Source: Rubrivivax sp. (GTDB lineage Bacteria; Pseudomonadota; Gammaproteobacteria; Burkholderiales; Burkholderiaceae_C). Taken from it: a stretch of DNA of 64,000 nt. The notes beneath the pieces are model-generated. The model was given only the letters and a program-made list of their open reading frames with translations. It searched no databases and was not told where the DNA came from. Shown piece by piece: positions 1 through 64,000 of the stretch (within the stretch, counting starts at the first letter, position 1; every line of letters begins with the position of its first letter). The stretch lies in NCBI GenBank assembly GCA_020248945.1, contig JADCGQ010000040.1, positions 62,001 to 126,000 on the forward strand, read 5' to 3'. Made by a program: the position numbers and the translations under genes.

Positions 1-395
1 CGAGCATGATCGGCCTGATCATGCTGATGGGCATCGCAACGAAGAACTCGATCCTGCTGATCGACTACGTGATCATGGCGCGGCGCGATCACGGCATGCC
101 GCGCTTCGAGGCCATCCTCGACGCCTGCCACAAGCGCGCGCGGCCGATCGTGATGACGACCATCGCCATGGGCGCGGGCATGCTGCCCATCGCCATCGGC
201 CTGGGCACCGACCCGAGCTTCCGCAGCCCGATGGCCATCGTCGTGATCGGCGGGCTGATCACCAGCACCTTCCTGAGCCTGCTGGTGATTCCGGTGCTGT
301 TCACCTATGTCGACGACGGCATCGCGGCGCTGCAGCGGCTGCTGCGGCGGGGCAAGCCGGCCGTGCCGGCGGCGCCCGTGGAGCGTCTGTCGTGA
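1..395 (+). CDS. RND efflux transporter, inner-membrane subunit (C-terminal fragment)
   Basis: Last ~130 residues of an AcrB/MexB-type proton-driven drug or metal exporter of the inner membrane; the rest lies upstream of the window. The motif ATKNSILLIDY matches the transmembrane helix that carries the proton-relay lysine (AcrB K940). It is followed by the conserved loop RARPIVMTTIAMG, further hydrophobic helices and a short basic tail. The gene ends in TGA at 393-395, and the next gene starts with GTG at 392, a 4-base overlap, so the two are probably translated together. The membrane-fusion partner is expected upstream. Substrate cannot be judged from this piece. Confidence 0.93.
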   Translation, partial: SMIGLIMLMGIATKNSILLIDYVIMARRDHGMPRFEAILDACHKRARPIVMTTIAMGAGMLPIAIGLGTDPSFRSPMAIVVIGGLITSTFLSLLVIPVLFTYVDDGIAALQRLLRRGKPAVPAAPVERLS

Positions 396-1333
396 AGCGC
401 CGCCTGTGGTTGCAGAGCGCGGTCGCGCTGGCGCTGGCCGCGCCCTGGCGGCTGCGCGCCGAGAGCGGCTTCGAGACGCTCGACCTCGACTGGGTCGACC
501 CGGCCCGCCAGCGCCCGGTGCCCGTGCGCCTGTACCTGCCGCGCCCGGCCGCAGAAGGCCAGCGCGTGCCGCTGATCGTGTTCTCGCACGGCATCGGCGG
601 CTCGCGCCGCGGCTACAGCTGGCTCGGCCGGCACGTGGCGGCACAAGGCATCGCCAGCCTGCACCTGCAGCACGTGGGCAGCGACCGCACGCTGTGGGGC
701 GGCAGCCCCTGGTCGCTGGTCGGCCGCCTGCAAGGAGCGGCGCAGGCCGACGAGGCACTGGCCCGTGCGCGCGACTTCCGCTTCGCGCTCGACACGCTGC
801 TGCAAGGCGAGTTCGGCGACCGCATCAACCCCGCGCGCATCGTCGCCGCCGGCCACAGCTACGGCGCCAACACCACGCTGCTGGTGGCCGGCGCGCGGGT
901 GGAGCAGGCCGGCACGCCGCTGCCGCTGCGCGACGAACGCGTGAGCGCCGCCATCCTGATGAGCGCGCCGCCGTTCTACGGCGAAGCCGAGCCGCGCCGC
1001 ATCCTCGAGACGGTGACGGTGCCCACGCTGCACGTCACCTGCACCGACGACGTCATCCGCATCCCCGGCTACTGGAGCGGCTTCGAAGACCGGCTGCAGG
1101 TGTTCGAGGCCACCGGCAGCGCCCGCAAGTGGCTGGCGGTGTACGAAGGCGGCTCGCACAGCATGTTCACCGACCGCGTGGGCACTGGCGGCGCGCTCAA
1201 CCTGCCGGCCAAGCGGGCGACGCAGGAGTTGGCCCTGGCCTTCCTGCGCCAGGCCTTCGAGGGCGACGGCGCGGCCTTGGCCGCCTGGCCGCAGCGCCAC
1301 GCGCAGATCCTGGCCCGCTTCAGCGCCGTCTGA
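392..1333 (+). CDS. Secreted alpha/beta hydrolase (dienelactone hydrolase-like)
   Basis: A 313-residue alpha/beta-hydrolase with an N-terminal signal peptide (basic start, hydrophobic stretch to about residue 22). The nucleophile elbow is GHSYG with Ser156. FSHGIGG near residue 65 is the usual oxyanion region. Asp in CTDDV and His in GGSHS near the C-terminus complete a plausible triad. It resembles predicted dienelactone-hydrolase/PAF-acetylhydrolase-like proteins; the substrate is unknown. The GTG start at 392 overlaps the stop of the RND gene by 4 bases, which fixes the start and suggests co-expression with the pump. The stop codon abuts an inverted repeat (1332-1369) that may terminate transcription. 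Confidence 0.85.
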   Translation: MKRRLWLQSAVALALAAPWRLRAESGFETLDLDWVDPARQRPVPVRLYLPRPAAEGQRVPLIVFSHGIGGSRRGYSWLGRHVAAQGIASLHLQHVGSDRTLWGGSPWSLVGRLQGAAQADEALARARDFRFALDTLLQGEFGDRINPARIVAAGHSYGANTTLLVAGARVEQAGTPLPLRDERVSAAILMSAPPFYGEAEPRRILETVTVPTLHVTCTDDVIRIPGYWSGFEDRLQVFEATGSARKWLAVYEGGSHSMFTDRVGTGGALNLPAKRATQELALAFLRQAFEGDGAALAAWPQRHAQILARFSAV

Positions 1334-1369
1334 GCCCGTCGAAGCGTCCGCGGGGGCTTCGACAGGCTC
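1332..1369. repeat. Dispersed inverted repeat, copy 1
   Basis: Arms 1332-1345 and 1356-1369 (GAGCCCGTCGAAGC / GCTTCGACAGGCTC) pair with one mismatch around a 10-base loop. The right arm is followed by CAGCCCGAACGG. This is the first of five related elements in the window (also 1446-1506, 6678-6704, 37575-37601, 59111-59169). It overlaps the hydrolase stop codon and could act as a 3' stem-loop. Confidence 0.8.
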
Positions 1370-1445
1370 AGCCCGAACGGCAGGTGAGTGAGGGCCGATA
1401 GGGCCGGCCTGAGCTCAAGGCTGCGCTCTTGCCCTGCCACCACAT

Positions 1446-1506
1446 CCGTTCGCACTGAGCTTGTCGAAGTGCCTGCGAGGGGCTTCGACAGGCTCAGCCC
1501 GAACGG
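1446..1506. repeat. Dispersed inverted repeat, copy 2
   Basis: Arms 1446-1469 and 1483-1506 are near-perfect inverted copies of the core CTTCGACAGGCTCAGCCCGA. The element lies between the hydrolase and the Rep-like gene, just upstream of the latter's presumed promoter. It could form a long hairpin in RNA. Its neighbour at 1332-1369 is a shorter copy, so the intergenic region holds a pair. Confidence 0.8.
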
Positions 1507-1543
1507 GAGGTGCGCCAGCCGGCTCGGTGGCCCGACCCCTGGC

Positions 1544-1549
1544 TATGAT
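1544..1549 (+). promoter_or_regulatory. Probable -10 box of the rep-like helicase gene
   Basis: TATGAT lies 27 bases upstream of the TTG start at 1577. No convincing -35 hexamer is seen at the proper distance (GC-rich). It helps to exclude start codons further upstream in the same frame, which would fall inside the repeats. Confidence 0.4.
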
Positions 1550-1576
1550 CCGCCGCCCCTGCCAACCCTTGCCCAC

Positions 1577-3637
1577 TTGAACGCACCTGCCGCTCCGCCC
1601 GTCTCGCTCAACAACGCCCAGATGCAGGCGGTGCATCACCTCGATGGACCCTGCCTGGTGCTGGCCGGCGCCGGATCGGGCAAGACCCGCGTCATCGTGC
1701 ACAAGATCGCACGGCTGCTGCAAAGCGGGCTGGCGCCGAAGCAGATCGCGGCCATCACCTTCACCAACAAGGCCGCGGCCGAGATGCGCGAGCGCGCCAA
1801 GGCGCTGGTGGGCCCGCGCGCGGCGAAAGACCTCGCCATCAGCACCTTCCACTCGCTGGGCGTGCGCATGCTGCGCGAAAGCGGCGGCAAGGTCGGCCTG
1901 AAGGAGAACTTCAGCATCCTCGACAGCGACGACGTGCTGAGTGTGCTGCGCGACGACGGCGGCACCACCGATGCCGCGCTCGCCCGCCGCTGGCAATGGA
2001 CCATCAGCCTGTGGAAGAACCAGGGCCTCAACGCCGAAGCCGCCGAAGCCGCCGCGCAGGACGACGATGAGCGCGTGGCCGCGCGCGTGATGCGCCACTT
2101 CCAGGAGCGACTCACGGCCTACCAGGCGGTGGACTTCGACGACCTCATCGGCCTGCCGCTGGCGCTGCTGCAACGCGATGCCGAAGAGCGCCAACGCTGG
2201 CAGGCGCAGTTCGGCCATGTGCTGGTGGACGAGTACCAGGACACCAACGCCGTGCAGTACGAGCTGATGAAGGCGCTGGTCGGCGACAAGGCGCTCTTCA
2301 CGGCCGTGGGCGACGACGACCAGAGCATCTACGGTTGGCGTGGCGCCACCATCGACAACCTCAAACGGCTGCCGAAGGAGTTCCCGCAACTCACGGTGAT
2401 TCCGCTGGAGCAGAACTACCGCAGCACCGGCCGCATCCTGGCCGCGGCCAACGCGGTGATCGCGGCCAACCCCAAGATCTACGAAAAGAAACTGTGGAGC
2501 GACCTCGGCGACGGCGAGCCGGTGCGCGTGGTGCAGTGCGACAACGAGGAGCACGAGGCCGAGCGCGCGGTGGCACGCATCCAGTCGCTGCGCGCCGGGC
2601 AGGCCGGCGACGGGACCACAGCCAAGCTGCAGGACTTCGCCATCCTCTACCGCGCCAACCACCAGGCGCGGGTGTTCGAGCAGAAGCTGCGCGCTGCACA
2701 GCTGCCTTACAAAGTGAGCGGCGGCCAGAGCTTCTTCGACCGCGCCGAGATCAAGGACCTCTGCGGCTGGCTGCGCCTGCTCGTCAACCAGGACGACGAC
2801 CCCGCCTTCCTGCGCGCCGTGACGACACCCAAGCGCGGCATCGGCCACACCACGCTGGGCAGCCTGGGCGAGTTTGCCGCCAAGTGGAAGGTGAGCCTGT
2901 TCGAGGCCCTCTTCAGCCCGACGCTGCCCACGGTGCTCAAGGGCAAGGCGGTGGATTCGCTGCACGAGTTCGGCCGCGAGGTGAACGAGCTGCAGCACCG
3001 CGCCGGGCACACCACGGGTGCCGAGGACGCCAAGGCGCTGCTGATGGGCTGGCTCAAGGACATCGGCTACGAGCAGCACCTCTACGACAGCGAAGACAGC
3101 GAGAAGCTCGCCGCCACGCGCTGGACCAACGTGCTGGACTTCGTCGACTGGATCGCGCGGCGCTGCGGCGGCGAGATCCGCAACGACGGCGGCACGGTGG
3201 AAGAGACCGAGCGCCAGACCGTGCTGCAGGTGGCGCAGACCATCAGCATCATCATCAGCCTGGCCGAGCGCGACGCCGAGCAGGACGTGATCACGCTGTC
3301 GACGCTGCACGCCGCCAAGGGCCTGGAGTGGCCGCACGTGGTGCTGGCGGGCGTGAACGAAGGGCTGCTGCCCTTTCGCAGTGGCGACGAAGACATGACG
3401 CCCGAGCGCCTGGAAGAAGAGCGCCGCCTGATGTACGTGGGCATCACGCGCGCGCGCCTCACGCTCACCGTGAGCACCCTGATGCGCCGCAAGAAAGGCC
3501 GCGACACCGTGGCCGGCGTGCCCAGCCGCTTCATTGCCGAGATGAAGCTCGAGGAAGCCGGCGCCAAGGAAGATCCGCGCGAGCGGCTGAAGCGGCTGCG
3601 GGCGGAGCTGGTGGCCAAGGCGGCGGCGCAGACCTGA
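1577..3637 (+). CDS. rep: ATP-dependent DNA helicase, Rep/UvrD superfamily 1
   Basis: A 3'-5' SF1A helicase of 686 residues, close to E. coli Rep (673). Walker A is GAGSGKT (residues 31-37). Motif II is VDEYQDTN (Asp218-Glu219), then GDDDQSIYGWRG (motif III), QNYRST (IV), TLHAAKGLEW (V) and EERRLMYVGITRA (VI). LVLAGAGSGKTRVI at the N-terminus is Rep-like rather than typical UvrD. The family role is removing proteins ahead of replication forks. The TTG start at 1577 gives an N-terminus of Rep length; the same frame stays open further upstream, through the two inverted repeats, but shows no family similarity there. UvrD/PcrA is the alternative name. Confidence 0.88.
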   Translation: MNAPAAPPVSLNNAQMQAVHHLDGPCLVLAGAGSGKTRVIVHKIARLLQSGLAPKQIAAITFTNKAAAEMRERAKALVGPRAAKDLAISTFHSLGVRMLRESGGKVGLKENFSILDSDDVLSVLRDDGGTTDAALARRWQWTISLWKNQGLNAEAAEAAAQDDDERVAARVMRHFQERLTAYQAVDFDDLIGLPLALLQRDAEERQRWQAQFGHVLVDEYQDTNAVQYELMKALVGDKALFTAVGDDDQSIYGWRGATIDNLKRLPKEFPQLTVIPLEQNYRSTGRILAAANAVIAANPKIYEKKLWSDLGDGEPVRVVQCDNEEHEAERAVARIQSLRAGQAGDGTTAKLQDFAILYRANHQARVFEQKLRAAQLPYKVSGGQSFFDRAEIKDLCGWLRLLVNQDDDPAFLRAVTTPKRGIGHTTLGSLGEFAAKWKVSLFEALFSPTLPTVLKGKAVDSLHEFGREVNELQHRAGHTTGAEDAKALLMGWLKDIGYEQHLYDSEDSEKLAATRWTNVLDFVDWIARRCGGEIRNDGGTVEETERQTVLQVAQTISIIISLAERDAEQDVITLSTLHAAKGLEWPHVVLAGVNEGLLPFRSGDEDMTPERLEEERRLMYVGITRARLTLTVSTLMRRKKGRDTVAGVPSRFIAEMKLEEAGAKEDPRERLKRLRAELVAKAAAQT

Positions 3638-3889
3638 AGCCCCTGGGCGCCCTGCGTACGGAACCGCACGGACGGCCCGTGCGCAGGCCAGGGACCATGC
3701 GGTCGAGTTGGCGTTGGCTGCAAGCCGAGGTCGGCTCTATTGGCCCACAACGACGACCAAGCCCCCTACGGACTTGGAAGGGGTGCGCTCGCCAGCCGGT
3801 TTGCCGGGTCAGCGGCGATGCCCGTTGTCGCTTGTGTTCGACAACGTCCGTCGCGGCAGGGCACAGCCCAGCCCGGAAGGAAATCTCTC

Positions 3890-4765
3890 ATGTCTTCGTG
3901 TTCATCTTTCCCGACATCGCGGGTGCGATTCACCCATCCCTTTGGTGAACTTCGGTCGCCGCCTGCACTGCGGCCATTTGCCACCGTCAAGCCGGGCGGC
4001 ACCGGGCTTCGCATGGTGGCCGCCGCCGCTATGGCCCTGGCGTGCCTGGGCGGCGCACAGGCATCGACCACGGTGATCAACTTCGATCCAGGCACCAGCT
4101 GGCGAACGACCACCGATCGCTTGCTCGGGCAGCAATGGGCCCTGGGCAACTTCGACAGCAGCGAGGGCATTGCCGTCCAGACCGGCTACGGCAACCCGGC
4201 CACCACCAGCCTGCCCACGGACTCGATGATGTGGAACTGCGGCACGGGCGGTGATCTCTGCCGCGACGGCTCGGGCGTGATCACTGGCGGCGACGGTCCG
4301 CTGGAAGCCTTCTTCGGCTTCGGCTTCAGGATCGAGGAAGGCGCACAGGTGCTGGCGGCGGTCTTGTCCGTGATCGCCGACGACTTCTTCCATCTCCGCG
4401 TCAATGGCATTTCGGTCGTAGCCGCCATGCTCGACAACCACATCAATGGCGCCGGCCAGCCGGCTCCCTTGGTGGTTGACATCTCGAGCTACTTGCGAAC
4501 CGGCGACAACGTCTTGTCGCTGCGAGCGATGGACGGTGCGCTCAAGGGCACAGCGACCGACTGCGAGGTGGGGGTGGAGGTGACCTCGGTGCTGGGAGCG
4601 TTCTGCAAGTACGACCGTGGCTACGAGTACGTGTCGGTGTCCGGTGCGGCCATCACGGTGCCGGAGCCTTCGACCCTGTGGCTGCTGGGTGGATCCCTGG
4701 GCATGCTGATGCTGCGGTCGGGTGCCCGGCGCGGTCGCGCAGGCTTGGCACACCAACCGGGCTGA
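3890..4765 (+). CDS. PEP-CTERM sorting domain-containing exported protein
   Basis: 291 residues. The C-terminus has the exosortase signature VPEPSTLWLLGG, followed by a hydrophobic helix and a basic tail (SGARRGR), so the protein is secreted, cleaved and probably surface- or EPS-associated. A hydrophobic signal segment, VAAAAMALACLGG, ends in QAS near residue 60. The body (about residues 60-260) has no domain I recognise; cysteines in CGTGGDLC and DCEVG/FCKYD may form disulfides. The start ATG 3890 has GGAAGG 9 bases upstream; ATG 4014 right at the signal peptide is an alternative that would give a conventional N-terminus. No exosortase (EpsH) gene is in the window. Confidence 0.8.
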   Translation: MSSCSSFPTSRVRFTHPFGELRSPPALRPFATVKPGGTGLRMVAAAAMALACLGGAQASTTVINFDPGTSWRTTTDRLLGQQWALGNFDSSEGIAVQTGYGNPATTSLPTDSMMWNCGTGGDLCRDGSGVITGGDGPLEAFFGFGFRIEEGAQVLAAVLSVIADDFFHLRVNGISVVAAMLDNHINGAGQPAPLVVDISSYLRTGDNVLSLRAMDGALKGTATDCEVGVEVTSVLGAFCKYDRGYEYVSVSGAAITVPEPSTLWLLGGSLGMLMLRSGARRGRAGLAHQPG

Positions 4766-4888
4766 AAGGAGGGCCCCGCCCCACGGAGCGTGGCTTCAGC
4801 CGCGAAAGAAGGTGGTGCGTCGGGTCCGAGGGGTGGCGTTCGAGACAGAGCGCCGAGCCCGTATGCTGGCGGTCATACAGGAGGCCTG

Positions 4889-6667
4889 ATGACCGCCACG
4901 TTGCCGCTCAATCTCGCGGTCTTGCCGCGCCGCCAGGCCCTGGGCCAGCTGGTGGCCCTGGGCCTGACGCTGCCCATGGCCCACGCCGTGCTGGCGCAGA
5001 CCGGCGCCGCGCCTGCGCCTGCCGGCCCGGCCTATGCCCCTACGCGCCGTGGTGGCGGTGGCGTGCTCAGGCTGCTGTCCTGGCAAGGCCCGACGCAGCT
5101 GAACCCGCACTTCTCCACCGGCACCAAGGACGCCGATGCCGCCCGCGTGTTCTTCGAGCCGCTGGCGCGCTGGGACGCCGACGGCGAGCTGCAGCCGGTG
5201 CTGGCCGCCGAGATCCCCAGTCGCGCCAACGGTGGCGTGGCCGCCGACGGCAAGAGCGTGACCTGGAAGCTCAAGCGCGGCGTCACCTGGCACGACGGCA
5301 CACCGTTCACGGCCGACGACGTGATTTTCAACGCCGAGTACGCGCGCGACCCCGCCACCGCGGCCACCACCCGCGGCGTGTTCGACGACATGCAGTTCGT
5401 CAAGGTGGACGGCCACACGGTGCGCGTCGTCTTCGACAAGCCCACGCCGTTCTGGGCCAGCGGCTATTGCATCGCGTCGCTCATCGCCAAGCACCGGCAC
5501 GAGCGCTTCCGCGGCGCCACCAGCCGCGACGCGCCCGACAATCAGCGCCCCGTGGGCACCGGCCCCTACCGCTTCGTCGAGTTCAAGCCGGGCGACTCGC
5601 TGCGCGGGGTGCTGAACCCCACGTACCACGCGCCCAACCGGCCGCACTTCGACACGCTCGAGATCAAGGGCGGTGGCGACGCGACCTCGGCCGCGCGCGC
5701 CGTGCTGCAGACCGGGGAATACGACTTCGCCGGGACGATGCTGGTGGAGGACGAAGTGCTGCAGCGCCTGGAGCGTGGCGGCCGTGGGCGCGTGGCGTTC
5801 AGCGATGGCGGCACGATGGAGTTCCTGCTGCTCAACCCCACCGACCCGAACACCGAACGCGACGGCGAGCGCTCGCACCCCGACACGCGCCACCCGGTGT
5901 TCGGCGACGCTGCCGTGCGCCGCGCCATCGGCCATCTGATCGACCGCGAGGGCATCCAGCAGGTCATCTACGGCCGCACTGCGGTGGCCACGCCGAACAT
6001 CGTGCACAACCCGGCGCGCTTCCGCAGCTCGAACCTGCGCATCGACTTCAGCATCGACAAGGCCAATGCCGTGCTCGATGCCGCCGGCTGGGCGCGTGGC
6101 GCGGGCGGCCCGGGCGGTGTGCGGCAGAAGGACGGGCGCGCGCTGCGCTTTCTGTTCACCACCACGGTGAACGCCTCGCGTCAGAAGACGCAGACCGTGA
6201 TCAAGAGCGCCTTTCAGCGCGCCGGCATCGAGGTGGAGCTCAAGGCCGTCACATCCGCCGTGTTCTTCAGCGCCGACGTGGCCAACCCCGACACCAACGG
6301 CCGCTTCCACGCCGACCTGATGATGTACGCCAGCGGCATGGGCCAGCCCGACCCCGCCCGCTTCATGGACCGCTACGTCAGCTGGGAAGCCTCCAGCAAG
6401 GCCAACAAGTGGCAGGGCCGCAACGTGCTGCGCTGGAAGAACGCGGAGTACGACCGCCTCTACAAGGCCGCCGAGGTCGAACTCGACCCGGCGCGCCGCG
6501 CGGCCCTGTTCGTGCAGATGAACGACCTGGTGTGCCGCGACGGGTACCTCGTGCCCTTGCTGTTCCGCCGCAACGTCAGCGCGGTGGCCAGCAACCTGGT
6601 CGCGCCGCCCACCGGCTGGGATCTCGACATGAGCACGCTGGCGGACTGGTACCGGCGCACGGGTTAG
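4889..6667 (+). CDS. Periplasmic solute-binding protein, family 5 (peptide/opine type)
   Basis: 592 residues, SBP_bac_5 (DppA/OppA-like). Typical segments are FEPLARWDADGELQPVLAAEIP and WHDGTPFTADDV near the N-terminal lobe, and GTGPYRFVEFKPGD in the middle. The N-terminus PRRQALGQLVALGL is Tat-like (twin Arg before a hydrophobic run), with cleavage probable after HAVLA. ATG 4889 is preceded by AGGAGG at 4879-4884, an excellent ribosome site. It binds peptides or similar solutes for an ABC importer, but no permease or ATPase gene is adjacent, so it must share a transporter encoded elsewhere. The gene is convergent with the long minus-strand operon. Confidence 0.88.
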   Translation: MTATLPLNLAVLPRRQALGQLVALGLTLPMAHAVLAQTGAAPAPAGPAYAPTRRGGGGVLRLLSWQGPTQLNPHFSTGTKDADAARVFFEPLARWDADGELQPVLAAEIPSRANGGVAADGKSVTWKLKRGVTWHDGTPFTADDVIFNAEYARDPATAATTRGVFDDMQFVKVDGHTVRVVFDKPTPFWASGYCIASLIAKHRHERFRGATSRDAPDNQRPVGTGPYRFVEFKPGDSLRGVLNPTYHAPNRPHFDTLEIKGGGDATSAARAVLQTGEYDFAGTMLVEDEVLQRLERGGRGRVAFSDGGTMEFLLLNPTDPNTERDGERSHPDTRHPVFGDAAVRRAIGHLIDREGIQQVIYGRTAVATPNIVHNPARFRSSNLRIDFSIDKANAVLDAAGWARGAGGPGGVRQKDGRALRFLFTTTVNASRQKTQTVIKSAFQRAGIEVELKAVTSAVFFSADVANPDTNGRFHADLMMYASGMGQPDPARFMDRYVSWEASSKANKWQGRNVLRWKNAEYDRLYKAAEVELDPARRAALFVQMNDLVCRDGYLVPLLFRRNVSAVASNLVAPPTGWDLDMSTLADWYRRTG

Positions 6668-6677
6668 CAAGTCCCCT

Positions 6678-6704
6678 GCTCGGGCTGAGAGCCTGTCGAA
6701 GCCC
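6678..6704 (+). repeat. Dispersed repeat, copy 3 (single arm)
   Basis: A half-element related to the repeats at 1332 and 1446, with GGGCTGAGAGCCTGTCGAAG at its centre. It sits in the 39-base gap between two convergent genes (stops at 6667 and 6707). Confidence 0.65.
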
Positions 6705-6706
6705 TG

Positions 6707-7834
6707 TCAAGACGGCAGGAAGTCCACCGGCCAGGTGACCACCAGCACCTCGACGTCCTTGGCGCCGAAGTCGAAGCTGCGGATGCGCGCGAGCAGGCGC
6801 TTCTCGAGCTCTTCGTTCTTCAGCTCGCTGGACACGAGGCGCAGGCCCGAGACCTCGCCCGAGGGTGCGATCTTCAGCTCCAGCACCACCTTGCCCTGCA
6901 AGGCAGGGTCGTCGCGGAGCGCGCGGTTGTAGATGGCGTAGATCGCGCCCTTGTTGCGCTCGAAGACGAGCTTCACGTCCTCGAGGCTGCGGCTGGCCTT
7001 GCCGCTGCTGCCCTTGGTGAGCGTGCCGCCCTTGCCGCCGGCCACGCCGTCGCCACTGCCGGTGCCCCCGCCGGCACGGCCACCGCCGCCGCCTGCGCCA
7101 CCCCCGCCGCCGCCGCCGGCCACGCCTTCCATCAGCGTGCTGCCGCGGCCGGCCAGGCCGCCGCCGCCGGTGTCGCGACTGAAGCCGGCGGTGTTGACGC
7201 CGCCGGTGCCGCCGGTGGCGTTGCTCGTCACCATCGCGCGCAGCGGCACGCCTTGTTCGGTGCCCGCGCCGACACCCGCGCCGGTGCCCGTGCCGACGCC
7301 GGGGCCGGGCTTGATGTCCTGGCGCAGCTGCGCCGCGGCCGGTGCGCTGTGCAGCTCGGCCAGCTGGTCCTTCATCGCCAGCAGGCCCACGCCGCTGGCC
7401 TTGCGGCGCGCGTTGTCCACCGCCACTTCACCCGGGCTCTTGTTGGGCTGCGGGTTGCGCGCCTCGGGCACCGGCGCTTCGTTCGGCTTCACGGCCTTGA
7501 TCGGCGCCGGCTTGTCGGGCGCGGCCTCGGGCGCCGCCTCGGGCTTGATGGCCTCGGCCAGCGGCGCGGGTGGTGGTGGCTTGGGCGCCTGCTGCTCGAG
7601 CAGCAGCCGCGCCATCGGCGCCGGCAGCGGCTGCATCTCGGCGCGCTTGGGCGGGCTCAGTGGCACGAACAGCATCAGCAGCACCAGCAGCACGGTGACG
7701 ATGCCGACGTTGCGCGCAATGCGCCTGAAGCGCCGCTCGTCGGCCGCGTTCAGCGCCCAGGGCAGCGCCGGCACGCGGAAGGACAGCGCAGCTTGCGCGT
7801 TCGTCGGGCCTGCATTCATGGCGAGGGCGACCAT
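6707..7834 (-). CDS. AgmX/PglI-type C-terminal domain protein, glycine-rich envelope-spanning
   Basis: 375 residues. A short cytoplasmic N-terminus is followed by one transmembrane helix (about 43-59), a Pro/Ala-rich linker, a Gly-rich stretch (about 190-270 with runs such as GGGGGGGAGGGGG) and a C-terminal domain (SLEDVKLVFERNKGAIYAIYNRALRDD in pieces, then GKVVLELKIAPSGEV) typical of the AgmX/PglI family and analogous to the TonB C-terminus. This plan fits a periplasm-spanning force transducer driven by ExbBD. The start ATG 7834 has AAGGAGG 9 bases upstream, inside the end of the ExbD gene, 4 bases from its stop. Last gene of the 16-gene operon. TonB itself is the alternative, but the domain looks closer to AgmX (GltJ of Myxococcus gliding). 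Confidence 0.8.
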   Translation of the reverse strand: MVALAMNAGPTNAQAALSFRVPALPWALNAADERRFRRIARNVGIVTVLLVLLMLFVPLSPPKRAEMQPLPAPMARLLLEQQAPKPPPPAPLAEAIKPEAAPEAAPDKPAPIKAVKPNEAPVPEARNPQPNKSPGEVAVDNARRKASGVGLLAMKDQLAELHSAPAAAQLRQDIKPGPGVGTGTGAGVGAGTEQGVPLRAMVTSNATGGTGGVNTAGFSRDTGGGGLAGRGSTLMEGVAGGGGGGGAGGGGGRAGGGTGSGDGVAGGKGGTLTKGSSGKASRSLEDVKLVFERNKGAIYAIYNRALRDDPALQGKVVLELKIAPSGEVSGLRLVSSELKNEELEKRLLARIRSFDFGAKDVEVLVVTWPVDFLPS

Positions 7835-7838
7835 CGGA

Positions 7839-8330
7839 TCAGGCCTCCTTCTTGCGCACGGCAAAGCTCACGTCGGCGAAGTTCGCGCGCGCGCAACTCA
7901 CCATCAGCTTGCGCAGCAGGCTGTAGGGCATTTGCCGGTCGGCCATGATGGTGACGGCCTGCTGCTCGGCCTGGTTGGCCGCCAGCACCGCGCTGCGCTG
8001 GCCCAGCAACTTGAGCTCGGCCTCCAGCGTGGGGATCGAGTCGCCTGCGGCGGCCGTGACCTCGGCCACGCTGGCCACGCGCCGGCCTTCGACGAGGATG
8101 TCGTCGCCCGACACCACCAGCAGCACCGTGGCCTCGGGTTCCTTCTCGGCGCTGGCGATCGGCAGGTCCACGGCCTTCGGGCTGATGAGCGTTTCCACAC
8201 CCGAGCTCGACAGCAGGAAGAAGATGAGGATGGTGAACACGTCGATCAGCGCGACGAGGTTCATGTCCATGTGCGCGCCGTTGCGCGCGCGGCGATGGGC
8301 GCGCTTTTCGGTGGCGGTCATCACGGCCAT
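7839..8330 (-). CDS. ExbD/TolR-family biopolymer transport protein (second copy)
   Basis: 163 residues: a short basic cytoplasmic N-terminus, one transmembrane helix containing MNLVALIDVFTILIFFLL with the conserved proton-carrying Asp (LIDVF), and a periplasmic ExbD domain. It partners ExbB/TolQ (8958-9626) in a proton-motive-force-driven motor. It differs clearly from the first ExbD (8455-8961), as in Tol/Agl motors with two non-identical TolR-like subunits. GGAG lies 8 bases before ATG 8330; ATG 8321 is a possible alternative. A ~90-base repeat separates it from the upstream exbD gene, whereas most genes here overlap or nearly touch. Confidence 0.9.
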   Translation of the reverse strand: MAVMTATEKRAHRRARNGAHMDMNLVALIDVFTILIFFLLSSSGVETLISPKAVDLPIASAEKEPEATVLLVVSGDDILVEGRRVASVAEVTAAAGDSIPTLEAELKLLGQRSAVLAANQAEQQAVTIMADRQMPYSLLRKLMVSCARANFADVSFAVRKKEA

Positions 8331-8364
8331 GTTCGGATCTCCGCAAAGGGCGACGCGGCCTGTC

Positions 8365-8453
8365 GGCCAAGCTCCCCGCCGAGGAACCGGCTCTGCCGGG
8401 CCTCTGGCGGGTGGCCCCCTCGGGGGGTAGCGAGCGAGAGCGAGCTTGGGGGC
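8365..8453. repeat. ~88-base GC-rich dispersed repeat, copy A
   Basis: Begins GGCCAAGCTCCCCGCC, contains GAACCGGCTCTGCCGGGCC and the hairpin CCCCCTCGGGGGG, and ends with GAGCTTGGGGGC. The outer ends are complementary (GCCAAGCTCCCC / GAGCTTGGGGGC). Copy B at 17125-17211 is in the same orientation. Each copy lies directly downstream (in the operon's sense) of a stop codon. The type is widespread in Burkholderiales intergenic regions. It could form a strong RNA structure within the operon mRNA. Confidence 0.85.
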
Positions 8454-8454
8454 T

Positions 8455-8961
8455 TCATTTCACGGGCGCGTCGCCGACGCTGATGTTCGGGAACAGCACC
8501 GCGCGCACCGTCTTCGCACCGCCTTCGGGCGAGGGGCGCACGGTGCTGTGCAGCTGGTCCATCACCTGCACGAGGTCGTCATAGGGCGTGTCGGGCTCGG
8601 CCAGCACGCTGGCGTCGGTGGTGTCGGGGAAGCGGCCCTTCACCTGCAGCAGCAGGCTGCCGAGCGCGGCCAGGTCGTGCTGCGGCTGGCCCTGCACGGT
8701 GGTCTTGGGGATGCGCTGGATGAGGCCGCCGATGCGGTCGCCGACCTCCAGCGCGTCACGCCGGATCACCACCTCGAGCTGCAGGTTCGGCCCCGTGATC
8801 TGCTCGACCGCGCTTTGCTGCGCCGGCAGGTTCAGGTCCATGATCGCCAGCCGCGAGAACACGGCCGTCGACAGCAGAAAGGGCACCAGCACGACGATCA
8901 GGTTGATGAACGCCGTGAGCTCCAGCTCGGCCGGCGCTTTTTTCAGCCGGCGGTTTTTCAT
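8455..8961 (-). CDS. ExbD/TolR-family biopolymer transport protein (first copy)
   Basis: 168 residues. The N-terminal helix region ELELTAFINLIVVLVPFLL carries Asn where most ExbD proteins have the proton-carrying Asp (LIDV in the second copy), so this subunit may be structural rather than proton-conducting. A periplasmic domain follows. The start ATG 8961 overlaps the ExbB stop by 4 bases (ATGA), so translation is coupled. Two TolR-like proteins beside one TolQ parallels the AglR/AglQ/AglS motor of Myxococcus. The missing Asp is visible directly; its meaning is inference. Confidence 0.9.
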   Translation of the reverse strand: MKNRRLKKAPAELELTAFINLIVVLVPFLLSTAVFSRLAIMDLNLPAQQSAVEQITGPNLQLEVVIRRDALEVGDRIGGLIQRIPKTTVQGQPQHDLAALGSLLLQVKGRFPDTTDASVLAEPDTPYDDLVQVMDQLHSTVRPSPEGGAKTVRAVLFPNISVGDAPVK

Positions 8962-9626
8962 GACGTGCGGCGCTCGGGTGCCGAGAGTTGCTCACCCGCC
9001 AGGCGTTGGACCAGGTTGAGGAAGGTGATCTTCGCGGCCTCCAGGCTGTCGACGATCTCGCCGGCGCGCGCCTGCAGGAAGGCGTGGATCAGCAGGAACG
9101 GAATCGCCACCATCAGCGCGAACGCGGTGTTGTTCATCGCGATCGAGATGCTGCCCGACAGCATGGCGGCCTTCTCGGCCGGGTTCACCGAGGCCACCGC
9201 CGTGAAGCCCTTGATCAGGCCGATGATGGTGCCCAGCAGGCCCACCAGGGTGACGGTGTTGGCGAAGGTGGCGATGTAGTGCGTGCGCTTCTCCAGCCGC
9301 GGCACGATCTCCATCATCCCTTCTTCCATGGCGTGGTCGATGTCCTCGCGGCGGCGCGCGCTCTTCATGCGCTCCAGGCCGTTGGAGACGATCTTGCCGA
9401 TGGCCGAATCGCTGGCCGAGGTCATGGCGTGCACCTCCTTGAACTGGCCCTTCTGCAGCAGCGGCAGCACCTGGTCCCACATCTTGCGGTTCTCGGCCCG
9501 CGTCTTGCGCAGGAAGATGAAGCGCTCGATGGCGATGGCCAGGCCCAGCGTCAGCATCGTCAGGCTGGGGTAGAGGAAGGGCCCGCAGTCGCGGAAGAAC
9601 TTCACGACGGTGTCGAAGGTGTTCAT
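8958..9626 (-). CDS. MotA/TolQ/ExbB proton channel family protein
   Basis: 222 residues with three hydrophobic segments (about 15-35, 112-136 and 155-182) and the family hallmark NTVTLVGLLGTIIGLIKGF followed by ISIAMNNTAFALMVAIP. It forms the inner-membrane channel that, with ExbD/TolR subunits, converts the proton gradient into motion of a periplasmic partner. Usual TolQ/ExbB length. It is followed by two exbD genes and an AgmX-like gene, and preceded by a small secreted protein gene with a 16-base gap. It is far too short for phage-defence ZorA. Confidence 0.93.
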   Translation of the reverse strand: MNTFDTVVKFFRDCGPFLYPSLTMLTLGLAIAIERFIFLRKTRAENRKMWDQVLPLLQKGQFKEVHAMTSASDSAIGKIVSNGLERMKSARRREDIDHAMEEGMMEIVPRLEKRTHYIATFANTVTLVGLLGTIIGLIKGFTAVASVNPAEKAAMLSGSISIAMNNTAFALMVAIPFLLIHAFLQARAGEIVDSLEAAKITFLNLVQRLAGEQLSAPERRTS

Positions 9627-9642
9627 GGTGGTGCGTCGGGGG

Positions 9643-9963
9643 TCAGCGGGTAGGAGTGGGGGCGGGTGTCGGTGCGGCGGCCGGCGCGGGTGCCGTCGCC
9701 TGGGCGTGGTAGGCGATCTGGCGGCGCAGCACTTCGCGGTCGAGCGGCGCGAGTGCTTCGTCGAGCACGCTGGCCACCGGCCGGCCCGAGAGCGTGCCGG
9801 GCAGCGGTTTTTTCCAGGGCACGATGTACAGCACCTTGGGCAGCTCGCGGTTGCCGATGATTTGCGTGCGGTCGATGTCGGCGCGGTCTTGCGCAGCGGC
9901 GGTGCCGGCGGCCAGCACCGCGGCGGCCAGGACGGCGGGCAGGGCCATCACAAGGGTTCTCAT
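9643..9963 (-). CDS. Small secreted protein of unknown function
   Basis: 106 residues: a signal peptide (cleavage after GTAAA near residue 23), then a short domain including IIGNRELPKVLYIVPWKKP and RPVASVLDEALAPLDREVLRRQI, and a Pro/Ala/Thr-rich tail. I do not recognise a named family. ATG 9963 overlaps the stop of the large TPR lipoprotein by 4 bases (ATGA), so it is a genuine coupled gene. It is placed between the TPR proteins and the ExbB motor, so a periplasmic accessory of the motor is plausible. Confidence 0.7.
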   Translation of the reverse strand: MRTLVMALPAVLAAAVLAAGTAAAQDRADIDRTQIIGNRELPKVLYIVPWKKPLPGTLSGRPVASVLDEALAPLDREVLRRQIAYHAQATAPAPAAAPTPAPTPTR

Positions 9964-12900
9964 CGCCGGGTCTCCGTGGGTGCGGCGGCCGTGGCGGCTG
10001 CCGTGGGCGTGGGGGTGGCGGCGGGCTTCTCGCCCGGCGCCGGCTTGCGCGCCTTGAGTTCGGCCAGCCAACGGTTGACTTGAGTGGCCTCGCCCGGCAC
10101 CAGCTCGGCATAGCGTTGATACAGCACCTGGGCGCGTGCCGCGTCGCCCAGGAACAGGTCGTGCAGGATGGCCAGGTTCAGGTGCGGCAGCGGTGCCTGC
10201 GCGTCCAGCGCCAGGGCTTCTTCGTAGGCCAGACGCGCGTCGTCGAAACGGCCTTCGCGGCGCAGCGCCACGCCCAGGGCATTCAACAGCCCTGGCGGCG
10301 GCTCGGCACCACGTGCGCGGGCCTCCGCCAGCGCGGCCTGCAGCGGCGCCAGCGCCACGGTGTAGGCGGCATCGGTGCGCTCGGGCTTGGCATAGCGCAC
10401 GGGCTTGAAGCCGGCCAGCGCCTGCAGGCTGTTGCGCACCCATTCGTCCCACACGCCGCTGGCGGTGCGGCGCGCGTTGGCCTCGTGCAGCTCGATGGCC
10501 TTCTCCTCGAACGGGAAGGCCTGCTCTTCCAGCAGCACGTCGTACTGCTCGCGTTCGAGCTTGTTCAGCTTCTTCGGCCGTTCGCTCTTGATCAGCGCCT
10601 GGCCGAAGTCGGCGTACAGCGCAGCGGTGCGGTAGGTGGCGGCGGTGGTGACTTCGGCCACGCCGGCTTCTGATGCGGCGGCGTAGGCCTTCAGCAGATC
10701 GTCCATGCGCTGCTTCTTGGCCTTGAGCTGGCGCTGCAGCGGCTCGACCAGCTTCACTTGTTGGTAAGCCGTCTGCAGCGGCTCGGCCAGCGCCAGCGTG
10801 GCCAGGCCACCCCAGCGGCGGGTGCGCGGCGTGCGGGCGTCGCCACCGGCGGCATCGGCCTCCTGCACGGCGCGCAGCCAGGTGCTGCGGCGCGTGGCAT
10901 CGGCCTTGTGCAGCTCGGCCAGGCGCCAGCGGGCCTCGACGGCGGGCTCCAGCGGCTGCGGATGGGCCTGCAGGTAGCGCTCCCAGGCGGCGGTGGCGAT
11001 GGCGTGCAGCGAAGGCGGGGCCGGCGGCGGGGGCGCGGCGCGGCGTACGGCGCCGCGGCGGGCCGGCGTCGCTGTCGGGCGCGCCGCGGTGGCGGCCACC
11101 GGCACGGCGGCCACGGCCGGTGCCGCCAGCGCCGCCTTCTCGTGCAGCTCGGCGGCCTGCCACCGCGCGCTGCGGGCCAGCGCGGGCTCGGTGGCGGTGC
11201 GGGCGATGGTCTCGAACTCGCGTGCGGCCGGCGAGTGCTGGCCGAGCTCCAGGTAGGCCAGCGCCAGGCGCGGCGGCACCTCGTTTTGCAGCGGGTTGCT
11301 GGTGTGCTCTCGGCGGAAGGCTTCGAGCGTGCTGGCGGCGGCGGCCCAGTCCTTCACTTCGATCAGCGCCGTGGCCTGGTCGAACAGCGCGCCGCCGCGC
11401 AGCGCGCTGCCGGCGGCCAGACCGGCAATGCCGCCCACGCGCGCGAAGTGGCCTGCCGCGGCGCGCCAGTCGCCGGCCTTGCGTGCGGCCTCGCCCTGGC
11501 GGTAGACGGCGGCGGCGCGGCGCTCGGTCCATTCGGCGCGGCGGATGTCGCCGCTGCCGGCGCGATCGAGCACCTCGGCGTAGGCCTGCTCGGCTTCGGC
11601 CAGGCGGCCGGCCTCGAAGGCGCGGTGCGCGATCACCGTCCAGGCCACGCGCTGCAGCTCGCGCTCGGGCGCGGGCTGGCGCTGCAGGGCCTGGCGGGCC
11701 AGCGCCACGGCGGCTTCGCCGTCGTCGGGGCCGGCGAGTGCGAACAGCGTGTCGGCGGCGTTGACGAGCACCGCGCCGCCGCGCGCATCGGCGGCGAAGG
11801 TGGATGCGAAGCGCTGCGCCAGCGCCACCGAGCGGCGCTGCAACGCCACCTGCTCGGGCGCCGGTGCCGACTTGCGCAGCTCGGCCAGCGCCAGCAGGGC
11901 CGAGTAGCCGGCATCGGCGGGGCGGTCGAAGGGGGCCTGCTCGGCGTACGCCACACGCTCGAACTCGTCGGCGCTGCGCGCGAAGCTGCGCTCATCGAAC
12001 AGCAGCTCGGCCAGCAGGAAGCGATTGGCGCGCGCGCCCTCGTGCCGCGGGAACTGCGTCAGCAGCGCGTCGTACCAGCGCACGGCCTCGGTGACATCGG
12101 CGTTGGCCGCTGCCGCCGGCGTGGCGGTGGCAGCGGCAGCGCGCGCCCGCTGCGCCAGCGCGTGGTGGTGGCGCGCCAGCTCGGCCATGTGCTGCTGCAC
12201 CAGCGGCTGCGCGCGCGCCCAGCCCTCGGGGTTGGCGCGGCGGAACTCCGAGTTGGCGTCGTAGCGCGTGGCGTGCTCGCGCTTGGCGGCCAGCGCCTGC
12301 TGCTCGAAGCCGGCCGCAGCGTAGATCTCGATCACGCGCGCCTGCATCAGCGGCGCCTGCGCATGCAGCGGCTGGCGCCGCACGAAGGCGGCCAGCGTGT
12401 CGGCGGCGTCCTTCACGCGCTCCTGCTTCGTGTAGAGCTCGGCCAGCGCCAGGTAGACGCGGAACTGCCAACTCTCGCGCGACGCCGGGTTGCGCGGCGG
12501 GTTCACGCGCGGCGGAATGCTGGCCTCGCCCTGCAGCGAGGCCAGGCTGATCGAGAGCACGCGGAAGCTGTCTTCCACCAGCTCGCGGTCGGCGCGTGTG
12601 AGCGGGCTCAGCTCTTCGAGGCGGGCTTCGTCGCGCAGGCGAGGCGGCAGCTTGCCGAGCTTCAGATCGAGCACGGCGAAGAAGGGCTCGAGCGCGTCTT
12701 CGGTGCGGCCCAGCTTGAACAGCGACCAGCCCTGCATGTACAGCGCGCGCTCGGTGAAGGGCGAGCGTTGCCCGACGCCCAGCACCGTGCGGTAGGCCTC
12801 TTCGGCCGCTGCCCACTGGCGCGTGGCGAACAGCATCTCGCCGCGGCGGAAGTGCGCTTCTTCGGCGTGCACGGTGCCGGGGTGGCTGCCGACCAGCCGC

Positions 12901-13370
12901 GTGAGCGTGGCCAGCGCGGCTTCGAGCTGGCCGCCGCTTTCCTGCGCGCGCGCCAGTTGGTAGAGCACGCGGTCGACGCGGGTGTCGTTCGGGTAGGCCT
13001 TCAGGAAGGCTTCGTAGCGTTCGGTGGCGGCCTTGTAGTCGGGCACGTCGCCGGTGGGTGCCTCGGCGGCGGCGCGGTCGGCGCGGTCCATCTCCAGGTC
13101 GCCAAGGCGGCGCATCGCCTCGGGGCGCTGCGGTGCGTCGGGGGCGGCGGCGAGGAACTCGCGGTACGCGGCGATGCTGTCGGCTTCGGCCGCCGCGGCG
13201 AGCGCACCGGGCGCGTCGGCCACGATGTTCACCTGGCGGTCGCGCAGCGTGGCCAGCGTGGGCGCGTTGTCACCCGGCAGCGGCTTCGGCGCGCTGCTGC
13301 AGGCCGCCAGTAGCACGGCGGCGGCCAGTGGGGTCAGCGGCCCGCGAAGGCGCAGCAGCCGGCGGCTCAT
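9960..13370 (-). CDS. Very large TPR-repeat lipoprotein
   Basis: 1136 residues. The lipobox LLAACSS puts the lipidated Cys at residue 24. The whole length is helical tetratricopeptide-like repeats, for example AYREFLAAAPDAPQRPEAMRR, YEAFLKAYPNDTRVDRV in pieces, and LAYEEALALDAQAPLPHLNLA near the C-terminus. An Ala/Pro/Arg-rich break lies around residues 740-790, and the C-terminus is a Thr/Ala-rich tail. Such proteins scaffold envelope complexes; GltD/GltE/GltI of the Myxococcus gliding machine are comparable. ATG 13370 overlaps the upstream TPR gene's stop (ATGA). Outer- or inner-membrane sorting is not clear; residue 25 is Ser, not Asp, which suggests outer membrane by the E. coli rule. Confidence 0.85.
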   Translation of the reverse strand: MSRRLLRLRGPLTPLAAAVLLAACSSAPKPLPGDNAPTLATLRDRQVNIVADAPGALAAAAEADSIAAYREFLAAAPDAPQRPEAMRRLGDLEMDRADRAAAEAPTGDVPDYKAATERYEAFLKAYPNDTRVDRVLYQLARAQESGGQLEAALATLTRLVGSHPGTVHAEEAHFRRGEMLFATRQWAAAEEAYRTVLGVGQRSPFTERALYMQGWSLFKLGRTEDALEPFFAVLDLKLGKLPPRLRDEARLEELSPLTRADRELVEDSFRVLSISLASLQGEASIPPRVNPPRNPASRESWQFRVYLALAELYTKQERVKDAADTLAAFVRRQPLHAQAPLMQARVIEIYAAAGFEQQALAAKREHATRYDANSEFRRANPEGWARAQPLVQQHMAELARHHHALAQRARAAAATATPAAAANADVTEAVRWYDALLTQFPRHEGARANRFLLAELLFDERSFARSADEFERVAYAEQAPFDRPADAGYSALLALAELRKSAPAPEQVALQRRSVALAQRFASTFAADARGGAVLVNAADTLFALAGPDDGEAAVALARQALQRQPAPERELQRVAWTVIAHRAFEAGRLAEAEQAYAEVLDRAGSGDIRRAEWTERRAAAVYRQGEAARKAGDWRAAAGHFARVGGIAGLAAGSALRGGALFDQATALIEVKDWAAAASTLEAFRREHTSNPLQNEVPPRLALAYLELGQHSPAAREFETIARTATEPALARSARWQAAELHEKAALAAPAVAAVPVAATAARPTATPARRGAVRRAAPPPPAPPSLHAIATAAWERYLQAHPQPLEPAVEARWRLAELHKADATRRSTWLRAVQEADAAGGDARTPRTRRWGGLATLALAEPLQTAYQQVKLVEPLQRQLKAKKQRMDDLLKAYAAASEAGVAEVTTAATYRTAALYADFGQALIKSERPKKLNKLEREQYDVLLEEQAFPFEEKAIELHEANARRTASGVWDEWVRNSLQALAGFKPVRYAKPERTDAAYTVALAPLQAALAEARARGAEPPPGLLNALGVALRREGRFDDARLAYEEALALDAQAPLPHLNLAILHDLFLGDAARAQVLYQRYAELVPGEATQVNRWLAELKARKPAPGEKPAATPTPTAAATAAAPTETRR

Positions 13371-15373
13371 CGCGGGGCTCCGGTGATGCGTTCGCTGCGC
13401 TGGGCCAGCTGCGCGCGGTCGAGGATCTGCGCAATGGCCAGCCGTGCCTGCGCCGAGTACACGCGCAGCCGCTCCTGCTGCCCCTGCAGCTCGGCCACGG
13501 CCAGCGCGGCCAGCGTCTGGCCTGATTCGGCTTCGAGGGCCGCCACCTGCGGCTGCAGGGCGCGGATGCGATCGCCCAAGGCCGCCAGGCGCGTGGCGAA
13601 GCGCTCGTGGCGCGCCGGCTCCTCGGCCTGCGCGCGCAGCAGGGCGGCGTCACGGGCGCGGGCGTCGTCGAGCGCACGGGCGCTGTCGCGCAGGCCCTTC
13701 TTCACCGACCAGCCGCGCTCGCTGGCGCGCTGGGCCAGTTGCCACGTCAGCGCACCTTCGGCCCGCCGCAGGCGTTCGCCCAGTTGCGCCAGTTCGTCGG
13801 CGGCGAGGCCGGCGTCCGACGGCGCCGCGGTGGCGGACGCGAGCGCCGCACGCGAGCGCCGCAGGCGCTCGAGCAGCCCTTGCTCGGCTTCGTCGGCCAG
13901 CGCCACGCCGTCGGCCTGGCGCTCGGCCTCGGCGAGTTCCGCGGCCAGTGCGGCGCGGCGGGTTTCGAGCGCCGGCAGGTTCACGGCGCCGGCCGATTCG
14001 CGCACCCTCGGCAGCCGCACGGCAAAGGCGGCACGGCGCTCTTCGAGCATGGCGCCGTAGGTGCCGAGCTTGTCTTGCCAGCCGCCCAGCTGCACGGCCA
14101 GGAAGCGCAGGTCGCGCAGGTGCTTGTAGGTCTCCTGGAAGGGGTGGTCGGCCAGCAGCGGGCGCAGGTGGCTGCCGTGCGGCATCGACGGCAGGCGGTC
14201 GATGCGTGCGAAGGCGGCCAGGCCGGCGTCGGCGGCGCTCACTTGCCCGCTCAGGTCGTCCGGGTTGCTCTCGACCAGGCCGCGCACCAGCGCGCCGCCG
14301 CGGATGGCCGCGATCGACTCGTCCAGCGCCTGGTGCTCGCGCTCGAAGTTGGCCACCGCCTGGCGGTAGCGGTCGAGCGCCTGCGAGTAGGCGCCGATCT
14401 CGGCCATCGCATACGGCACGGCGATCTGCGCCTCCAGCACCGCGGCGTCGGCCAGGTCGCGGCTGGCGAGTTCGGTCCAGGGCACGAGTGCGAGCTTGGG
14501 GTCGTTCAGCTCGGTCGCGGCCCAGCCGTGGCCGAGCAGCGCCTTGTTCGACTGCGCGCCTTCGAGCCGCACACGCTGCAGCGCGGCACGCGCCTCGCGC
14601 GGCTTGCGCGACTGCAGCGCGGCAAAGCCCAGCGCCACGTTGGCGCGGTCGCGGATGGCGCGCTGTTCTTCGTCGGTCGAGGGCGTGGCGCCGACCTGGT
14701 CGAGCAGCGCCGTGCCGCGCACGGTGGCCTCGTTCTCGGGCTGGCCCGCGCCCTGGCGCAGCAGCGCCACGGCCAGGTTGAAGCGCGCCAGCATCAGCGT
14801 GGCGGGGGCCGGCTTGCGCGGCGCCTTCGGGTCGGCCAGGGCCTCCAGCACGGTGGCCGCGCCGGCGGCATCGCCCTGGGCCAGGCGCAGTTGCGCGCGC
14901 AGCAGCTGGTGTTCGTCTTCGAGCGCGCCGACCAGCGGCGAACCGATGCGCGCCAGCGAAGACTCGGCCTCCACGAGGTGCCCACGCTGCTGCTGCAGCC
15001 GCGCCAGGAAGAACCAGGCGCGGTCGCGCACGCGCGGTGGCGCCTGGCTTTCGATGAGGCGGGCGAAGACCTCGCGCGCCTCCTCGTGCAGGCCGTAGCT
15101 CAGCAGCAGGCCGCCGCGCAGCACCTCGGCCTCGTCGTCGTGCGGGGCCAGGCGCGCGAAGTGCTGCGACACCATCAGCGCCGACAGCGCCGAGAAGCTC
15201 TTGCCCTGGAAGACGTGGAACAGCACGTCGCCGTGGTGCGGCGCCTTCACGGCGACGGCCGGCAGCGCGGCATCGGCAGCATCGCCGCGCGCCGGCGTCT
15301 GGGCGTGCGCCGACACCATCGCCAGCATGGCGAAGGCGCAGGCCGCAAGGCGCACAGACGGCATCGAGGGCAT
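13367..15373 (-). CDS. Periplasmic TPR/coiled-coil protein
   Basis: 668 residues. A signal peptide ends at about VSAHA; TPR-like helical repeats occupy roughly 50-350 (EEAREVFARLIESQAPP, RAWFFLARLQQQRGHLVEAE). A long Ala/Glu/Arg-rich coiled coil (about 450-640) follows. The start ATG 15373 shares its A with the upstream stop (TGATG), and a second ATG lies 9 bases inside. The stop overlaps the next TPR lipoprotein gene. Presumably a scaffold linking the barrels with the inner-membrane motor; function is inferred from context only. Confidence 0.82.
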   Translation of the reverse strand: MPSMPSVRLAACAFAMLAMVSAHAQTPARGDAADAALPAVAVKAPHHGDVLFHVFQGKSFSALSALMVSQHFARLAPHDDEAEVLRGGLLLSYGLHEEAREVFARLIESQAPPRVRDRAWFFLARLQQQRGHLVEAESSLARIGSPLVGALEDEHQLLRAQLRLAQGDAAGAATVLEALADPKAPRKPAPATLMLARFNLAVALLRQGAGQPENEATVRGTALLDQVGATPSTDEEQRAIRDRANVALGFAALQSRKPREARAALQRVRLEGAQSNKALLGHGWAATELNDPKLALVPWTELASRDLADAAVLEAQIAVPYAMAEIGAYSQALDRYRQAVANFEREHQALDESIAAIRGGALVRGLVESNPDDLSGQVSAADAGLAAFARIDRLPSMPHGSHLRPLLADHPFQETYKHLRDLRFLAVQLGGWQDKLGTYGAMLEERRAAFAVRLPRVRESAGAVNLPALETRRAALAAELAEAERQADGVALADEAEQGLLERLRRSRAALASATAAPSDAGLAADELAQLGERLRRAEGALTWQLAQRASERGWSVKKGLRDSARALDDARARDAALLRAQAEEPARHERFATRLAALGDRIRALQPQVAALEAESGQTLAALAVAELQGQQERLRVYSAQARLAIAQILDRAQLAQRSERITGAPR

Positions 15374-15987
15374 CACCAGACCTTGACGTCGAACTCGGGT
15401 TGCAGCTTGCCTTGCGCGTCGCGGATGCGCAGCTCGATGTAGCGCGGCTCGCTGGTCTTCTCGAAGCTGAGCGTGGTGCCGCGCTTGTAGTCGCGCTGGT
15501 GATCGCCCTGCTTCGGCCCGCGGCCGGTGAAGAAGGCGTCGATGGCGTGCGTGCCGCTCTTCAGGTTGCCGAGCCACAGCCGCTGCACGCCGCCGCGCTT
15601 GAGCGCCGCCACCTCGGCCGGCGTGTACAGGTGCTGGCCGACGACCTGGTTGCCCATCTTGACCTGCACCGACTCGAGCTCGAAGAAGACGCCGACGTCC
15701 ATGCTCACGAACACCGCCACCTGCGTGCCGGCGGGGAACAGCAGCTCTTCCTCGAGCACCAGCAGGTCGCGGTTCAGGCGCACGAGCTCGGACTTCAGCT
15801 GCTGCACGCGGGCATCCAGCGGCGCCGGGGGTGGCGGTGGCGTGGCGGGTGCGGATGCGGCGGCAGCGGGCGCCGAAGCGGCTGGCGCCGAGGCAGCGGC
15901 CGCAGCCGGGTCGGCCGCTGCCGTCGTCTGGGCCCATGCCGGCCCGGCCAGCAGGGCCAGCAGCAGGAGGATGAAGTGGCGGCTCAT
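15373..15987 (-). CDS. Periplasmic protein of unknown function in the envelope operon
   Basis: 204 residues: a signal peptide (ends PAWAQ), an Ala/Pro/Ser low-complexity linker to about residue 55, a short coiled coil (VQQLKSELVRLNRDLLVLEEELLF in pieces), then a beta-rich domain with VAVFVSMDVGVFFELESVQVKM and GNLKSGTHAIDAFFTGRG. The last part resembles an immunoglobulin/PEGA-like fold, but I do not recognise a family. Directly followed by the TPR gene with TGATG overlap; 27 bases after DUF3570. Likely part of the same complex. Confidence 0.72.
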   Translation of the reverse strand: MSRHFILLLLALLAGPAWAQTTAAADPAAAAASAPAASAPAAAASAPATPPPPPAPLDARVQQLKSELVRLNRDLLVLEEELLFPAGTQVAVFVSMDVGVFFELESVQVKMGNQVVGQHLYTPAEVAALKRGGVQRLWLGNLKSGTHAIDAFFTGRGPKQGDHQRDYKRGTTLSFEKTSEPRYIELRIRDAQGKLQPEFDVKVW

Positions 15988-16014
15988 GGTGTCGCTGTTC
16001 CCCAGGTGCGGGTG

Positions 16015-17124
16015 TCAGAACGTGCCGGACACGACCACCTGCACGACGTTGGCGTCGTAGGCATAGGGCCGGCCGGTGCGCAGATCGGTGAAGTTCGAGA
16101 AGCGGAACTGCTTGCGCTCGACGCTGCCCGTCAGGCGCAGCTCGGTGCCGGCGGGCATGCCCGGCCAGGTGTAGGTGAGCTTGGCGCCGACGGCGGTGGT
16201 GTGGAAGGTGCTCAGCTGCCGGTTGCGCGACACGAACACCGTCTCGGCCTGCGCGTTGTCGCTGTAGAAGAGCGCCTGGGTCTGCGAGTAGCGGCGCACC
16301 AGCGCCTCGGCGATGAGCCGGGGCTCCAGGTGCTTGGCCACGCCGATCTCTGCCGTGTGCGCCTTCACGTCCCAGTTGTCCCGGTAGTAGCGGTACTCGG
16401 CCCTGAACGAGCTGCGCGGCACGATCGCGCTGGTGTCGTTGATGCTGCGCAGCTTGATCGCGCGGCTGGAGCGGGTGCGTGGGTTGCGCTCCAGCACCGT
16501 GGCGCCGAACACGCGCGCCGCGCGATAGGGGCTGCCCAGGTAGCCTTCGTCCGACACGGCCTCGGCGTTCAGGCTCACCAGCCAGCGCGGGCTGAGGATC
16601 TGCGTCAGGCCGGCGCGGTATTGCCAGTGCAGCGCGCGGTCGATCCAGCCCGGCTGCAGCTTCTTGCCGACGAGATCGCGCGAGCGCGTGAAGCCCATGC
16701 TCACGGTGGTCATGCCGCCGTAGACCTCGGTGGCGACGTCCAGGCCCACGCCCTCGGCGATGTAGTCGGGCTCGACGCTGCGGTTGTAGCTCAGGCTCAG
16801 GATGGTGTCGCGCACCAGCCAGTCGGCGCCGAAGTCGGTGGCGGTGCGTGTCTCCTTGAACGGGCTGGCGTAGGTGACGACGTCGATGGAGGCGTTGCTG
16901 ACGGCATCGACGTAGTACTGCGCCGACAGCGAGACGCGGTCGGCGATGCTCTTGCGCACCAGCACCGCCGGCCCGGTGGCGCGCACGCCGCCGCCGTCGT
17001 ACACGTGGAAGGTGGCCTCGGCGCGGTCGTCGGGCAGCACGGCGGCGCCGGTGGGCGCGGCCGAGCCGGCCAGTGCCGTGCCCAGCAGCGCATGTGCGCG
17101 CTGGCGAAGCCAGTGCCAGATCAT
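16015..17124 (-). CDS. DUF3570 outer-membrane beta-barrel protein
   Basis: 369 residues with a signal peptide (MIWHWLRQRAHALLG...). HVYDGGGVRATGPAVLVRKS and a string of alternating beta strands follow, with the final strand VVQVVVSGTF ending in Phe, the outer-membrane assembly signature. DUF3570 proteins typically occur beside DUF4266, ApbE and a thioredoxin, exactly as here. ATG 17124 is chosen because the frame upstream (to 17223) runs through a dispersed repeat and gives an implausible leader. Function unknown in the family. Confidence 0.85.
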   Translation of the reverse strand: MIWHWLRQRAHALLGTALAGSAAPTGAAVLPDDRAEATFHVYDGGGVRATGPAVLVRKSIADRVSLSAQYYVDAVSNASIDVVTYASPFKETRTATDFGADWLVRDTILSLSYNRSVEPDYIAEGVGLDVATEVYGGMTTVSMGFTRSRDLVGKKLQPGWIDRALHWQYRAGLTQILSPRWLVSLNAEAVSDEGYLGSPYRAARVFGATVLERNPRTRSSRAIKLRSINDTSAIVPRSSFRAEYRYYRDNWDVKAHTAEIGVAKHLEPRLIAEALVRRYSQTQALFYSDNAQAETVFVSRNRQLSTFHTTAVGAKLTYTWPGMPAGTELRLTGSVERKQFRFSNFTDLRTGRPYAYDANVVQVVVSGTF

Positions 17125-17211
17125 GGCCAAGTCCCCGGCGCGGAACCGGCTCCGCCGGGCCGCTGCCGGAGCCCCCTCGGGGGGTGGCGAGCAGGGCGAG
17201 CCTGGGGGCTC
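17125..17211. repeat. ~88-base GC-rich dispersed repeat, copy B
   Basis: Same element and orientation as copy A (8365-8453): GGCCAAGTCCCCGGC ... GAACCGGCTCCGCCGGGCC ... CCCCCTCGGGGGG ... GAGCCTGGGGGCTC. It occupies the complete gap between the DUF4266 stop (17214) and the DUF3570 start (17124). By opening the reading frame upstream of DUF3570 it makes the start ambiguous. Confidence 0.85.
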
Positions 17212-17213
17212 GT

Positions 17214-17447
17214 TCAATTGCATCCACAGCCTCCGCCCTGGATGCCCGTGGCCCCGCGCGCGCCTTCGCGCACGGTGTGGATGTGCTCGCGGTGCTTGTC
17301 GATCAGCGCGTGGCGCGACACCAGCATGATCGGGTCCGACAGCCGCTCGCGTTCGTACGGCTTCACCCAGGGCTCGGGCAGCGTGACGCAGCCGCCGAGC
17401 ATGGCGGCACTGGCAAGGATGAGCAGCGTGGCGCGCATGGGCTTCAT
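17214..17447 (-). CDS. DUF4266 small lipoprotein
   Basis: 77 residues. Lipobox LGGC with Cys20; then PEPWVKPYERERLSDPIM and the invariant family ending GGGCGCN. The conserved C-terminus REGARGATGIQGGGCGCN contains a GAT tripeptide resembling the ApbE flavinylation site of FMN-binding domains (S/T-G-A-T), but that is a hypothesis. The start ATG 17447 overlaps the thioredoxin stop (ATGA); a second ATG at 17438 is possible. DUF4266 is generally linked with DUF3570, ApbE and TlpA, which supports an extracytoplasmic redox or metal role. Confidence 0.88.
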   Translation of the reverse strand: MKPMRATLLILASAAMLGGCVTLPEPWVKPYERERLSDPIMLVSRHALIDKHREHIHTVREGARGATGIQGGGCGCN

Positions 17448-17944
17448 TCCTTGACGAGTTCGCGGATCTGGCGCTCGTACTCCAGCTCCATGCCGTCGCG
17501 GTAGCCGCGGTGCAGGTAGCGGATTCGGCCGTCGCGGTCGACCAGCACGGTGCTGGGCATGGCGCCGAGGTCGTAGGTGCGGGTGACGGTCTTTTCGGCG
17601 TCCAGCAGCACCGGGAAGCGCAGCCCCCAGCGGGCGGCCGTTGCGGCGCCGTGGCGCGGGTCGTCGTCGATGTTCACGCCCAGCACCATGAAGCCGCCGG
17701 CCTTGTACTTGTCGTGCAGCTTGTTCAGGTGCGGCATCTCGACGCGACACGGCCCGCACCAGCTGGCCCAGAAGTTGATGAGCACCACCTGCCCGCGTTG
17801 TTCGGCCAGCCGCAGGTTGCCGCCTTCGGCGCGCTTGAGCGTGAAGTCGGGGGCGGCCTGCTGGGGCTTCACGGCGGCGTGGGCGGTGCCCATGGCCAGG
17901 GCCAGCATCAGGGGCAGGGCGGTTGCGAGGGTTCGGCGCAGCAT
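17444..17944 (-). CDS. TlpA/ResA-like periplasmic thioredoxin
   Basis: 166 residues with a signal peptide (cleaved near TAHA-A) and a thioredoxin fold: NFWASWCGPCRVEMPHL gives the redox pair Cys63/Cys66, and the cis-proline loop is GAMPSTVLVDRDG. Such proteins reduce apocytochrome c CXXCH cysteines or other periplasmic disulfides. Here the neighbours include a triheme lipoprotein and the Cys-rich DUF4266, both plausible clients. The stop overlaps the DUF4266 start. Confidence 0.92.
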   Translation of the reverse strand: MLRRTLATALPLMLALAMGTAHAAVKPQQAAPDFTLKRAEGGNLRLAEQRGQVVLINFWASWCGPCRVEMPHLNKLHDKYKAGGFMVLGVNIDDDPRHGAATAARWGLRFPVLLDAEKTVTRTYDLGAMPSTVLVDRDGRIRYLHRGYRDGMELEYERQIRELVKE

Positions 17945-17967
17945 GGCGTGGGCTCGGAGGTGAACGC

Positions 17968-18639
17968 TTAGAAATAGACGGTCAGGCCGGTCGTGAACTC
18001 GAGGTTGTTCGTGTTCTGCCGCTTGCCCAGGATGTCGAGCGGGAACATGTGATTGCGGCCATCGAACTGCACGGCGAAGCGGTCGTTGACCAGCACGCGC
18101 AGGCCCATGCCGACGTGCATCGTCTGCTTGCGCTGGCCGGCGAAGTCGGTGCTGCCGATGCCGGCCAGCAGGTAGGACTGGAAGGCCCTGGCCGTGCGGC
18201 GGCCGAAGAAGGCCTCGCCGGTGAGCACGTTCCAGCCGGCCGACACGGCGTAGTAGCGCAGCGTCTGTGTCGGCGTGCCGAACAGGCCGCCGGGCAGCAC
18301 CTGGCGGAAGGCCTCGTCGGTGACCTTGGTCTGGGCCAGCGTGGCGTCGACGAAGAAGTCCTCGGTGATGTGGTACCCGAGCCGCACGCCGCCCACGCCG
18401 CTGGCGCCGAAGTTCTGCGTGCCGTAGGTGCCGCCGAACAGGCCGATGGCGAAGTCTCGCGAGGGGTAGCTCGGCGCGCGCACCTCGCGGCGCTCGACCT
18501 GCGGCACCACCACCGGCTCGGGTGCGCGCGGCGCCGTCTGCGCCAGCACCGGGGCGGCGGTGGCGGCCAGGAGGGCAGTCACCAGACAGCTTGAACGAGC
18601 CGGGGAACGAGCCTGGGAACGAGCCGGGAAAGGTCGCAT
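17968..18639 (-). CDS. Outer-membrane beta-barrel domain protein
   Basis: 223 residues: a signal peptide, a short linker with PSYPSRDFAIGLFGG, then eight or so beta strands (GYHITEDFFVDATLAQTKV, FQSYLLAGIGSTDF, LEFTTGLTVYF) ending in Phe. Resembles the small barrel family found with myxobacterial Glt/Nfs-type clusters. The N-terminal codons contain a 12-base unit repeated three times (18591-18626), giving ARSQ/ARSP/ARSS. It lies 8 bases downstream of the SH3-barrel gene. Confidence 0.8.
   Translation of the reverse strand: MRPFPARSQARSPARSSCLVTALLAATAAPVLAQTAPRAPEPVVVPQVERREVRAPSYPSRDFAIGLFGGTYGTQNFGASGVGGVRLGYHITEDFFVDATLAQTKVTDEAFRQVLPGGLFGTPTQTLRYYAVSAGWNVLTGEAFFGRRTARAFQSYLLAGIGSTDFAGQRKQTMHVGMGLRVLVNDRFAVQFDGRNHMFPLDILGKRQNTNNLEFTTGLTVYF
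18591..18626. repeat. Tandem 12-base repeat, three units
   Basis: Units of approximately GGGAACGAGCCT, within the signal-peptide region of the barrel gene. A multiple of three, so unit gain or loss would lengthen or shorten the N-terminus in frame. Confidence 0.7.
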
Positions 18640-18647
18640 GACAGATC

Positions 18648-19436
18648 TCAGAAGAAGAACGCCAGCCCGAGCGACAAGGCCCGGTACTCGATGCTGCGGT
18701 TGTCGGCCACGAACGCGGTGTACAGCGTGGTGTCGGCGCGCGCGACGAAGCGTTCCGTGATGTACCAGCGCAGGCCGGCCGTGGCGTGGGCCAATTTGAC
18801 GTTCACCCCGGCGGCGTCGACGAGGCTGCGGTTGGGGATGTTTCTGAACGTACCGAGGCCGACGCTGACGAAGGGCGACCAGCGCTGGTCGTGCCAGGGT
18901 TCGGCCACCAGGCCGAGGTGCCAGAAGTCGGTGCCGGAGAAGGTGCCCTGCACCTGGCCGGCGGCCAGCTCGATGGAGATCGGGCTCGCCAGGCGCACGC
19001 CCAGCCACAGCTTGAGCATCGGCTCGCCACCGAAGCGGCCGCCGCCGCCGCCGAACTCGACGCGGCGGCGCAGGTAGTCGTCGAGCAGGATGTCGCGGAA
19101 GCTCTTGCCGATGCCGGCCTCGGTGAGCGTGCGCTCGAGCTGCGCGCGCGGCACCCAGCCCACCTGCCCGCCATCGGCGCGCACGCGGAACCAGTCGGTG
19201 CGGCGCAGTTCGATCACCACGCTGGCGCCGCGCTCGACGACGAAGAACACCGGGTAGCCGCGGCCCGGGCCGCTGTGAAGTTCGAGAAACGCGTCGGCCA
19301 CGGCGAGCCGCTCGGCCTGCGCGGCGGCCGGCGCCTGTGCCGACGCCGCCAGCGGCAGGCCGAGCGCCAGCGCCGCGCCAAGCGCCAGCGCCCCGCGCCG
19401 CAGGAAGGCGAGCGCGGCGCTCACTCGACGTTGCAC
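18648..19436 (-). CDS. SH3-domain plus outer-membrane barrel protein
   Basis: 262 residues: a signal peptide, a bacterial SH3 domain (about 42-105; LELHSGPGRGYPVFFVVERGASV, WFRVRADGGQVGWVPRAQL in pieces), then a beta barrel with HATAGLRWYITERF and the final strand LSLGLAFFF ending in Phe. The SH3 part may bind peptidoglycan or a protein partner in the periplasm. The GTG start at 19436 overlaps the upstream gene by 16 bases; GTG 19424 is a possible later start. Second of three barrels in the operon. Confidence 0.8.
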   Translation of the reverse strand: MQRRVSAALAFLRRGALALGAALALGLPLAASAQAPAAAQAERLAVADAFLELHSGPGRGYPVFFVVERGASVVIELRRTDWFRVRADGGQVGWVPRAQLERTLTEAGIGKSFRDILLDDYLRRRVEFGGGGGRFGGEPMLKLWLGVRLASPISIELAAGQVQGTFSGTDFWHLGLVAEPWHDQRWSPFVSVGLGTFRNIPNRSLVDAAGVNVKLAHATAGLRWYITERFVARADTTLYTAFVADNRSIEYRALSLGLAFFF

Positions 19437-20083
19437 GAACCGGTGGCCGGATCGGGCGGCGTGAACATCGTGGCCGCAGCCGGGCTGAACTCGTCCTGGT
19501 TGGCCGGCATCGGCCGGTTGATCCAGTAGCGGAGCAGCTTCGCAGCCGGGTCGTTGGGGTTGTCGAAGATGAGCCCGCCGCCATGCAGCACGCCGCGCAC
19601 CAGCGGCTTGTTCAGCATGCGGCTGGCGTCGGCGCTGCCGACCACCGACTCGCCGAGCGAGGAGTAGAAGTTCTTGTACATGTCGCTGGCGCGGATGGCC
19701 TCGGGAGCAAGAGACAGTTCGACGGCCGGCGCGGTGCCGAACAGGCGCAGCGCACCGCCAGTGCCGCTGCCGTTGTCGTGGCAGCCGGCGGCGGCGCAGG
19801 TGTTGAGCGTGGTGACGCCGCCGATGCGCACCGGCAGCGGCGTGTTCAGCAGTGGGTTGATGCAGCGCTGGAAGTAGGCGAACGACAGCTTCTGCCCGGT
19901 GGCACCCGGCGGGTTGGCGATGGTGGCCGGGTTGTCGAGCGGCCCGCCACCGCCGCAGGCGGCAAGAGCCAGAAGCGCAGCCAGCAGCGCAGCCAGCGCC
20001 AGGGCCGGCAGGCCGCGGCCGCCGGCCCGCAAGGGCACGGCGGCTCGTGTGATGGCAGGAACGGTGTGCGGTGTCGTCGTCAT
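19421..20083 (-). CDS. Lipoprotein with CX4CH haem-like motif
   Basis: 220 residues; lipobox ALAACGG with Cys43 after a long N-terminus. LNTCAAAGCHDNG gives a CX4CH motif, an atypical c-type haem site; no ordinary CXXCH is present. Pairs with the triheme protein upstream, whose stop overlaps this ATG (TGATG). SRMLNKPLVRGVLHGGG is reminiscent of domains seen in Planctomycete-type cytochromes. If haem is attached it would be a monohaem electron carrier; otherwise the cysteines may form a disulfide. Confidence 0.72.
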   Translation of the reverse strand: MTTTPHTVPAITRAAVPLRAGGRGLPALALAALLAALLALAACGGGGPLDNPATIANPPGATGQKLSFAYFQRCINPLLNTPLPVRIGGVTTLNTCAAAGCHDNGSGTGGALRLFGTAPAVELSLAPEAIRASDMYKNFYSSLGESVVGSADASRMLNKPLVRGVLHGGGLIFDNPNDPAAKLLRYWINRPMPANQDEFSPAAATMFTPPDPATGSCNVE

Positions 20084-23000
20084 CAGCGCTGGGGCCGCAT
20101 TGTCCTTGCGGAAGTGGGGGTGGCGGAAGAGCAGCCGCGGCGGATCCACGCGGCGATCGCCTCGTAGCCCGTGCTGCCCACCGGCAGCATCGCCGTGGTC
20201 TGGCCGAGCTCGCCGCTGGGGTGCGGCACGGTGCTGGGCCGCGCCAGCAGCGCGTTGCTCTCGGGCACGCAGGTGTTGCTGATGAGGCTGAGCGTGACGT
20301 TGTAGTCGCCCTCTTCGCTGCCGGTGAGCACGAAGCGGTTGCGCGGGTTGCCGAGGCCGGCCTGGTGGCAGCTGGCGCACTGCGCCTGCAGGATGGGCTG
20401 CATGGTCGACAGGAAGCTCGCTTCGCTCAGGCCCTCGATGCGGCGCACGCCACCGGAGGGGTCGAAGGGGTCGTTGTAGTACTGGCCGCCCAGGTCCATC
20501 CACTCGGCGAGCAGGCGTTTCTCGGCCTTGTTGAGCAGTTGCGAGTGATCGGGGGCGCCGGCCGGCGGATTGGGGTGCGAGCTGCGCGATCCGGCGCCTG
20601 CCAGCAGCGTCTGGCCCCACAGGATCTCGGTGAGCCGGCTCTTGCGCGCCAGACCGGCGCTGTTGGCCGAGCCCGAGCTGGTGTCCACCAGCGCCGGGCC
20701 GCGCACGACCTCGGGCACGCCCTGCACGAGCCGGATCACCGGCCGGCCGGTGGCGGCGTCGATCACCGGGTCGCCGAGCAGCAGCTCTTCGTACGAGGCC
20801 ATGCGGCCGGTGCCGGCCAGCGTGGCGCGCAGGTCGAGCTTGGCGCTGTCGGCATGGCAGGCCACGCAGGTGTGCTCGCCGGCCGTGCCGCGCACGCGGT
20901 TCCACAGCGGCTGGATGTGCTCGGGGTAGTTGATGACGCCGTTGCGGGGCACCGGCGTGGCCAGGTCGTCGGCCGGGTTGCTGTTGCCGGTGTAGAGCAG
21001 CGAGACGCTGCGCCGCGGCGTCACGCCGGCCTGCGTGGTGTCGGCCCAGAGGTCGGTGAACAGGGGGCTCGGTGCCAGCGCCAGCGCCGTTGGGTCGAGC
21101 CGCGAGCGCAACGAGGCCATCGTCTCGCCCGGCGTGTGCGCAGCGGCCAGCGCGCGGCTCACGCCGGCGGGCAGGCCGGCGGTCACGGCGCCGTTGTTGA
21201 GGCCGATGCCGCGGCGCGGGCTGTGGCAGCCGTTGCAGGTGCGGCGTTCGCCGGGTCGCACCTGGATCCAGTTGGTGTGCGTCTGGATGGCGCGCCCCTC
21301 GGAGTCGATCACGCTCAGGGCCAGCGGCACGTCGGCCGGCACCTCGAGCCTGAAGCTGCCGTCGGGTTCGATCGGCGCATAACCCAGGATCTGGTTCTGC
21401 TCGAAGTCGGTCTCGCCAATGTTCTGGCGCACGCCGCCCATGCCGCTGGGCGGCGGCACGCCGCGCGTGGCCCGCACGAACCAGGCCGGGCTGCACTTGT
21501 AGGCGGGGTCGGCCGGGTCGCGCATCTGGCCCAGGTTGGCCACGCGGGCGCGTGTGTCGGCGGCCTCCTGCGGGGCGGTCTGCGGGATGCTGGTGGTGCA
21601 GCCGGCGTCGCGGTCGCTGGCCACCAGCATCTGCGCGGCCATGCGGTTGAGGCCGTCGGTGTCGTAGACGCTGCGCACCTCGATCAGCGACATGTTGCGC
21701 GCGGCCAGGGCGGCGTCCACCGTGGTCGGCTCGACGACGTTGGGCTCGGTGCGCGCCGTCAGCGCGATGGGGTCGGTGTACATGAAGCCGGCCGGCGGCG
21801 CGGCGACGATCAACCAGGTCTGGTTGGCCGGGTTGAACATGTAGATGGCGTAGGCGGCGGGGGCGTTGTCCTGCACGCTGTCGGTGGCGCGCACGGCCAT
21901 CGTGCGGTTGGTGTCGCCGAGCGCCGCGCGCTCGGCGTCGGTGAGCGTGGTGCACGAGACGACGACGCCGTTGCGCGTGACCTCGCAGGGCCGCCAGGCC
22001 ACGAGCACGCGGTCGCTGCCGTCCCACAGCGGGTAGGGCGTGGTGGCGCGGCCGAAGAGGCTCAGGCCGCGGCCGTCGGACAGCACGCGCTCCGTGGCGC
22101 TGGCCTGGCCGCCGCTGGCCAGCACGCCGCTGCGCGCCGGGGTGTTGTCCTCGCTGTAGTTGGCGGCATCGATCATCTGCAGCGAGCCGCCTTCCTTGGT
22201 GCCCGACAGCGGCATCAGCGTGCTCACGAGCTGGCCCGGGAAGCGGCCGCGCGGATCCATGTCGCGCGGGTGCAGGTAGCTGTTGCCCCGGCTCTGGGCG
22301 CCGTACAGCACGAACATGTCGGTGCCGTCGGGCTTGCTGCGGAAGATGGCGAAGCGGTTGCGGTCGGCCACGTGTTCCCAGCGCGAGAACATGATGTCGC
22401 CGTCGGGGCGGATCACCGGGTTGCGCTCGTGGCTCATGTTGAAGCTGATCTGCTGCACGCCCGAGCCGTCGGCGGCCATCGTGTGCAGGTTCATCACGCG
22501 CTCGCGCTCGTACTCGTCGGCCGCGAAGTAGGCCCGGCCCAGCGCCTGGTTCAGGCTGCTCTTGGCCTGGCGGTTGCTGGAGAACACGATGCCGCGGTTG
22601 CCCGGCAGGTACACGGGGTCGACGTCGTCGGCGCCAGTGCTGGCGGTCAGGCGCCTGAAGCTGCCGTTCTGCAGACCGTTGGTGCCCAGCGTGTACTCCC
22701 AGATGTTCCAGCGCCCGGTGCAGGCGGCCAAGCCTTCGATGGTGGCGGTGTTGCTGCTGGGGCAGCGCATCGAGAAGACGACCTTCTTGCCGTCATAGCT
22801 GACCTCGGGGTCGGAGGCGTCGCCCAGGCCCTGCGTGAAGCGCGCCGTGAGGTTGTGCTCGGTGGCGCTGGGGCTGCTCTTCTCGCGCAGCATCAGGTCG
22901 CCGCCGGCGGCGAAGTTGGCGCCGTCGGTGGGGTTCAGGCCCACCGAGGTGGCGCGCTTGACGTAGGCGATGGGCACGTCGCCGTTGACGGTGACGGTGT

Positions 23001-23100
23001 CCTCGCTGCCGCTGTTGCCGGAGCAGGCGGCGAGCAAGGCCGCCAGCAAGGCCGTGCTGGCCAGGACGAACGGCGTGGAAATGGGGGTCGATCGGTTCAT
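20083..23100 (-). CDS. Triheme PD40/hydrazine-synthase-alpha-like lipoprotein
   Basis: 1005 residues. The lipobox ALLAACSG has Cys26. The N-terminal half contains PD40/TolB-like beta-propeller blades (DPEVSYDGKKVVFSMRC, DPVYLPGNRGIVFSSNRQ, NPVIRPDGDIMFSRW). The C-terminal half has three CXXCH haem sites: CNGCH (residue 622), CVACH (745) and CASCH (908). The architecture matches HzsA-related proteins, which are common outside anammox bacteria; no HzsB/C is here, so hydrazine synthesis is not implied. ATG 23100 has GAGGAG upstream. Likely an extracytoplasmic electron-transfer or oxidase component for the operon. Confidence 0.85.
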   Translation of the reverse strand: MNRSTPISTPFVLASTALLAALLAACSGNSGSEDTVTVNGDVPIAYVKRATSVGLNPTDGANFAAGGDLMLREKSSPSATEHNLTARFTQGLGDASDPEVSYDGKKVVFSMRCPSSNTATIEGLAACTGRWNIWEYTLGTNGLQNGSFRRLTASTGADDVDPVYLPGNRGIVFSSNRQAKSSLNQALGRAYFAADEYERERVMNLHTMAADGSGVQQISFNMSHERNPVIRPDGDIMFSRWEHVADRNRFAIFRSKPDGTDMFVLYGAQSRGNSYLHPRDMDPRGRFPGQLVSTLMPLSGTKEGGSLQMIDAANYSEDNTPARSGVLASGGQASATERVLSDGRGLSLFGRATTPYPLWDGSDRVLVAWRPCEVTRNGVVVSCTTLTDAERAALGDTNRTMAVRATDSVQDNAPAAYAIYMFNPANQTWLIVAAPPAGFMYTDPIALTARTEPNVVEPTTVDAALAARNMSLIEVRSVYDTDGLNRMAAQMLVASDRDAGCTTSIPQTAPQEAADTRARVANLGQMRDPADPAYKCSPAWFVRATRGVPPPSGMGGVRQNIGETDFEQNQILGYAPIEPDGSFRLEVPADVPLALSVIDSEGRAIQTHTNWIQVRPGERRTCNGCHSPRRGIGLNNGAVTAGLPAGVSRALAAAHTPGETMASLRSRLDPTALALAPSPLFTDLWADTTQAGVTPRRSVSLLYTGNSNPADDLATPVPRNGVINYPEHIQPLWNRVRGTAGEHTCVACHADSAKLDLRATLAGTGRMASYEELLLGDPVIDAATGRPVIRLVQGVPEVVRGPALVDTSSGSANSAGLARKSRLTEILWGQTLLAGAGSRSSHPNPPAGAPDHSQLLNKAEKRLLAEWMDLGGQYYNDPFDPSGGVRRIEGLSEASFLSTMQPILQAQCASCHQAGLGNPRNRFVLTGSEEGDYNVTLSLISNTCVPESNALLARPSTVPHPSGELGQTTAMLPVGSTGYEAIAAWIRRGCSSATPTSARTMRPQR

Positions 23101-23117
23101 TCGAATCTCCTCGGCTC

Positions 23118-24107
23118 TCAATTCGACAGGTTCTGCAGCCCGGGTGACACGTGCAGCGCGCCCTCGGCATCGACGATCACGGCGTCCACCCCCGGCACGC
23201 GGGCCAGCAGCGCCAGGCCGGCGGCCGGGCCGCGCACGAACAGCGCCTTCGACAGCGCCTCGCAGCCGAGGCCGTCGGGCCCGAGCACGGTGACGCTGCG
23301 CGCCGCCGCGGCGCTGGCGCCGGTGGCGGGATCGATCAGGTGGTGCACGCGCTCGCCGGCATCGATGAAGCAGCGCTCGTAGTCGCCGCTGGTGGAGACG
23401 GCGGTGTCTTCGAGCGGCAGCACCGCCACGTGGCCGCTGCCACGCGGGTCGCGGATGGCCAGGCCCCAGGGGCGGCCGCGGCGGTCGCCGATGACGCGGC
23501 TGTCGCCGCCGGCGGCAACAAACGCGTGGCGCACGCCGCGGCGCTGCAGCAGTGCCGCGGCGTTGTCCACGGCGTGCCCCTTGGCGAAGCCGCCGAGGTC
23601 GATGCACATGCCCTCGCGGGCGTAGCGCAAGGTCTTGGCGCGCCGGTCGAGCTCGAGGCCGCGCCAGCCGACCAGGGCCTTCGCGGCGGCCAGCGTGGCG
23701 GCGTCGGGGCGGCGGCCCTCGCGGTAGTTGTACAGGCGGCCGACGGCGGCGTAGCTGATGTCGAAGGCGCCGTCGGTCAGCGCCGAGAACGCCAGTGCAC
23801 GCTCGATCAGCGCAAAGCCCTCTTCCGACAGCGGCACGGCGCGCCGCGCGGCGTCGCGGTTGATGCGGCTCAGCTCGGAGGCCGGCTGGTGCGGGCTCCA
23901 GGCGCGGTCGATGCGGTGCATCTCGTCGAACACCGCCTGCACGGCGGCTTCGCCGGCGCGGGCGTCGTCGGCCCAGAGCTCGACGTGGATGGCGGTGCCC
24001 ATGGCGACGTCGTCGCGCTGGATCCACCCGGCCGGTGCGGCCGCCCGCAGCGTGCGGGTGGCAAAGTCGAATCGGCGCTGCATCGGGTGGGCGAAGGCTT
24101 GCAACAT
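23118..24107 (-). CDS. apbE: FAD:protein FMN transferase, ApbE family
   Basis: 329 residues. Transfers FMN from FAD to Thr/Ser of target proteins. Motifs: VAMGTAIHVELW (N-term), FDISYAAVGRLYNY, CIDLGGFAKGHAVD (FAD site), VAAGGDSRVIG, STSGDYERCF and HHLIDPATG. Unlike most ApbE proteins, no hydrophobic signal peptide or lipobox is visible in the first 40 residues, so its location needs checking (ATG 24107 or 24083). First gene of the operon; 17 bases before the triheme gene. The target is presumably encoded in the operon. Confidence 0.9.
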   Translation of the reverse strand: MLQAFAHPMQRRFDFATRTLRAAAPAGWIQRDDVAMGTAIHVELWADDARAGEAAVQAVFDEMHRIDRAWSPHQPASELSRINRDAARRAVPLSEEGFALIERALAFSALTDGAFDISYAAVGRLYNYREGRRPDAATLAAAKALVGWRGLELDRRAKTLRYAREGMCIDLGGFAKGHAVDNAAALLQRRGVRHAFVAAGGDSRVIGDRRGRPWGLAIRDPRGSGHVAVLPLEDTAVSTSGDYERCFIDAGERVHHLIDPATGASAAAARSVTVLGPDGLGCEALSKALFVRGPAAGLALLARVPGVDAVIVDAEGALHVSPGLQNLSN

Positions 24108-24222
24108 GGGCGGCAGTCAGGCAATGACGGCCGCACGTTAGCGGGCGGTCCGCGAGGATGCGGAAACGCGCCGTGCGCGGTTGTGAGCGAAGGCTTCAGC
24201 CAGCCGATCAGTTGCTGCACGC

Positions 24223-24238
24223 CGTGACAGATGTCACG
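24223..24238. promoter_or_regulatory. Perfect palindrome CGTGACA-GA-TGTCACG, probable operator
   Basis: Seven-base arms and a 2-base spacer in the gap between the response-regulator gene and apbE, 116 bases upstream of the apbE start. Position and symmetry suit a dimeric repressor/activator site controlling the 16-gene operon. The regulator is not identified. Confidence 0.5.
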
Positions 24239-24272
24239 CTCGGAGCCTCGCCTGGGGGAACTGCACGCCGAC

Positions 24273-25112
24273 CTACATGCCCTTGAACAGGCCGCTGTAG
24301 CTGCGGCTGACCTCGAGCTTCTGCCCGTGGCCCTTGACGCTGACGATCTGGCGGCCGCGGAAGTCGCGCGTCACGCCCGCGATGGCCTTCACCGCCACCA
24401 GCGTGCTGCGGTGGATCTGCCAGAACAGTCGCGGATCGAGCTCGTCGACCAGTTCCTTGATCGGCTTGCGGATCAGCGCCTCGATCTGCGCCGTCTGCAC
24501 GCGGGTGTACTTCTCGTCGGAGATGAAGAACAGCACCTCCTCCACCGGGATCATCTGGATGCTCTGGCCCACCGTGGCCTGGATCCACTGCAGGACCTGC
24601 GGCGCCTGGCTGGGGTTCAGGCGCGCCGACAGCTGGTGCAGCAGGGCCTGCAGGTGGGGGCCGGCGGGGGCGTCGATGCTGTCGTCGCGGCGCGCGGCCA
24701 GGCGCTGCTGGATGCGCTGCACGGTGAGCGTGAGCCGCTCGCGTTCGGCCGGCTTCAGCACGTAGTCGGCCACACCTTGCTCGAAGGCCTCGACGGCGTA
24801 CTGGTCGTAGGCGGTGATGAACACGATCTCGGGCAGCAGGCTGTCGTCGTCGCCGTCGCCACCCTCGGTGACCGGCGGTGGCAGCTGCGCGATCTGGCGC
24901 GCGGCCTCCACGCCGGTGGCGCCCGGCATGCGGATGTCGAGGAACACCACGTCGGGCCGGTGCTCGCGCACCATCTCCACCGCCTCCAGGCCGTTCTTGG
25001 CCTCGGCCACGATCTGCAAGTCGGGCCAGGCCTCGGCCAGACGCGCGCGCAGCTGCTCGCGCATCAGGCGTTCGTCGTCGGCGATCACGGCGCGGGGGGC
25101 GGGGTTGTTCAT
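24273..25112 (-). CDS. LytTR-family response regulator
   Basis: 279 residues. Receiver domain with acidic pair DDE near residue 12, phospho-acceptor Asp59 in FLDIRMPG and the Lys in VLKPA; an Asp/Gly-rich insertion (GGDGDDDS) after helix 4. The C-terminal LytTR DNA-binding domain has EVLFFISDEKYTRV and FWQIHRSTLVAV. The partner is the LytS-like histidine kinase encoded two genes upstream. ATG 25112 chosen from the receiver's normal N-terminus; no strong SD seen. Confidence 0.93.
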   Translation of the reverse strand: MNNPAPRAVIADDERLMREQLRARLAEAWPDLQIVAEAKNGLEAVEMVREHRPDVVFLDIRMPGATGVEAARQIAQLPPPVTEGGDGDDDSLLPEIVFITAYDQYAVEAFEQGVADYVLKPAERERLTLTVQRIQQRLAARRDDSIDAPAGPHLQALLHQLSARLNPSQAPQVLQWIQATVGQSIQMIPVEEVLFFISDEKYTRVQTAQIEALIRKPIKELVDELDPRLFWQIHRSTLVAVKAIAGVTRDFRGRQIVSVKGHGQKLEVSRSYSGLFKGM

Positions 25113-25132
25113 GGCGGCGGAACAGCTCACGT

Positions 25133-25603
25133 TCAGGACGAGGCCGATGCTACGGCCGGCGCGCGGGGCTTCAGGGCCCACCACAGCACGAGGCCGACCA
25201 GCCACAGCGGCGAGCTCGCCACCAGCAACACCAGCAGCACCGAGCCCAGCATGAGCAGCAAGGCCGCCGCCACGGCCAGGGCCGCCAGCGCCAGCGCCCC
25301 GCCCACCGCCAGGCCGGCGCCCAGCAGCACCAGCGGCACCACCACCAGCAGCACGAACAGCGCCACCAGCATCGACACGACGGCGCCGATCACGCCGCCG
25401 ATGCCGACGTCGCCGTGCCAGCCGTGCTCGTCCAGGCCGATGCGCCAGTCGCCGACATCGGCCAGGCCGTGCAACCCGTGCCAGGCGGTCGAGCCCAGCG
25501 CCGCCATCAGCACGAGGCCCAGCACCGCCAGGCCGAGCAGGATCCAGCGCCGGCGATGGCGCGGCGCGCGCGCGGGCAGCGGGTTCAGAGTCGCGGTTGT
25601 CAT
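25133..25603 (-). CDS. Integral membrane protein between kinase and response regulator
   Basis: 156 residues, with four or so transmembrane helices (about 20-40, 68-95, 98-120 and 122-145), rich in Leu/Val/Ala. A short polar loop GDWRIGLDEHGWHGDVGIGG lies between helices 1 and 2. No recognised domain. ATG 25603 overlaps the kinase stop (ATGA), so it is co-translated with the kinase and may modulate it. Confidence 0.75.
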   Translation of the reverse strand: MTTATLNPLPARAPRHRRRWILLGLAVLGLVLMAALGSTAWHGLHGLADVGDWRIGLDEHGWHGDVGIGGVIGAVVSMLVALFVLLVVVPLVLLGAGLAVGGALALAALAVAAALLLMLGSVLLVLLVASSPLWLVGLVLWWALKPRAPAVASASS

Positions 25604-27126
25604 GACGCCATCCCTTCCACGGGTTTGTAGGGCACGGTGATCGTGACCACCGTGCCGCTGGGCTGGTTCTCCGCCACCGTCAGCGTGGCCCGGTTGCCGT
25701 ACAGCAGCTGCAGTCGCTCGCGGATGTTGGCCAGGCCCACGCCCGTGCCGGCGGTGGCGGCCTTGCCGAAGCCCAGGCCGGTGTCGGCCACGGTCATCTG
25801 CAGCTTGCCGTGCACGATCTCGGCGGCCACGCGCAGCTGCCCGCCCTCGGCCTTGGGCTCCAGGCCGTGCTTGATGGCGTTCTCCACCAGCGTCTGCAGC
25901 ATCATCGGCGGGAACTCGGCCGACATCAGGCCCTCGGGCACGGCGAGCTCGGTCGTCAGCCGTTCCTCCATGCGCACCTTCAGGATCTCGAGGTAGGGCC
26001 GGATGACGGCGATCTCGCGCCCGAGGTCGCGCACGCCGTTGCCGCCCTTGCCGTCGGTGCCGCCGGCGGCCTCGCGCATGGTGGGCATGCTGGCGCGCAG
26101 CAGCGCGATCAGGTTGCGCTGCATCTGGCTGGCGCGTTTCGGGTCGGTCTCGATCAGGTGGTCGATCGAGGCCAGTGTGTTGAACAGGAAGTGCGGCTCC
26201 ACCTGGGCCTGCATGGCGGCCATGCGCGCCTCCACGACCTGGCGCTTGAGGCTCTCGGCCTCGGCGGTTTCGGTGGCGCGCGCGGCCTGCTTCTGCGCCT
26301 GCTGCGTGCCCTTGTAGGTGAACTTCAGCAGCGCCGAGGCCACGACCCAGGCGATCGTGAACTGCATCAGGAAGTCGCCGAAGCCGAAACGGATGGTGTG
26401 CGTGCCCACGCGCACCACCTGGCCCTCGAGCTGGTCGATCTCGCGCTGGAACTGGGCCGCTTCGCGGCGGGCCGCCTCGGCGTCGCGGCGGGCGTCTTCG
26501 GCGTCGCGCGTGGCTTCCTCGATCGCACGCTGGGCTTCCCGTACCGACTCGCGCACCGATTCGCGCACCTGGTTGCGGATCTCGTCGCGCGCCGCCTGCA
26601 GCGCCTCTTGAACGGCCTTTTCCGTGGCGCCGTTGGGCACGACCACGCGCACGCCCCGTGCGGCAGCGGAGGCCGCCGCCGCGATGGCCTTCTCGGCCTC
26701 CTTCACGGCAGCTTCCGCGTGGGCTTCTGCGCGGGCAGCCGCCGAGGCTGCCGCTTCCGCGTCGGTCGCCTTCGAGGTGATGCGGATGCCGTCCTTGCCG
26801 ATGGAGATGTCGACACCTTCGCCGGGCTTGGCGCCCTCGATGCGGATCGGCACCTGCGGCGGCACCGGCGCGGCCGGGGGTTCGGCGCGGCCCATGCGCC
26901 GCGGTGGCTCGGCGACTTCGGTCGTCGTGCGCCAGCTGAAGTTGAAGAAGTCGTGCACGATGCCCATGAAGATGATCAGCAGCAGCGACAGCACGATGAA
27001 GCGCCGCCAGCTGATGCCCACCAGCCACGTGGCGTAGGCGTGGAAGCTGCGCACGGCACCCACGCGCAGCGCGTGCCAGCGTTCGCGCCAGACGGCTTGG
27101 GGGTTCGGGGTGGCTTGCGGGTTCAT
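25600..27126 (-). CDS. LytS-like sensor histidine kinase
   Basis: 508 residues. TM1 (about 42-62), a ~190-residue extracytoplasmic part, TM2 (about 265-285), then a His_kinase domain with EPHFLFNTLASIDHLI (His312) and an HATPase with LVENAIKHGLE, DTGLGFG and GVGLANIRERL. The sensor region is unusual: a short beta segment (VDISIGKDGIRITSK) followed by an Ala/Glu/Arg-rich coiled coil to about residue 245. Phosphorylates the LytTR regulator downstream. ATG 27126. Confidence 0.92.
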   Translation of the reverse strand: MNPQATPNPQAVWRERWHALRVGAVRSFHAYATWLVGISWRRFIVLSLLLIIFMGIVHDFFNFSWRTTTEVAEPPRRMGRAEPPAAPVPPQVPIRIEGAKPGEGVDISIGKDGIRITSKATDAEAAASAAARAEAHAEAAVKEAEKAIAAAASAAARGVRVVVPNGATEKAVQEALQAARDEIRNQVRESVRESVREAQRAIEEATRDAEDARRDAEAARREAAQFQREIDQLEGQVVRVGTHTIRFGFGDFLMQFTIAWVVASALLKFTYKGTQQAQKQAARATETAEAESLKRQVVEARMAAMQAQVEPHFLFNTLASIDHLIETDPKRASQMQRNLIALLRASMPTMREAAGGTDGKGGNGVRDLGREIAVIRPYLEILKVRMEERLTTELAVPEGLMSAEFPPMMLQTLVENAIKHGLEPKAEGGQLRVAAEIVHGKLQMTVADTGLGFGKAATAGTGVGLANIRERLQLLYGNRATLTVAENQPSGTVVTITVPYKPVEGMAS

Positions 27127-27262
27127 GGGTCTCGGGATCGAATACCGTGCACTGTACGCAGCCAGGGCGGCGTCGCCAGCCGTCCGCGATGCGCCACAGG
27201 CTTGTCGCGACAGGCTGCAGGCAGCCCGGACAGGCGGTGTCGGTTTGGGGTCTTGCGGCGCC

Positions 27263-27270
27263 GGGAACTT
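27263..27270 (+). promoter_or_regulatory. ECF-type -35 element (GGGAACTT) upstream of the sigma gene
   Basis: GGGAACTT followed by TT is the classical -35 of RpoE-like ECF promoters. The region 17-20 bases downstream (CAATAGC) may hold the -10. It lies about 72 bases before the sigma-factor start, consistent with autoregulation. Confidence 0.5.
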
Positions 27271-27341
27271 TTCGCCGCCGCCACCGCAATAGCAGCAGAG
27301 AGACACCTGCCGACACCTCCCGACCCCTCATCACCCCGACG

Positions 27342-27980
27342 ATGATGCCGTTCCTGCCCTGGCGCACCGCGCGCCGTCACCGCCCGGCCTTGGCTGCCGC
27401 CGTGGCGGGCGATGCGGCCGGGCAGGCCGAGGCCCTGGCCGCGCTGCGCGCCGGCAACCGCCAGGCCATCGCGGTGCTCTACGAGGCCGAGGCGCCGCGG
27501 GTCTATCGCTATGCGCTGGCGCTGGCGGGCAACGCGGCCTGGGCGGCCGACGCCACGCAAGAGGCGTTCGTGGCGCTGGCGCTGCGGCCGCATGCCTACG
27601 ACCCGAGCCGCGCGCCGCTGGGCGCCTGGCTGGCCGGCGTGGCCCGGCACGCGCTGGCGGCGCAGTGGCGCCAGGCGCTGGGCCACGAGCCGCTGCCCGA
27701 TGACGAGGCCGATGCCGACGAGGGCATGCCCGGCGCCGCGGCGCCCTCGCCCGAGGAACTGCTGGTGCGCGCGCAGGACGGCGACGCCGTCTGGGCGGCG
27801 CTGCGCCAGCTGCCGGCGGGCTTTCGCGAGGCGGTGGTGCTCGTGGACGTGCAGGAGCGGCCCTACGCCGAGGCGGCGGCCATCGCCGGCGTCGAACTCA
27901 ACACCTTGCGCACGCGCTTGCACCGCGGCCGCCAGAAGCTGGCATTGCTGCTGGCGCCCGATGGAGGACCGTCACGATGA
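27342..27980 (+). CDS. RNA polymerase ECF sigma factor
   Basis: 212 residues. Sigma-70 region 2 around VLYEAEAPRVYRYALALAG and DATQEAFVALA, then region 4 LRQLPAGFREAVVLVDVQE...YAEAAAIAGVELNTLRTRLHRGRQKL, a typical HTH. An acidic linker (DDEADADEG) joins them. ATG 27342 or 27345. Overlaps the anti-sigma-like gene by 4 bases. Divergent from the kinase gene; 215 bases between. Confidence 0.92.
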   Translation: MMPFLPWRTARRHRPALAAAVAGDAAGQAEALAALRAGNRQAIAVLYEAEAPRVYRYALALAGNAAWAADATQEAFVALALRPHAYDPSRAPLGAWLAGVARHALAAQWRQALGHEPLPDDEADADEGMPGAAAPSPEELLVRAQDGDAVWAALRQLPAGFREAVVLVDVQERPYAEAAAIAGVELNTLRTRLHRGRQKLALLLAPDGGPSR

Positions 27981-28498
27981 ACCCCGCCCCGACCGACCGC
28001 GACACCGAGTCGCTGGCCCAGGCACTGCGCCGCGCGGCCCGGGTGCTCGACACCCAGCGGCCCTCGCCGGCCCTGCGCGAGGCGTTGCTGCAGCGGCTGC
28101 AGCAGGCGCCGGTGGCCGCTCAGCCGCTGACGCCGCTGACGCCGCCAATGCTCGCCGCCCGTGGCGCGCCCCGCCGCTGGCTGCGCTGGACGGCGTGGTC
28201 CGGCGGTGCCGCGGTGGCGGCGATGCTGCTGCTGGGCTCGGTGGTGCTGGTGCTGGCGCCCCCGCCCTTGCCGGGCACGGCGGCCGCGGGCATGGGCAGT
28301 GAGTTCATGCCGCTGGTGCCGCGCGAGGACTGGCCCGAAGACACCTCGCCGGCCTGGCTGGTGGCCAGCGAACTGCCGCAGGAACGCCTGGCTGCGCTCG
28401 GCCTGCCCTACGACCCCACGCGCGCCGCCGACCGCGTGCGCGCCGAACTGCTGGTGCATCCGTCGGGCCTGGTGCTCGCGCTGCGCCTGATCGATTGA
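27977..28498 (+). CDS. Putative anti-sigma factor, single-pass membrane protein
   Basis: 173 residues: a cytoplasmic N-terminus (about 1-70, SLAQALRRAARVLD), one TM helix (about 74-94) and a short periplasmic domain. ATG overlaps the sigma stop (ATGA), the usual arrangement for sigma/anti-sigma pairs. No zinc-binding HXXXCXXC is seen in the N-terminus, so it is not a ZAS-type; the assignment rests on position and topology. Confidence 0.7.
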   Translation: MNPAPTDRDTESLAQALRRAARVLDTQRPSPALREALLQRLQQAPVAAQPLTPLTPPMLAARGAPRRWLRWTAWSGGAAVAAMLLLGSVVLVLAPPPLPGTAAAGMGSEFMPLVPREDWPEDTSPAWLVASELPQERLAALGLPYDPTRAADRVRAELLVHPSGLVLALRLID

Positions 28499-28521
28499 AC
28501 CAACGCCCAAGAGGCCACCCC

Positions 28522-29616
28522 ATGAAGACCCGAGACCCCTCCCCCCTGCGGGCCCTGGTCGCAGCCGCCTTGCTGGCCGCCCCCGGCGTGCAGGCCCAGT
28601 CGGCCGACGAGATGGTCGAGCGCGCGATGCAGGTCGCGCAGGCCGGCTTCGACTTCGGCCCCGGCGACGCCGCCGATGCGCTGCTGGGCGGCCGCGCCAA
28701 CGAGCGCGTGGTCAAGGGCGCGCCGTTCTGCGCCGAGGCCCAGCACGAGCAGGTGCAGTGGCTGCCCGACGGCAGCGGCGGCGCGCCCAACCGCATCGTG
28801 CGCCAGACGGCCTGGAAGATCTGCCGCGACGGCGAGGGCCGCACGCGCCAGGAGGTGGAGCGCGACGGCAGCACGCGGGTCTACCTGCGCGACCCGGTGG
28901 CGCGCGAGAACTGGGTCATCGATCCGGCGCGCAAGACGGCGCGCCGCACCGGGGCCTTGTCGATCGAGGGCCTGGACCGCGAGTCGATGCGCGACTTCGG
29001 CGAGCGCATGCGCGACTGGGCCCGCGAGATGAGCGAGCGCGTGCGCCGCGGCGTCGACGCGCTGCCGCCAGCGCCGCCGATGCCGCCGGCCGCGCCCGCG
29101 GTGGCGATGCAGCCGGCGCCCCCAGCGCCGCCCGTGCCACCCGCACCCGTGCTCATCACCCGCAGCACCGACGGCGTGCAGCGCGAGACCGAGGTGCGCG
29201 TGATCCGCCTGCCGCAGGGCACCGAGGGCGCGCTGGCCGATGTGCCCGCGCCGCCAGCGCCGGTGCTGTGGCGTGCACGTTCGCTGGCGCCGCGCGGCCC
29301 CGGGAGCGTCTCGCCGCTGCCCCCGCGCGAGCTCGAGGGCCTGCGCGTGAACGGCGAGCGCACGACCTGGGTCATCGAGGCCGGCAAGCTGGGCAACGAA
29401 AAGCCCATCCAGACGGTGCGCGAGGTCTGGACCTCGCCGGAGCTGATGCTCACCGTGATGAGCCGCGACTTCGATCCGCGCCAGGGCGAGGAGACCTACC
29501 GCCTGAAGGCCGTGAAGCGCGGCGAGCCCGACGCGGCGCTGATGAGGGTGCCGCCCGACTACGAGCAGCGCGGCCGGCCGCCGCGCGAGCGCGCGGCGCC
29601 GAACCCGGCGGGCTGA
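28522..29616 (+). CDS. Secreted protein of unknown function, in sigma operon
   Basis: 364 residues: a signal peptide (ends VQAQ), then a domain with GAPFCAEAQHEQVQWLPDG, TAWKICRDGEGRTRQEVE and ENWVIDPARKTARR, two cysteines that may pair. A Pro/Ala-rich linker lies at about 185-215, and a second related beta region has RVNGERTTWVIEAGKLGNEKPIQTV in pieces. Third gene after the ECF sigma; spacing 23 bases. It may be the sensed or induced envelope protein. No family recognised. Confidence 0.7.
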   Translation: MKTRDPSPLRALVAAALLAAPGVQAQSADEMVERAMQVAQAGFDFGPGDAADALLGGRANERVVKGAPFCAEAQHEQVQWLPDGSGGAPNRIVRQTAWKICRDGEGRTRQEVERDGSTRVYLRDPVARENWVIDPARKTARRTGALSIEGLDRESMRDFGERMRDWAREMSERVRRGVDALPPAPPMPPAAPAVAMQPAPPAPPVPPAPVLITRSTDGVQRETEVRVIRLPQGTEGALADVPAPPAPVLWRARSLAPRGPGSVSPLPPRELEGLRVNGERTTWVIEAGKLGNEKPIQTVREVWTSPELMLTVMSRDFDPRQGEETYRLKAVKRGEPDAALMRVPPDYEQRGRPPRERAAPNPAG

Positions 29617-29634
29617 GCGAGCCTGCGTCCGGCC

Positions 29635-30273
29635 TCAGCGGGCCGGCGGGGCCGGCGCGGCCGGCTGAACGGGAATCGTCACCGTCACCCGGCGCGGGTT
29701 CAGCCCGAGCTTCGGGAAGTCGGCCAGCGCGGCGTCGAACATCGCCGTCAAGGTGCTGGTGCTGGCCGACACGCTGGCACTTTCGTGGCTGGCGCGGGCC
29801 TCGAACAGCGGCTTGCCGCTGGCACGGTCGCGCAGCAGCAGGGCCAGTTCGCGCTCGAAGCGGGCGTTCATGTCGAACTGCGCACTCAGGCCCCAGCGCG
29901 GCCCGACCCAGGGGTTGGGCCGCCAGTAGCCGAAGCCGCCGCGCCACCAGAACGGATCGGCCCAGGGCGCCTCGGTGCGGCCGACACGGGTGCCCACCTG
30001 CACCAGCACGTCGGGCGTCTGGCCTTGGGCGACGGCCACGAAGCCGGCCTTGGCCAACGCCGGGCGGGCGGCGGCTTCGAGCAGCTCGGTCTCGGCGGCG
30101 CGCGCCTGCTGCGACGGCAGCCGCTCGAAGGCGTAGGTGCCGGCCTTGCGGTCGGCAGGCCACTCGCCGAAGCTGGAGACATCGGCGGTGAGCGTGTTCA
30201 TGCCGGCACAGCCGGCCATCAGCAGCGAGCCCGCCAGGGCCAGCGGCAAGGTGAGGGTGCGCAGCAGGTTCAT
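29635..30273 (-). CDS. DUF4136 lipoprotein
   Basis: 212 residues. Lipobox LMAGCAG with Cys22, then the DUF4136 fold: GTYAFERLP, LAKAGFVAVAQGQTPDVLVQVG, aromatic loop DPFWWRGGFGYWRPN and a C-terminal alpha/beta part; a Pro/Ala tail ends it. 14 bases downstream of ttcA, same strand. Function of the family unknown, outer-membrane lipoprotein likely. Confidence 0.85.
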   Translation of the reverse strand: MNLLRTLTLPLALAGSLLMAGCAGMNTLTADVSSFGEWPADRKAGTYAFERLPSQQARAAETELLEAAARPALAKAGFVAVAQGQTPDVLVQVGTRVGRTEAPWADPFWWRGGFGYWRPNPWVGPRWGLSAQFDMNARFERELALLLRDRASGKPLFEARASHESASVSASTSTLTAMFDAALADFPKLGLNPRRVTVTIPVQPAAPAPPAR

Positions 30274-30287
30274 CGCTCGGTTCTCCG

Positions 30288-31262
30288 TCAGATGGCGCCT
30301 TCACCGGGTGCGGCCCGGTGCCAGCGCACGGCCTGGCCATCGATGGCCCCCGCCTCGCCGGCAGGGGTGGGTGAGGGCGCGCAGGGCTCGTCGTCGAAGG
30401 CGATGTCGCCGTCGGCCACCGGGCGCCCTTCCGCTCGGATCGTCGAGAAGGGGAACAAGTTCCGGTCCATCAGGTGGCTGGGCACCACGTTACCCATCGC
30501 GGTGAGCATGTTGTCGATGCGGCCGGGGTACTTCTTCTCCCACTCGCGGATCATGGCCTTCACCTGCACACGCTGCAGGTTGCTCTGGCTGCCGCACAGC
30601 GTGCACGGGATGATCGGGAACTGCCGGTGCTCGGCCCAGGCTTCCAGGTCGGTCTCGGCCACGTAGGCCAGCGGACGGATGACGACGTTCTTGCCGTCGT
30701 CGCTCACCAGCTTGGGCGGCATGCCCTTCATGCGGCTGCCGAAGAACATGTTCATCAAGAGCGTCACCACCATGTCGTCGCGGTGATGGCCGAGCGCGAT
30801 CTTGGTGGCACCCAGCTCGCCGGCCACGCGGTACAGGATGCCGCGGCGCAGCCGCGAGCACAGGCTGCACATCGTCTGCCCCTCGGGGATGAGCTTCTTC
30901 ACCACCGAGTAGGTGTCCTGCGTCTCGATGTGGAAGGGCACGCCGAGCTGCGTCAGGTACTCGGGCAGCACGTGCGCCGGAAAGCCCGGCTGCTTCTGGT
31001 CGAGGTTGACGGCGACGATGTCGAAAGGCACCGGCGCGCGCTGGCGCAGGCTCAGCAGCACGTCGAGCATGGCGTAGCTGTCCTTGCCACCCGACAGGCA
31101 CACCATCACCTTGTCGCCGGCTTCGATCATGTTGAAGTCGGCGATGGCCTGGCCGACCTGGCGGTGAAGCCGCTTGCTCAGCTTGTTGGCCTCGAAGCGC
31201 GCCTTGCGGCCGTCGTGGGCCGGGGGCTGCGCCAGCAGCGTGGTGTCGATCCTGTCGTTCAT
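30288..31262 (-). CDS. ttcA: tRNA 2-thiocytidine(32) synthetase TtcA
   Basis: 324 residues. PP-loop ATPase SGGKDSY (57-63), the conserved Cys pair in [12 protein letters not shown], and a downstream [12 protein letters not shown]. Together these bind an [4Fe-4S] cluster that activates sulfur for thiolation of C32 in tRNA. Normal length for the family. ATG overlaps the folB stop by 4 bases. Confidence 0.97.
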
Positions 31263-31657
31263 GCCGTGTCCTTGATCTTGAAGACCTCGCAGCCCACCGC
31301 ATCGCAGTCGGGGTAGACGTCGGGCTTTTCGGTGGCCACGCGGGCGGCGCGCACCTTGGGGTGGGCCAGCAGACGCGCGAGCACGTCGTCGGCCAGGGTT
31401 TCCTGCAGCTGGATGTGGCCCTGGGCCACACGCGCCAGGATCTCGCGGCGGATGAAGTCGTAGTCCAGCACCTCGTCGAGATCGTCCTGCGTCGGCGTGC
31501 TCTGCGCCAGCGGCACGTAGAGGTCGACGTTGACTTTGATGCGCTGCGCGCCCTGTTTCTCGAAGTCGTGAACGCCGATGTGCACGTGCAGCTCGTAGTC
31601 GCGCAGGTAGAGGCGGCGGCAGTCGGCCAGCCGGGGGTCGATGAGCAGGGTCGGCAT
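31259..31657 (-). CDS. folB: Dihydroneopterin aldolase (FolB family)
   Basis: 132 residues. [29 protein letters not shown] in pieces, DYDFIRREI and [14 protein letters not shown] are the standard FolB motifs (Glu-His pterin-binding region near EKQ, catalytic Lys region in ATEKPDV). Converts dihydroneopterin to 6-hydroxymethyl-dihydropterin in folate synthesis. ATG 31657 overlaps the SDR stop (TGATG) and the stop overlaps ttcA; hence an SDR-folB-ttcA operon. Confidence 0.9.
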
Positions 31658-32448
31658 CAGGGAGCTTTCGCGGGGCCCTCGCGGGCCAGGAACATGACGT
31701 CGCGCGCCTGCGGCTGCAGGTGCTGGCCGCCGTCGACGAGCAGCGTCGTGCCGGTGACGGCCGGGCTTTCGAGCAGGAAGCGCACCGCGCGGGCGATGTC
31801 GTCGGGGGTGGAGCTGCGGCCCAGCGGCGTCATGCGGTGCGAGGCCTCGAACTCGGCGTCGTTCATGCTGCCCGAGTGCAGCGTCACGCCCGGGGCCACG
31901 CCGCACACGCGCACACGCGGCGCCAGCGCCTGCGCCAGCATCGTGTTGGCGGCTTCGAGCGCGGCCTTGCTGAGCGTGTAGCTCAGGTAGTCGGGGTTGG
32001 GATTCCAGAGCTTCTGGTCGAGCAGGTTGATGACGGCGCCGCGGCCCTCGGGCGGCAGCGCGCGGTGCAGCGCGCGGGCCAGCAGGATCGGCGGCGCGGT
32101 GTTGGCGCGCCACATGCGGTCCATCACGGCCATCGAGAAGCTCTCGACGGTGTCCAGCTCGAAGGCCGAGGCGTTGTTCACCACCGCGTCGATGCGGCCG
32201 AAGGCCTGCGCCACCGCCGGCACCAGCGCCTCGCAGGCGGCCTCGTCGGCGAGGTCGGCGGCAAAGGCCTCGGCCCGCGCGCCGGCCTCGCGCAGCGCGG
32301 CCACGGTCTGCGCGGCCGAGGCGGCCGACTGGCGGTAGTGCACGGCCACGTCCCAGCCGTGCGCGGCGAGCTCCAGCGCGATGGCGCGGCCGATGCGCTG
32401 CGCGCTGCCGGTGACCAGGGCCACGGGTCGGGCGGGTCGGGAAGACAT
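31657..32448 (-). CDS. folM: SDR pteridine reductase (FolM-like dihydromonapterin reductase)
   Basis: 263 residues. Cofactor motif TGSAQRIGR (13-21) has Arg in the GX3GXG loop as in PTR1/FolM pteridine reductases; NNASAF and the catalytic YTLSK; APGVT follows. FolM can reduce dihydrofolate/dihydromonapterin when FolA is absent. Co-operon with folB supports the role. General SDR is the fallback. Start codon 20 bases from the divergent methyltransferase start. Confidence 0.8.
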
Positions 32449-32455
32449 GGGTTCC

Positions 32456-32461
32456 TACAAT
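32456..32461 (+). promoter_or_regulatory. -10 box (TACAAT) of the MidA-like gene
   Basis: TACAAT seven bases upstream of ATG 32469. The spacing would put transcription start at the ATG, so a leaderless mRNA is likely. An ATG at 32460 lies within the -10 and is unlikely. Confidence 0.5.
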
Positions 32462-32468
32462 GCCGCGG

Positions 32469-33614
32469 ATGGGTTCATCCAGCGGGGCTTCAAGAGGGCC
32501 GCAGAGTGTATCGGGGCCCCCTCCCGCCGAGGGGCCGGGGCCCTTGAAGACCCGCATCGCCGACGCGGTGCGGGCCGCCGGTGGCTGGCTGCCCTTCGAC
32601 CGCTACATGGCGATGGCGCTGTACGAGCCGCGCCTGGGCTACTACAGCCGCGGCGCGCCGGTGTTCGGCCTCATGCCGCAGTCGGGCAGCGACTTCGTCA
32701 CCGCGCCCGAGATGTCGCCGCTGTTCGGCGCCACGCTGGCGCGGCCGGTGGAGGAGGCGCTGGACGCCGCCGGCGCCGACACCGTCATCGAGTTCGGCGC
32801 CGGCAGTGGGGCGCTCGCGGCGCAGCTGCTGGGCGCGTTGGGTGACCGCGTGCGCCGCTACGCCATCGTCGAGCTGTCGGCGGCGCTGCGCGAGCGGCAG
32901 CGGGCCACGCTCGCGCCTTGGGCCGACCGCGTGGAGTGGCTCGACGCCTGGCCCGATGCGATGAACGCGGTGGTCGTGGGCAACGAGGTGCTGGACGCGA
33001 TGCCGGTGACGCTGCTGCGCTTCGACGGCGAGGCCTGGCACGAACGTGGCGTGGCCTGGGCGGGCGATGGCTTTGTCTGGGCCGACCGCCCCACGGCGCT
33101 GAAACCGCCGCACGACGGCGCCTTCGTGCCCGGCACGGTGGTGGAGATCCACCCGCAGGCCGAGGCCTTCGTGCACGGCCTGGCCGAGCGGCTGGCCTGC
33201 GGCGCGGCCTTCTTCATCGACTACGGCTTCCCCGAGGCCGAGTACTACCACCCGCAGCGCACCGGTGGCACGCTGATGTGCCACCGCGGCCACGTGGCCG
33301 ATGCAGACCCGCTGGCCGACGTGGGCCTGAAGGACATCACCGCGCACGTGAACTTCAGCGCCGTGGCGCTGGCGGCGCAGGACGCCGGCCTCGACGTGCT
33401 GGGCTACACCAGCCAGGCGCGCTTTCTCTACAACGCCGGCTTCGCGGGGCTGCTGCACGAGGCCAGCCTGCCCACGCGTGCCATGGCCGCGCGGCTGGTG
33501 AACGAGCACGAGATGGGCGAGCTCTTCAAGGTGCTGATGCTGGGCCGCGGCCTGCAGTTCGGCGCGGCGGGGCCGATGGGCTTTGCCGCGGGCGACCGCA
33601 GCCACAGGCTCTAG
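32469..33614 (+). CDS. MidA/NDUFAF7-family SAM-dependent methyltransferase
   Basis: 381 residues. The domain begins with AAGGWLPFDRYMAMALYEPRLGYYS in pieces, then SGSDFVTAPEMSPLFG, SAM motif VIEFGAGSGALA, VGNEVLDAMPV and CGAAFFIDYGF. In mitochondria NDUFAF7 methylates an Arg of complex I; here the target is unknown. The family-conserved part starts near residue 27, so TTG 32544 is an alternative start; ATG 32469 is chosen for the -10 distance. Confidence 0.85.
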   Translation: MGSSSGASRGPQSVSGPPPAEGPGPLKTRIADAVRAAGGWLPFDRYMAMALYEPRLGYYSRGAPVFGLMPQSGSDFVTAPEMSPLFGATLARPVEEALDAAGADTVIEFGAGSGALAAQLLGALGDRVRRYAIVELSAALRERQRATLAPWADRVEWLDAWPDAMNAVVVGNEVLDAMPVTLLRFDGEAWHERGVAWAGDGFVWADRPTALKPPHDGAFVPGTVVEIHPQAEAFVHGLAERLACGAAFFIDYGFPEAEYYHPQRTGGTLMCHRGHVADADPLADVGLKDITAHVNFSAVALAAQDAGLDVLGYTSQARFLYNAGFAGLLHEASLPTRAMAARLVNEHEMGELFKVLMLGRGLQFGAAGPMGFAAGDRSHRL

Positions 33615-33629
33615 GCCGGGCACCGACCC

Positions 33630-33821
33630 ATGCGCTGGATCCTCGTCTTCCTGCTCGCCACGCTGGTGTTCAACTTCCTGCACGGCTGGATGACGAAGAT
33701 CGGCCTCGGCCGCCTGCCGGGCGACTTCCGCTTCAAGCTGCGCGGCCGGGTCTGGCACGTGCCGCTGGCGAGCTCGATCGTGCTGTCGGTGCTGATGGCG
33801 CTGATCGGCCTGCTGATCTAG
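33630..33821 (+). CDS. DUF2905 small membrane protein
   Basis: 63 residues: two hydrophobic helices around a conserved middle GLGRLPGDFRFKLRGRVWHVPLASS in pieces, typical for DUF2905. 15 bases after the MidA-like gene, same strand. Function unknown. Confidence 0.88.
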   Translation: MRWILVFLLATLVFNFLHGWMTKIGLGRLPGDFRFKLRGRVWHVPLASSIVLSVLMALIGLLI

Positions 33822-33842
33822 CCGCATGAGCAACCCGAGCGC

Positions 33843-35291
33843 ATGAACGCCGGTCTGCTGCTGGGCTTCGTGCTCGGCTACTTCGCGCTGCTGCTGGCGG
33901 TGGCATGGTGGACGTCGCGCCGCGCCGACGACGCGGCCTTCTTCATCGGCAGCCGCTCCAGCGCCTGGCCGCTGGTGGCCTTCGGGATGATCGGCACCTC
34001 GTTGTCGGGCGTGACCTTCGTCAGCGTGCCCGGCGCCGTGGGCCTGACGCAGTTCAGCTACCTGCAGATCGTGCTCGGCCATGTCGCGGGCTACGTGCTG
34101 ATCGCCTTCGTGCTGCTGCCGCTGTACTACCGGCACGGGCTGGTGTCGATCTACGGCTGGTTCGAGCAGCGCCTGGGGCCGGTGTCGCACCGCACGGCGG
34201 CGGTGTTCTTCATCGGCTCGCGCACGCTGGGCGCCACGGCGCGGCTGTACCTGGTGGTGCGCATCCTGCACGACATGGTGCTGGCGGACTTCGGCGTGCC
34301 CTTCTGGCTGGCCGCCGCGGTGGTGCTGCTGATGGTGCTGCTCTACACCGTGCAGGGCGGCGTGCGCACGATCGTCGTCACCGACACGCTGCAGACCGCG
34401 GGCATGCTGCTGGGGCTGGTGATCATCGCCGGCTTCCTGCTCTCGGCGCTGCAGCTCTCGCCGCCCGAGGCGCTGGCGCAGATGCAGCAGCAGGGCCTGG
34501 CGCGCGTGTGGGGCACCGAGCCGGCGGCGCGCGACTGGTGGCTCAAGCAGCTGCTGGCGGGTGTCTTCATCACCGTGGCCATGACGGGCATGGACCAGGA
34601 GATGATGCAGAAGAGCCTGTCGGTGGCGCGGCTGCGCGACTCGCAGAAGAACCTGCTCGTGCTGTCGCTGGCGATGCTGGCGACGGTGTCGCTGTTCCTG
34701 TTCCTCGGCGGGCTGCTGCACCTGTACGCGCCGACGGTGAACCTGGCGGTCACCGGCGACCGGCTGTTCCCGACCATCGTGCTCGGCCATCTGCCGGTCT
34801 GGGTGCAGGTGCTGTTCGTCATCGCGCTGGTGTCGGCGCTGTTTCCCAGTGCCGACGGCGCGCTCACCGCGCTGACGTCCAGCACCTGCCTGGACCTGCT
34901 GCGCCTGCCGCAGCGCGCGGGCCTCACCGACGCGCAGCGCAGGCGCATCCGCCACGCCGTGCACCTGGGCTTCGCGGGCCTGTTCCTGCTGCTGGTGCTG
35001 GGCTTTCGCGCGCTCGACGACCCCAGCATGATCGGCCTCATCCTCAAGATCGCGGCCTACACCTACGGGCCGCTGCTGGGGCTGTTCGCCTTCGGCCTGT
35101 TCACGCGCCGCGCGGTGCGGGATCGCTGGGTGCCGGTGGTGGCGCTGGCCTCCCCGGCGATCTGCTGGGTGCTCGACCGTCAGCAGGCGGCCTGGTTCGG
35201 CGGCTGGCAGATCGGGCTGGAGATGCTGGTGCTCAACGGCGCGATCACCTTCGCGCTGCTGGCGCTGGTGTCGCGGCGCGCGCCGCGCTGA
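33843..35291 (+). CDS. Sodium:solute symporter (SSS family)
   Basis: 482 residues, about 13 transmembrane helices. Early motif RADDAAFFIGSRSSAWPLVAFGMIGTSLSG in pieces, then GYFALLLAVAW at the N-terminus, and MTGMDQEMMQKSLS in helix 7-8. FPSADGALTALTSS contains the Ser pair of the second sodium site. Substrate cannot be predicted. Starts 21 bases after DUF2905; convergent with a small membrane protein gene across a hairpin. Confidence 0.9.
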   Translation: MNAGLLLGFVLGYFALLLAVAWWTSRRADDAAFFIGSRSSAWPLVAFGMIGTSLSGVTFVSVPGAVGLTQFSYLQIVLGHVAGYVLIAFVLLPLYYRHGLVSIYGWFEQRLGPVSHRTAAVFFIGSRTLGATARLYLVVRILHDMVLADFGVPFWLAAAVVLLMVLLYTVQGGVRTIVVTDTLQTAGMLLGLVIIAGFLLSALQLSPPEALAQMQQQGLARVWGTEPAARDWWLKQLLAGVFITVAMTGMDQEMMQKSLSVARLRDSQKNLLVLSLAMLATVSLFLFLGGLLHLYAPTVNLAVTGDRLFPTIVLGHLPVWVQVLFVIALVSALFPSADGALTALTSSTCLDLLRLPQRAGLTDAQRRRIRHAVHLGFAGLFLLLVLGFRALDDPSMIGLILKIAAYTYGPLLGLFAFGLFTRRAVRDRWVPVVALASPAICWVLDRQQAAWFGGWQIGLEMLVLNGAITFALLALVSRRAPR

Positions 35292-35314
35292 CCCGGCGCA
35301 CGCCGGGCCGGGTC
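35290..35314. terminator. Hairpin between convergent genes
   Basis: GACCCGGC (35290-35297) pairs perfectly with GCCGGGTC (35307-35314). The stem runs from one stop codon to the other, so it could end transcription from both sides. No clear U-tract is present. Confidence 0.5.
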
Positions 35315-35693
35315 AGGGCTCGATGCGCCAGGCGTGGCCGCAGCCGCGGCAGCGCACCTCGACCTCGTCGCCCTGGGCGTCGGCCTGGTGCAGTTCGAGC
35401 CGCCCGTAGGCGTGGCAGTGCGGGCACTCGGCCTGGTTGGCGGCCGACTCGGCGCGCGCCATCAGCCCGAGGTAGCGGCGCAGCGCCCACACCCCGGTGG
35501 CGGTGCACAGCAGGATGGCCGTGACGTCGGTGAGGCGGTCCTCGAGCGAGTTGAACTTGCCCGCCGCCTCGAAGGCCGCGAAGACACCGATGAGGCACAG
35601 GAAGCACAGCACCAGGTGGGCGTGGCTGGCCAGCAGCGTGCGCTCGTACCACTTGCGAAAGCCGATGCGGCGGATGCCGTCGGACAGCTGCAT
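35313..35693 (-). CDS. Small membrane protein with C-terminal zinc ribbon
   Basis: 126 residues: two TM helices (about 26-44 and 55-72) and a C-terminal CPHCHAYG...VRCRGCGHAW zinc-ribbon. ATG 35693 has AGGAG 7 bases upstream. No named family recognised; perhaps a structural or regulatory membrane protein. Confidence 0.72.
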   Translation of the reverse strand: MQLSDGIRRIGFRKWYERTLLASHAHLVLCFLCLIGVFAAFEAAGKFNSLEDRLTDVTAILLCTATGVWALRRYLGLMARAESAANQAECPHCHAYGRLELHQADAQGDEVEVRCRGCGHAWRIEP

Positions 35694-35727
35694 GGCGGGG
35701 CTCCTGTCGTGAGGAAGCCCCATGGTG

Positions 35728-36849
35728 TCACGGAACGTGCTGGGCCGCGAGGCGCTCGGACAAGCGCCGCAGCCGTGCCGCCCGCACCGCCGCGCCGACG
35801 GCCGGGCCGGCCGCGCCCTGCGCCTGCGCCGCCGCCGCTGCGTCGGCCGTGGGCCAGGCGGCCAGGTCGTCGACCAGCGGTACCAGGGCCGTGGCGTGGC
35901 CTTGGCGCGCGGCCAGCAGGTCGCTGGCGGCCAGCAGCGCGGCGGTGCGCGCCGGGCGGCGCAGCGCGTCGTGCTGCTCGAGGCTGGCCAGCAGCGCCTC
36001 GGCTTCGGGCGCCGCGGCCAGGGCCTGCAGCGCGGCATGGGCGTCGGGCAGGCGGGTGGCGAGCCAGGCGCTGTCGGCGTCGGTGCGCAGCGCCGCGGCG
36101 CGCGTGGCCGCGGCCTTGCCGCCCAGCGGGTGCAGCAGCAGCGCGGCGCGCACCGGCAGCGGGGCGGCGGCGCCCACCGCGGCGGCGCGGTCGAGTGCGG
36201 CGCCCGGCTCGGGGTCGTCGGCCGGCAGCCCGGGCAGCAGCCGCGCCAGCGCGCCGCAGCGGGCCAGCACCTGCAGCATGCGGCTCGGCCGCTCGGCCAT
36301 CAGGCCGCGCGACAGCTCCTGCCACACCCGTTCGGCCACCAGCGCGTCCACCTCGCCGGCCTGCACCAGCTGCGCCAGCAGCGCCTCGGTCTCGGGGGCC
36401 ACGGTGAAGTGCGGGAAGCGCGCCGCCAAGCGCGCCAGCCGCAACAGGCGCACCGGGTCTTCGGCGAAGGCGGGCGAGACGTGGCGCAGGATGCCGGCGG
36501 CCAGGTCGGCGCGGCCGCCGTGCGGGTCGATCAGCGTGCCGTCTTCGCTCTCGGCCATCGCGTTGATGGTGAGATCGCGGCGCAGCAGGTCGTCTTCCAG
36601 CGTCACGTCGGGCGCGGCGTGCACCGTGAAGCCGTGGTAGCCGCGGCCCACCTTGCGCTCGGTGCGCGCCAGCGCCACCTCTTCGTGCGTGTCGGGGTGC
36701 AGGAAGACCGGGAAGTCCTTGCCCACCGGCCGGTAGCCCAGCGCCACCATCTGCTCGGGCGTGGCGCCCACGGCCACCCAGTCGCGGTCGGCGGCCGGCA
36801 GCCCGAGCAGCCGGTCGCGCACGGCGCCGCCGACGACGTAGAGCTTCAA
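35728..36849 (-). CDS. cca: CCA-adding tRNA nucleotidyltransferase, HD domain degenerate
   Basis: 373 residues. Class II nucleotidyltransferase: [36 protein letters not shown] and [15 protein letters not shown]. Adds CCA to tRNA 3' ends. The C-terminal HD region is eroded: the site corresponding to HDLGK reads LLHPLGGK, so metal-dependent phosphatase activity is likely lost. TTG 36849 gives the usual [11 protein letters not shown] start, and lies 2 bases after the gst stop, so the two are an operon. Confidence 0.92.
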
Positions 36850-36851
36850 GG

Positions 36852-37529
36852 TCAGCGGTGCTTGCGGTAGGGCTCTTCGAAGTCGAGAAAGTCCTGCTCG
36901 GCCAGCGCGTCGGCGATCCAGGCCTTCACGCCCGGGCTCTGCGCCACGCGGTGCATGTAGTCGTAGGTGTGCGGCGTGGTCGGCAGCCGGTAGGTGCGCA
37001 GCCGCATGCACACCGGCGCGAACATCGCGTCGGCGGCGCTGAAGGCGCCGAACAGGAACGGCCCGCCGCTGGCGTTGAGCGCGTCGAGCCAGGCGGTCTC
37101 GATGCGCATGACGTCGTTGCGCACCTCGGCCTGTTCGGCCCACACCTGCGCGCCCACGTCGGGCAGCGCGGCCTCGATGTTCATCGGGCAGTGGCTGCGC
37201 AGCGCGCTGAAGCCCGAGTGCATCTCGGCGCACAGGCTGCGCGCGCGGGCGCGCTCGCGCATGTCGGCCGGCCAGATGCCGCGCCCGGGGAACTTGTCGT
37301 GCAGGTACTCGATGATGGCCATCGTGTCCCAGACCGAGAAGTCGTCGTCCAGCAGCACCGGCACCTTGCCGGCGGGCGTGAAGCGCGCCACCTCCTTGCG
37401 GAAGGCCGAGTGCGGCGTGAAGTCGAAGCGCAGCTTCACCTCCTCGAACGGGATGCCCAGCTGCTTCATCAGCACCCAGGGCCGCATCGACCAGGACGAG
37501 TAGTTCTTGTTGCCGATCAGCAGTTGCAT
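36852..37529 (-). CDS. Glutathione S-transferase family protein
   Basis: 225 residues. N-terminal thioredoxin-fold with [19 protein letters not shown] (Ser-rich catalytic region) and [19 protein letters not shown] with the cis-Pro and GSH-binding loop; an all-helical C-terminal domain with [14 protein letters not shown]. Substrate unknown. First gene of the gst-cca pair. Confidence 0.9.
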
Positions 37530-37574
37530 GGCGAGCTCCGGGTGGGGGGACGGGCGTCCATGCTACCCACACCT

Positions 37575-37601
37575 CCGTTCGGGCTGAGCCTGTCGAAGCC
37601 C
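37575..37601 (+). repeat. Dispersed repeat, copy 4 (single arm)
   Basis: Core GGGCTGAGCCTGTCGAAGCC, an exact reverse-complement match to the right arm of copy 2. Sits in the gap between gst and the NDUFA9-like gene. Confidence 0.75.
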
Positions 37602-37624
37602 CTGCGGCGATGATTTCGAGAAGC

Positions 37625-37639
37625 GCGCGCGATGCGCGC
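37625..37639. terminator. GCGCGC-GAT-GCGCGC hairpin
   Basis: Perfect six-base arms 37625-37630 and 37634-37639, just beyond the stop (37646) of the minus-strand NDUFA9-like gene. No U-tract; weak terminator candidate. Confidence 0.35.
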
Positions 37640-37645
37640 CGTGCA

Positions 37646-38614
37646 TCAACGCCGCCGAGCGCGGAAGCGGTCTTGCGCCATCGGGCCGAAGCGATCGGCC
37701 AGATAGCCCGGCGCCACGGCCTCCAGCGGCGTGGGCGTGAGGCCCAGCGCGGCCAGCCCGGGCAGCGTGCCGCTGGCCACGTTGGGCACCGACATCGAGG
37801 CCACGTTGTCGCGCGACATCAGCGGCTCGCCCGGCATCAGCTCCATTGCCGCCGCCTGCAGCGAGCCCGCCCAGGCCGGCAAGGGAATCTGCGGCCGCTC
37901 GGCGCCGGCCCAGCGGCCCGACAGGCGCACCAGCTCCGACAGCGTGATCTCGCGCGGGCCGGCGCACTCGAACGTGCGGCCGGCGGTGGCCGGGTCGTCG
38001 AGCGCGGCCACCAGGGCCGCCGCCACGTCCTGCACCCACACCGGCTGGAAGCGCGCCGAGCCGAAGGCCAGCGGCATGAACGGCGCCAGCTGCTGCAGCT
38101 GCCCGAAGACGTTGAGGAAGCGGTCCTGCGCGCCGAAGATGACCGAGGGCCGCAGCACCGTGACGGCCAGCCCCGAGCCCGTGAACACGGCCTCGCCGGC
38201 GGCCTTGCTGCGCAGGTAGCGCGACGGCGCATCGGCGGCCACGCCCAAGGCGCTGACATGCACCAGCCGCGTCACGCCCGCCGTGCGGCAGGCCGCCACG
38301 ATGCTGCGCGGCAGCGCCACGTGCACCCGCTCGAACGCGGCCTCGTTGCCGTGCAGGATGGCCACCAGGTTGACCACCGCATCGCAGCCGGCCGCCAGCC
38401 GCGCCAGCGCGGCGGCGTCGTGCACGTCGGCGGTGATCAGGTCGACGTTCGGCAGCGGCCGCACCGCCTGCCCGTGGGCGTTGCGCCGCGTCGGCACCAA
38501 GAGGCGCAGGCCGGGGTGGCTTTGCGCCAGCCGCTCGCACAGGGCGCGGCCGACGAAGCCGCTGCCGCCCAGCACCAGCACGCGGTGCATCGAGTTCAAG
38601 GCGGCCGCCATCAT
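37646..38614 (-). CDS. NAD(P)-binding complex-I NDUFA9-like protein
   Basis: 322 residues, atypical SDR with N-terminal [14 protein letters not shown], and [27 protein letters not shown] (YX3K), LRPSVIFG and [12 protein letters not shown]. This resembles complex-I 39-kDa subunit/NDUFA9-type proteins, widely annotated in Burkholderiales next to slt and cca. ATG 38614 overlaps the slt stop (ATGA). Role unknown; perhaps quinone- or lipid-related. Confidence 0.85.
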
Positions 38615-40704
38615 GGCAACTCGCGGTTGGGCGCGGGCGCGCTGGGCGGCCGCGGCGCGATCGGTGGCCCGAGCAGGCTCTTCAGAGAAGGCACCGGCTG
38701 CCCCAGCACGGCGGCGTAGTAGACGCTGTTGGACAGCACCTTCTTGACGTAGTCGCGCGTTTCGTTGAACGGGATGTTCTCGGCCCAGGCCGCGGCCTCG
38801 ACGGTGGCGCCTTCGCGCCAGCGCCGCGGCCGGCCCGGCCCGGCGTTGTAGGCCGCGGTGGCCATGGCCAGCGAGCCGCCGAAGTCGTCGAGCACGTGTT
38901 TCAGGTAGGTGTTGCCGAGCAGCAGGTTCACGTCGCGGTCGTTGATGAGGCTCGGGCTCCAGGCCAGGCCCACCTGCCTGGCCGTCCAGCGCGCGGTGGC
39001 CGGCATCAGCTGCATCAGGCCCGAGGCGCCGACATGCGAGCGCGCGTCCATGATGAAGCGGCTTTCCTGGCGGATCAGGCCGTACACCACCGCCGGGTTC
39101 AGCCCGGTCTGGCGCGCCTTGGCCACCACCTGCTCGCGGAAGGGCGTCGGGAAGCGCTGACGCAGGTCGACTTCGGTGCGGGTGCGGTCGGAGGTGTTGA
39201 TGCAGCGGTCCCAGACCTCGCGCTGGCAGGCGCGCTCGGCGGCGGCCAGCAGCTCGCGGTCGTTCAGGCCGCGCAGCGTGAAGTTCCACTCGCGCACGCC
39301 TTCGCCGCGCAGGCCCAGGCTGATGAGTTGCAGCGAGCGGTCCAGGCCCGGCAGCCGGCGGGCTGCTTCGCGCTCGGCGTCGCTCAGCGGCTGTGGGGCC
39401 GCAGGCACGCCGATGCCCTGGCCGAGCTCTTCGGTGGCGAGCTTGCCGTAGAAGCCCATCTGCGGCGCAATCGCCGCCCAGGCCTCGCGGGCCTGCAGGC
39501 GTGCGGCATCGCCCTCGGGGCCGGCCGGCGCCATGGCGTGCACGGCGCGGGCGTGCCAGTAGACCCAGGTGCTGTCGGCGCGGTCAGCCGGGCTCATGGC
39601 CTCGACGGCGCGCTTGACCAGCGGCCAGCGGCCGGTGTCGCCTTCGGGCGCGCGCAGCGCGGCGCGCACCTGCCAGGCCAGCGAGTCGGCACTGAACGGC
39701 GGCGCGGTGCCAGGGCGTGCGGCGGCGTCCCAGGCCCGCCAGGCGCGCTGGCTGTGCTCCAGCGCCTGTGGCTGCAGGCGCAGCGCCGAGTTCCTTGCCA
39801 CCTGCGCCCAGGCCATGGCCTGGTGCGTGAGCGGCATGCGGGCGCGGCCGGCGCTGCCGGGTGGGGCGAGCACATCGATCTGCGCGGCGGCCGCGTCGGG
39901 GTCGGCTGCCGCCAGCCGGCTGACGGCCAGCAGCTCGAGCTCGATGGAGGCCGGCGCGGCGGGCCGCGGCGTGCGCTCGAGCCAGCGCTGCGGGTTCTCC
40001 CAGAGCTCGGCCGCGTGGCGTTCGAAGGCCGGGTCGATCAGCGCCACGGCCGCACGCAGCGGCCGCGGCCGGTTGACCTCGACGGCGGCGCGGGCCTTGG
40101 CCCACACGTCGGCATCGCTCAGACGGCCGGCGCTGCGCAGGGTGCTGGCCAGCAGCTGGCAGCCGTCGTCGAGCTCGCGCTGGGCCAGCCAGGCGGCGCG
40201 TGCGGCGGCGCGCACGTCGGCGCCGTCTTCATGCTGCGTGATCAGCGCATAGCAGGTGACCTCGCGGTCGTCGTTCATGCGGAATCGCGGGAACTCGGCG
40301 CGGAAGTTCACCCAGTCGCGGCGCTCGCCGAGCTCGAGCAGCCAGTCGTTGCGCAGGCGGTCCTCGACATAGCTGCCCGGCCAGCGGGCGTAGAACTCGT
40401 CGAGATCGGCCTGGCGCGCTTCGACCAGGCGGTTCGTCAGCGCCCAGTAGTCGGCCCACTGGGCCAGCGGGTGGCGCGCGCGCTGCAGGCTGGCGCTGGC
40501 GGTGGCCAGGGCGGCCTGGTCCCTGCGGCGCAGCGCCTCGCGGGCCTGCAGAAGCGTTTCGTCGCTGCCTGAGGCCAGCACCGCGGCCGTGGGGCGCGCC
40601 GCTTGAGCAGCGGCGGGCGGGCTGCTCAGGAAGAACGTCGCCGTGGCGAGAGCTGCTGCAGCGCAGGGCAGGATTCGCCTCATGGGCGGAAGAGGGCGGT
40701 TCAT
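38611..40704 (-). CDS. slt: Soluble lytic murein transglycosylase (Slt70-like)
   Basis: 697 residues. A signal peptide (PAAAQA), a long alpha-helical superhelical U/L-domain, then the SLT catalytic domain with YGLIRQESRF (Glu547), GASGLMQLMPATAR and YNAGPGRPRRW. Cleaves the beta-1,4 link in peptidoglycan with 1,6-anhydro formation. Normal length (E. coli 645 with signal). Starts 9 bases after LysR, but a LysR-slt operon is uncertain. Confidence 0.93.
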   Translation of the reverse strand: MNRPLPPMRRILPCAAAALATATFFLSSPPAAAQAARPTAAVLASGSDETLLQAREALRRRDQAALATASASLQRARHPLAQWADYWALTNRLVEARQADLDEFYARWPGSYVEDRLRNDWLLELGERRDWVNFRAEFPRFRMNDDREVTCYALITQHEDGADVRAAARAAWLAQRELDDGCQLLASTLRSAGRLSDADVWAKARAAVEVNRPRPLRAAVALIDPAFERHAAELWENPQRWLERTPRPAAPASIELELLAVSRLAAADPDAAAAQIDVLAPPGSAGRARMPLTHQAMAWAQVARNSALRLQPQALEHSQRAWRAWDAAARPGTAPPFSADSLAWQVRAALRAPEGDTGRWPLVKRAVEAMSPADRADSTWVYWHARAVHAMAPAGPEGDAARLQAREAWAAIAPQMGFYGKLATEELGQGIGVPAAPQPLSDAEREAARRLPGLDRSLQLISLGLRGEGVREWNFTLRGLNDRELLAAAERACQREVWDRCINTSDRTRTEVDLRQRFPTPFREQVVAKARQTGLNPAVVYGLIRQESRFIMDARSHVGASGLMQLMPATARWTARQVGLAWSPSLINDRDVNLLLGNTYLKHVLDDFGGSLAMATAAYNAGPGRPRRWREGATVEAAAWAENIPFNETRDYVKKVLSNSVYYAAVLGQPVPSLKSLLGPPIAPRPPSAPAPNRELP

Positions 40705-40713
40705 GCGGCGAAT

Positions 40714-41712
40714 CTAGCGCATCGACCGTGTCGAAACGGCCGAAGAGTCCGCGCTTTGGACGCCGTCTTCAGCGATCGGCTCGCCGAGCGCGGCGCGTGT
40801 GGCTGCGGCCTGCTCCAACAGCCAGGCATCGACAGCGGCGACGCCGGGGCGATCGTCGCGATCGGGCCAGCGCACGAGCCAGTAGGCATGGCGCAGCCGC
40901 AAGCGGCCGGCGTCGCCCAGCGGCTCTACCAGCTCGCCTCGCGCCAGAGCCTCGGTGACGAGCGCGACGCGCGCCAGCGCCACGCCCTGGCCGGCCAGGG
41001 CGGCCTGGATCTGCTGGTAGGTGTAGTTCAGGTAGATCCAGGCCTTCGGCTCACCCATCGCGGGCGCATGCTCGCGCTGCCACACACGCCACGACAGAGC
41101 GGCCGCGTTCGGCCGCGCGTCGTCTTCTTCCAGCAGCACGTGGCGGGCCAGGTCGGCGGCGCGGCGGATCGGCAGCCGCGCCAGCAGTGACGGGCTCGCC
41201 ACGGGCGTCAGCAGCTCGCCGAAGAGGCGCGTCGATCCCGGCGGTGCCATCTCGGGCCGGCAGTAGCGCAGCGCGCGGTCGAGCTCCGGGTCGTCCAGAT
41301 CCGCCAGGTGGTCGCTGGCCGAGATGCGGATGTCGATGCCGGGGTGCAGGTCCTGAAAGCTGTGCAGCCGCGGCAGCAGCCACAACGACGCGAACGAGGC
41401 GAAGGTCGTCAGCCCGACGGGCTGGCGGTGGCGCTGCTGGCGCAACTGGCGCACGGTGGTGTCGAGCTGCACCAGCAGCGGCTCGAGCGTGCGCCGCAGC
41501 GTGGCCCCGGCGCCGGTCAGCGCCACGTGCCGCGTGCCGCGCGTGAACAAGGGCGTGCCGATCTCCTCCTCGAGGCTGCGGATCTGGCGGCTGATGGCCG
41601 GTTGCGTGAGATGCAGCTCGTCGGCTGCCCCTCTAAAGCTGGACAAGCGGGCCACCGCTTCGAAGGCCCTCAGCGGGCCGATGGCCAGCGGGCGTTGGCG
41701 TGGGTGATTCAT
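40714..41712 (-). CDS. LysR-family transcriptional regulator (GcvA-like)
   Basis: 332 residues. N-terminal wHTH (about 12-70) with FRGAADELHLTQPAISRQIRSLEEEIG in pieces and LFTRGTRHVALTGAG; a C-terminal effector domain. The pattern LRAFEAVARLSSFRGAADEL and substrate-binding portion are closest to GcvA-type regulators. Divergent from the DUF2917 gene with 111 bases between, the usual position of a LysR target. Confidence 0.92.
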   Translation of the reverse strand: MNHPRQRPLAIGPLRAFEAVARLSSFRGAADELHLTQPAISRQIRSLEEEIGTPLFTRGTRHVALTGAGATLRRTLEPLLVQLDTTVRQLRQQRHRQPVGLTTFASFASLWLLPRLHSFQDLHPGIDIRISASDHLADLDDPELDRALRYCRPEMAPPGSTRLFGELLTPVASPSLLARLPIRRAADLARHVLLEEDDARPNAAALSWRVWQREHAPAMGEPKAWIYLNYTYQQIQAALAGQGVALARVALVTEALARGELVEPLGDAGRLRLRHAYWLVRWPDRDDRPGVAAVDAWLLEQAAATRAALGEPIAEDGVQSADSSAVSTRSMR

Positions 41713-41823
41713 GCGCTCTGATTATCAATGTGGTGCGGCGATTCGATTGGACCGTTGCCATCTGCCTGACGATCATTCCCTGCCTGACATCGAAGCTCCG
41801 ATGTCCTGAGCCGGAGACCTGCC

Positions 41824-42204
41824 ATGACGACGATGACGATTCCTCATCAAGCCGCCGCCGCTGCCGGCTGGGCGCTGGCGGCCGGAGCCGTGCGTTCGCT
41901 GCCGGCGGTGGCCACGCCACGGGTGTTGCTGGTGCTGTGCGGGCGCGTCTGGATCACCGAGTGCATCGCTGACGGCGCCGGCCGCGTGGCGGTCGACCAC
42001 TGGCTGGACGCCGGCCAGACATTGGCCCTGCCCGCGGGCAGCCGCTGGATCGTCGAGTCGGCCCTGGCGGCCCGTGTGCTGCTGCTGTTGCCGCCGCCCG
42101 TCAGGCTGCCGGTCGCCGCGAGCGCTTTCGAACTGAGGCCTTGGCGGGCTTGGCGCGTGCGGATAGCGCGGCTCGCAGGGCCTGCCGCGCCCAGGGCTGC
42201 ATGA
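41824..42204 (+). CDS. DUF2917 protein
   Basis: 126 residues. RVWITECIADGAGRVAVDHWLDAGQTLALPAGSRWIVES (in pieces) is the DUF2917 core, a cupin-like small beta domain. The last 104 bases overlap the 3' end of the convergent TfoX-like gene. GGAG precedes the ATG. Divergent from LysR, likely its target. Confidence 0.82.
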   Translation: MTTMTIPHQAAAAAGWALAAGAVRSLPAVATPRVLLVLCGRVWITECIADGAGRVAVDHWLDAGQTLALPAGSRWIVESALAARVLLLLPPPVRLPVAASAFELRPWRAWRVRIARLAGPAAPRAA

Positions 42205-42487
42205 GCGCGGGTGACTCCAGCGCCTCGGCCGGCGGTGTCCAGTAGCGCAGGGTCATGCGCCGACCCCCGGCCACGTATTCGAAGGGCTGCCCGCCGGCTT
42301 GTCGGAAGTGCGGCTCGCTGGCCTCGTCGGCCCGCAGGTACAGGCCTTCGTCAGCGATGAGGGCAACGAACAGGTCCTGGGCGTAGAGCCCGTAGCCGCC
42401 GAACATGCGCTTCGCGCGCACCGGCCCCACCGGCTCCAGCAGTTCCAGGCAGTGCAGAACGAAGGGCGGCAGCGGGGCGACGGCCAT
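42101..42487 (-). CDS. TfoX N-terminal domain protein
   Basis: 128 residues. TfoX/Sxy N-terminal motifs VRAKRMFGGYGLYAQDLFVALI in pieces, LYLRADEA and ALMQPWARQAL; basic C-terminal tail KASVRKRSRRPAA. No C-terminal TfoX domain, so a competence role is unproven. Its 3' end overlaps DUF2917 by 104 bases in the opposite direction. The 5' end is 54 bases from 5-FCL. Confidence 0.85.
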   Translation of the reverse strand: MAVAPLPPFVLHCLELLEPVGPVRAKRMFGGYGLYAQDLFVALIADEGLYLRADEASEPHFRQAGGQPFEYVAGGRRMTLRYWTPPAEALESPALMQPWARQALRAALSARAKPAKASVRKRSRRPAA

Positions 42488-42541
42488 GGGTGGAGCTCCG
42501 GGCGGAGAATAGAGGGCAGCGCCCTTGTCCGCGAGCCTGCC

Positions 42542-43138
42542 ATGACGATCAAGATGCCACCGTTCGAGCCCTCGCGCGACAAGAAGTCGCTGCGCCGCCA
42601 ACTGCAGGCCGGGCGCCAGACGCTGATCGACCGCCACCAGCGCGCCATGCACCTGCAGGAGGTGCTGCGCGTGTTCCTGATGGGCCGCGCCGACATGGCC
42701 GTGGGCGCCTACTGGCCCATCAAGGGCGAGTTCGACGCGCTGCCGGCGCTGTACCGCTGGGCCGAGGCCGACGAGCGGCGCGTGATCGGCCTGCCCGTGA
42801 TCGACAAGCAGACCAAGCAACTGCGCTTCCAGATGTGGTTTCCGGGCTGCGAGATGGAAGAAGACGCCTACGGCATCCCCAAGCCCAAGGACACGCCGGT
42901 GTTCCACCCGACGCTGCTGCTGGTGCCCTGCGTGGGCTACGGCCCGGGCGGCGTGCGCCTGGGCTACGGCGGCGGCTTCTACGACCGCACGTTGGCCCAG
43001 CTGACGCCCAAGCCCACGACGGTGGGCCTGGCCTACGCGCACGGCTTCGTGCCCTGGCTCGAGGCCGAGCCGCACGACGTGCCGCTGGACGCGATGCTCA
43101 GCGACGAAGGCCTGGCTTGGCAGCGGCCGGGCGCGTGA
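42542..43138 (+). CDS. 5-formyltetrahydrofolate cyclo-ligase
   Basis: 198 residues. KKSLRRQLQAGRQTL at the start, GAYWPIKGEFD, and the ATP/substrate loop LGYGGGFYDRTL. Converts 5-formyl-THF to 5,10-methenyl-THF with ATP. ATG 42542 chosen from alignment to the family. Belongs to the one-carbon theme with metF and ahcY close by. Confidence 0.92.
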   Translation: MTIKMPPFEPSRDKKSLRRQLQAGRQTLIDRHQRAMHLQEVLRVFLMGRADMAVGAYWPIKGEFDALPALYRWAEADERRVIGLPVIDKQTKQLRFQMWFPGCEMEEDAYGIPKPKDTPVFHPTLLLVPCVGYGPGGVRLGYGGGFYDRTLAQLTPKPTTVGLAYAHGFVPWLEAEPHDVPLDAMLSDEGLAWQRPGA

Positions 43139-43182
43139 ACGTTCGGAGCGGCTGATCCGCCCGGCGCGCCCGCTGCGCCTAC

Positions 43183-44019
43183 TTAGACCCAGCCGAGCTT
43201 GCGGCAGACGTCCAGGCTGAGCGCGCTCTGGTTCAGCGTGTAGAAGTGGATCGACGGCGCACCGCCGGCCACGAGCCGCTCGCACAGCCGCGCCACCACT
43301 TCGACGCCGAACGCGCGCACGCTGGCGGCGTCGTCGAGGTAGCCCTCCATCTTCAGCGCCACCCAACGCGGGATCTCGATGCCGTCGCGCGCCGCGAACT
43401 GCGCGATCTTGGCGTAGTTGTGGATGGGCATGATGCCCGGCACGATGGGCGCGTCCACGCCCAGCCTGCGCACCTCGTCGACGAAGTGGAAGTAGGCGTC
43501 GGGGTTGAAGAAGAACTGCGTGATGGCGCTGTCGGCGCCCGCCTTCATCTTCGCCGCGAAGTGCTCCAGGTCCTTCTTCGCATAACGCTGCTGCGGATGG
43601 TATTCGGGGTAGGCCGCGGCCTCGATGTGCCAGTCGGCGCCTTGTTCCTCGCGGATGAAGGCGATCAGGTCGGCGGCGTAGCGGAACTCGCCGGCCACGG
43701 CGGTGCCGCTGGGCAGGTCGCCGCGCAGCGCCACCAGGCGGCGGATGCCCTGGGCGCGGTAGGTGTCGAGGATCTCGCGGATGCCGTCGCGCGTGCTGCC
43801 GACGCAGCTGAGGTGCGGCGCGGCCTCATGGCCCATCGCTGCGATGTCCTTCACCGTGGCCAGCGTCTTCTCGCGCGTGGCGCCGCCGGCGCCGTAGGTC
43901 ACGCTGAAGAACTCCGGCCGCACGGCGGCCAGCTCCGACACCACCGTCTTCAGCTTGTCGCTGCCGACGGGGGTGTTGGGCGGGAAGAACTCGAATGAAA
44001 TGGGAACAGTGTTGTTCAT
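43183..44019 (-). CDS. metF: 5,10-methylenetetrahydrofolate reductase
   Basis: 278 residues. ISFEFFPP (Glu10, catalytic), FSVTYGAGGATREKT, HLSCVG, LVALRGDLP, ITQFFFNPDAYF and PGIMPIHNY: a complete MetF. Reduces methylene-THF to methyl-THF for methionine synthesis. ATG 44019 overlaps the restriction-gene stop by 4 bases (ATGA). Thus metF is the last gene of the defence operon here, and is separated from its usual neighbour ahcY. Confidence 0.96.
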   Translation of the reverse strand: MNNTVPISFEFFPPNTPVGSDKLKTVVSELAAVRPEFFSVTYGAGGATREKTLATVKDIAAMGHEAAPHLSCVGSTRDGIREILDTYRAQGIRRLVALRGDLPSGTAVAGEFRYAADLIAFIREEQGADWHIEAAAYPEYHPQQRYAKKDLEHFAAKMKAGADSAITQFFFNPDAYFHFVDEVRRLGVDAPIVPGIMPIHNYAKIAQFAARDGIEIPRWVALKMEGYLDDAASVRAFGVEVVARLCERLVAGGAPSIHFYTLNQSALSLDVCRKLGWV

Positions 44020-47000
44020 GGTGAAGGGGCCGCCTCCAGTGCGGCGAGGATGTGGTTCATCAGGCGGTCCAGGTGCTGGGGGTCGTGTTGCAGCAGCACG
44101 CGGCGTTCCCAAAGCGCATCGGGGGCGCCGCTTTGTCCTGGTGGCAGTGCGGCGGCATCGGGCGCCGAGACCGACAGCAGCGCTCCCCGCACCGGCACCG
44201 AGAGCGCGCGGGTCTCAAGCTCCTGGATCAGTTCGATCTTGTCAGCGGGCCACTGACGGGCCAGGCCCTTGGGGTCCACCAGGCCGAGCACCTGCCGGGG
44301 CCCACGCTGCAGCCACAGCATGAAGTCGGGTGCAAACCCGCTGTCGCGCCACAAGCGCAGGCCGCCAGCGGCCGGGTTCCTCAGCAGGTAGAGGCTGACC
44401 TCGTTCCAGGGCGCATGGGCGTGATGCTCTTGCCACCACGCCCGCAGGTTCCACACGAAGGTGGTTTCACCCGGGTTCAGGGCCGGCGGCCGGATCTGCA
44501 CGGCGGCATTGGGCGTCCATTCGGCGGCGTCGAACAGGCCCAGTTGACCCTTCGGAGCCGGCTGCGCAGCGCCAGAGGGCAGTGCCTTCTCGGCGAGCAA
44601 GGGCGTGAACAGGTGCGGCAGACCATGCAGGCGTGGCAGCGGCAGCTCGAGCGCGTCACGATGCAGCTCGGCGTGGTTCTCGATGAGGGCCTGCACGCGC
44701 GGCACCAGGTCCAGCAGGTGCGGGCCATGGTGGGCCAGCACCGCCTGAACGTCGGTGATCAGCGCCTCGGGCGCCAGCCCGGCCTGCACCACGTCGCGCA
44801 CCGCGGCCAGCACGGTGTCGTTCACGCCGCGGGCGACGTCCACTTCCACGCGCCACACTTTGCGCGGCTCGCCTGCGACCATCTGCTGCGGCAGGCCGGC
44901 GTTGCCTTCGTCCAGCGCCACGACCGCCAGCTGTTCCATGCGCCAGCGTCGCTCTGCCTGACGCCAGGCCCGCACAAGGCCCGCTTCCAGCGCCTGCAGG
45001 GCCACCGTGGCACGCCGCGCCAGGCCGAGTTCGCGGTGCTCGAACCAGCCCTGTGGCGCACGCACCGTGCAGCGCCCCAGCCAACGCTGCAGGTTGGCCG
45101 ATGAAAACACCAGCCCCGCCAGCCCTTGCCGGCGCTTGACCTGCAGTGCGTGCTGGAACGCCACCTCGGCGTCGACGAAGCGCGCCAGCGATGGCGTGAG
45201 CACCGGGGCCGGCCCCAGCGCCTGCGCGCCGGCCAAGCCTGCAGAAGCGCGCAGCTGCGGGTCGATGCACAGGTGCTCGGGTGCCACGACACCGGCGTTT
45301 GCATGGGGGTCGGGGTTGGGATCGGGATCGAAGGCCACGCAGCCGCTGAATCGCTCGTCGCCCGTGTGCAGCGTCTTCAGGCCCAGGCCCGCCAGCGGCT
45401 CGTGCGCCAGTGTCACTGGCACATGCAATACCTGCGTCTTCACCCCCTCCAGCGCCAGCATGGCCAGGAACTGCTGCAGGTAGTCGGCCTTTACGCCGAA
45501 CACCTGCAGGCTCTGCAGCACTTGCACCGGCAGCGGTGCGTCCTGCTCGCGCTGCAGGCTGAAGGCGCGGCCGCGCAGACGCACGCCGCGGCCGAAGAGC
45601 TGCACGATCTCGGCGCCCGGGCTCCTGCCCACGTTCATCAGCCCCAGGGCGCTGACGCGCCAGCTCGACCAGCCCTCGATGAACATCTTGGCGCCGATCA
45701 GCACCGTCAGCCGTTCGTCGGCTTCGAGCCGCGCAAACAGGCTGCCGGCCACGCGGTCGGGTTCGCCGGCGGCGGCCAGCTTGGCGGCCACCAGGGTGTC
45801 GGCCAGCTTCTTGGCCTCGCCCACGCGCATCACGCCGAAGTAGGCGTCGTCGGCGGCGCCCAGGCTCTTCAGGCCCAGCTCTTGCGGGCTGATCAGGTGC
45901 ACGCTCAGGCGGCCAGCGCCGCCAAACACGCGCAAGCCCACATCGGCCGCCAGCTCGGTGGCACCCCAGCCGCGCTCGGCCAGATGCTGGCGCAGCCACC
46001 GCAAGTCAAGCGGCGGAATGTCGAAGCCAGCCTGCGCGGGGTCGCCGCCGGCCAGCACCTCGGCCAGCCGTTCAGCCAGCCACGGGCCGTCGGCGCAGGC
46101 GCGGCCCAGAAAGCCCACAAGCAGGGCCACGTCGGCTTCGGCGCCCCCGGCCGTCACGTCTTTGCCCACGCAGGCCATCAGCGGCGCGGCGGCCAGCACC
46201 TCGCGCGCTTGGCTGCGGTGCAGCGCCCAGGCCAACCGCTGCTGGTAGAAGGCCAGCAGGCCGGCGCTGAGCGCAAAGTCGGCACCCGCCGCCTGGCCCG
46301 CGTTGATCTGCCTCGGTTGCTTGCCGTAGCCCTCGCGCCAGAAGCGGGCGTAGCCGAAGTCCACCGCCACGCAGCGTGCGTACTCGTCGTACAGGGCCTC
46401 GTCCTTGTCGGCAATCTGCGCGAAGGTGGCCGAGTACTCAAAGGTGAAGCCGGCCTGAGCCTCGGTGGCACCTTGGGCCAAGGCTTCGCGCACGGCCTTC
46501 CAGTCGCGGTCGCCACCGCTGCCGCCGCCCTTGTGCCCCTCGTCCACCAGCAGCAGGTTGGGGCCCTCGTAGCGTGAGGTGGGCTCGCTCACGCCCTTCT
46601 TGGGCCGGCGCGCGCCGGGCTCATCGACATAGAACTTGGTGATCTCGGTCACGCGCACGCCCAGGCCCGACAAGCCGACGAGCCCCGAGGCCTGCAGCTC
46701 CTCGGCATGCTGGCGCGACAGGCTCTCGTTGGGCGTGATCAGCAGCACCTGCTGCGGCTCGAACAGCTTGTGGGCGATGAACTGCCGCAGGTTCATGTGC
46801 AGCACCAGTGTCTTGCCGGCGCCGGTGGCCATGAAGCAGGCCAGCTTGCGTGCTTCGGCCACCGTGTAGGGGGGCAGGTGTGGCAGCTCGCGTTCGCGCA
46901 GGGTCTCGATGCGGGCCACGTGCGCGGCGGCGTCGCGCACCAACGCCTCCAGGTGCCACTCCACCACGGCGCAGGCCAGCCACTGGAAGTGCGTCAGGCG

Positions 47001-47348
47001 GAAGGGCAGGGCCGCTTGGCCGGCGGCCAGCGCGTGCGCGGCGCGTGCGGCGCCCGTGGCGGCCTCGTGGCGGCCAATGGAGATGTCCCAGCGGCGCAAG
47101 GCGTCGGCCATCGCGGCGCCACCGGGCACGGAGCCCAGGGCGCGGGAGCAGCCGCTGCTGCCGGCGGCGTCGCGGCCGGTGTCGGCGCCGCGCAGCAGCT
47201 CTTGCAGAGCCGCCTCACGCAGCCCAAAGGCGGCGGCAAAGGCGCGTGGCAGCAGTAGGCTGGCCGTGAACGGCGGGCGCACGGCGCGGCCGCCACCGCG
47301 TGGGCTGCTGCGGGTGGCGTCGCGGGCGGGCGCTCGGCGGGTGGGCAT
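44016..47348 (-). CDS. Type III-like restriction helicase/endonuclease subunit
   Basis: 1110 residues. SF2 helicase with Walker A MATGAGKT (173-180), motif II VDEGHKG (Asp269, a DEGH variant), motif III-like EYSATF, and motif VI region VQLFGRGVRLRGR. The C-terminal PD-(D/E)XK nuclease has FAPDFMLWL (Asp1008) and VDPKG (Asp1025, Lys1027). This resembles Type III Res. The partner is the Mod-like methylase directly upstream (23 bases). Stop overlaps metF. Confidence 0.85.
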   Translation of the reverse strand: MPTRRAPARDATRSSPRGGGRAVRPPFTASLLLPRAFAAAFGLREAALQELLRGADTGRDAAGSSGCSRALGSVPGGAAMADALRRWDISIGRHEAATGAARAAHALAAGQAALPFRLTHFQWLACAVVEWHLEALVRDAAAHVARIETLRERELPHLPPYTVAEARKLACFMATGAGKTLVLHMNLRQFIAHKLFEPQQVLLITPNESLSRQHAEELQASGLVGLSGLGVRVTEITKFYVDEPGARRPKKGVSEPTSRYEGPNLLLVDEGHKGGGSGGDRDWKAVREALAQGATEAQAGFTFEYSATFAQIADKDEALYDEYARCVAVDFGYARFWREGYGKQPRQINAGQAAGADFALSAGLLAFYQQRLAWALHRSQAREVLAAAPLMACVGKDVTAGGAEADVALLVGFLGRACADGPWLAERLAEVLAGGDPAQAGFDIPPLDLRWLRQHLAERGWGATELAADVGLRVFGGAGRLSVHLISPQELGLKSLGAADDAYFGVMRVGEAKKLADTLVAAKLAAAGEPDRVAGSLFARLEADERLTVLIGAKMFIEGWSSWRVSALGLMNVGRSPGAEIVQLFGRGVRLRGRAFSLQREQDAPLPVQVLQSLQVFGVKADYLQQFLAMLALEGVKTQVLHVPVTLAHEPLAGLGLKTLHTGDERFSGCVAFDPDPNPDPHANAGVVAPEHLCIDPQLRASAGLAGAQALGPAPVLTPSLARFVDAEVAFQHALQVKRRQGLAGLVFSSANLQRWLGRCTVRAPQGWFEHRELGLARRATVALQALEAGLVRAWRQAERRWRMEQLAVVALDEGNAGLPQQMVAGEPRKVWRVEVDVARGVNDTVLAAVRDVVQAGLAPEALITDVQAVLAHHGPHLLDLVPRVQALIENHAELHRDALELPLPRLHGLPHLFTPLLAEKALPSGAAQPAPKGQLGLFDAAEWTPNAAVQIRPPALNPGETTFVWNLRAWWQEHHAHAPWNEVSLYLLRNPAAGGLRLWRDSGFAPDFMLWLQRGPRQVLGLVDPKGLARQWPADKIELIQELETRALSVPVRGALLSVSAPDAAALPPGQSGAPDALWERRVLLQHDPQHLDRLMNHILAALEAAPSP

Positions 47349-47371
47349 GTCGGGGCAGGGCGCGGGTTGCT

Positions 47372-50300
47372 TCAGGCCAGCGCTGCGGGCGTGCCCATGA
47401 TGGCGTCCACCTCAGAGGCGGCCGGCGGCGAAAACGCCGGGTCGCGCTGCCACATGGCTGCGGCCAGTGCGGCGTCGATGCTCTGGCCTTGTTCGCCATC
47501 GCCCGGCAGCAGCAAATCGCGGTTGTGGTGCACGCAGGCGTAGCTGGCCAGCGTGCTGCCGAGCTGCTGCTGCACGGAAGTGGCCAGCCATTCGTACTCG
47601 GCGCGGGCACTGGCGGCCTGCTGCGCGGGTGGCAGGTCTTCCAGGTCGTACTCGCGCAGCAGCAGCAGCTCCAGCGGCACCGTGCCGGCCGGCTGGCCTG
47701 GGCGGTGCGGGCGCACCTCGGCCAGCAGCGCTGCGCCGCCGCCGGCTGCGGGCGGGCGCTGAAGGTGGCGCACGCGCATCAGGTGCAGGCCCAGCAGCAA
47801 CAGGGCGGTGTGCAGCAGGTCCACCGGGCGTTCCACCGCCTGGCCCTCCCACACGGTGGGCAGCCGGTAGTGCAGCGGGCGCTTCAGCGCGACGGTGGAC
47901 AGGCGCACCGGGTTGCTGGGTGCCTGCGCATCGGCCACGGTGTCGGCCAAGTAGCGCAGCAGCGCGTCGAAACCGGTCAGTTCGCCCTGGCCCGCCTCGG
48001 CCGCCGCGCCGGGCAGGGCCAGCGCGTCCAGGCTGTCTTCGTAGCGTTCGATGCGCAGCACCTGCACCAGGGGCAGCGTGCGGGCGGCCCAGTGTGCTTC
48101 GGCGTCGTCGCCTTCGGATGCGTGGTGAGCCACGCCGTCTTTCGGGCGGCCGTCTTTCCACTCCGGGCAGGCCATCACCTTGGCCACGCGCGGCAAGGTG
48201 ACGGTGTCGAAGTACTCGCCTTGCTCCACCAGGATGAAGCGGCGCGTGCCGCCGTCGGCGCGGTTCAGGTTGATGACGGCGTGGGCGGTGGTGCCGGAGC
48301 CGGCGAAGTAGTCGAGGACGGTGTCATTCGCGTTGGCAACGAACGGAACCAATGCTTCCAGCAGACCAAAAGTCTTCGGGTTCTTGAACCGAAGGTCGCC
48401 AACGAACAGTGAGCGAAGCTCATTCGCGCCGGCCCGCCCGTCAAGGCTGAGCACACTGGAGCGCTTGTCTTCGTACTCATGCGCATAGACCTTCAACTCG
48501 ATGATCTTGGACTCGTCTTTGCCGAAGATGATTCGCTTGCGTGCGAGTAAGTCCTGCATCGTCTCCGATGGAAACCTGTAGCCCATCAAGGGCTCCTTGC
48601 AGGGTCGCCCCGTTTTCTCGTGCAGCACCGGATAGCGATAGCCCTCCTTGCCCGGGTTGTGCACACTGCGGCTACCGCAATAGACCCCGCCTTCGTCGAT
48701 GAACTTGTAGTCGGCAAGCTCGCCGAGGAAGTCCTTGTTGTCGCTGTACCAGTCCCGATAGGCCGTTTGCAGGGTGGCCGCATTCGTGTGAGCGGCGATC
48801 AACTCCGCGCCCTTGCGGACGAGGACGTCCTTTATCGACGAAACAGTGCTTTTCCAGGGTGCCACTTTCGCGGCCAGGGATGCGCCGAAACACAAGACAT
48901 ATTCGTGCTCGGTTGCGATCTGTGTTGGATTGTTGTCGGTCACGTTGTGCCAGACGATTTCGCCAATTCGGGCGTCCTCACCAAACAGTTCGAGCAATAC
49001 GCGCTCAAGACGTTCGCGCTCGTTGTGGTCGATCGACGAGAACAGTGCGCCATCTGTCTTGAGCAGCGCCTGCGATGCCTGGATACGCCCGCCGACCATC
49101 GTGGCCCAGCTGCCGTGCCGACCCAGGGAATCGTTGTAAAGAAACTCGTCCTTGCCAGTGTTGTACGGAGGATCGATGTAGATGCACTTCACCCCCTCCC
49201 GCCACTGCGCCTGCAGCGTGCGCAGCGCCGCGTAGTTGTCGCCGTGCACCAGCACGCCGCCTGAAGCGCCTTGCACATCGGGCACCTCGGCCAGCACGGC
49301 CCACTGGAAGGCTTCGTCGAACAGGCCCGTGTCCAGCGGCAGGTGCGGGCAGCGCGCCAGCAGCTCCGCACCGCTGGCGCTGCTGCCGGCGGGCTCGCCC
49401 AGCCACTGCCGCCAGCGCGCCACCTGCGGCGCGTGTTCGCAGGCTTGCGCCACCAGCGCCGCGCCGGCCGCGCCTTGCCGGGTCAGCCATGAGCACATCA
49501 CCAGGTAATGCGCCTGCATCACGAACTTGCGCTTCTCGAACAGGGCGGCCTGCAGGTCTTCGAGCGCGGCCAGCACAGTGATGATGGCGCGGCCGATGTC
49601 ACGCGCCACCGCCAGCTTGCCGCGCTCGCGGGGCAGCGCGGCATCGGGCACGTCCCACAGGTGCACGAACTCGGTCTGCAGGTAGTGGTCGAGCTCGTCG
49701 CGCAGGAAGGTGCCCAGCTGCGGGTGTACGAAGAAGTCGGTGCTCTGGCCCTTGGCGTAGCGCAGGGCGTGGCGCTGCAGCAGCGCGGCGTCTACTGGCG
49801 CGGGCAGCGTGGCCTGCGTGAACCAGGCGTTGACGAGGCGGTCTTGCACGCTGGCGCCTTCGGTGGCGGGGGCGTCGTCGGCTTCGGGGGCCTCGGTGGC
49901 TTCTGTGGCCCCGCCGCTGCGGGCTTTGCGCTGCGCACCGGCGGCCTTGGCTTCGTCGTCGGCCAGCGCGCGGTGCTCGAAGGTCAGGCGCCATTCGTCT
50001 GGGTGCGCCGGCCCCGGCTTGTGCAGCGTCACCGGCAGGTAGTGGCGCTGGGCGCCCTTGGCGTTGTCGCGTTCCACGCTGGCGGCCTGCACCACCAGGC
50101 GCACGCGCGTGCCGTCGGCCTGCCGGTAGGCGTAGGCGGCAAAGCGCTCGCCGCTCTTCACGTAGTGGCTGCCCTTGGTGGCCCAGTGGAAGTGGGTGTC
50201 GCTGCCGTCATACGGCACGCTGTAGCGCCCGGCTTTGCCGCGGCGCTGGCGGGGCAGGAAGTCGCCGCTGTCGTAGTAGCGCGAGAAGAAGGTGTACAGG

Positions 50301-50518
50301 GCGTTGTAAACGCGGGCTTCTTCGTCTTCGGTGGCCGTACCCGGCAGCCTGGCCAGCGTGGCGGTGATGCGCGCCGGCAGCTCGGTGCCCAGAAAGGCCT
50401 CTAGTGCCGCGCGGCGGTGGTTGAGCACGCGGTAGATGCCGAAATCCAGCTCGGCGGCGTCCAGCTCCAGGATGTCGCGCTTGAGCAGTTCCAGGAAGCG
50501 GTGGCGGGCGGTGCTCAT
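47372..50518 (-). CDS. Type III-like adenine DNA methyltransferase, large form
   Basis: 1048 residues. Beta-class N6-adenine methylase: motif IV DPPYNTGKD (Asp449), then the target-recognition region, then motif I DYFAGSGTTAHAV (Asp736). An N-terminal ~400-residue extension starts LLKRDILELDAAELDFGIYRVLNHRRA in pieces, found in large Mod-like proteins paired with helicase-nucleases. The TRD region (about 48300-49150) has much lower GC than its flanks. ATG 50518 overlaps the upstream small gene (ATGA). Confidence 0.88.
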   Translation of the reverse strand: MSTARHRFLELLKRDILELDAAELDFGIYRVLNHRRAALEAFLGTELPARITATLARLPGTATEDEEARVYNALYTFFSRYYDSGDFLPRQRRGKAGRYSVPYDGSDTHFHWATKGSHYVKSGERFAAYAYRQADGTRVRLVVQAASVERDNAKGAQRHYLPVTLHKPGPAHPDEWRLTFEHRALADDEAKAAGAQRKARSGGATEATEAPEADDAPATEGASVQDRLVNAWFTQATLPAPVDAALLQRHALRYAKGQSTDFFVHPQLGTFLRDELDHYLQTEFVHLWDVPDAALPRERGKLAVARDIGRAIITVLAALEDLQAALFEKRKFVMQAHYLVMCSWLTRQGAAGAALVAQACEHAPQVARWRQWLGEPAGSSASGAELLARCPHLPLDTGLFDEAFQWAVLAEVPDVQGASGGVLVHGDNYAALRTLQAQWREGVKCIYIDPPYNTGKDEFLYNDSLGRHGSWATMVGGRIQASQALLKTDGALFSSIDHNERERLERVLLELFGEDARIGEIVWHNVTDNNPTQIATEHEYVLCFGASLAAKVAPWKSTVSSIKDVLVRKGAELIAAHTNAATLQTAYRDWYSDNKDFLGELADYKFIDEGGVYCGSRSVHNPGKEGYRYPVLHEKTGRPCKEPLMGYRFPSETMQDLLARKRIIFGKDESKIIELKVYAHEYEDKRSSVLSLDGRAGANELRSLFVGDLRFKNPKTFGLLEALVPFVANANDTVLDYFAGSGTTAHAVINLNRADGGTRRFILVEQGEYFDTVTLPRVAKVMACPEWKDGRPKDGVAHHASEGDDAEAHWAARTLPLVQVLRIERYEDSLDALALPGAAAEAGQGELTGFDALLRYLADTVADAQAPSNPVRLSTVALKRPLHYRLPTVWEGQAVERPVDLLHTALLLLGLHLMRVRHLQRPPAAGGGAALLAEVRPHRPGQPAGTVPLELLLLREYDLEDLPPAQQAASARAEYEWLATSVQQQLGSTLASYACVHHNRDLLLPGDGEQGQSIDAALAAAMWQRDPAFSPPAASEVDAIMGTPAALA

Positions 50519-50859
50519 GGCGTGCTCATGGTGGTTGGTGCAGTTTGCCCTTCAGGCTGCAGGCGCAGGCCCTCGTCGCTGTACTGCGCTTGCTGGGTGG
50601 GCAGCAAGTGCTGGAGCTGACCGTCGGTGAACTTGGCTTCAAGGCGGTGCAGCGCCCCGTCGCTGCCCAGGCCGTGAAAGTGCAGCACGCCATGGAACCC
50701 GGTGTCTTGGCCGTCGGCCTGCAACAGCCGGCCTTGGGCCGTGAGTGCGAATTCGCTCAAGGTGCAGCCGAGGGACTTGGTCTGCCAGTCGGCCTTGAGC
50801 ACCACGCCGTCGGGCAGCGGAACCGGCCACTCGCAGCGCAGGATGTCAAAGAGGCCCAT
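50515..50859 (-). CDS. Small conserved protein with MGLFD start, unknown function
   Basis: 114 residues: begins MGLFDILRCEWPVPLPDGV, then WQTKSLGCTLSEFALTAQGRL. Resembles small proteins with the MGLFD...FQTK start found on mobile regions and phages; no domain is assigned. One base separates it from the PIN stop, and its stop overlaps the methylase start. So it is a member of the module, not a stray. Confidence 0.7.
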   Translation of the reverse strand: MGLFDILRCEWPVPLPDGVVLKADWQTKSLGCTLSEFALTAQGRLLQADGQDTGFHGVLHFHGLGSDGALHRLEAKFTDGQLQHLLPTQQAQYSDEGLRLQPEGQTAPTTMSTP

Positions 50860-50860
50860 G

Positions 50861-51304
50861 TCAGCCGCGCTCCGTTGCCGGCGGCGCGGGCTGGAACGGG
50901 TTGAGCACCCGCACGCCGCCGTAGTCCTGCCCCGGGACCATGTCTTCGCTGACCACGGTGTGCGCCCCCAGCCGACGTGCGGCGCACAGGATGGCCGCGT
51001 CCCAGTGGGAGATGTAGTGCCGGTGGCGCAGGGCCAGCGCCTCGAGCACGGTGTCGCGGTCGACCGCCACCACGGGCCGGCGCGCCGCGATGCTTTCCAC
51101 CAGTGCCTGTGCCGCCGTGGGCAGCAGGCCGTGCCGTGGCTGCCGGGCCTGCGCGTAGAGCTCCATCAGCACTTGCGTGGAAACGCCCCAGTCGCTGCGG
51201 GCCAGCCAGCTGCGGGCGGCCTCGCGTTTGGGCAGGTGGTCGTCGGCCAGTGAGGTGGCGTACACGAGGATGTTGGTGTCGAGGAAGTAGGGCGTGGTGG
51301 GCAT
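50861..51304 (-). CDS. PIN-domain toxin (VapC/FitB-type)
   Basis: 147 residues. PIN fold with acidic residues in YFLDTNILVYA (Asp9), QVLMELYAQ (Glu), HYISHWDAAIL (Asp) and VVSEDM. VapC-type endoribonuclease of a Type II toxin-antitoxin system. 28 bases after the RHH antitoxin gene; in one operon with the restriction-modification genes. Confidence 0.88.
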   Translation of the reverse strand: MPTTPYFLDTNILVYATSLADDHLPKREAARSWLARSDWGVSTQVLMELYAQARQPRHGLLPTAAQALVESIAARRPVVAVDRDTVLEALALRHRHYISHWDAAILCAARRLGAHTVVSEDMVPGQDYGGVRVLNPFQPAPPATERG

Positions 51305-51332
51305 GGCTCGGCCTGCGCGAGATCGGCTCGGG

Positions 51333-51725
51333 TCAGCCCGCCCGGGCCAGACCGGTGGCCCGCGCCTGGCTCAGCTCGGCTTCACGGGCGTCGAAATCCA
51401 GTTCGCGGGCGAGCGCGCGCTCGTGTAGCTGATCGCGCGTGAGCATCGGCGCGTGGCCCCAGCGGCTGCCTGCGACGATGCGGTCGAGTTCGGCTAGCAG
51501 ATCGTCGGCAGGCCCGGGTGCGGCTGCATAGGCGGCATGGGGTTCTGCCGAGCGCAAGGCGGGGCTACTTGCAGGGGCTGCCGCAGGCGAAGAGCTTGAT
51601 GACGCAGCGGCTTCCACGATGGCCATCAGCTCGCGTTGCAGCGAACGGTGGTTGCGCAACGCCCGCTCCCGCAAGCGCTGCGCCAGGGCTTCGGGCACGT
51701 CCTTGATCGACAGGCTGACACCCAT
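51333..51725 (-). CDS. Ribbon-helix-helix antitoxin (FitA-like)
   Basis: 130 residues. N-terminal RHH: SLSIKDVPEALAQRLRERALRNHRSLQREL in pieces (FitA/VapB type), a Ser/Ala/Pro linker, then a C-terminal part that would cover the toxin site. ATG 51725 has GGAGG 5 bases upstream. A perfect palindrome overlaps the promoter (51744-51770), expected as its own operator. Confidence 0.85.
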   Translation of the reverse strand: MGVSLSIKDVPEALAQRLRERALRNHRSLQRELMAIVEAAASSSSSPAAAPASSPALRSAEPHAAYAAAPGPADDLLAELDRIVAGSRWGHAPMLTRDQLHERALARELDFDAREAELSQARATGLARAG

Positions 51726-51743
51726 TGCCACCTCCAGAACGGA

Positions 51744-51783
51744 ACCATGGCGCCATTTTGGCGCCATGGTCGAACGGAATCAA
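51744..51783 (-). promoter_or_regulatory. Toxin-antitoxin promoter with overlapping palindromic operator
   Basis: Arms ACCATGGCGCCA (51744-51755) and TGGCGCCATGGT (51759-51770), perfect 12-base pairs around TTT. On the minus strand -35 TTGATT (51783-51778), a 17-base spacer and -10 CAAAAT (51760-51755) fit well; the palindrome centres on the -10. This is the layout for autorepression by the RHH antitoxin. Confidence 0.75.
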
Positions 51784-51821
51784 GGCGCCGGCCGTGCCTG
51801 CGCCTGGGCCGCGCATGCCGA

Positions 51822-53255
<1,434 letters not shown>

Positions 53256-53286
53256 GGATAGGCTCCAACAGCGGTGTTGTGGAACC

Positions 53287-53340
53287 TGCACGAGCGGCAC
53301 GGGGGAGGGAAATCCACTCACCCACGAGGCTTCTCGTGCA
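53287..53340 (-). promoter_or_regulatory. Candidate expression platform between SAH aptamer and ahcY
   Basis: TGCACGAG (53340-53333) can pair with CTCGTG (53328-53323; six pairs, loop AAGC) or with CTCGTGCA (53294-53287; eight pairs). The two are mutually exclusive. It could couple ligand binding to accessibility of the downstream ribosome site. Confidence 0.45.
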
Positions 53341-53408
53341 GGTGAGCGCGGTTGCAAGGTAGGTTTCCGAGCCTGGCCTTCAGGAAGAAGGTTGCAACGC
53401 TCCTCGGA
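53341..53408 (-). ncRNA. SAH riboswitch aptamer
   Basis: On the minus strand the segment reads TCCGAGGAGCGTTGCAACC ... CCAGGCTCGG ... GCAACCGCGCTCACC. These are the conserved blocks of the S-adenosylhomocysteine riboswitch (CCGAGGAGCG...GCUCGG pairing, and GCGCUC pairing with GAGCG) found ahead of ahcY in beta- and gammaproteobacteria. High SAH turns ahcY on. Confidence 0.92.
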
Positions 53409-53417
53409 ACGGCCCGT

Positions 53418-53423
53418 AGTGTA
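53418..53423 (-). promoter_or_regulatory. -10 box (TACACT) of the ahcY promoter
   Basis: TACACT ends 9 bases before the aptamer's first base, so transcription would start at about 53411, just upstream of it. No good -35 is seen; CCCCGC-AAAC-GCGGGG hairpin upstream occupies that place. Confidence 0.45.
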
Positions 53424-53607
53424 GCCAGACCCCGCGTTTGCGGGGGCCTCTGGGGTGTGAAGGCTTCACGCCCTTCGGTGTCGAAGCCGGTTCATGCAGG
53501 CCGGTAACGGCCTGTGCAGCAAAAACAGCCGTTCGTCCGGCCGGGGTGGCGGCGCTGGCGCGGCACTTCGACACTGCGCCACCTGTCTACCCTCACTGCC
53601 CCAACCC

Positions 53608-55440
53608 ATGAAACCCACGCGACGCATCCTTGCCATGACCACTGCCAGCCTGTTCATCGCCTCGGCCGCGCACGGCCAGACGCCCGCTGCACCGGCCACG
53701 CCGCAGGCCGAAGCGGCCCGCACCGTCATCACCTCCAGTGATCAGCTTCCCCGCCGCACCGTGACGCTGGAGCGCCTGCCGAGCGAATACCTCACCGGCC
53801 CGCGCGAGGCGCTGCGCCCCTTGGCCGACGGCCTGGAGGCCAACCTGCGTGCCGACCTCGCGCGCTTCGACATCCGCGATGCCGCCACGCTGCGCGGCTA
53901 CTACGGCACCTTGCTGACGCTGGCGCAGTTCAAGGGCGACTGGGCCGCCGTGCCCGCGCTGGTGGAGCGCCTGCGCGGCCTGCAGGACAAGCCCGGCCCA
54001 CGCGCCACCACCGGCATGCTGGCCCAGTTGCTGGCCGACCGCCAGACCGCTGGCCGCGACGCCGCCTGGGTGCGCGCCGAGGTCGAAAAGCGCTACGGCG
54101 CCCTGGTCTGGGCCGATGCCGCCGACAACATCAAGGGCACCAAGAGCCAGTTCGAGCTGCTCAACCCCGCGCTCGTCTTGGGCAGCTTCCAGCAGCAGGT
54201 CGACGTGATGGCGCGCAACATGAACCTCACGGTGCCCGAGTCCATCGTCAACGCCATCATCGGCGCGCGGCTGCAGAACGAACTGGTGATGCCGCTGAAG
54301 GCCGAGATCGTCGCCGGCCTGCAGGCCGTGATCGACCGCCAGGCCCCGGCCGCCGCCAAGCCCGACATCTGGACGCCGCGGCAGTTCGCCATTCCGGCCA
54401 CGGCACGGGCGGCCGAGGTCGGCATCGGCATCTGGGACTCGGGCGTCGACCTGGCGCTGTTCAAGCCCACCCCGGGGCGCGGCATCGCCTTCGACCGCGA
54501 GTCGCGCCCCGCGCAGGCGCTGCTGCGCCCGCTGGGCGAGGCCGAGCCGCGCTGGCCGCAGCTGCGCCAGCTGGTCAAGGGCGCGATGGACCTGCGCTCG
54601 GCGCTCGACACCGAAGACGCCCGCCGCCTGAAGCAGGCCGTCGGCAGCCTGCGCGCCGACCAGGTGAAGGCCTTCCAGGAAGACCTCGGCCTCGTCAGCC
54701 TGTACACGCACGGCACGCACGTGGCCGGCATCGCGGTCGAGGGCAACCCCTTCGCCCGCGTCTACACGGCCTCGATGCTGTGGGAGCACCGCAGCGAGCC
54801 GGTGCGCCCGACCGAGGAGATGTCGCGCCGCACGGCCGCGGCCTACAAGCAGATCGTGCAGTCGTTCAAGGACCAGAAGCTGCGTGTCGTGAACATGAGC
54901 TGGCGCTACGGCACCAGCGCCTACGAGGGCATGCTGGCCTGGCACAACGTGGGCGCCACGCCCGACGAGCGCAAGAAGCTCGCCCAGCGCCTGTTCGCCA
55001 TCGAGCGCGATGCGCTGAGAGAGGCCATCGCGTCGGCGCCGGAGATCCTGTTCATCGCCGGCTCGGGCAACGAGGACAACAGCGCCGACTTCGAGGACTA
55101 CATCCCCGCCGGCTTCCAGCTGCCCAACCTGCTGACCGTGGGCGCCGTCGACCGCGCCGGCGAAGAGACCAGCTTCTCCACCTTCGGCAAGACCGTGGTG
55201 CTGCACGCCAACGGCTTCGAGGTCGACAGCCTGCTGCCCGGCGGCGATCGCATCAAGTTCAGCGGCACCAGCATGGCCAGCCCGCAGGTGGCCAACGCGG
55301 CGGCCAAGCTGTTTGCGCTGAAGCCCACGCTGACGGTGGCGCAGGTGCGCGAGGCGCTGCTCAAGGGCGCCGATCAGCGCGGCCGCGTCAACCTGGTGAA
55401 CCCGCGGCGCAGCGCCGAGCTGCTCGACATCCGCCTTTGA
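53608..55440 (+). CDS. Secreted S8 subtilisin-like serine protease
   Basis: 610 residues. A signal peptide (ends AHGQ) and a ~240-residue N-terminal region, then the catalytic triad Asp277 in WDSGVD, His368 in THGTHVAG and Ser555 in SGTSMASPQVAN; the oxyanion Asn488 lies in GSGNED. A long insertion between Asp and His is notable. Substrate unknown. ATG 53608; nothing upstream fits better. Confidence 0.9.
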   Translation: MKPTRRILAMTTASLFIASAAHGQTPAAPATPQAEAARTVITSSDQLPRRTVTLERLPSEYLTGPREALRPLADGLEANLRADLARFDIRDAATLRGYYGTLLTLAQFKGDWAAVPALVERLRGLQDKPGPRATTGMLAQLLADRQTAGRDAAWVRAEVEKRYGALVWADAADNIKGTKSQFELLNPALVLGSFQQQVDVMARNMNLTVPESIVNAIIGARLQNELVMPLKAEIVAGLQAVIDRQAPAAAKPDIWTPRQFAIPATARAAEVGIGIWDSGVDLALFKPTPGRGIAFDRESRPAQALLRPLGEAEPRWPQLRQLVKGAMDLRSALDTEDARRLKQAVGSLRADQVKAFQEDLGLVSLYTHGTHVAGIAVEGNPFARVYTASMLWEHRSEPVRPTEEMSRRTAAAYKQIVQSFKDQKLRVVNMSWRYGTSAYEGMLAWHNVGATPDERKKLAQRLFAIERDALREAIASAPEILFIAGSGNEDNSADFEDYIPAGFQLPNLLTVGAVDRAGEETSFSTFGKTVVLHANGFEVDSLLPGGDRIKFSGTSMASPQVANAAAKLFALKPTLTVAQVREALLKGADQRGRVNLVNPRRSAELLDIRL

Positions 55441-55472
55441 GGACCCGGGCGGCCCAGGGCCACGCGGGCTTC

Positions 55473-55478
55473 TAGACT
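55473..55478 (+). promoter_or_regulatory. -10 box (TAGACT) right before the HAD gene
   Basis: TAGACT is six bases upstream of GTG 55485, so the transcript may begin at the start codon (leaderless). No SD is present in the short gap. Confidence 0.4.
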
Positions 55479-55484
55479 CGCGGG

Positions 55485-56327
55485 GTGGACACCGCCGTCA
55501 TCCCCGCCCCGCCCCTGGCCCAGTGCCCGCCCGAACGCTGGGCGGCGCTGCGTGGCGTGCTGACCGACATCGACGACACGCTGACGCACGACGCGCGGCT
55601 GGAGCCCGCGGCCGCCGACGCCCTGGCGGCGCTGCAGGCGGCGCGCGTGCCGGTGCTGGCCGTCACCGGGCGCTCGCTGGGCTGGTGCCGTGAGGTGGCC
55701 GCGGCCTGGCCCGCGGCCGGCGCGCTGGTGGCGCTGGTGGCCGAAAACGGCGCCGTGGCGCTGTGGCGCGAAGGTCGGCGCTGGCGCACCGCGTACACGC
55801 AACCACAGGGCCGGCGCCGGGTGCACGCGCGCCGCCTGGCCGCCTGTGCCGCGGCCGTGTGCCGCCAGGTGCCCGGTGCGCGCCTGGCGCGCGACAGCGC
55901 CGGCCGCGAAACCGACATCGCCATCGACCACGCCGAACACGCGCGGCTGGCCCCGGCAGCCATCGACCAGGTCGTGGCGCTGATGCGCGTGCACGGCCTG
56001 CAGGCCAGCGTCAGCTCGATCCACGTCAACGGCTGGATCGGCGCGCAGAACAAGTTCAGCGGCGCGGCCTGGATGCTTCGCCACCGGCTGGGCGCGGACC
56101 TGATGGCCGAGCCCGAACGCTGGGTCTACGTCGGCGACTCCACCAACGACGAACTGATGTTCGAGCGGCTGCCCTTCACCGTGGGCGTGGCCAACCTGTT
56201 GCGCTTTGCCGGGCGGCTGCACCACTGGCCGAGCTATCTGGCGGCGGGCAAGCGCGGCCGGGGCTTTGCCGAGGTGGCGCTGGCGCTGCTCGCCGCACGG
56301 CCGCAGGCGCGGGGGGAGGGCGCATGA
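55485..56327 (+). CDS. HAD-IIB family phosphatase
   Basis: 280 residues. DXD motif TDIDDTLT (Asp28, Asp30), motif II AVTGRS, cap domain, motif III Lys in QNKFSG and motif IV VYVGDSTNDELMF. Cof/mannosyl-phosphoglycerate-phosphatase-like; substrate unknown. GTG start at 55485. The end overlaps the next gene (ATGA), so it is co-translated with the solute-binding protein. Confidence 0.87.
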   Translation: MDTAVIPAPPLAQCPPERWAALRGVLTDIDDTLTHDARLEPAAADALAALQAARVPVLAVTGRSLGWCREVAAAWPAAGALVALVAENGAVALWREGRRWRTAYTQPQGRRRVHARRLAACAAAVCRQVPGARLARDSAGRETDIAIDHAEHARLAPAAIDQVVALMRVHGLQASVSSIHVNGWIGAQNKFSGAAWMLRHRLGADLMAEPERWVYVGDSTNDELMFERLPFTVGVANLLRFAGRLHHWPSYLAAGKRGRGFAEVALALLAARPQARGEGA

Positions 56328-58162
56328 GCCGCGCCTTGACCCGCCGCCAGGCCGCACTGCACACGGCCGCGCTGGCGGTTGCCGTGCCGATGCGGGCGCT
56401 GGCGTCGGAGCCGGCGCGCGCGGCAGCCGGCCCCAAGGTGCTGCGCCTGGCCAGCGAAAGCGAAACCGGCTTCGACCCGGCGCGCGTGGGCGACGTGCGC
56501 TCGCTGCGCATCACGAGCCACATCTTCGAGACGCTGCTGGAGTTCGACCCGCTGGCGCGCCCCGTGAAGCTGCGCCCTCGCACCGCGCTGGCCTTGCCCG
56601 AGCCGAGCGACGACTTCCGCGTGTGGACGGTGCGGCTCAAGCCCAGCATCCACTTCACCGACGACCCGGCCTTCCGCGCCACCACCGGCGGCGGCCCGCG
56701 CGAGCTGGTGGCGGCCGACGTGGCCTACAGCCTGAAGCGCCTGGCCGACCCGGCCACCAAGAGCCCGGGCTGGAGCGCGGCCGAGCAGATCGGCATCGCC
56801 GGCCTGGCCACGCTGCGCCGCGAGGCCATCGAGCGCAAGCAGCCCTTCGCCTACGACCGCCCGATCAAGGGCCTGCAGGTGCTCGACCGCCACACGCTGC
56901 GCTTCGAGCTCGAGGCCGTGCGCCCGCGCTTCCCGCAGTGGCTGGCCAGCGCCTCCACCGCCACCGTGGCGCGCGAGGTGATCGAGGCCCACGGCGAGCT
57001 CAGCATGCAGCACCCGGTGGGCACGGGGCCGTTCCGCCTGGCCGAGTGGCGGCGCTCGTCGCGCATCGTGCTGGAGCGCAACCCGGGTTTTCGCACCGTG
57101 CTCTACGACGCCGAGCCCGCTGCCGACGACATCGAGGGCCAGGCGGTGCTGGCGCGCCTGAAGGGCCTGCGCCTGCCGATGGTGGACCGCGTCGAGATCG
57201 ACGTCATCGACGAGAAGCAGCCGATGTGGCTGGCCTTCCTGAACGGCGACCACGACTGGGTCGAGCTGCCCGACGGCTTCTTGCCGGTGGCCCTGCCCGG
57301 CGGGCAGCTGGCGCCCAACTTGCGCAAGCGCGGCATCCGCGCCGACCGCGCCGTGCTGCCGACCACGTACTACACGATGTTCAACATGGAACATCCGCTG
57401 GTCGGCGGCTACACGCCGGCGCGTGTGGCGCTGCGCCGTGCCATCGGGCTGGCCATCGACGTGCGGCGCGAGATCGAGCTGCTGCGCCACGGCTCGGCGG
57501 TGGCGGCGCAGTCGCCGGTGGCGGTGCACCTGAGCGGCTTCCACCCGGCGTGGAAGAGCGAGATGAGCGAGTACAGCCCGGCGCGCGCCCGCGCCTTGCT
57601 TGATCTGTACGGCTGGCGCGACCGCGACGGCGACGGCTGGCGCGAAACCCCCGAAGGCCAGCCCTTCGTGCTGGAGATGGCCACGCAGCCGGCGCAGGAG
57701 ATGCGCCGCTTCGACGAGCTGATGAAGCGCGACATGTCGGCCATCGGCCTGCGCATCGTCTTCCGCACCGCGCAGTGGCCCGAGCAGTACAAGGCCGCGC
57801 GCGCCGGCAAGCTGATGCTCTGGAGCGTGAGCGGCCGCGCCAGCGCGCCCGACGGCATCGAGGGCCTGCTGCGCTACGAGGGCAAGGCTTCCGGCGGCAT
57901 CAACCTGGCGCGTTTCGACCTGCCCGAGATGAACGCCACGCTCGAACGCCTGCAGGCCCTGCCCGACGGCCCCGAGCGCGAGGCCCTGTTCGACCACGCC
58001 AAGCGCCTGACGGTGGCCTGGATGCCCTACAAACTGCGCACCCACCTGGCGGCCACCGCGCTGGTGCAGCCGTGGCTGGTGGGCTATCGGCGGCCCCTGT
58101 TCTGGAACAACTGGTTCGAGTCGGTCGACATCGAGCCGCAGAGAAGACCTGAACCTGCATGA
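56324..58162 (+). CDS. Periplasmic solute-binding protein, family 5 (second)
   Basis: 612 residues, SBP_bac_5-like. N-terminus TRRQAALHTAALAVAVPM (Tat/Sec-type, twin Arg), then HIFETLLEFDPLARPVKL, VGTGPFRLAEWRRSSR and VALRRAIGLAID. It overlaps the HAD gene and is followed after 7 bases by an S66 peptidase gene. GGGAGGG lies just upstream. No permease genes nearby. It could bring in murein or other peptides later trimmed by the S66 enzymes. Confidence 0.88.
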   Translation: MSRALTRRQAALHTAALAVAVPMRALASEPARAAAGPKVLRLASESETGFDPARVGDVRSLRITSHIFETLLEFDPLARPVKLRPRTALALPEPSDDFRVWTVRLKPSIHFTDDPAFRATTGGGPRELVAADVAYSLKRLADPATKSPGWSAAEQIGIAGLATLRREAIERKQPFAYDRPIKGLQVLDRHTLRFELEAVRPRFPQWLASASTATVAREVIEAHGELSMQHPVGTGPFRLAEWRRSSRIVLERNPGFRTVLYDAEPAADDIEGQAVLARLKGLRLPMVDRVEIDVIDEKQPMWLAFLNGDHDWVELPDGFLPVALPGGQLAPNLRKRGIRADRAVLPTTYYTMFNMEHPLVGGYTPARVALRRAIGLAIDVRREIELLRHGSAVAAQSPVAVHLSGFHPAWKSEMSEYSPARARALLDLYGWRDRDGDGWRETPEGQPFVLEMATQPAQEMRRFDELMKRDMSAIGLRIVFRTAQWPEQYKAARAGKLMLWSVSGRASAPDGIEGLLRYEGKASGGINLARFDLPEMNATLERLQALPDGPEREALFDHAKRLTVAWMPYKLRTHLAATALVQPWLVGYRRPLFWNNWFESVDIEPQRRPEPA

Positions 58163-58169
58163 CGCCCGC

Positions 58170-59102
58170 ATGACGCTCCCCCTGCTGCGCCCGCCCCGCC
58201 TGCGCGAAGGCGACACCATCGGCCTCATCAACCCCAGCGGCGCCCTCCACGAAGACGAGCCCTACGAGCGCGCGCACGCTGCGATGCACGCGCTGGGTCT
58301 GCGCACGCGCGAGGCGCCGAACCTGCGCGCCCGCTACGGCCACATGGCCGGCACGTCGCAGCAGCGCGCCGACGACCTGCACGCGATGTTTGCCGACGAC
58401 GGCATCGCCGGCATCCTGGCCGTGACCGGTGGCTCGGGCGCCAACCGCGTGCTGCCGCTGCTCGATGCCGGGCTCATCGCGCGCCACCCCAAACTGCTGG
58501 GCGGCTTCTCCGATCTCACGGCACTCATCAGCGCCGTGCACCGTGCCACGGGGTTGGTCACCTTCCACTCGCCGCTGGCGCGTTCGGACTGGAACGTGTT
58601 CTCCACCGAGCACTTCCGCGCCGTCGCCATGGCCGCCGAGGCGCCGCTGCTGCGCAACCCCGAGGGCCTGCTGCCACGGCCCCTGCGCGGCGGCGTGGCG
58701 CGCGGGCCGCTGCAGGGTGGCAACCTGGCGGTGCTCACCTCGCTGGCCGGCACGCCGCACTTCCCCGACCTGACGGGCGCGATCCTGTTCCTCGAGGACG
58801 TGAACGAGTACATCTACCGCGTCGACCGCATGCTCACGACGCTGGTGCTGGGCGGCCACCTGGCCCGCGTGGCCGGCGTGGTGCTGGGCGGCTTCACGAA
58901 CTGCAAGCCCAGCGAGGGCAGCTACGGCACGCTGACGATGGACGAGGTGTTCGCCGACCACCTCGGCGGCCTCGGCGTGCCGGTGCTGCGCAACGCCGCC
59001 TTCGGCCACATCGGCCCGAAGTGGACACTGCCGCTGGGCGTGCCGGCGGAGCTCGATGCCGACGCCGGCACGCTGCGTCTGCTGGAGCCGGCGGTGCGCT
59101 GA
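58170..59102 (+). CDS. LD-carboxypeptidase, S66 family (LdcA-like)
   Basis: 310 residues. Nucleophile Ser114 in GGFSDLTAL, then FLEDVNEYIYRVDRML (Glu) and FGHIGPKWTLPLG (His), the S66 triad; GGSGANRVLPLLD near residue 87. Removes the terminal D-Ala from murein tetrapeptides in recycling. ATG 58170, 7 bases after the SBP stop. A second S66 gene lies at 60270-61355. Confidence 0.9.
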   Translation: MTLPLLRPPRLREGDTIGLINPSGALHEDEPYERAHAAMHALGLRTREAPNLRARYGHMAGTSQQRADDLHAMFADDGIAGILAVTGGSGANRVLPLLDAGLIARHPKLLGGFSDLTALISAVHRATGLVTFHSPLARSDWNVFSTEHFRAVAMAAEAPLLRNPEGLLPRPLRGGVARGPLQGGNLAVLTSLAGTPHFPDLTGAILFLEDVNEYIYRVDRMLTTLVLGGHLARVAGVVLGGFTNCKPSEGSYGTLTMDEVFADHLGGLGVPVLRNAAFGHIGPKWTLPLGVPAELDADAGTLRLLEPAVR

Positions 59103-59110
59103 TCGAAACA

Positions 59111-59169
59111 GGGCTTCGACAAGCTCAGCCCGAACGGCCGCGCACCCGTTCGGGCTCAGGGCGAACGGG
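59111..59169. repeat. Dispersed inverted repeat, copy 5
   Basis: GGGCTTCGACAAGCTCAGCC (59111 on) ends CGAACGG at 59137; an imperfect reverse arm CCGTTCGGGCTCAGGGCGAA runs 59146-59169. It fills the gap between two convergent genes and includes the YcaQ-like stop codon. Confidence 0.75.
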
Positions 59170-60259
59170 GTGCTGAGCCGAGAAACTGCGCCAGCCGGTC
59201 CACCTCGTCGCGCAGCGCGGGCTTGAAGGCGGCATCCCGCGGCGCTCGCCCGGCCACAAAGCCCGGCTCCACCACCAGCCGCCCCTCGGCCGCAGAGGCA
59301 TTGGCCCAGCCGATGACCCGCCCGCGCCACAACAGCGGCAGCGCGTAGTAGCCGCGTTGCCGCTTCGGCGCCGGCGTGTAGGCCTCGAAGCGGTAGGCCC
59401 AGCCCCACAGCGCCTCGAAGCGCTGCCGGTCCCAGACGATGGGATCGAAGGGCGCCAGCAGTCGCAGCGTGTCGTCGTCGTCCACCGCCCCGTGGCGCCG
59501 GCTGGCGGGGTTCTCGCCGGCGGGCCAATACCAGCGCTGGCCGTCGACCGTGGCGCTGGGCAGCCGCGCCTGTGTGCGCGCCACCAGCGCGTTCATGCGC
59601 GGCGTGGCCTGCGGCACGCCGTAGCGGATGCGTCGCAGCAGCATCGACAGGCTCTTCGCCGGCAGCGGCGCGTACAGGTTCACCGCCACGTCGGCCAGGC
59701 GGTCGAGCGCGCTGTCGATGTCGGCGGGCGCGGCGTGCGGCTCGCGTGCGGCGTACAGGCGCACGCCGCCCTCGCGCGCCGCGGTGCGCACGAGGCCGCG
59801 GTAGTGCATGCCGTCGAGCAGCTGCGTGCTGGCGCGGCTGTTGCCACCGAACCAGTTCTTCGAGCGGCCGTGGTCGAAGGCGGCGTCGACCTCTTTCGGG
59901 TGCACCACGCCCCGCTCGCGAATGAACGCCAGCACCGCCTCGGCCTGTGCCCGGCGCGCCTTCGGCCACACCGTGTGCGCCGTGCGCGGGTGCATCAGCG
60001 CCGCCAGCTCGCGCGGCAGGAAGCCGTAGTTGACGAAGAAGTCTTCCTCGATCGGCAGCTTCGCATAGCGCGCTTCGAGATCGCCGGCGCAGTACCCGGG
60101 CACGCGGTGGCGCAAGGTCAGGTCCTGGGCCCGCGCCGGGGCCCGGATGGGATCGGCCTGCACGAAGCCGAAGCGCGCCAGCGCCTTGGGCAGCGAGGGC
60201 GCCGTGAACAGGCTGCGGGCCACGGCATGGCGGCGCAGGTCGTCGAGCGTCACCGGCAT
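59156..60259 (-). CDS. YcaQ/AlkX-like winged-helix DNA glycosylase
   Basis: 367 residues, HTH_42 (PF06224) family: winged-helix tandem with FVQADPIRAPARAQDL, in which Gln34 and Asp36 form the QXD catalytic motif of the AlkX subgroup; later FDPIVWDRQRFEALWGWAYRFEAYTPAPKR in pieces. Family members unhook interstrand crosslinks and bulky adducts. ATG 60259. Flanked by two S66 genes. Confidence 0.85.
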   Translation of the reverse strand: MPVTLDDLRRHAVARSLFTAPSLPKALARFGFVQADPIRAPARAQDLTLRHRVPGYCAGDLEARYAKLPIEEDFFVNYGFLPRELAALMHPRTAHTVWPKARRAQAEAVLAFIRERGVVHPKEVDAAFDHGRSKNWFGGNSRASTQLLDGMHYRGLVRTAAREGGVRLYAAREPHAAPADIDSALDRLADVAVNLYAPLPAKSLSMLLRRIRYGVPQATPRMNALVARTQARLPSATVDGQRWYWPAGENPASRRHGAVDDDDTLRLLAPFDPIVWDRQRFEALWGWAYRFEAYTPAPKRQRGYYALPLLWRGRVIGWANASAAEGRLVVEPGFVAGRAPRDAAFKPALRDEVDRLAQFLGSAPRSP

Positions 60260-60269
60260 CGCGGCGTGT

Positions 60270-61355
60270 TCAGTCCAGCCGCTGCACGATCTCGCCACCG
60301 CCCCACTCGCCCCCGGGTCCGGCGACCTCGGCGCTCCAGCGCACCTGGGCATGGGCGCCGTTGATCAGCACCATCTGCGGCGGCACGTGGCCGATGTCCA
60401 CGTCCAGCAGCACCGGGCAGGGCAGCGTGCCCAGCGTGTGGCGCAGGGCGTCGCCCATCTGCAGATCCTCGGCACGCCCGGGCACCGGGGCGGCGCTGCG
60501 GCCGATCAGCAGGCCACTGAGGCCGTCGAGCCAGCCGGCCCAGCGCAGCCGGTGCAAGGCACGCACCACGGCCGGCGGCGACTGCTCGGCGTTCTCGAGG
60601 TACAGGATCACGCCTTCGGTGCGGTGGTGCGCGATGTAGGCCGCCACGTCGCCGTAGGCCGTGCCGGCGGTGTGCATCAGGGTGTCTAGACAACCGCCGA
60701 TGAGCCGGCCGTCGAAGGCTTCGTGCGCGCGACCGTGCAGCGAGCGCCAGTGCGTGGGCTCGGTCAGTGCATAGGTGCTGGCCGGCGCCGCAGCGAAGTC
60801 GGCCCACCGTATTTGCCAGGCCCGGCTCTGGTGCTGGCGCAGCACATGGCCCGTAGGCCACTGAAGCGCCTTCAAGGCGCCACGGGTCAAGACATCGTCC
60901 TGCCCCGGCACCAGGTCCATCAGGCAGGGTCCGTGCGCGGTGGCCCAGCCCAGGCGCAAGGTCAGCGGCAGCATCCACGTGCTGGAGTCGCTGTAGCCCA
61001 GCACCCACTTCGGGCGGGCGCGCGCGAGTGCACCCCAGTCGAGGCGATCCAGGATCTCGATCGCCAGTTCGCCGCCCCAGGGGGGAATCACGGCGTCGAC
61101 ATCGTCTCGCATCAACGTGGCTTCGAGCTCGCCGGCACGCTGCGCCGCGGGTGCGCTGGCGCCGAGGTGTTGGTCGCGCAGGCATCGACCCTGCTCGACC
61201 ACGAAGCCCAGACTGCGCAGATGCGCCAGGACCAGCTCCAGGCGGGCGTGCAACGCGGGCTGCACCCCGGAGCTGGGGGCGGTCACGACGACACGGCTGC
61301 CGGGCTGGAGCGGGCTTGGGTAGCGGATCGGTCCGGAGTGCGGCTTGTCGGACAT
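60270..61355 (-). CDS. S66 peptidase, MccF-like
   Basis: 361 residues. Ser122 in LGYSDSSTWM, IPPWGGELAIEI, then LYLENAEQSPP and VDIGHVPPQMVLI, closer to MccF-type peptidases (microcin C resistance) than to LdcA. 10 bases downstream is the YcaQ-like gene, same strand. ATG 61355. It may cleave peptide antibiotics or peptidoglycan fragments. Confidence 0.83.
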   Translation of the reverse strand: MSDKPHSGPIRYPSPLQPGSRVVVTAPSSGVQPALHARLELVLAHLRSLGFVVEQGRCLRDQHLGASAPAAQRAGELEATLMRDDVDAVIPPWGGELAIEILDRLDWGALARARPKWVLGYSDSSTWMLPLTLRLGWATAHGPCLMDLVPGQDDVLTRGALKALQWPTGHVLRQHQSRAWQIRWADFAAAPASTYALTEPTHWRSLHGRAHEAFDGRLIGGCLDTLMHTAGTAYGDVAAYIAHHRTEGVILYLENAEQSPPAVVRALHRLRWAGWLDGLSGLLIGRSAAPVPGRAEDLQMGDALRHTLGTLPCPVLLDVDIGHVPPQMVLINGAHAQVRWSAEVAGPGGEWGGGEIVQRLD

Positions 61356-61849
61356 GGCCGCGCATCATGCCCGCAGCGCCGGTGATGTCGACTCCGCGTT
61401 GACCCGCACAGGCCCCAAGGTCCGCGGCCGCGTCGCGTTGCCCGGACCAGGCCCTTCATCCCATTTGTGTCGCAACTTGTCAGACCGCGGCCGGCACCGC
61501 GTGGCCAGTAACCAACACGGCCGGGCCAGCGGTGCCGGGCCTGTGCTTGCACGCCCCGCGTTGTGCACAGCCTGGTTCGTTATGTCCTGGACAGGACTGC
61601 GGTTGTCGCGCAGGCCTGCGATGGCCGCCCCTGCTGGAGCCGCGCTGGGCTGTTCAGCACAAGACGAGCGCGTGAGGGTGTTCGGGCATTCCCGCAACGG
61701 CTGGCACTGCCACCACCCCCACGGATACACGACCGCATGGACCGACACAAAACCGCGAACAAAGACCATGTTGGCCGGGCCTGCATCGACAAGCCGGATC
61801 GGTCTACTGGCGCCACTGGATCAACACGGTGAAGCGCAACGAGGCCGTC
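61356..61849. other. 494-base non-coding gap
   Basis: Between the MccF-like gene and the ABC ATPase. The reading frames here are short and lack recognisable products. No RNA gene, repeat from the other families, or clear promoter was identified. Probably holds promoters for both divergent genes. Confidence 0.6.
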
Positions 61850-62623
61850 ATGAACATGAACGAGATCGTCAGAGGCGTGGCCCCTGCGGCACGACTGCAG
61901 GGCGTGGTCAAGCACCACGCGCTGGGCAAGACCGTCGTGCAGGCACTGCGCGGCGTGGACCTCGAGCTCGCCAGCGGCGCCTTCGTGGTGGTGAGGGGCC
62001 CGTCCGGCAGTGGCAAGAGCACGCTGCTGAGCCTGCTCGGCTGCCTCGATACGCCGACCCGGGGCCTGATCGAGGTCGCCGGCCATGACGTCGGCCGGCT
62101 GAACGACCGTGAACGCACGCACTTCCGTGCCCGCCACATCGGCTTCGTCTTCCAGGACTTCAAGCTGGTCTCGGTGCTGAACGTGCTGGAAAACGTCGAA
62201 GTGCCGATGCAGTTGAGCGAGCCCGACCCGGTTGCGCGGCGGGCGCGGGCGCTCAAGGCGCTGGCCGATGTCGGCCTGGCCGATCTGTGCCAGCGCCGAC
62301 CGGCCGAGTTGTCCGGCGGCCAGCGCCAGCGCGTCGCGGTGGCGCGGGCGCTGGTCAAGAACCCGGCCTTGGTACTGGCCGACGAGCCCACGGCCAACCT
62401 CGACCGCCAGACCGGCAGCGAGCTGATCACGCTGATGCGCGGGATGCAACGCGCCAGCGGAACAACCTTTGTCTTCTCTTCACACGACCCGCAGCTCATC
62501 GACGACGCCGACACCCAGGTGCTGCTTGAAGACGGTCGCGTGACGCAGCGCGTCGAACGCATCACCGGCCGGGCCTTGCCCCAGCTCGAGACATCGACTT
62601 CTGCATCGGGAGCGCGCGCATGA
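61850..62623 (+). CDS. ABC transporter ATP-binding protein (LolD/MacB type)
   Basis: 257 residues. Walker A RGPSGSGKST, Q-loop FVFQDFKLVSV, signature LSGGQRQRVAVARAL, Walker B LVLADEPTANLD and H-loop FSSHD. The LolD/MacB subgroup (three-residue signature lead, GxxLxPxxxxxNV). ATG 61850 has GAGG 5 bases upstream; ATG 61856 and GTG 61829 are alternatives. The permease gene follows with ATGA overlap. Confidence 0.93.
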   Translation: MNMNEIVRGVAPAARLQGVVKHHALGKTVVQALRGVDLELASGAFVVVRGPSGSGKSTLLSLLGCLDTPTRGLIEVAGHDVGRLNDRERTHFRARHIGFVFQDFKLVSVLNVLENVEVPMQLSEPDPVARRARALKALADVGLADLCQRRPAELSGGQRQRVAVARALVKNPALVLADEPTANLDRQTGSELITLMRGMQRASGTTFVFSSHDPQLIDDADTQVLLEDGRVTQRVERITGRALPQLETSTSASGARA

Positions 62624-64000
62624 ACACCCTCGAGATCGCCTGGCGCAACGTGCGCCGCAACGGCCGCCGTTCGCTGCTGACGGCGCTGGCCCTGGCCGTG
62701 GGCACGCTGGCCATCCTGATGTTCGGCGGCTATGTCAACGACAACGTGCAGGGCCTGCAGACCGCCACTGTTCGCACCTACGGTCACTTGCAGGTGGTGC
62801 CCAAGGACTTTCTCGACTTCGGCCGAGGCAATCCGGGCCGCTTCTCGATCAAGGCGTACGAGGCGCTGGTCGAGCGCATCCGCGCCGACGCGGTGCTGTC
62901 GCCCATGCTGGCCGTGGTGACGCCGGTGCTGGAGGTCGAGGGCATGGCCGGCAATTTCGCCTCCGGGGTGTCGTCCAACTTCGTGGGCGAAGGCGTGGTG
63001 CCCGAAGAGCGGCGCCGGCAGTTGTCCTGGGACGGCTTCGACATCGGCATCCCGCCGGGGCAGACCGTGCTCAGCAGCGACATGCCCGCCGCTGGCGTGG
63101 TGGGCTTGCGCATGGCGCAACTGCTCAGCCTGTGCGATGCGCTGCAGATCAGCAACTGCCGCCGCCTGCAGCTCGATGACGCCGCGGTCGCGCCCCAGGG
63201 CGCCCCGCAGGCGCTGCCCGCCGACATCGCCGCGCTCGCCGCCGGCACGCAAGGCCAGGCCGTCGCGGCGCCGGCCGGCGCGGTGTCGATCGAGCTCCTG
63301 GCTTCGTCGCCCGGTGGCATGCCCAACGTGGTGCGCATGGACGTGCTGAAGGCCGAGCGCCAGGGCATCCGCCAGATCGACAGCATGTACGTGGCGCTGC
63401 CACTGCCGCTGGCGCAACGGCTGGTGTTCGGCCCCGAGCGGCGCGCCGTGTCCAGCATCGTCGTCCAGTTGCGCCAGACGGCCCAGATCGACGCCGCCCA
63501 GGCCCGGCTGGAAGAGATCGTGCGCACGGCCGGCCAGTCGCTGGAGGTGCTGACCTTTCGCGACGTCAGCCCGGTCTACGACCAGATCGTCGCCACCTAC
63601 ACGACCATCTTCCAGTTCATCGCCTGGCTGATGGCGGCGATCACGCTGTTCTCGATCACCAACGCCGTGAACATGGCGGTGAGCGAGCGCACCGGCGAGA
63701 TCGGAACGCTGCGCTCGCTGGGCTTCCAGCGCTCGACCATCGGCCGCATCTTCATCTCCGAAGGCGCTGTGCTGGGGGTGCTGGGCACCCTGGGCGGCGC
63801 GCTGCTGGCCCTGGTCCTGGCCGAGGGCGTGATCAACCTCGCCGGCCTGAGCTGGACCCCACCGGGTCGCAGCAGCGCGATCCCGATCCGCGTCGACATC
63901 CTGTCCTCGCCGTCCCTGGTGCTGTTCACGGTGCTCGGCCTGTCGGCGGTGGCCTGCCTGTCGGCGCTGTGGCCGGCCAGCAAGGCGGCGCGGCTGGAGA
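62620..64000 (+). CDS. FtsX/MacB-type ABC permease (3'-truncated by window end)
   Basis: At least 460 residues: an N-terminal TM helix (RNGRRSLLTALALAVGTLAILMF), a large extracytoplasmic MacB-like domain (about 45-310), then FtsX helices QFIAWLMAAITLFSITNAVNMAVSERTGEIG in pieces, and AVLGVLGTLGGALLALVL. Works with the ATPase as a lipoprotein-release or export complex. No stop before the window edge. The membrane-fusion subunit may follow outside. Confidence 0.92.
   Translation, partial: MNTLEIAWRNVRRNGRRSLLTALALAVGTLAILMFGGYVNDNVQGLQTATVRTYGHLQVVPKDFLDFGRGNPGRFSIKAYEALVERIRADAVLSPMLAVVTPVLEVEGMAGNFASGVSSNFVGEGVVPEERRRQLSWDGFDIGIPPGQTVLSSDMPAAGVVGLRMAQLLSLCDALQISNCRRLQLDDAAVAPQGAPQALPADIAALAAGTQGQAVAAPAGAVSIELLASSPGGMPNVVRMDVLKAERQGIRQIDSMYVALPLPLAQRLVFGPERRAVSSIVVQLRQTAQIDAAQARLEEIVRTAGQSLEVLTFRDVSPVYDQIVATYTTIFQFIAWLMAAITLFSITNAVNMAVSERTGEIGTLRSLGFQRSTIGRIFISEGAVLGVLGTLGGALLALVLAEGVINLAGLSWTPPGRSSAIPIRVDILSSPSLVLFTVLGLSAVACLSALWPASKAARLE

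Follow-up and report, generated by a model that had tools for sequence, protein, structure and literature searches.

We identified a single operon of sixteen genes in which a motor half (genes I to P) and an ApbE/DUF3570/DUF4266 redox half (genes A to H) are genetically united, and a literature search found no paper linking the two. The original prediction, that one operon merges a Glt/Agl-like machine with a redox module, is borne out by gene order: 46 named loci have 8.8 kb or more on each side, and 43 of these keep the order whole (exactly in 41, with G unscored in 2). The conserved order extends to an Acidithiobacillales genome (L112). It had also proposed looking for the combined order in relatives. 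We examined 22 loci from relatives in which gene I has a close copy; 15 of them extend 8 kb to either side, and every one of the 15 shows the 16-gene order (13 exactly, 2 with G left unscored). Conservation of this gene order is far beyond chance. Downstream DNA of 8.8 kb is present at 57 loci, and 45 of them keep I to P in order; of the other 12, 4 are without one scored gene and 8 show no more than I to L in the DNA examined.

Co-inheritance was surveyed in 369 genomes drawn evenly from the host's class. The subfamily of DUF3570 proteins to which H belongs was present in 56 of them, and every one of the 56 also contains gene I (Fisher p 1.7e-46). H is found in 53 of 54 genomes where I scores at least 160 bits and in 3 of 28 where it scores lower, a line drawn after the list was seen. 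These counts support the genetic part of the predicted motor-driven complex with a redox/flavin outer part; physical coupling of force to electron transfer is something we infer.

All sixteen genes lie on the minus strand, running from 24107 to 6707 of the window, i.e., the whole 64,000-nucleotide stretch of DNA analyzed (Table 1), with starts most likely at 7834 for P and 17124 for H (corrected calls). The tight junctions that had been described are present, with overlaps of 1-4 bases at 6 of the 15 junctions and gaps of 4-27 bases at another 6; the C-D overlap is larger than described, at 16 bases, and gaps exceed about 30 bases only at G-H (89 bases) and N-O (124 bases), both of which contain a copy of one GC-rich repeat (family D20). 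These repeats look like later insertions, since in one relative inspected for each junction (L066 for G-H, L067 for N-O) the repeat is absent and the genes overlap as TGATG. An internal promoter or terminator would have split the operon; our consensus scan found no sigma-70-like promoter in it, and neither a promoter nor a terminator between any of genes A to P. Terminator-like sites numbered 7, against 6.9 expected, and the three on the minus strand fall within genes A, I and J. The LytTR/histidine kinase pair upstream is a possible regulator of the operon, with a regulator match in 27 of 102 loci searched.

Table 1. Features of the operon and its flank, in window coordinates.
Feature	Position	Strand	Basis
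LytTR response regulator and histidine kinase, 5' of operon, outside the gene count	24276..27306	-	PF04397, PF06580
A, ApbE FMN transferase	24107-23118	-	PF02424, 258.8 bits
B, lipoprotein, HZS_alpha middle domain, three CXXCH haem motifs	23100-20083	-	PF18582, 71.8 bits
C, lipoprotein, one CX4CH motif	20083-19421	-	Conserved motif residues
D, secreted SH3 domain and probable small outer-membrane barrel	19436-18648	-	PF08239 above cut-off; PF05736 below
E, small outer-membrane barrel	18639-17968	-	TIGR04565 OMP_myx_plus, 131 bits (cut-off 60)
F, secreted TlpA/ResA-like thioredoxin, WCGPC	17944-17444	-	PF00578, PF08534
G, DUF4266 lipoprotein, C-terminal end GGGCGCN	17447-17214	-	PF14086, 75.2 bits
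GC-rich repeat, G-H gap	17132..17184	.	Repeat family D20
H, DUF3570, modelled 16-strand outer-membrane barrel	17124-16015	-	PF12094, 103.1 bits
H, predicted flavin-acceptor serines S79 and S87 (SNAS, TYAS)	16864..16890	-	Alignment conservation
I, secreted helix and transthyretin/Ig-like beta-sandwich protein, core marker gene	15987-15373	-	
J, large secreted periplasmic protein	15373-13367	-	Conserved position in order
K, very large TPR lipoprotein	13370-9960	-	TPR families
L, small secreted protein	9963-9643	-	Conserved position in order
M, MotA/TolQ/ExbB motor protein	9626-8958	-	PF01618, 93.9 bits
N, first ExbD/TolR-like axle protein, Asn20	8961-8455	-	PF02472, 43.3 bits
GC-rich repeat, N-O gap	8373..8425	.	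Repeat family D20
O, second ExbD/TolR-like axle protein, Asp30	8330-7839	-	PF02472, 47.6 bits
P, TonB-like transducer, AgmX/PglI C-terminal domain	7834-6707	-	NF033768, 61.7 bits (cut-off 40)

Pfam and NCBIfam assignments mostly match the earlier naming of the genes, including the full list proposed for the redox half. This half comprises the ApbE/DUF3570/DUF4266/thioredoxin set (Meheust 2021) together with two lipoproteins, one triheme and one CX4CH, and a pair of small barrels. B has a weak TolB-propeller match (TIGR02800, E 1.8e-5), and B proteins carry two CXXCH motifs in 46 of 99 cases and three in another 46. Conservation is complete at C96, C101 and H102 of C (71/71 each) and at both CXC cysteines of G (112/112). 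Thioredoxin F scores 117.8 bits against NF002854, under the cut-off of 170, and PF13899, the family used by Meheust 2021, also scores under its cut-off here. The structure model of H is a 16-strand barrel (pLDDT 92.7) with Foldseek matches to the PelB, AlgE and FadL barrels. In ungapped rows, one of its two acceptor positions is Ser or Thr in 102 of 103 sequences and the other is Ser in 103 of 105. The model places both serines on the most conserved side of the barrel: 52 of the 61 highly conserved barrel positions lie on the acceptor side, although this side accounts for just 191 of all 335 positions. DUF3570 is described as flavinylated by ApbE in the available text of PMC8238504. In this operon, flavinylation of H is not certain, because its motifs depart from [ST]GA[ST], with Gly lost and the acceptor Ser and Ala retained, and because comparison of N-termini gave no recognisable signal peptide for ApbE in Burkholderiales clusters.

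In the motor half, the predicted ExbB/TolQ protein, two unlike ExbD/TolR proteins and AgmX-like transducer all matched their families. The unlikeness of the axle proteins extends to the transmembrane Asp, which in N is replaced by Asn20 (codon 8902-8904; Asn in 108/110 sequences) and in O is kept as Asp30 (codon 8241-8243; Asp in 107/107); 11 of 12 ExbD copies in the host genome have Asp. Two very large TPR proteins had been proposed, which holds for K; J, like L, gave no match in Pfam or NCBIfam. K also has weak model matches to GltE (E 2e-4) and GltC (E 1e-3). P matches the C-terminal parts of GltG (NF033760, E 9.7e-11) and GltJ (E 1.4e-7), both under the model cut-offs, and gave no FHA domain match (Pfam, E 0.01).

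On balance we lean slightly towards the reading that the operon encodes one envelope-spanning system whose motor half and outer redox half are inherited together. Proton flow through M-N-O would move P, the axle most probably being a heterodimer of N and O in which one Asp alone carries protons. Through a periplasmic scaffold of J and K, P would act on a complex in the outer membrane that combines the barrels D, E and H with the lipoproteins B, C, G and K. A would attach two FMN to the serines of H. Electrons may be exchanged among the periplasmic thiols of F and, next, of G's CXC tail, the H flavins and the B and C haems at the outer membrane, going to or coming from a substrate that lies on the cell surface or beyond it. 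The motor would not drive electron flow; it would position, open or move the redox complex, as Agl moves Nfs cargo in Myxococcus. More doubtfully, the operon may represent a new machine class, in which a proton-driven generator with a permanently asymmetric Asp/Asn axle gates or moves extracellular electron transfer through a barrel with two outward-face flavins and surface haems.

The motor half might instead serve to export or assemble the barrels and the surface lipoproteins B and C, much as type IX secretion is powered by GldLM, with no force needed for electron transfer afterwards. B, C, G and K read as lipoproteins by signal sequence (judged by eye), K has a marginal match to the type IX secretion protein PorW/SprE (E 0.0099), and in other lineages different genes adjoin this motor module, among them genes for LamG-plus-haem proteins beside B. 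We nevertheless consider this unlikely, as motor systems also exist without B, C and the barrels nearby. In the core tree, one 49-row clade (SH-aLRT 82) takes in all 45 rows labelled with redox modules, while on its opposite side one group of 9 rows and another of 10 are without them; core systems with no redox genes nearby make up these 19 of 68 rows (one has an F-like gene), plus 2 inside the redox clade. Because such systems exist, the motor can work without redox genes. Separation of the halves in close relatives would have told against the prediction, and the loci with a close copy of I did not show it; a limit on the prediction is that two relatives, L084 and L098, have distant copies of I (37% and 42% identity) and no A-H gene in the upstream DNA.

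Operon membership could also mirror co-regulation and not one complex, the two halves being independent machines that share an operon for regulation only. Free-standing relatives are known for each half; for example, the canonical DUF3570/DUF4266/ApbE cluster stands alone elsewhere, including in the host genome, and therefore only H's subfamily is tied to the motor. We rate this as improbable, since that subfamily was never found without gene I among the 369 genomes of the class, and in the 14 genomes where H is not directly upstream of I the two still share a contig and lie no more than about 30 kb apart.

We give little credence to a TonB-like importer, in which a metal or an organic redox compound would be taken up through H, D or E under the power of the motor, and flavin and haem would reduce or release it. 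P falls just under the cut-off for a TonB C-terminal match (24.9 vs 27.1 bits), H is a large modelled barrel, and some flavinylation clusters contain iron transporters, according to the available text of PMC8238504; against this, none of the 16 proteins has a Pfam match to a plug domain or TonB-dependent receptor, and the motor module has two very large periplasmic proteins. To our knowledge, TonB systems do without two such proteins. Very unlikely is surface polymer handling, in which the motor would move exopolysaccharide like Glt/Nfs and the redox half oxidise or cross-link it: Glt and Nfs bind slime and Exo polymers (PMC3858216, text in part) and a LamG-haem protein adjoins the cluster in gamma relatives, but Pfam matched neither a polysaccharide enzyme nor LamG in any of the 16 proteins.

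One large clade inherits the core complex and the DUF3570 module as a unit, which is a strong functional clue for each half: a motor complex of unknown function gains one from a partner with which it travels in many bacteria, and ordinary Burkholderiales that grow in culture become usable for testing both function questions. The available text of PMC9389320 poses as an open question on 5:2 motors whether two unlike axle proteins pair as a heterodimer; the N/O Asp/Asn pair bears on it and raises whether one proton site suffices. The Asp/Asn pair, the 16-strand model of H with serines on its conserved side and the ApbE without a recognisable signal peptide are new details.

Compared with known systems, B shares with hydrazine synthase alpha (PDB 5c2v, matched by residues 554-628) a similar middle domain with its CXXCH, and has an extra C-terminal haem motif; its score of 69.8 bits lies below the NCBIfam equivalog cut-off of 800 for hydrazine synthase alpha. 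GldLM/type IX secretion is alike in principle, as a proton motor that drives an outer-membrane machine (PMC9389320, in part), the only sequence link being the marginal match in K. The 'DsbD systems' of Meheust 2021, whose DUF3570 is assigned to electron transfer with uncertain function in the available text of PMC8238504, have in common with the operon ApbE, a DUF3570 with two acceptor sites, a DUF4266 C-terminal CXC tail and a thioredoxin-like protein. H differs in its acceptor motifs, and DsbD, which only some of the Meheust 2021 clusters contain, is not beside the operon; the one DsbD found in the assembly (91.9% complete; G000:C4) adjoins the other DUF4266/DUF3570 cluster. Further to these, the operon has motor genes and the HzsA-like triheme protein; the word 'TPR' is found nowhere in the main text of PMC8238504.

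The Myxococcus xanthus Agl-Glt gliding and Agl-Nfs spore-coat machines, in which motor and cargo are modular (PMC3858216), likewise combine a proton motor, a TonB-like transducer, TPR proteins and outer-membrane barrels, and the available texts of PMC3858216 and PMC9389320 contain no redox half. The prediction of the same kit as Glt/Agl holds for the core complex and not for the full gliding machine: P gave no match to the FHA domain of GltG, J matches no family, N has Asn in place of the mid-membrane Asp that both AglQ and AglS are said to have (PMC9389320, in part), and of Group A (GltA, B, F, H, I, J, K) the models run matched only GltJ, to P and under the cut-off. By sequence, genes I to P most resemble the conserved 'core complex' (Group B) of Luciano 2011, described in the available text of PMC3169522 as of unknown function, present in non-gliding bacteria and encoded in beta- and gammaproteobacterial genomes by a single gene cluster, with a MotA/TolQ-like protein, two ExbD-like proteins, a TonB-like GltG relative and TPR proteins. 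M, N and O score above their Pfam cut-offs, P is a GltG-like transducer, and the genes are contiguous outside Deltaproteobacteria. Of GltC, GltD and GltE, the models gave only the weak GltE and GltC matches in K, and J matched nothing; I or L could be the additional gene without Myxococcales homologues. Unlike that core, N is without the axle Asp, and the core here is joined to a redox half, 'ApbE' occurring 0 times in the text of PMC3169522.

We consider it very nearly certain that the redox half (genes A-H, with ApbE, haem, barrel, DUF4266 and DUF3570 proteins) and the motor half (genes I-P, like the "core complex" of Luciano 2011) make up one genetic unit. All sixteen genes lie on one strand, as the original prediction held, and its claim of close packing also stands, with neighboring genes overlapping or at most 27 bases apart everywhere except at the G-H and N-O junctions. 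Each of these two junctions carries a GC-rich repeat of the same family, the pattern having four exact matches in the genome with the N-O copy among them. Since the genes overlap as TGATG at G-H in one related locus (L066) and at N-O in another (L067), both repeats are apparent later insertions, and a split of the operon by the two repeats is ruled out because relatives without them have overlapping genes. A consensus scan of the operon gave no internal promoter, and terminator-like sites occurred at chance level, with the minus-strand ones inside genes, in agreement with the prediction that neither divides the operon. Two large TPR proteins had also been expected; this is correct for K, whereas J is large and secreted but without a family match in Pfam/NCBIfam. 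The predicted structure of the gene I product is a helix plus a transthyretin/Ig-like sandwich; a sequence comparison with solved structures gave no credible match, Foldseek gave no match at E 0.001, and by fold only common beta-sandwiches were found, with middling Z.

Features of the sixteen-gene operon and its flank (window positions)
Feature	Position	Description
A-P	24107-6707, minus strand	sixteen operon genes in transcription order
LytTR response regulator and histidine kinase	24276-27306	precede the operon
A	23118-24107	ApbE
B		lipoprotein; three CXXCH motifs, and one domain resembling the hydrazine synthase alpha middle domain
C		CX4CH lipoprotein
D		SH3-plus-barrel protein
E		small barrel, family TIGR04565
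F		TlpA/ResA-like thioredoxin
G		DUF4266
G-H junction	17132-17184	GC-rich repeat
H		DUF3570
I		secreted protein, 204 residues, without Pfam family
K		TPR lipoprotein, 1136 residues
L		small secreted protein
M		MotA/TolQ protein
N, O		two unlike ExbD proteins
N, proton-site codon	8902-8904	Asn
N-O junction	8373-8425	GC-rich repeat, same family as G-H copy
O, proton-site codon	8241-8243	Asp
P		transducer with AgmX/PglI C-terminal domain

Our search of 148 genomes for relatives identified 34 with some match to I, 27 of them above 100 bits (own genome included), and the loci we analyzed around I cover these 27 genomes except G078 and G027. We compared gene order in the 22 loci around close copies of I. 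All 15 loci with 8 kb of DNA on each side keep A-P (13 exactly, and 2 apart from an unscored G); of the 7 shorter loci, 6 fit this order, and L101 is without a scored C. Upstream of two distant copies of I, each at a contig end, no A-H gene is present within 9.8 kb (L084, 37% identity) or 3.6 kb (L098, 42%). A scan of named genomes, which shares genomes with the genus set, took the best 80 of at least 528 relatives of I, and the named set therefore leans to near kin. Among these best 80, 46 loci extend at least 8.8 kb in each direction, and 43 of these keep the A-P order (41 exactly, and 2 in which G is unscored); it also fits 31 of the 34 shorter loci. Exceptions are L157, on a Burkholderiales chromosome, where the order ends at J and the following 9 kb showed no motor genes; L179, where G and H are absent within reach and B is on the opposite strand; and L182, where B and D to L are present. 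By title, the named loci are mostly from Burkholderiales (Rubrivivax, Ideonella, Methylibium, Piscinibacter, Aquabacterium, Caldimonas and others), and the complete set of sixteen is also present in L112, from an Acidithiobacillales genome. Culturable environmental bacteria with this order include Caldimonas caldifontis (L143), Rivibacter subsaxonicus (L137) and Rubrivivax rivuli (L116). A control of the flanks covered 102 loci from the genus and named sets, which overlap. On the 5′ side of A, 27 of them match the response regulator and 10 the kinase, with more than 1 kb available there in 70; the solute-binding protein 3′ of P is matched in none, though 52 loci have more than 1 kb there. Conservation thus ends at P, and past A the regulator is common to only part of the loci.

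We also surveyed 369 genomes drawn evenly from the class, of which 82 contain gene I; in a phylum-wide sample, I is present in 14 of 398 genomes. The H subfamily, i.e., the DUF3570 proteins of the A-P cluster, is present in 56 of the 369 at 245 bits or more, a line read from a score gap (the next whole match has 165 bits), and any DUF3570-like match in 94. For G784 and G604, where H is in pieces, the best piece was scored, and for G566, with two copies at 245 bits or more, the copy beside I was used. Every genome with the H subfamily has I (56 of 56, among the 82; Fisher p 1.7e-46), a subfamily defined by the H proteins beside I from which its profile was built, and with a p value that serves as a yardstick rather than a true probability, since genomes of one class are related. 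H is present in 53 of 54 genomes where I scores at least 160 bits, a line set after the list had been seen, and in 3 of 28 with a weaker I. Chance clustering is ruled out by this co-occurrence test together with the gene order kept by 43 of the 46 longer named loci. Of the 45 genomes with I and H on one contig, 31 have H directly upstream of I on the same strand and one has it 5 kb upstream; Divergent H genes lie 4 kb from I in one genome and 11-14 kb away in 10, and the other 2 genomes have H 23-30 kb downstream of I.

For phylogeny, we concatenated the I, M, N, O and P proteins; the resulting tree (quick method, midpoint root) covers 68 of 83 candidate rows, after removal of 15 for which at most one of the five genes was in reach. 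All 45 rows labeled as having redox genes, on the basis of the 10 kb flank only, fall in a single 49-row clade (SH-aLRT 82); 33 of these have H and 12 have A or B, and the remaining 4 rows of the clade have none, or only an F-like gene, within that flank. Two outside groups, of 9 and 10 rows, are without the redox module, though an F-like gene is present in one of them. Therefore, the link to the redox half holds for one branch of the core complex and not for others. Upstream of one core without redox genes we observed a gene encoding a von Willebrand A domain protein (L243:12776-14797). Loci of type T2, a label given by flanking gene content, had been read as carrying an alternative redox module that replaced the first; this reading arose because H fell beyond the 10 kb flank, and it is rejected, since H proved to lie 11-14 kb off on the opposite strand in 10 genomes. 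Much of T2 is thus made of the parts of the first module, arranged divergently, with three genes in addition. One encodes a monohaem protein with a sub-threshold PSD2 match, the second a two-haem LamG protein, and the third a product without Pfam match whose N-terminus is twin-arginine-like. This three-gene set adjoins B or the core, upstream of I, in L263, L252, L265, L266 and other gamma loci.

Two [ST]GA[ST] sites of a DUF3570 are targets of ApbE flavinylation, as passages of PMC8238504 show. In H, the acceptor at site 1 is Ser or Thr in 102 of 103 ungapped rows, and at site 2 it is Ser in 103 of 105. However, the Gly of the published motif is replaced at site 1 by Asn in 73 rows and Ser in 17 (Gly in 11), and at site 2 Thr takes this position in 89 rows, whereas ten classical DUF3570 proteins, from the other, free-standing cluster type, all have Gly at site 1 and have Gly (5), Ser (4) or Thr (1) at site 2. 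Clusters of this classical type are distinct from A-P. The genome under study also contains one of them, with DUF4266, DUF3570, ApbE and thioredoxin genes (L085; G000:C4, about 116500-121450), and it adjoins the sole DsbD gene found.

H is modeled as a barrel of 16 long strands (pLDDT 92.7), with PelB, AlgE and FadL-type barrels as nearest folds by Foldseek, and with the acceptors in the loop between strands 3 and 4. The acceptor side of the model, with strand ends taken from our own reading of its secondary structure, holds 52 of 61 highly conserved barrel positions, compared with 191 of 335 of all positions. Barrels of this kind usually have the N-terminus in the periplasm, and with it placed there the acceptor side of the modeled H would face outward. 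Haem motifs 1 and 2 of B are kept in 91-93 of the 92 or 93 covering rows and the third in 71 of 71; counted per whole protein, CXXCH motifs number three in 46 of 99 B proteins, two in 46, and one or none in 7. All 71 C rows retain the CX4CH motif, and all 112 G rows the CXC tail. As judged by hydrophobicity and by eye, A has no clear signal peptide in the Burkholderiales clusters, whereas most ApbE relatives elsewhere have one. The N-terminus is above the hydrophobicity line in 7 of 55 full clusters and in 23 of 25 ApbE proteins elsewhere; by eye, only L112 among the 7 looks like a signal peptide, L230 among the 23 does not, and the two elsewhere below the line (L100 and L101) are both from the source genus. 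Flavinylation may precede export, or A may act on another target.

In the motor half, N has Asn at the proton-binding Asp position of ExbD/TolR/MotB in 108 of 110 sequences, and O has Asp in 107 of 107. This pattern is seen in groups with and without redox genes, the count by group leaving three rows of type T3 outside the groups tabulated, and among 12 ExbD-family copies found in the genome under study only N is without the Asp. The strict pairing of one Asp and one Asn protein in these sequences is in keeping with an obligate heterodimer that has a single proton site. In Myxococcus, by contrast, AglQ and AglS are both predicted to have the Asp, and heterodimer formation is unknown, according to passages of PMC9389320.

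We propose that the motor would act via P and the scaffold J/K on an outer-membrane complex, and that electrons would pass from F and G to two flavins on H and then to the haems of B and C; the opposite direction, from the haems of B and C via the flavins to G and F, is equally part of the proposal. That the two halves form a single physical system is a reasonably probable reading, and that force acts on electron transfer itself is a tentative one, which we regard as somewhat doubtful. Alternatively, the motor may export the surface proteins, or it may serve TonB-like import or polymer handling, or co-regulation alone may join the halves.

Each half has a published counterpart. Passages of PMC8238504 describe gene clusters in which ApbE and DUF3570 occur with DUF4266 and a thioredoxin-like protein, and call their function uncertain; passages of PMC3169522 describe a core complex of unknown function, made of Agl/Glt relatives, whose genes share one region in beta- and gammaproteobacteria. 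The titles and abstracts searched, a set without subscription papers, preprints and supplements, contain none that links an Agl/Glt-type motor to ApbE or DUF3570, and a single paper mentions DUF4266 or DUF3570. Within a single physical system, the redox half looks like the motor's cargo, since other core branches manage without it; passages of PMC3858216 describe the Agl motor as modular and as moving cargo such as Nfs.
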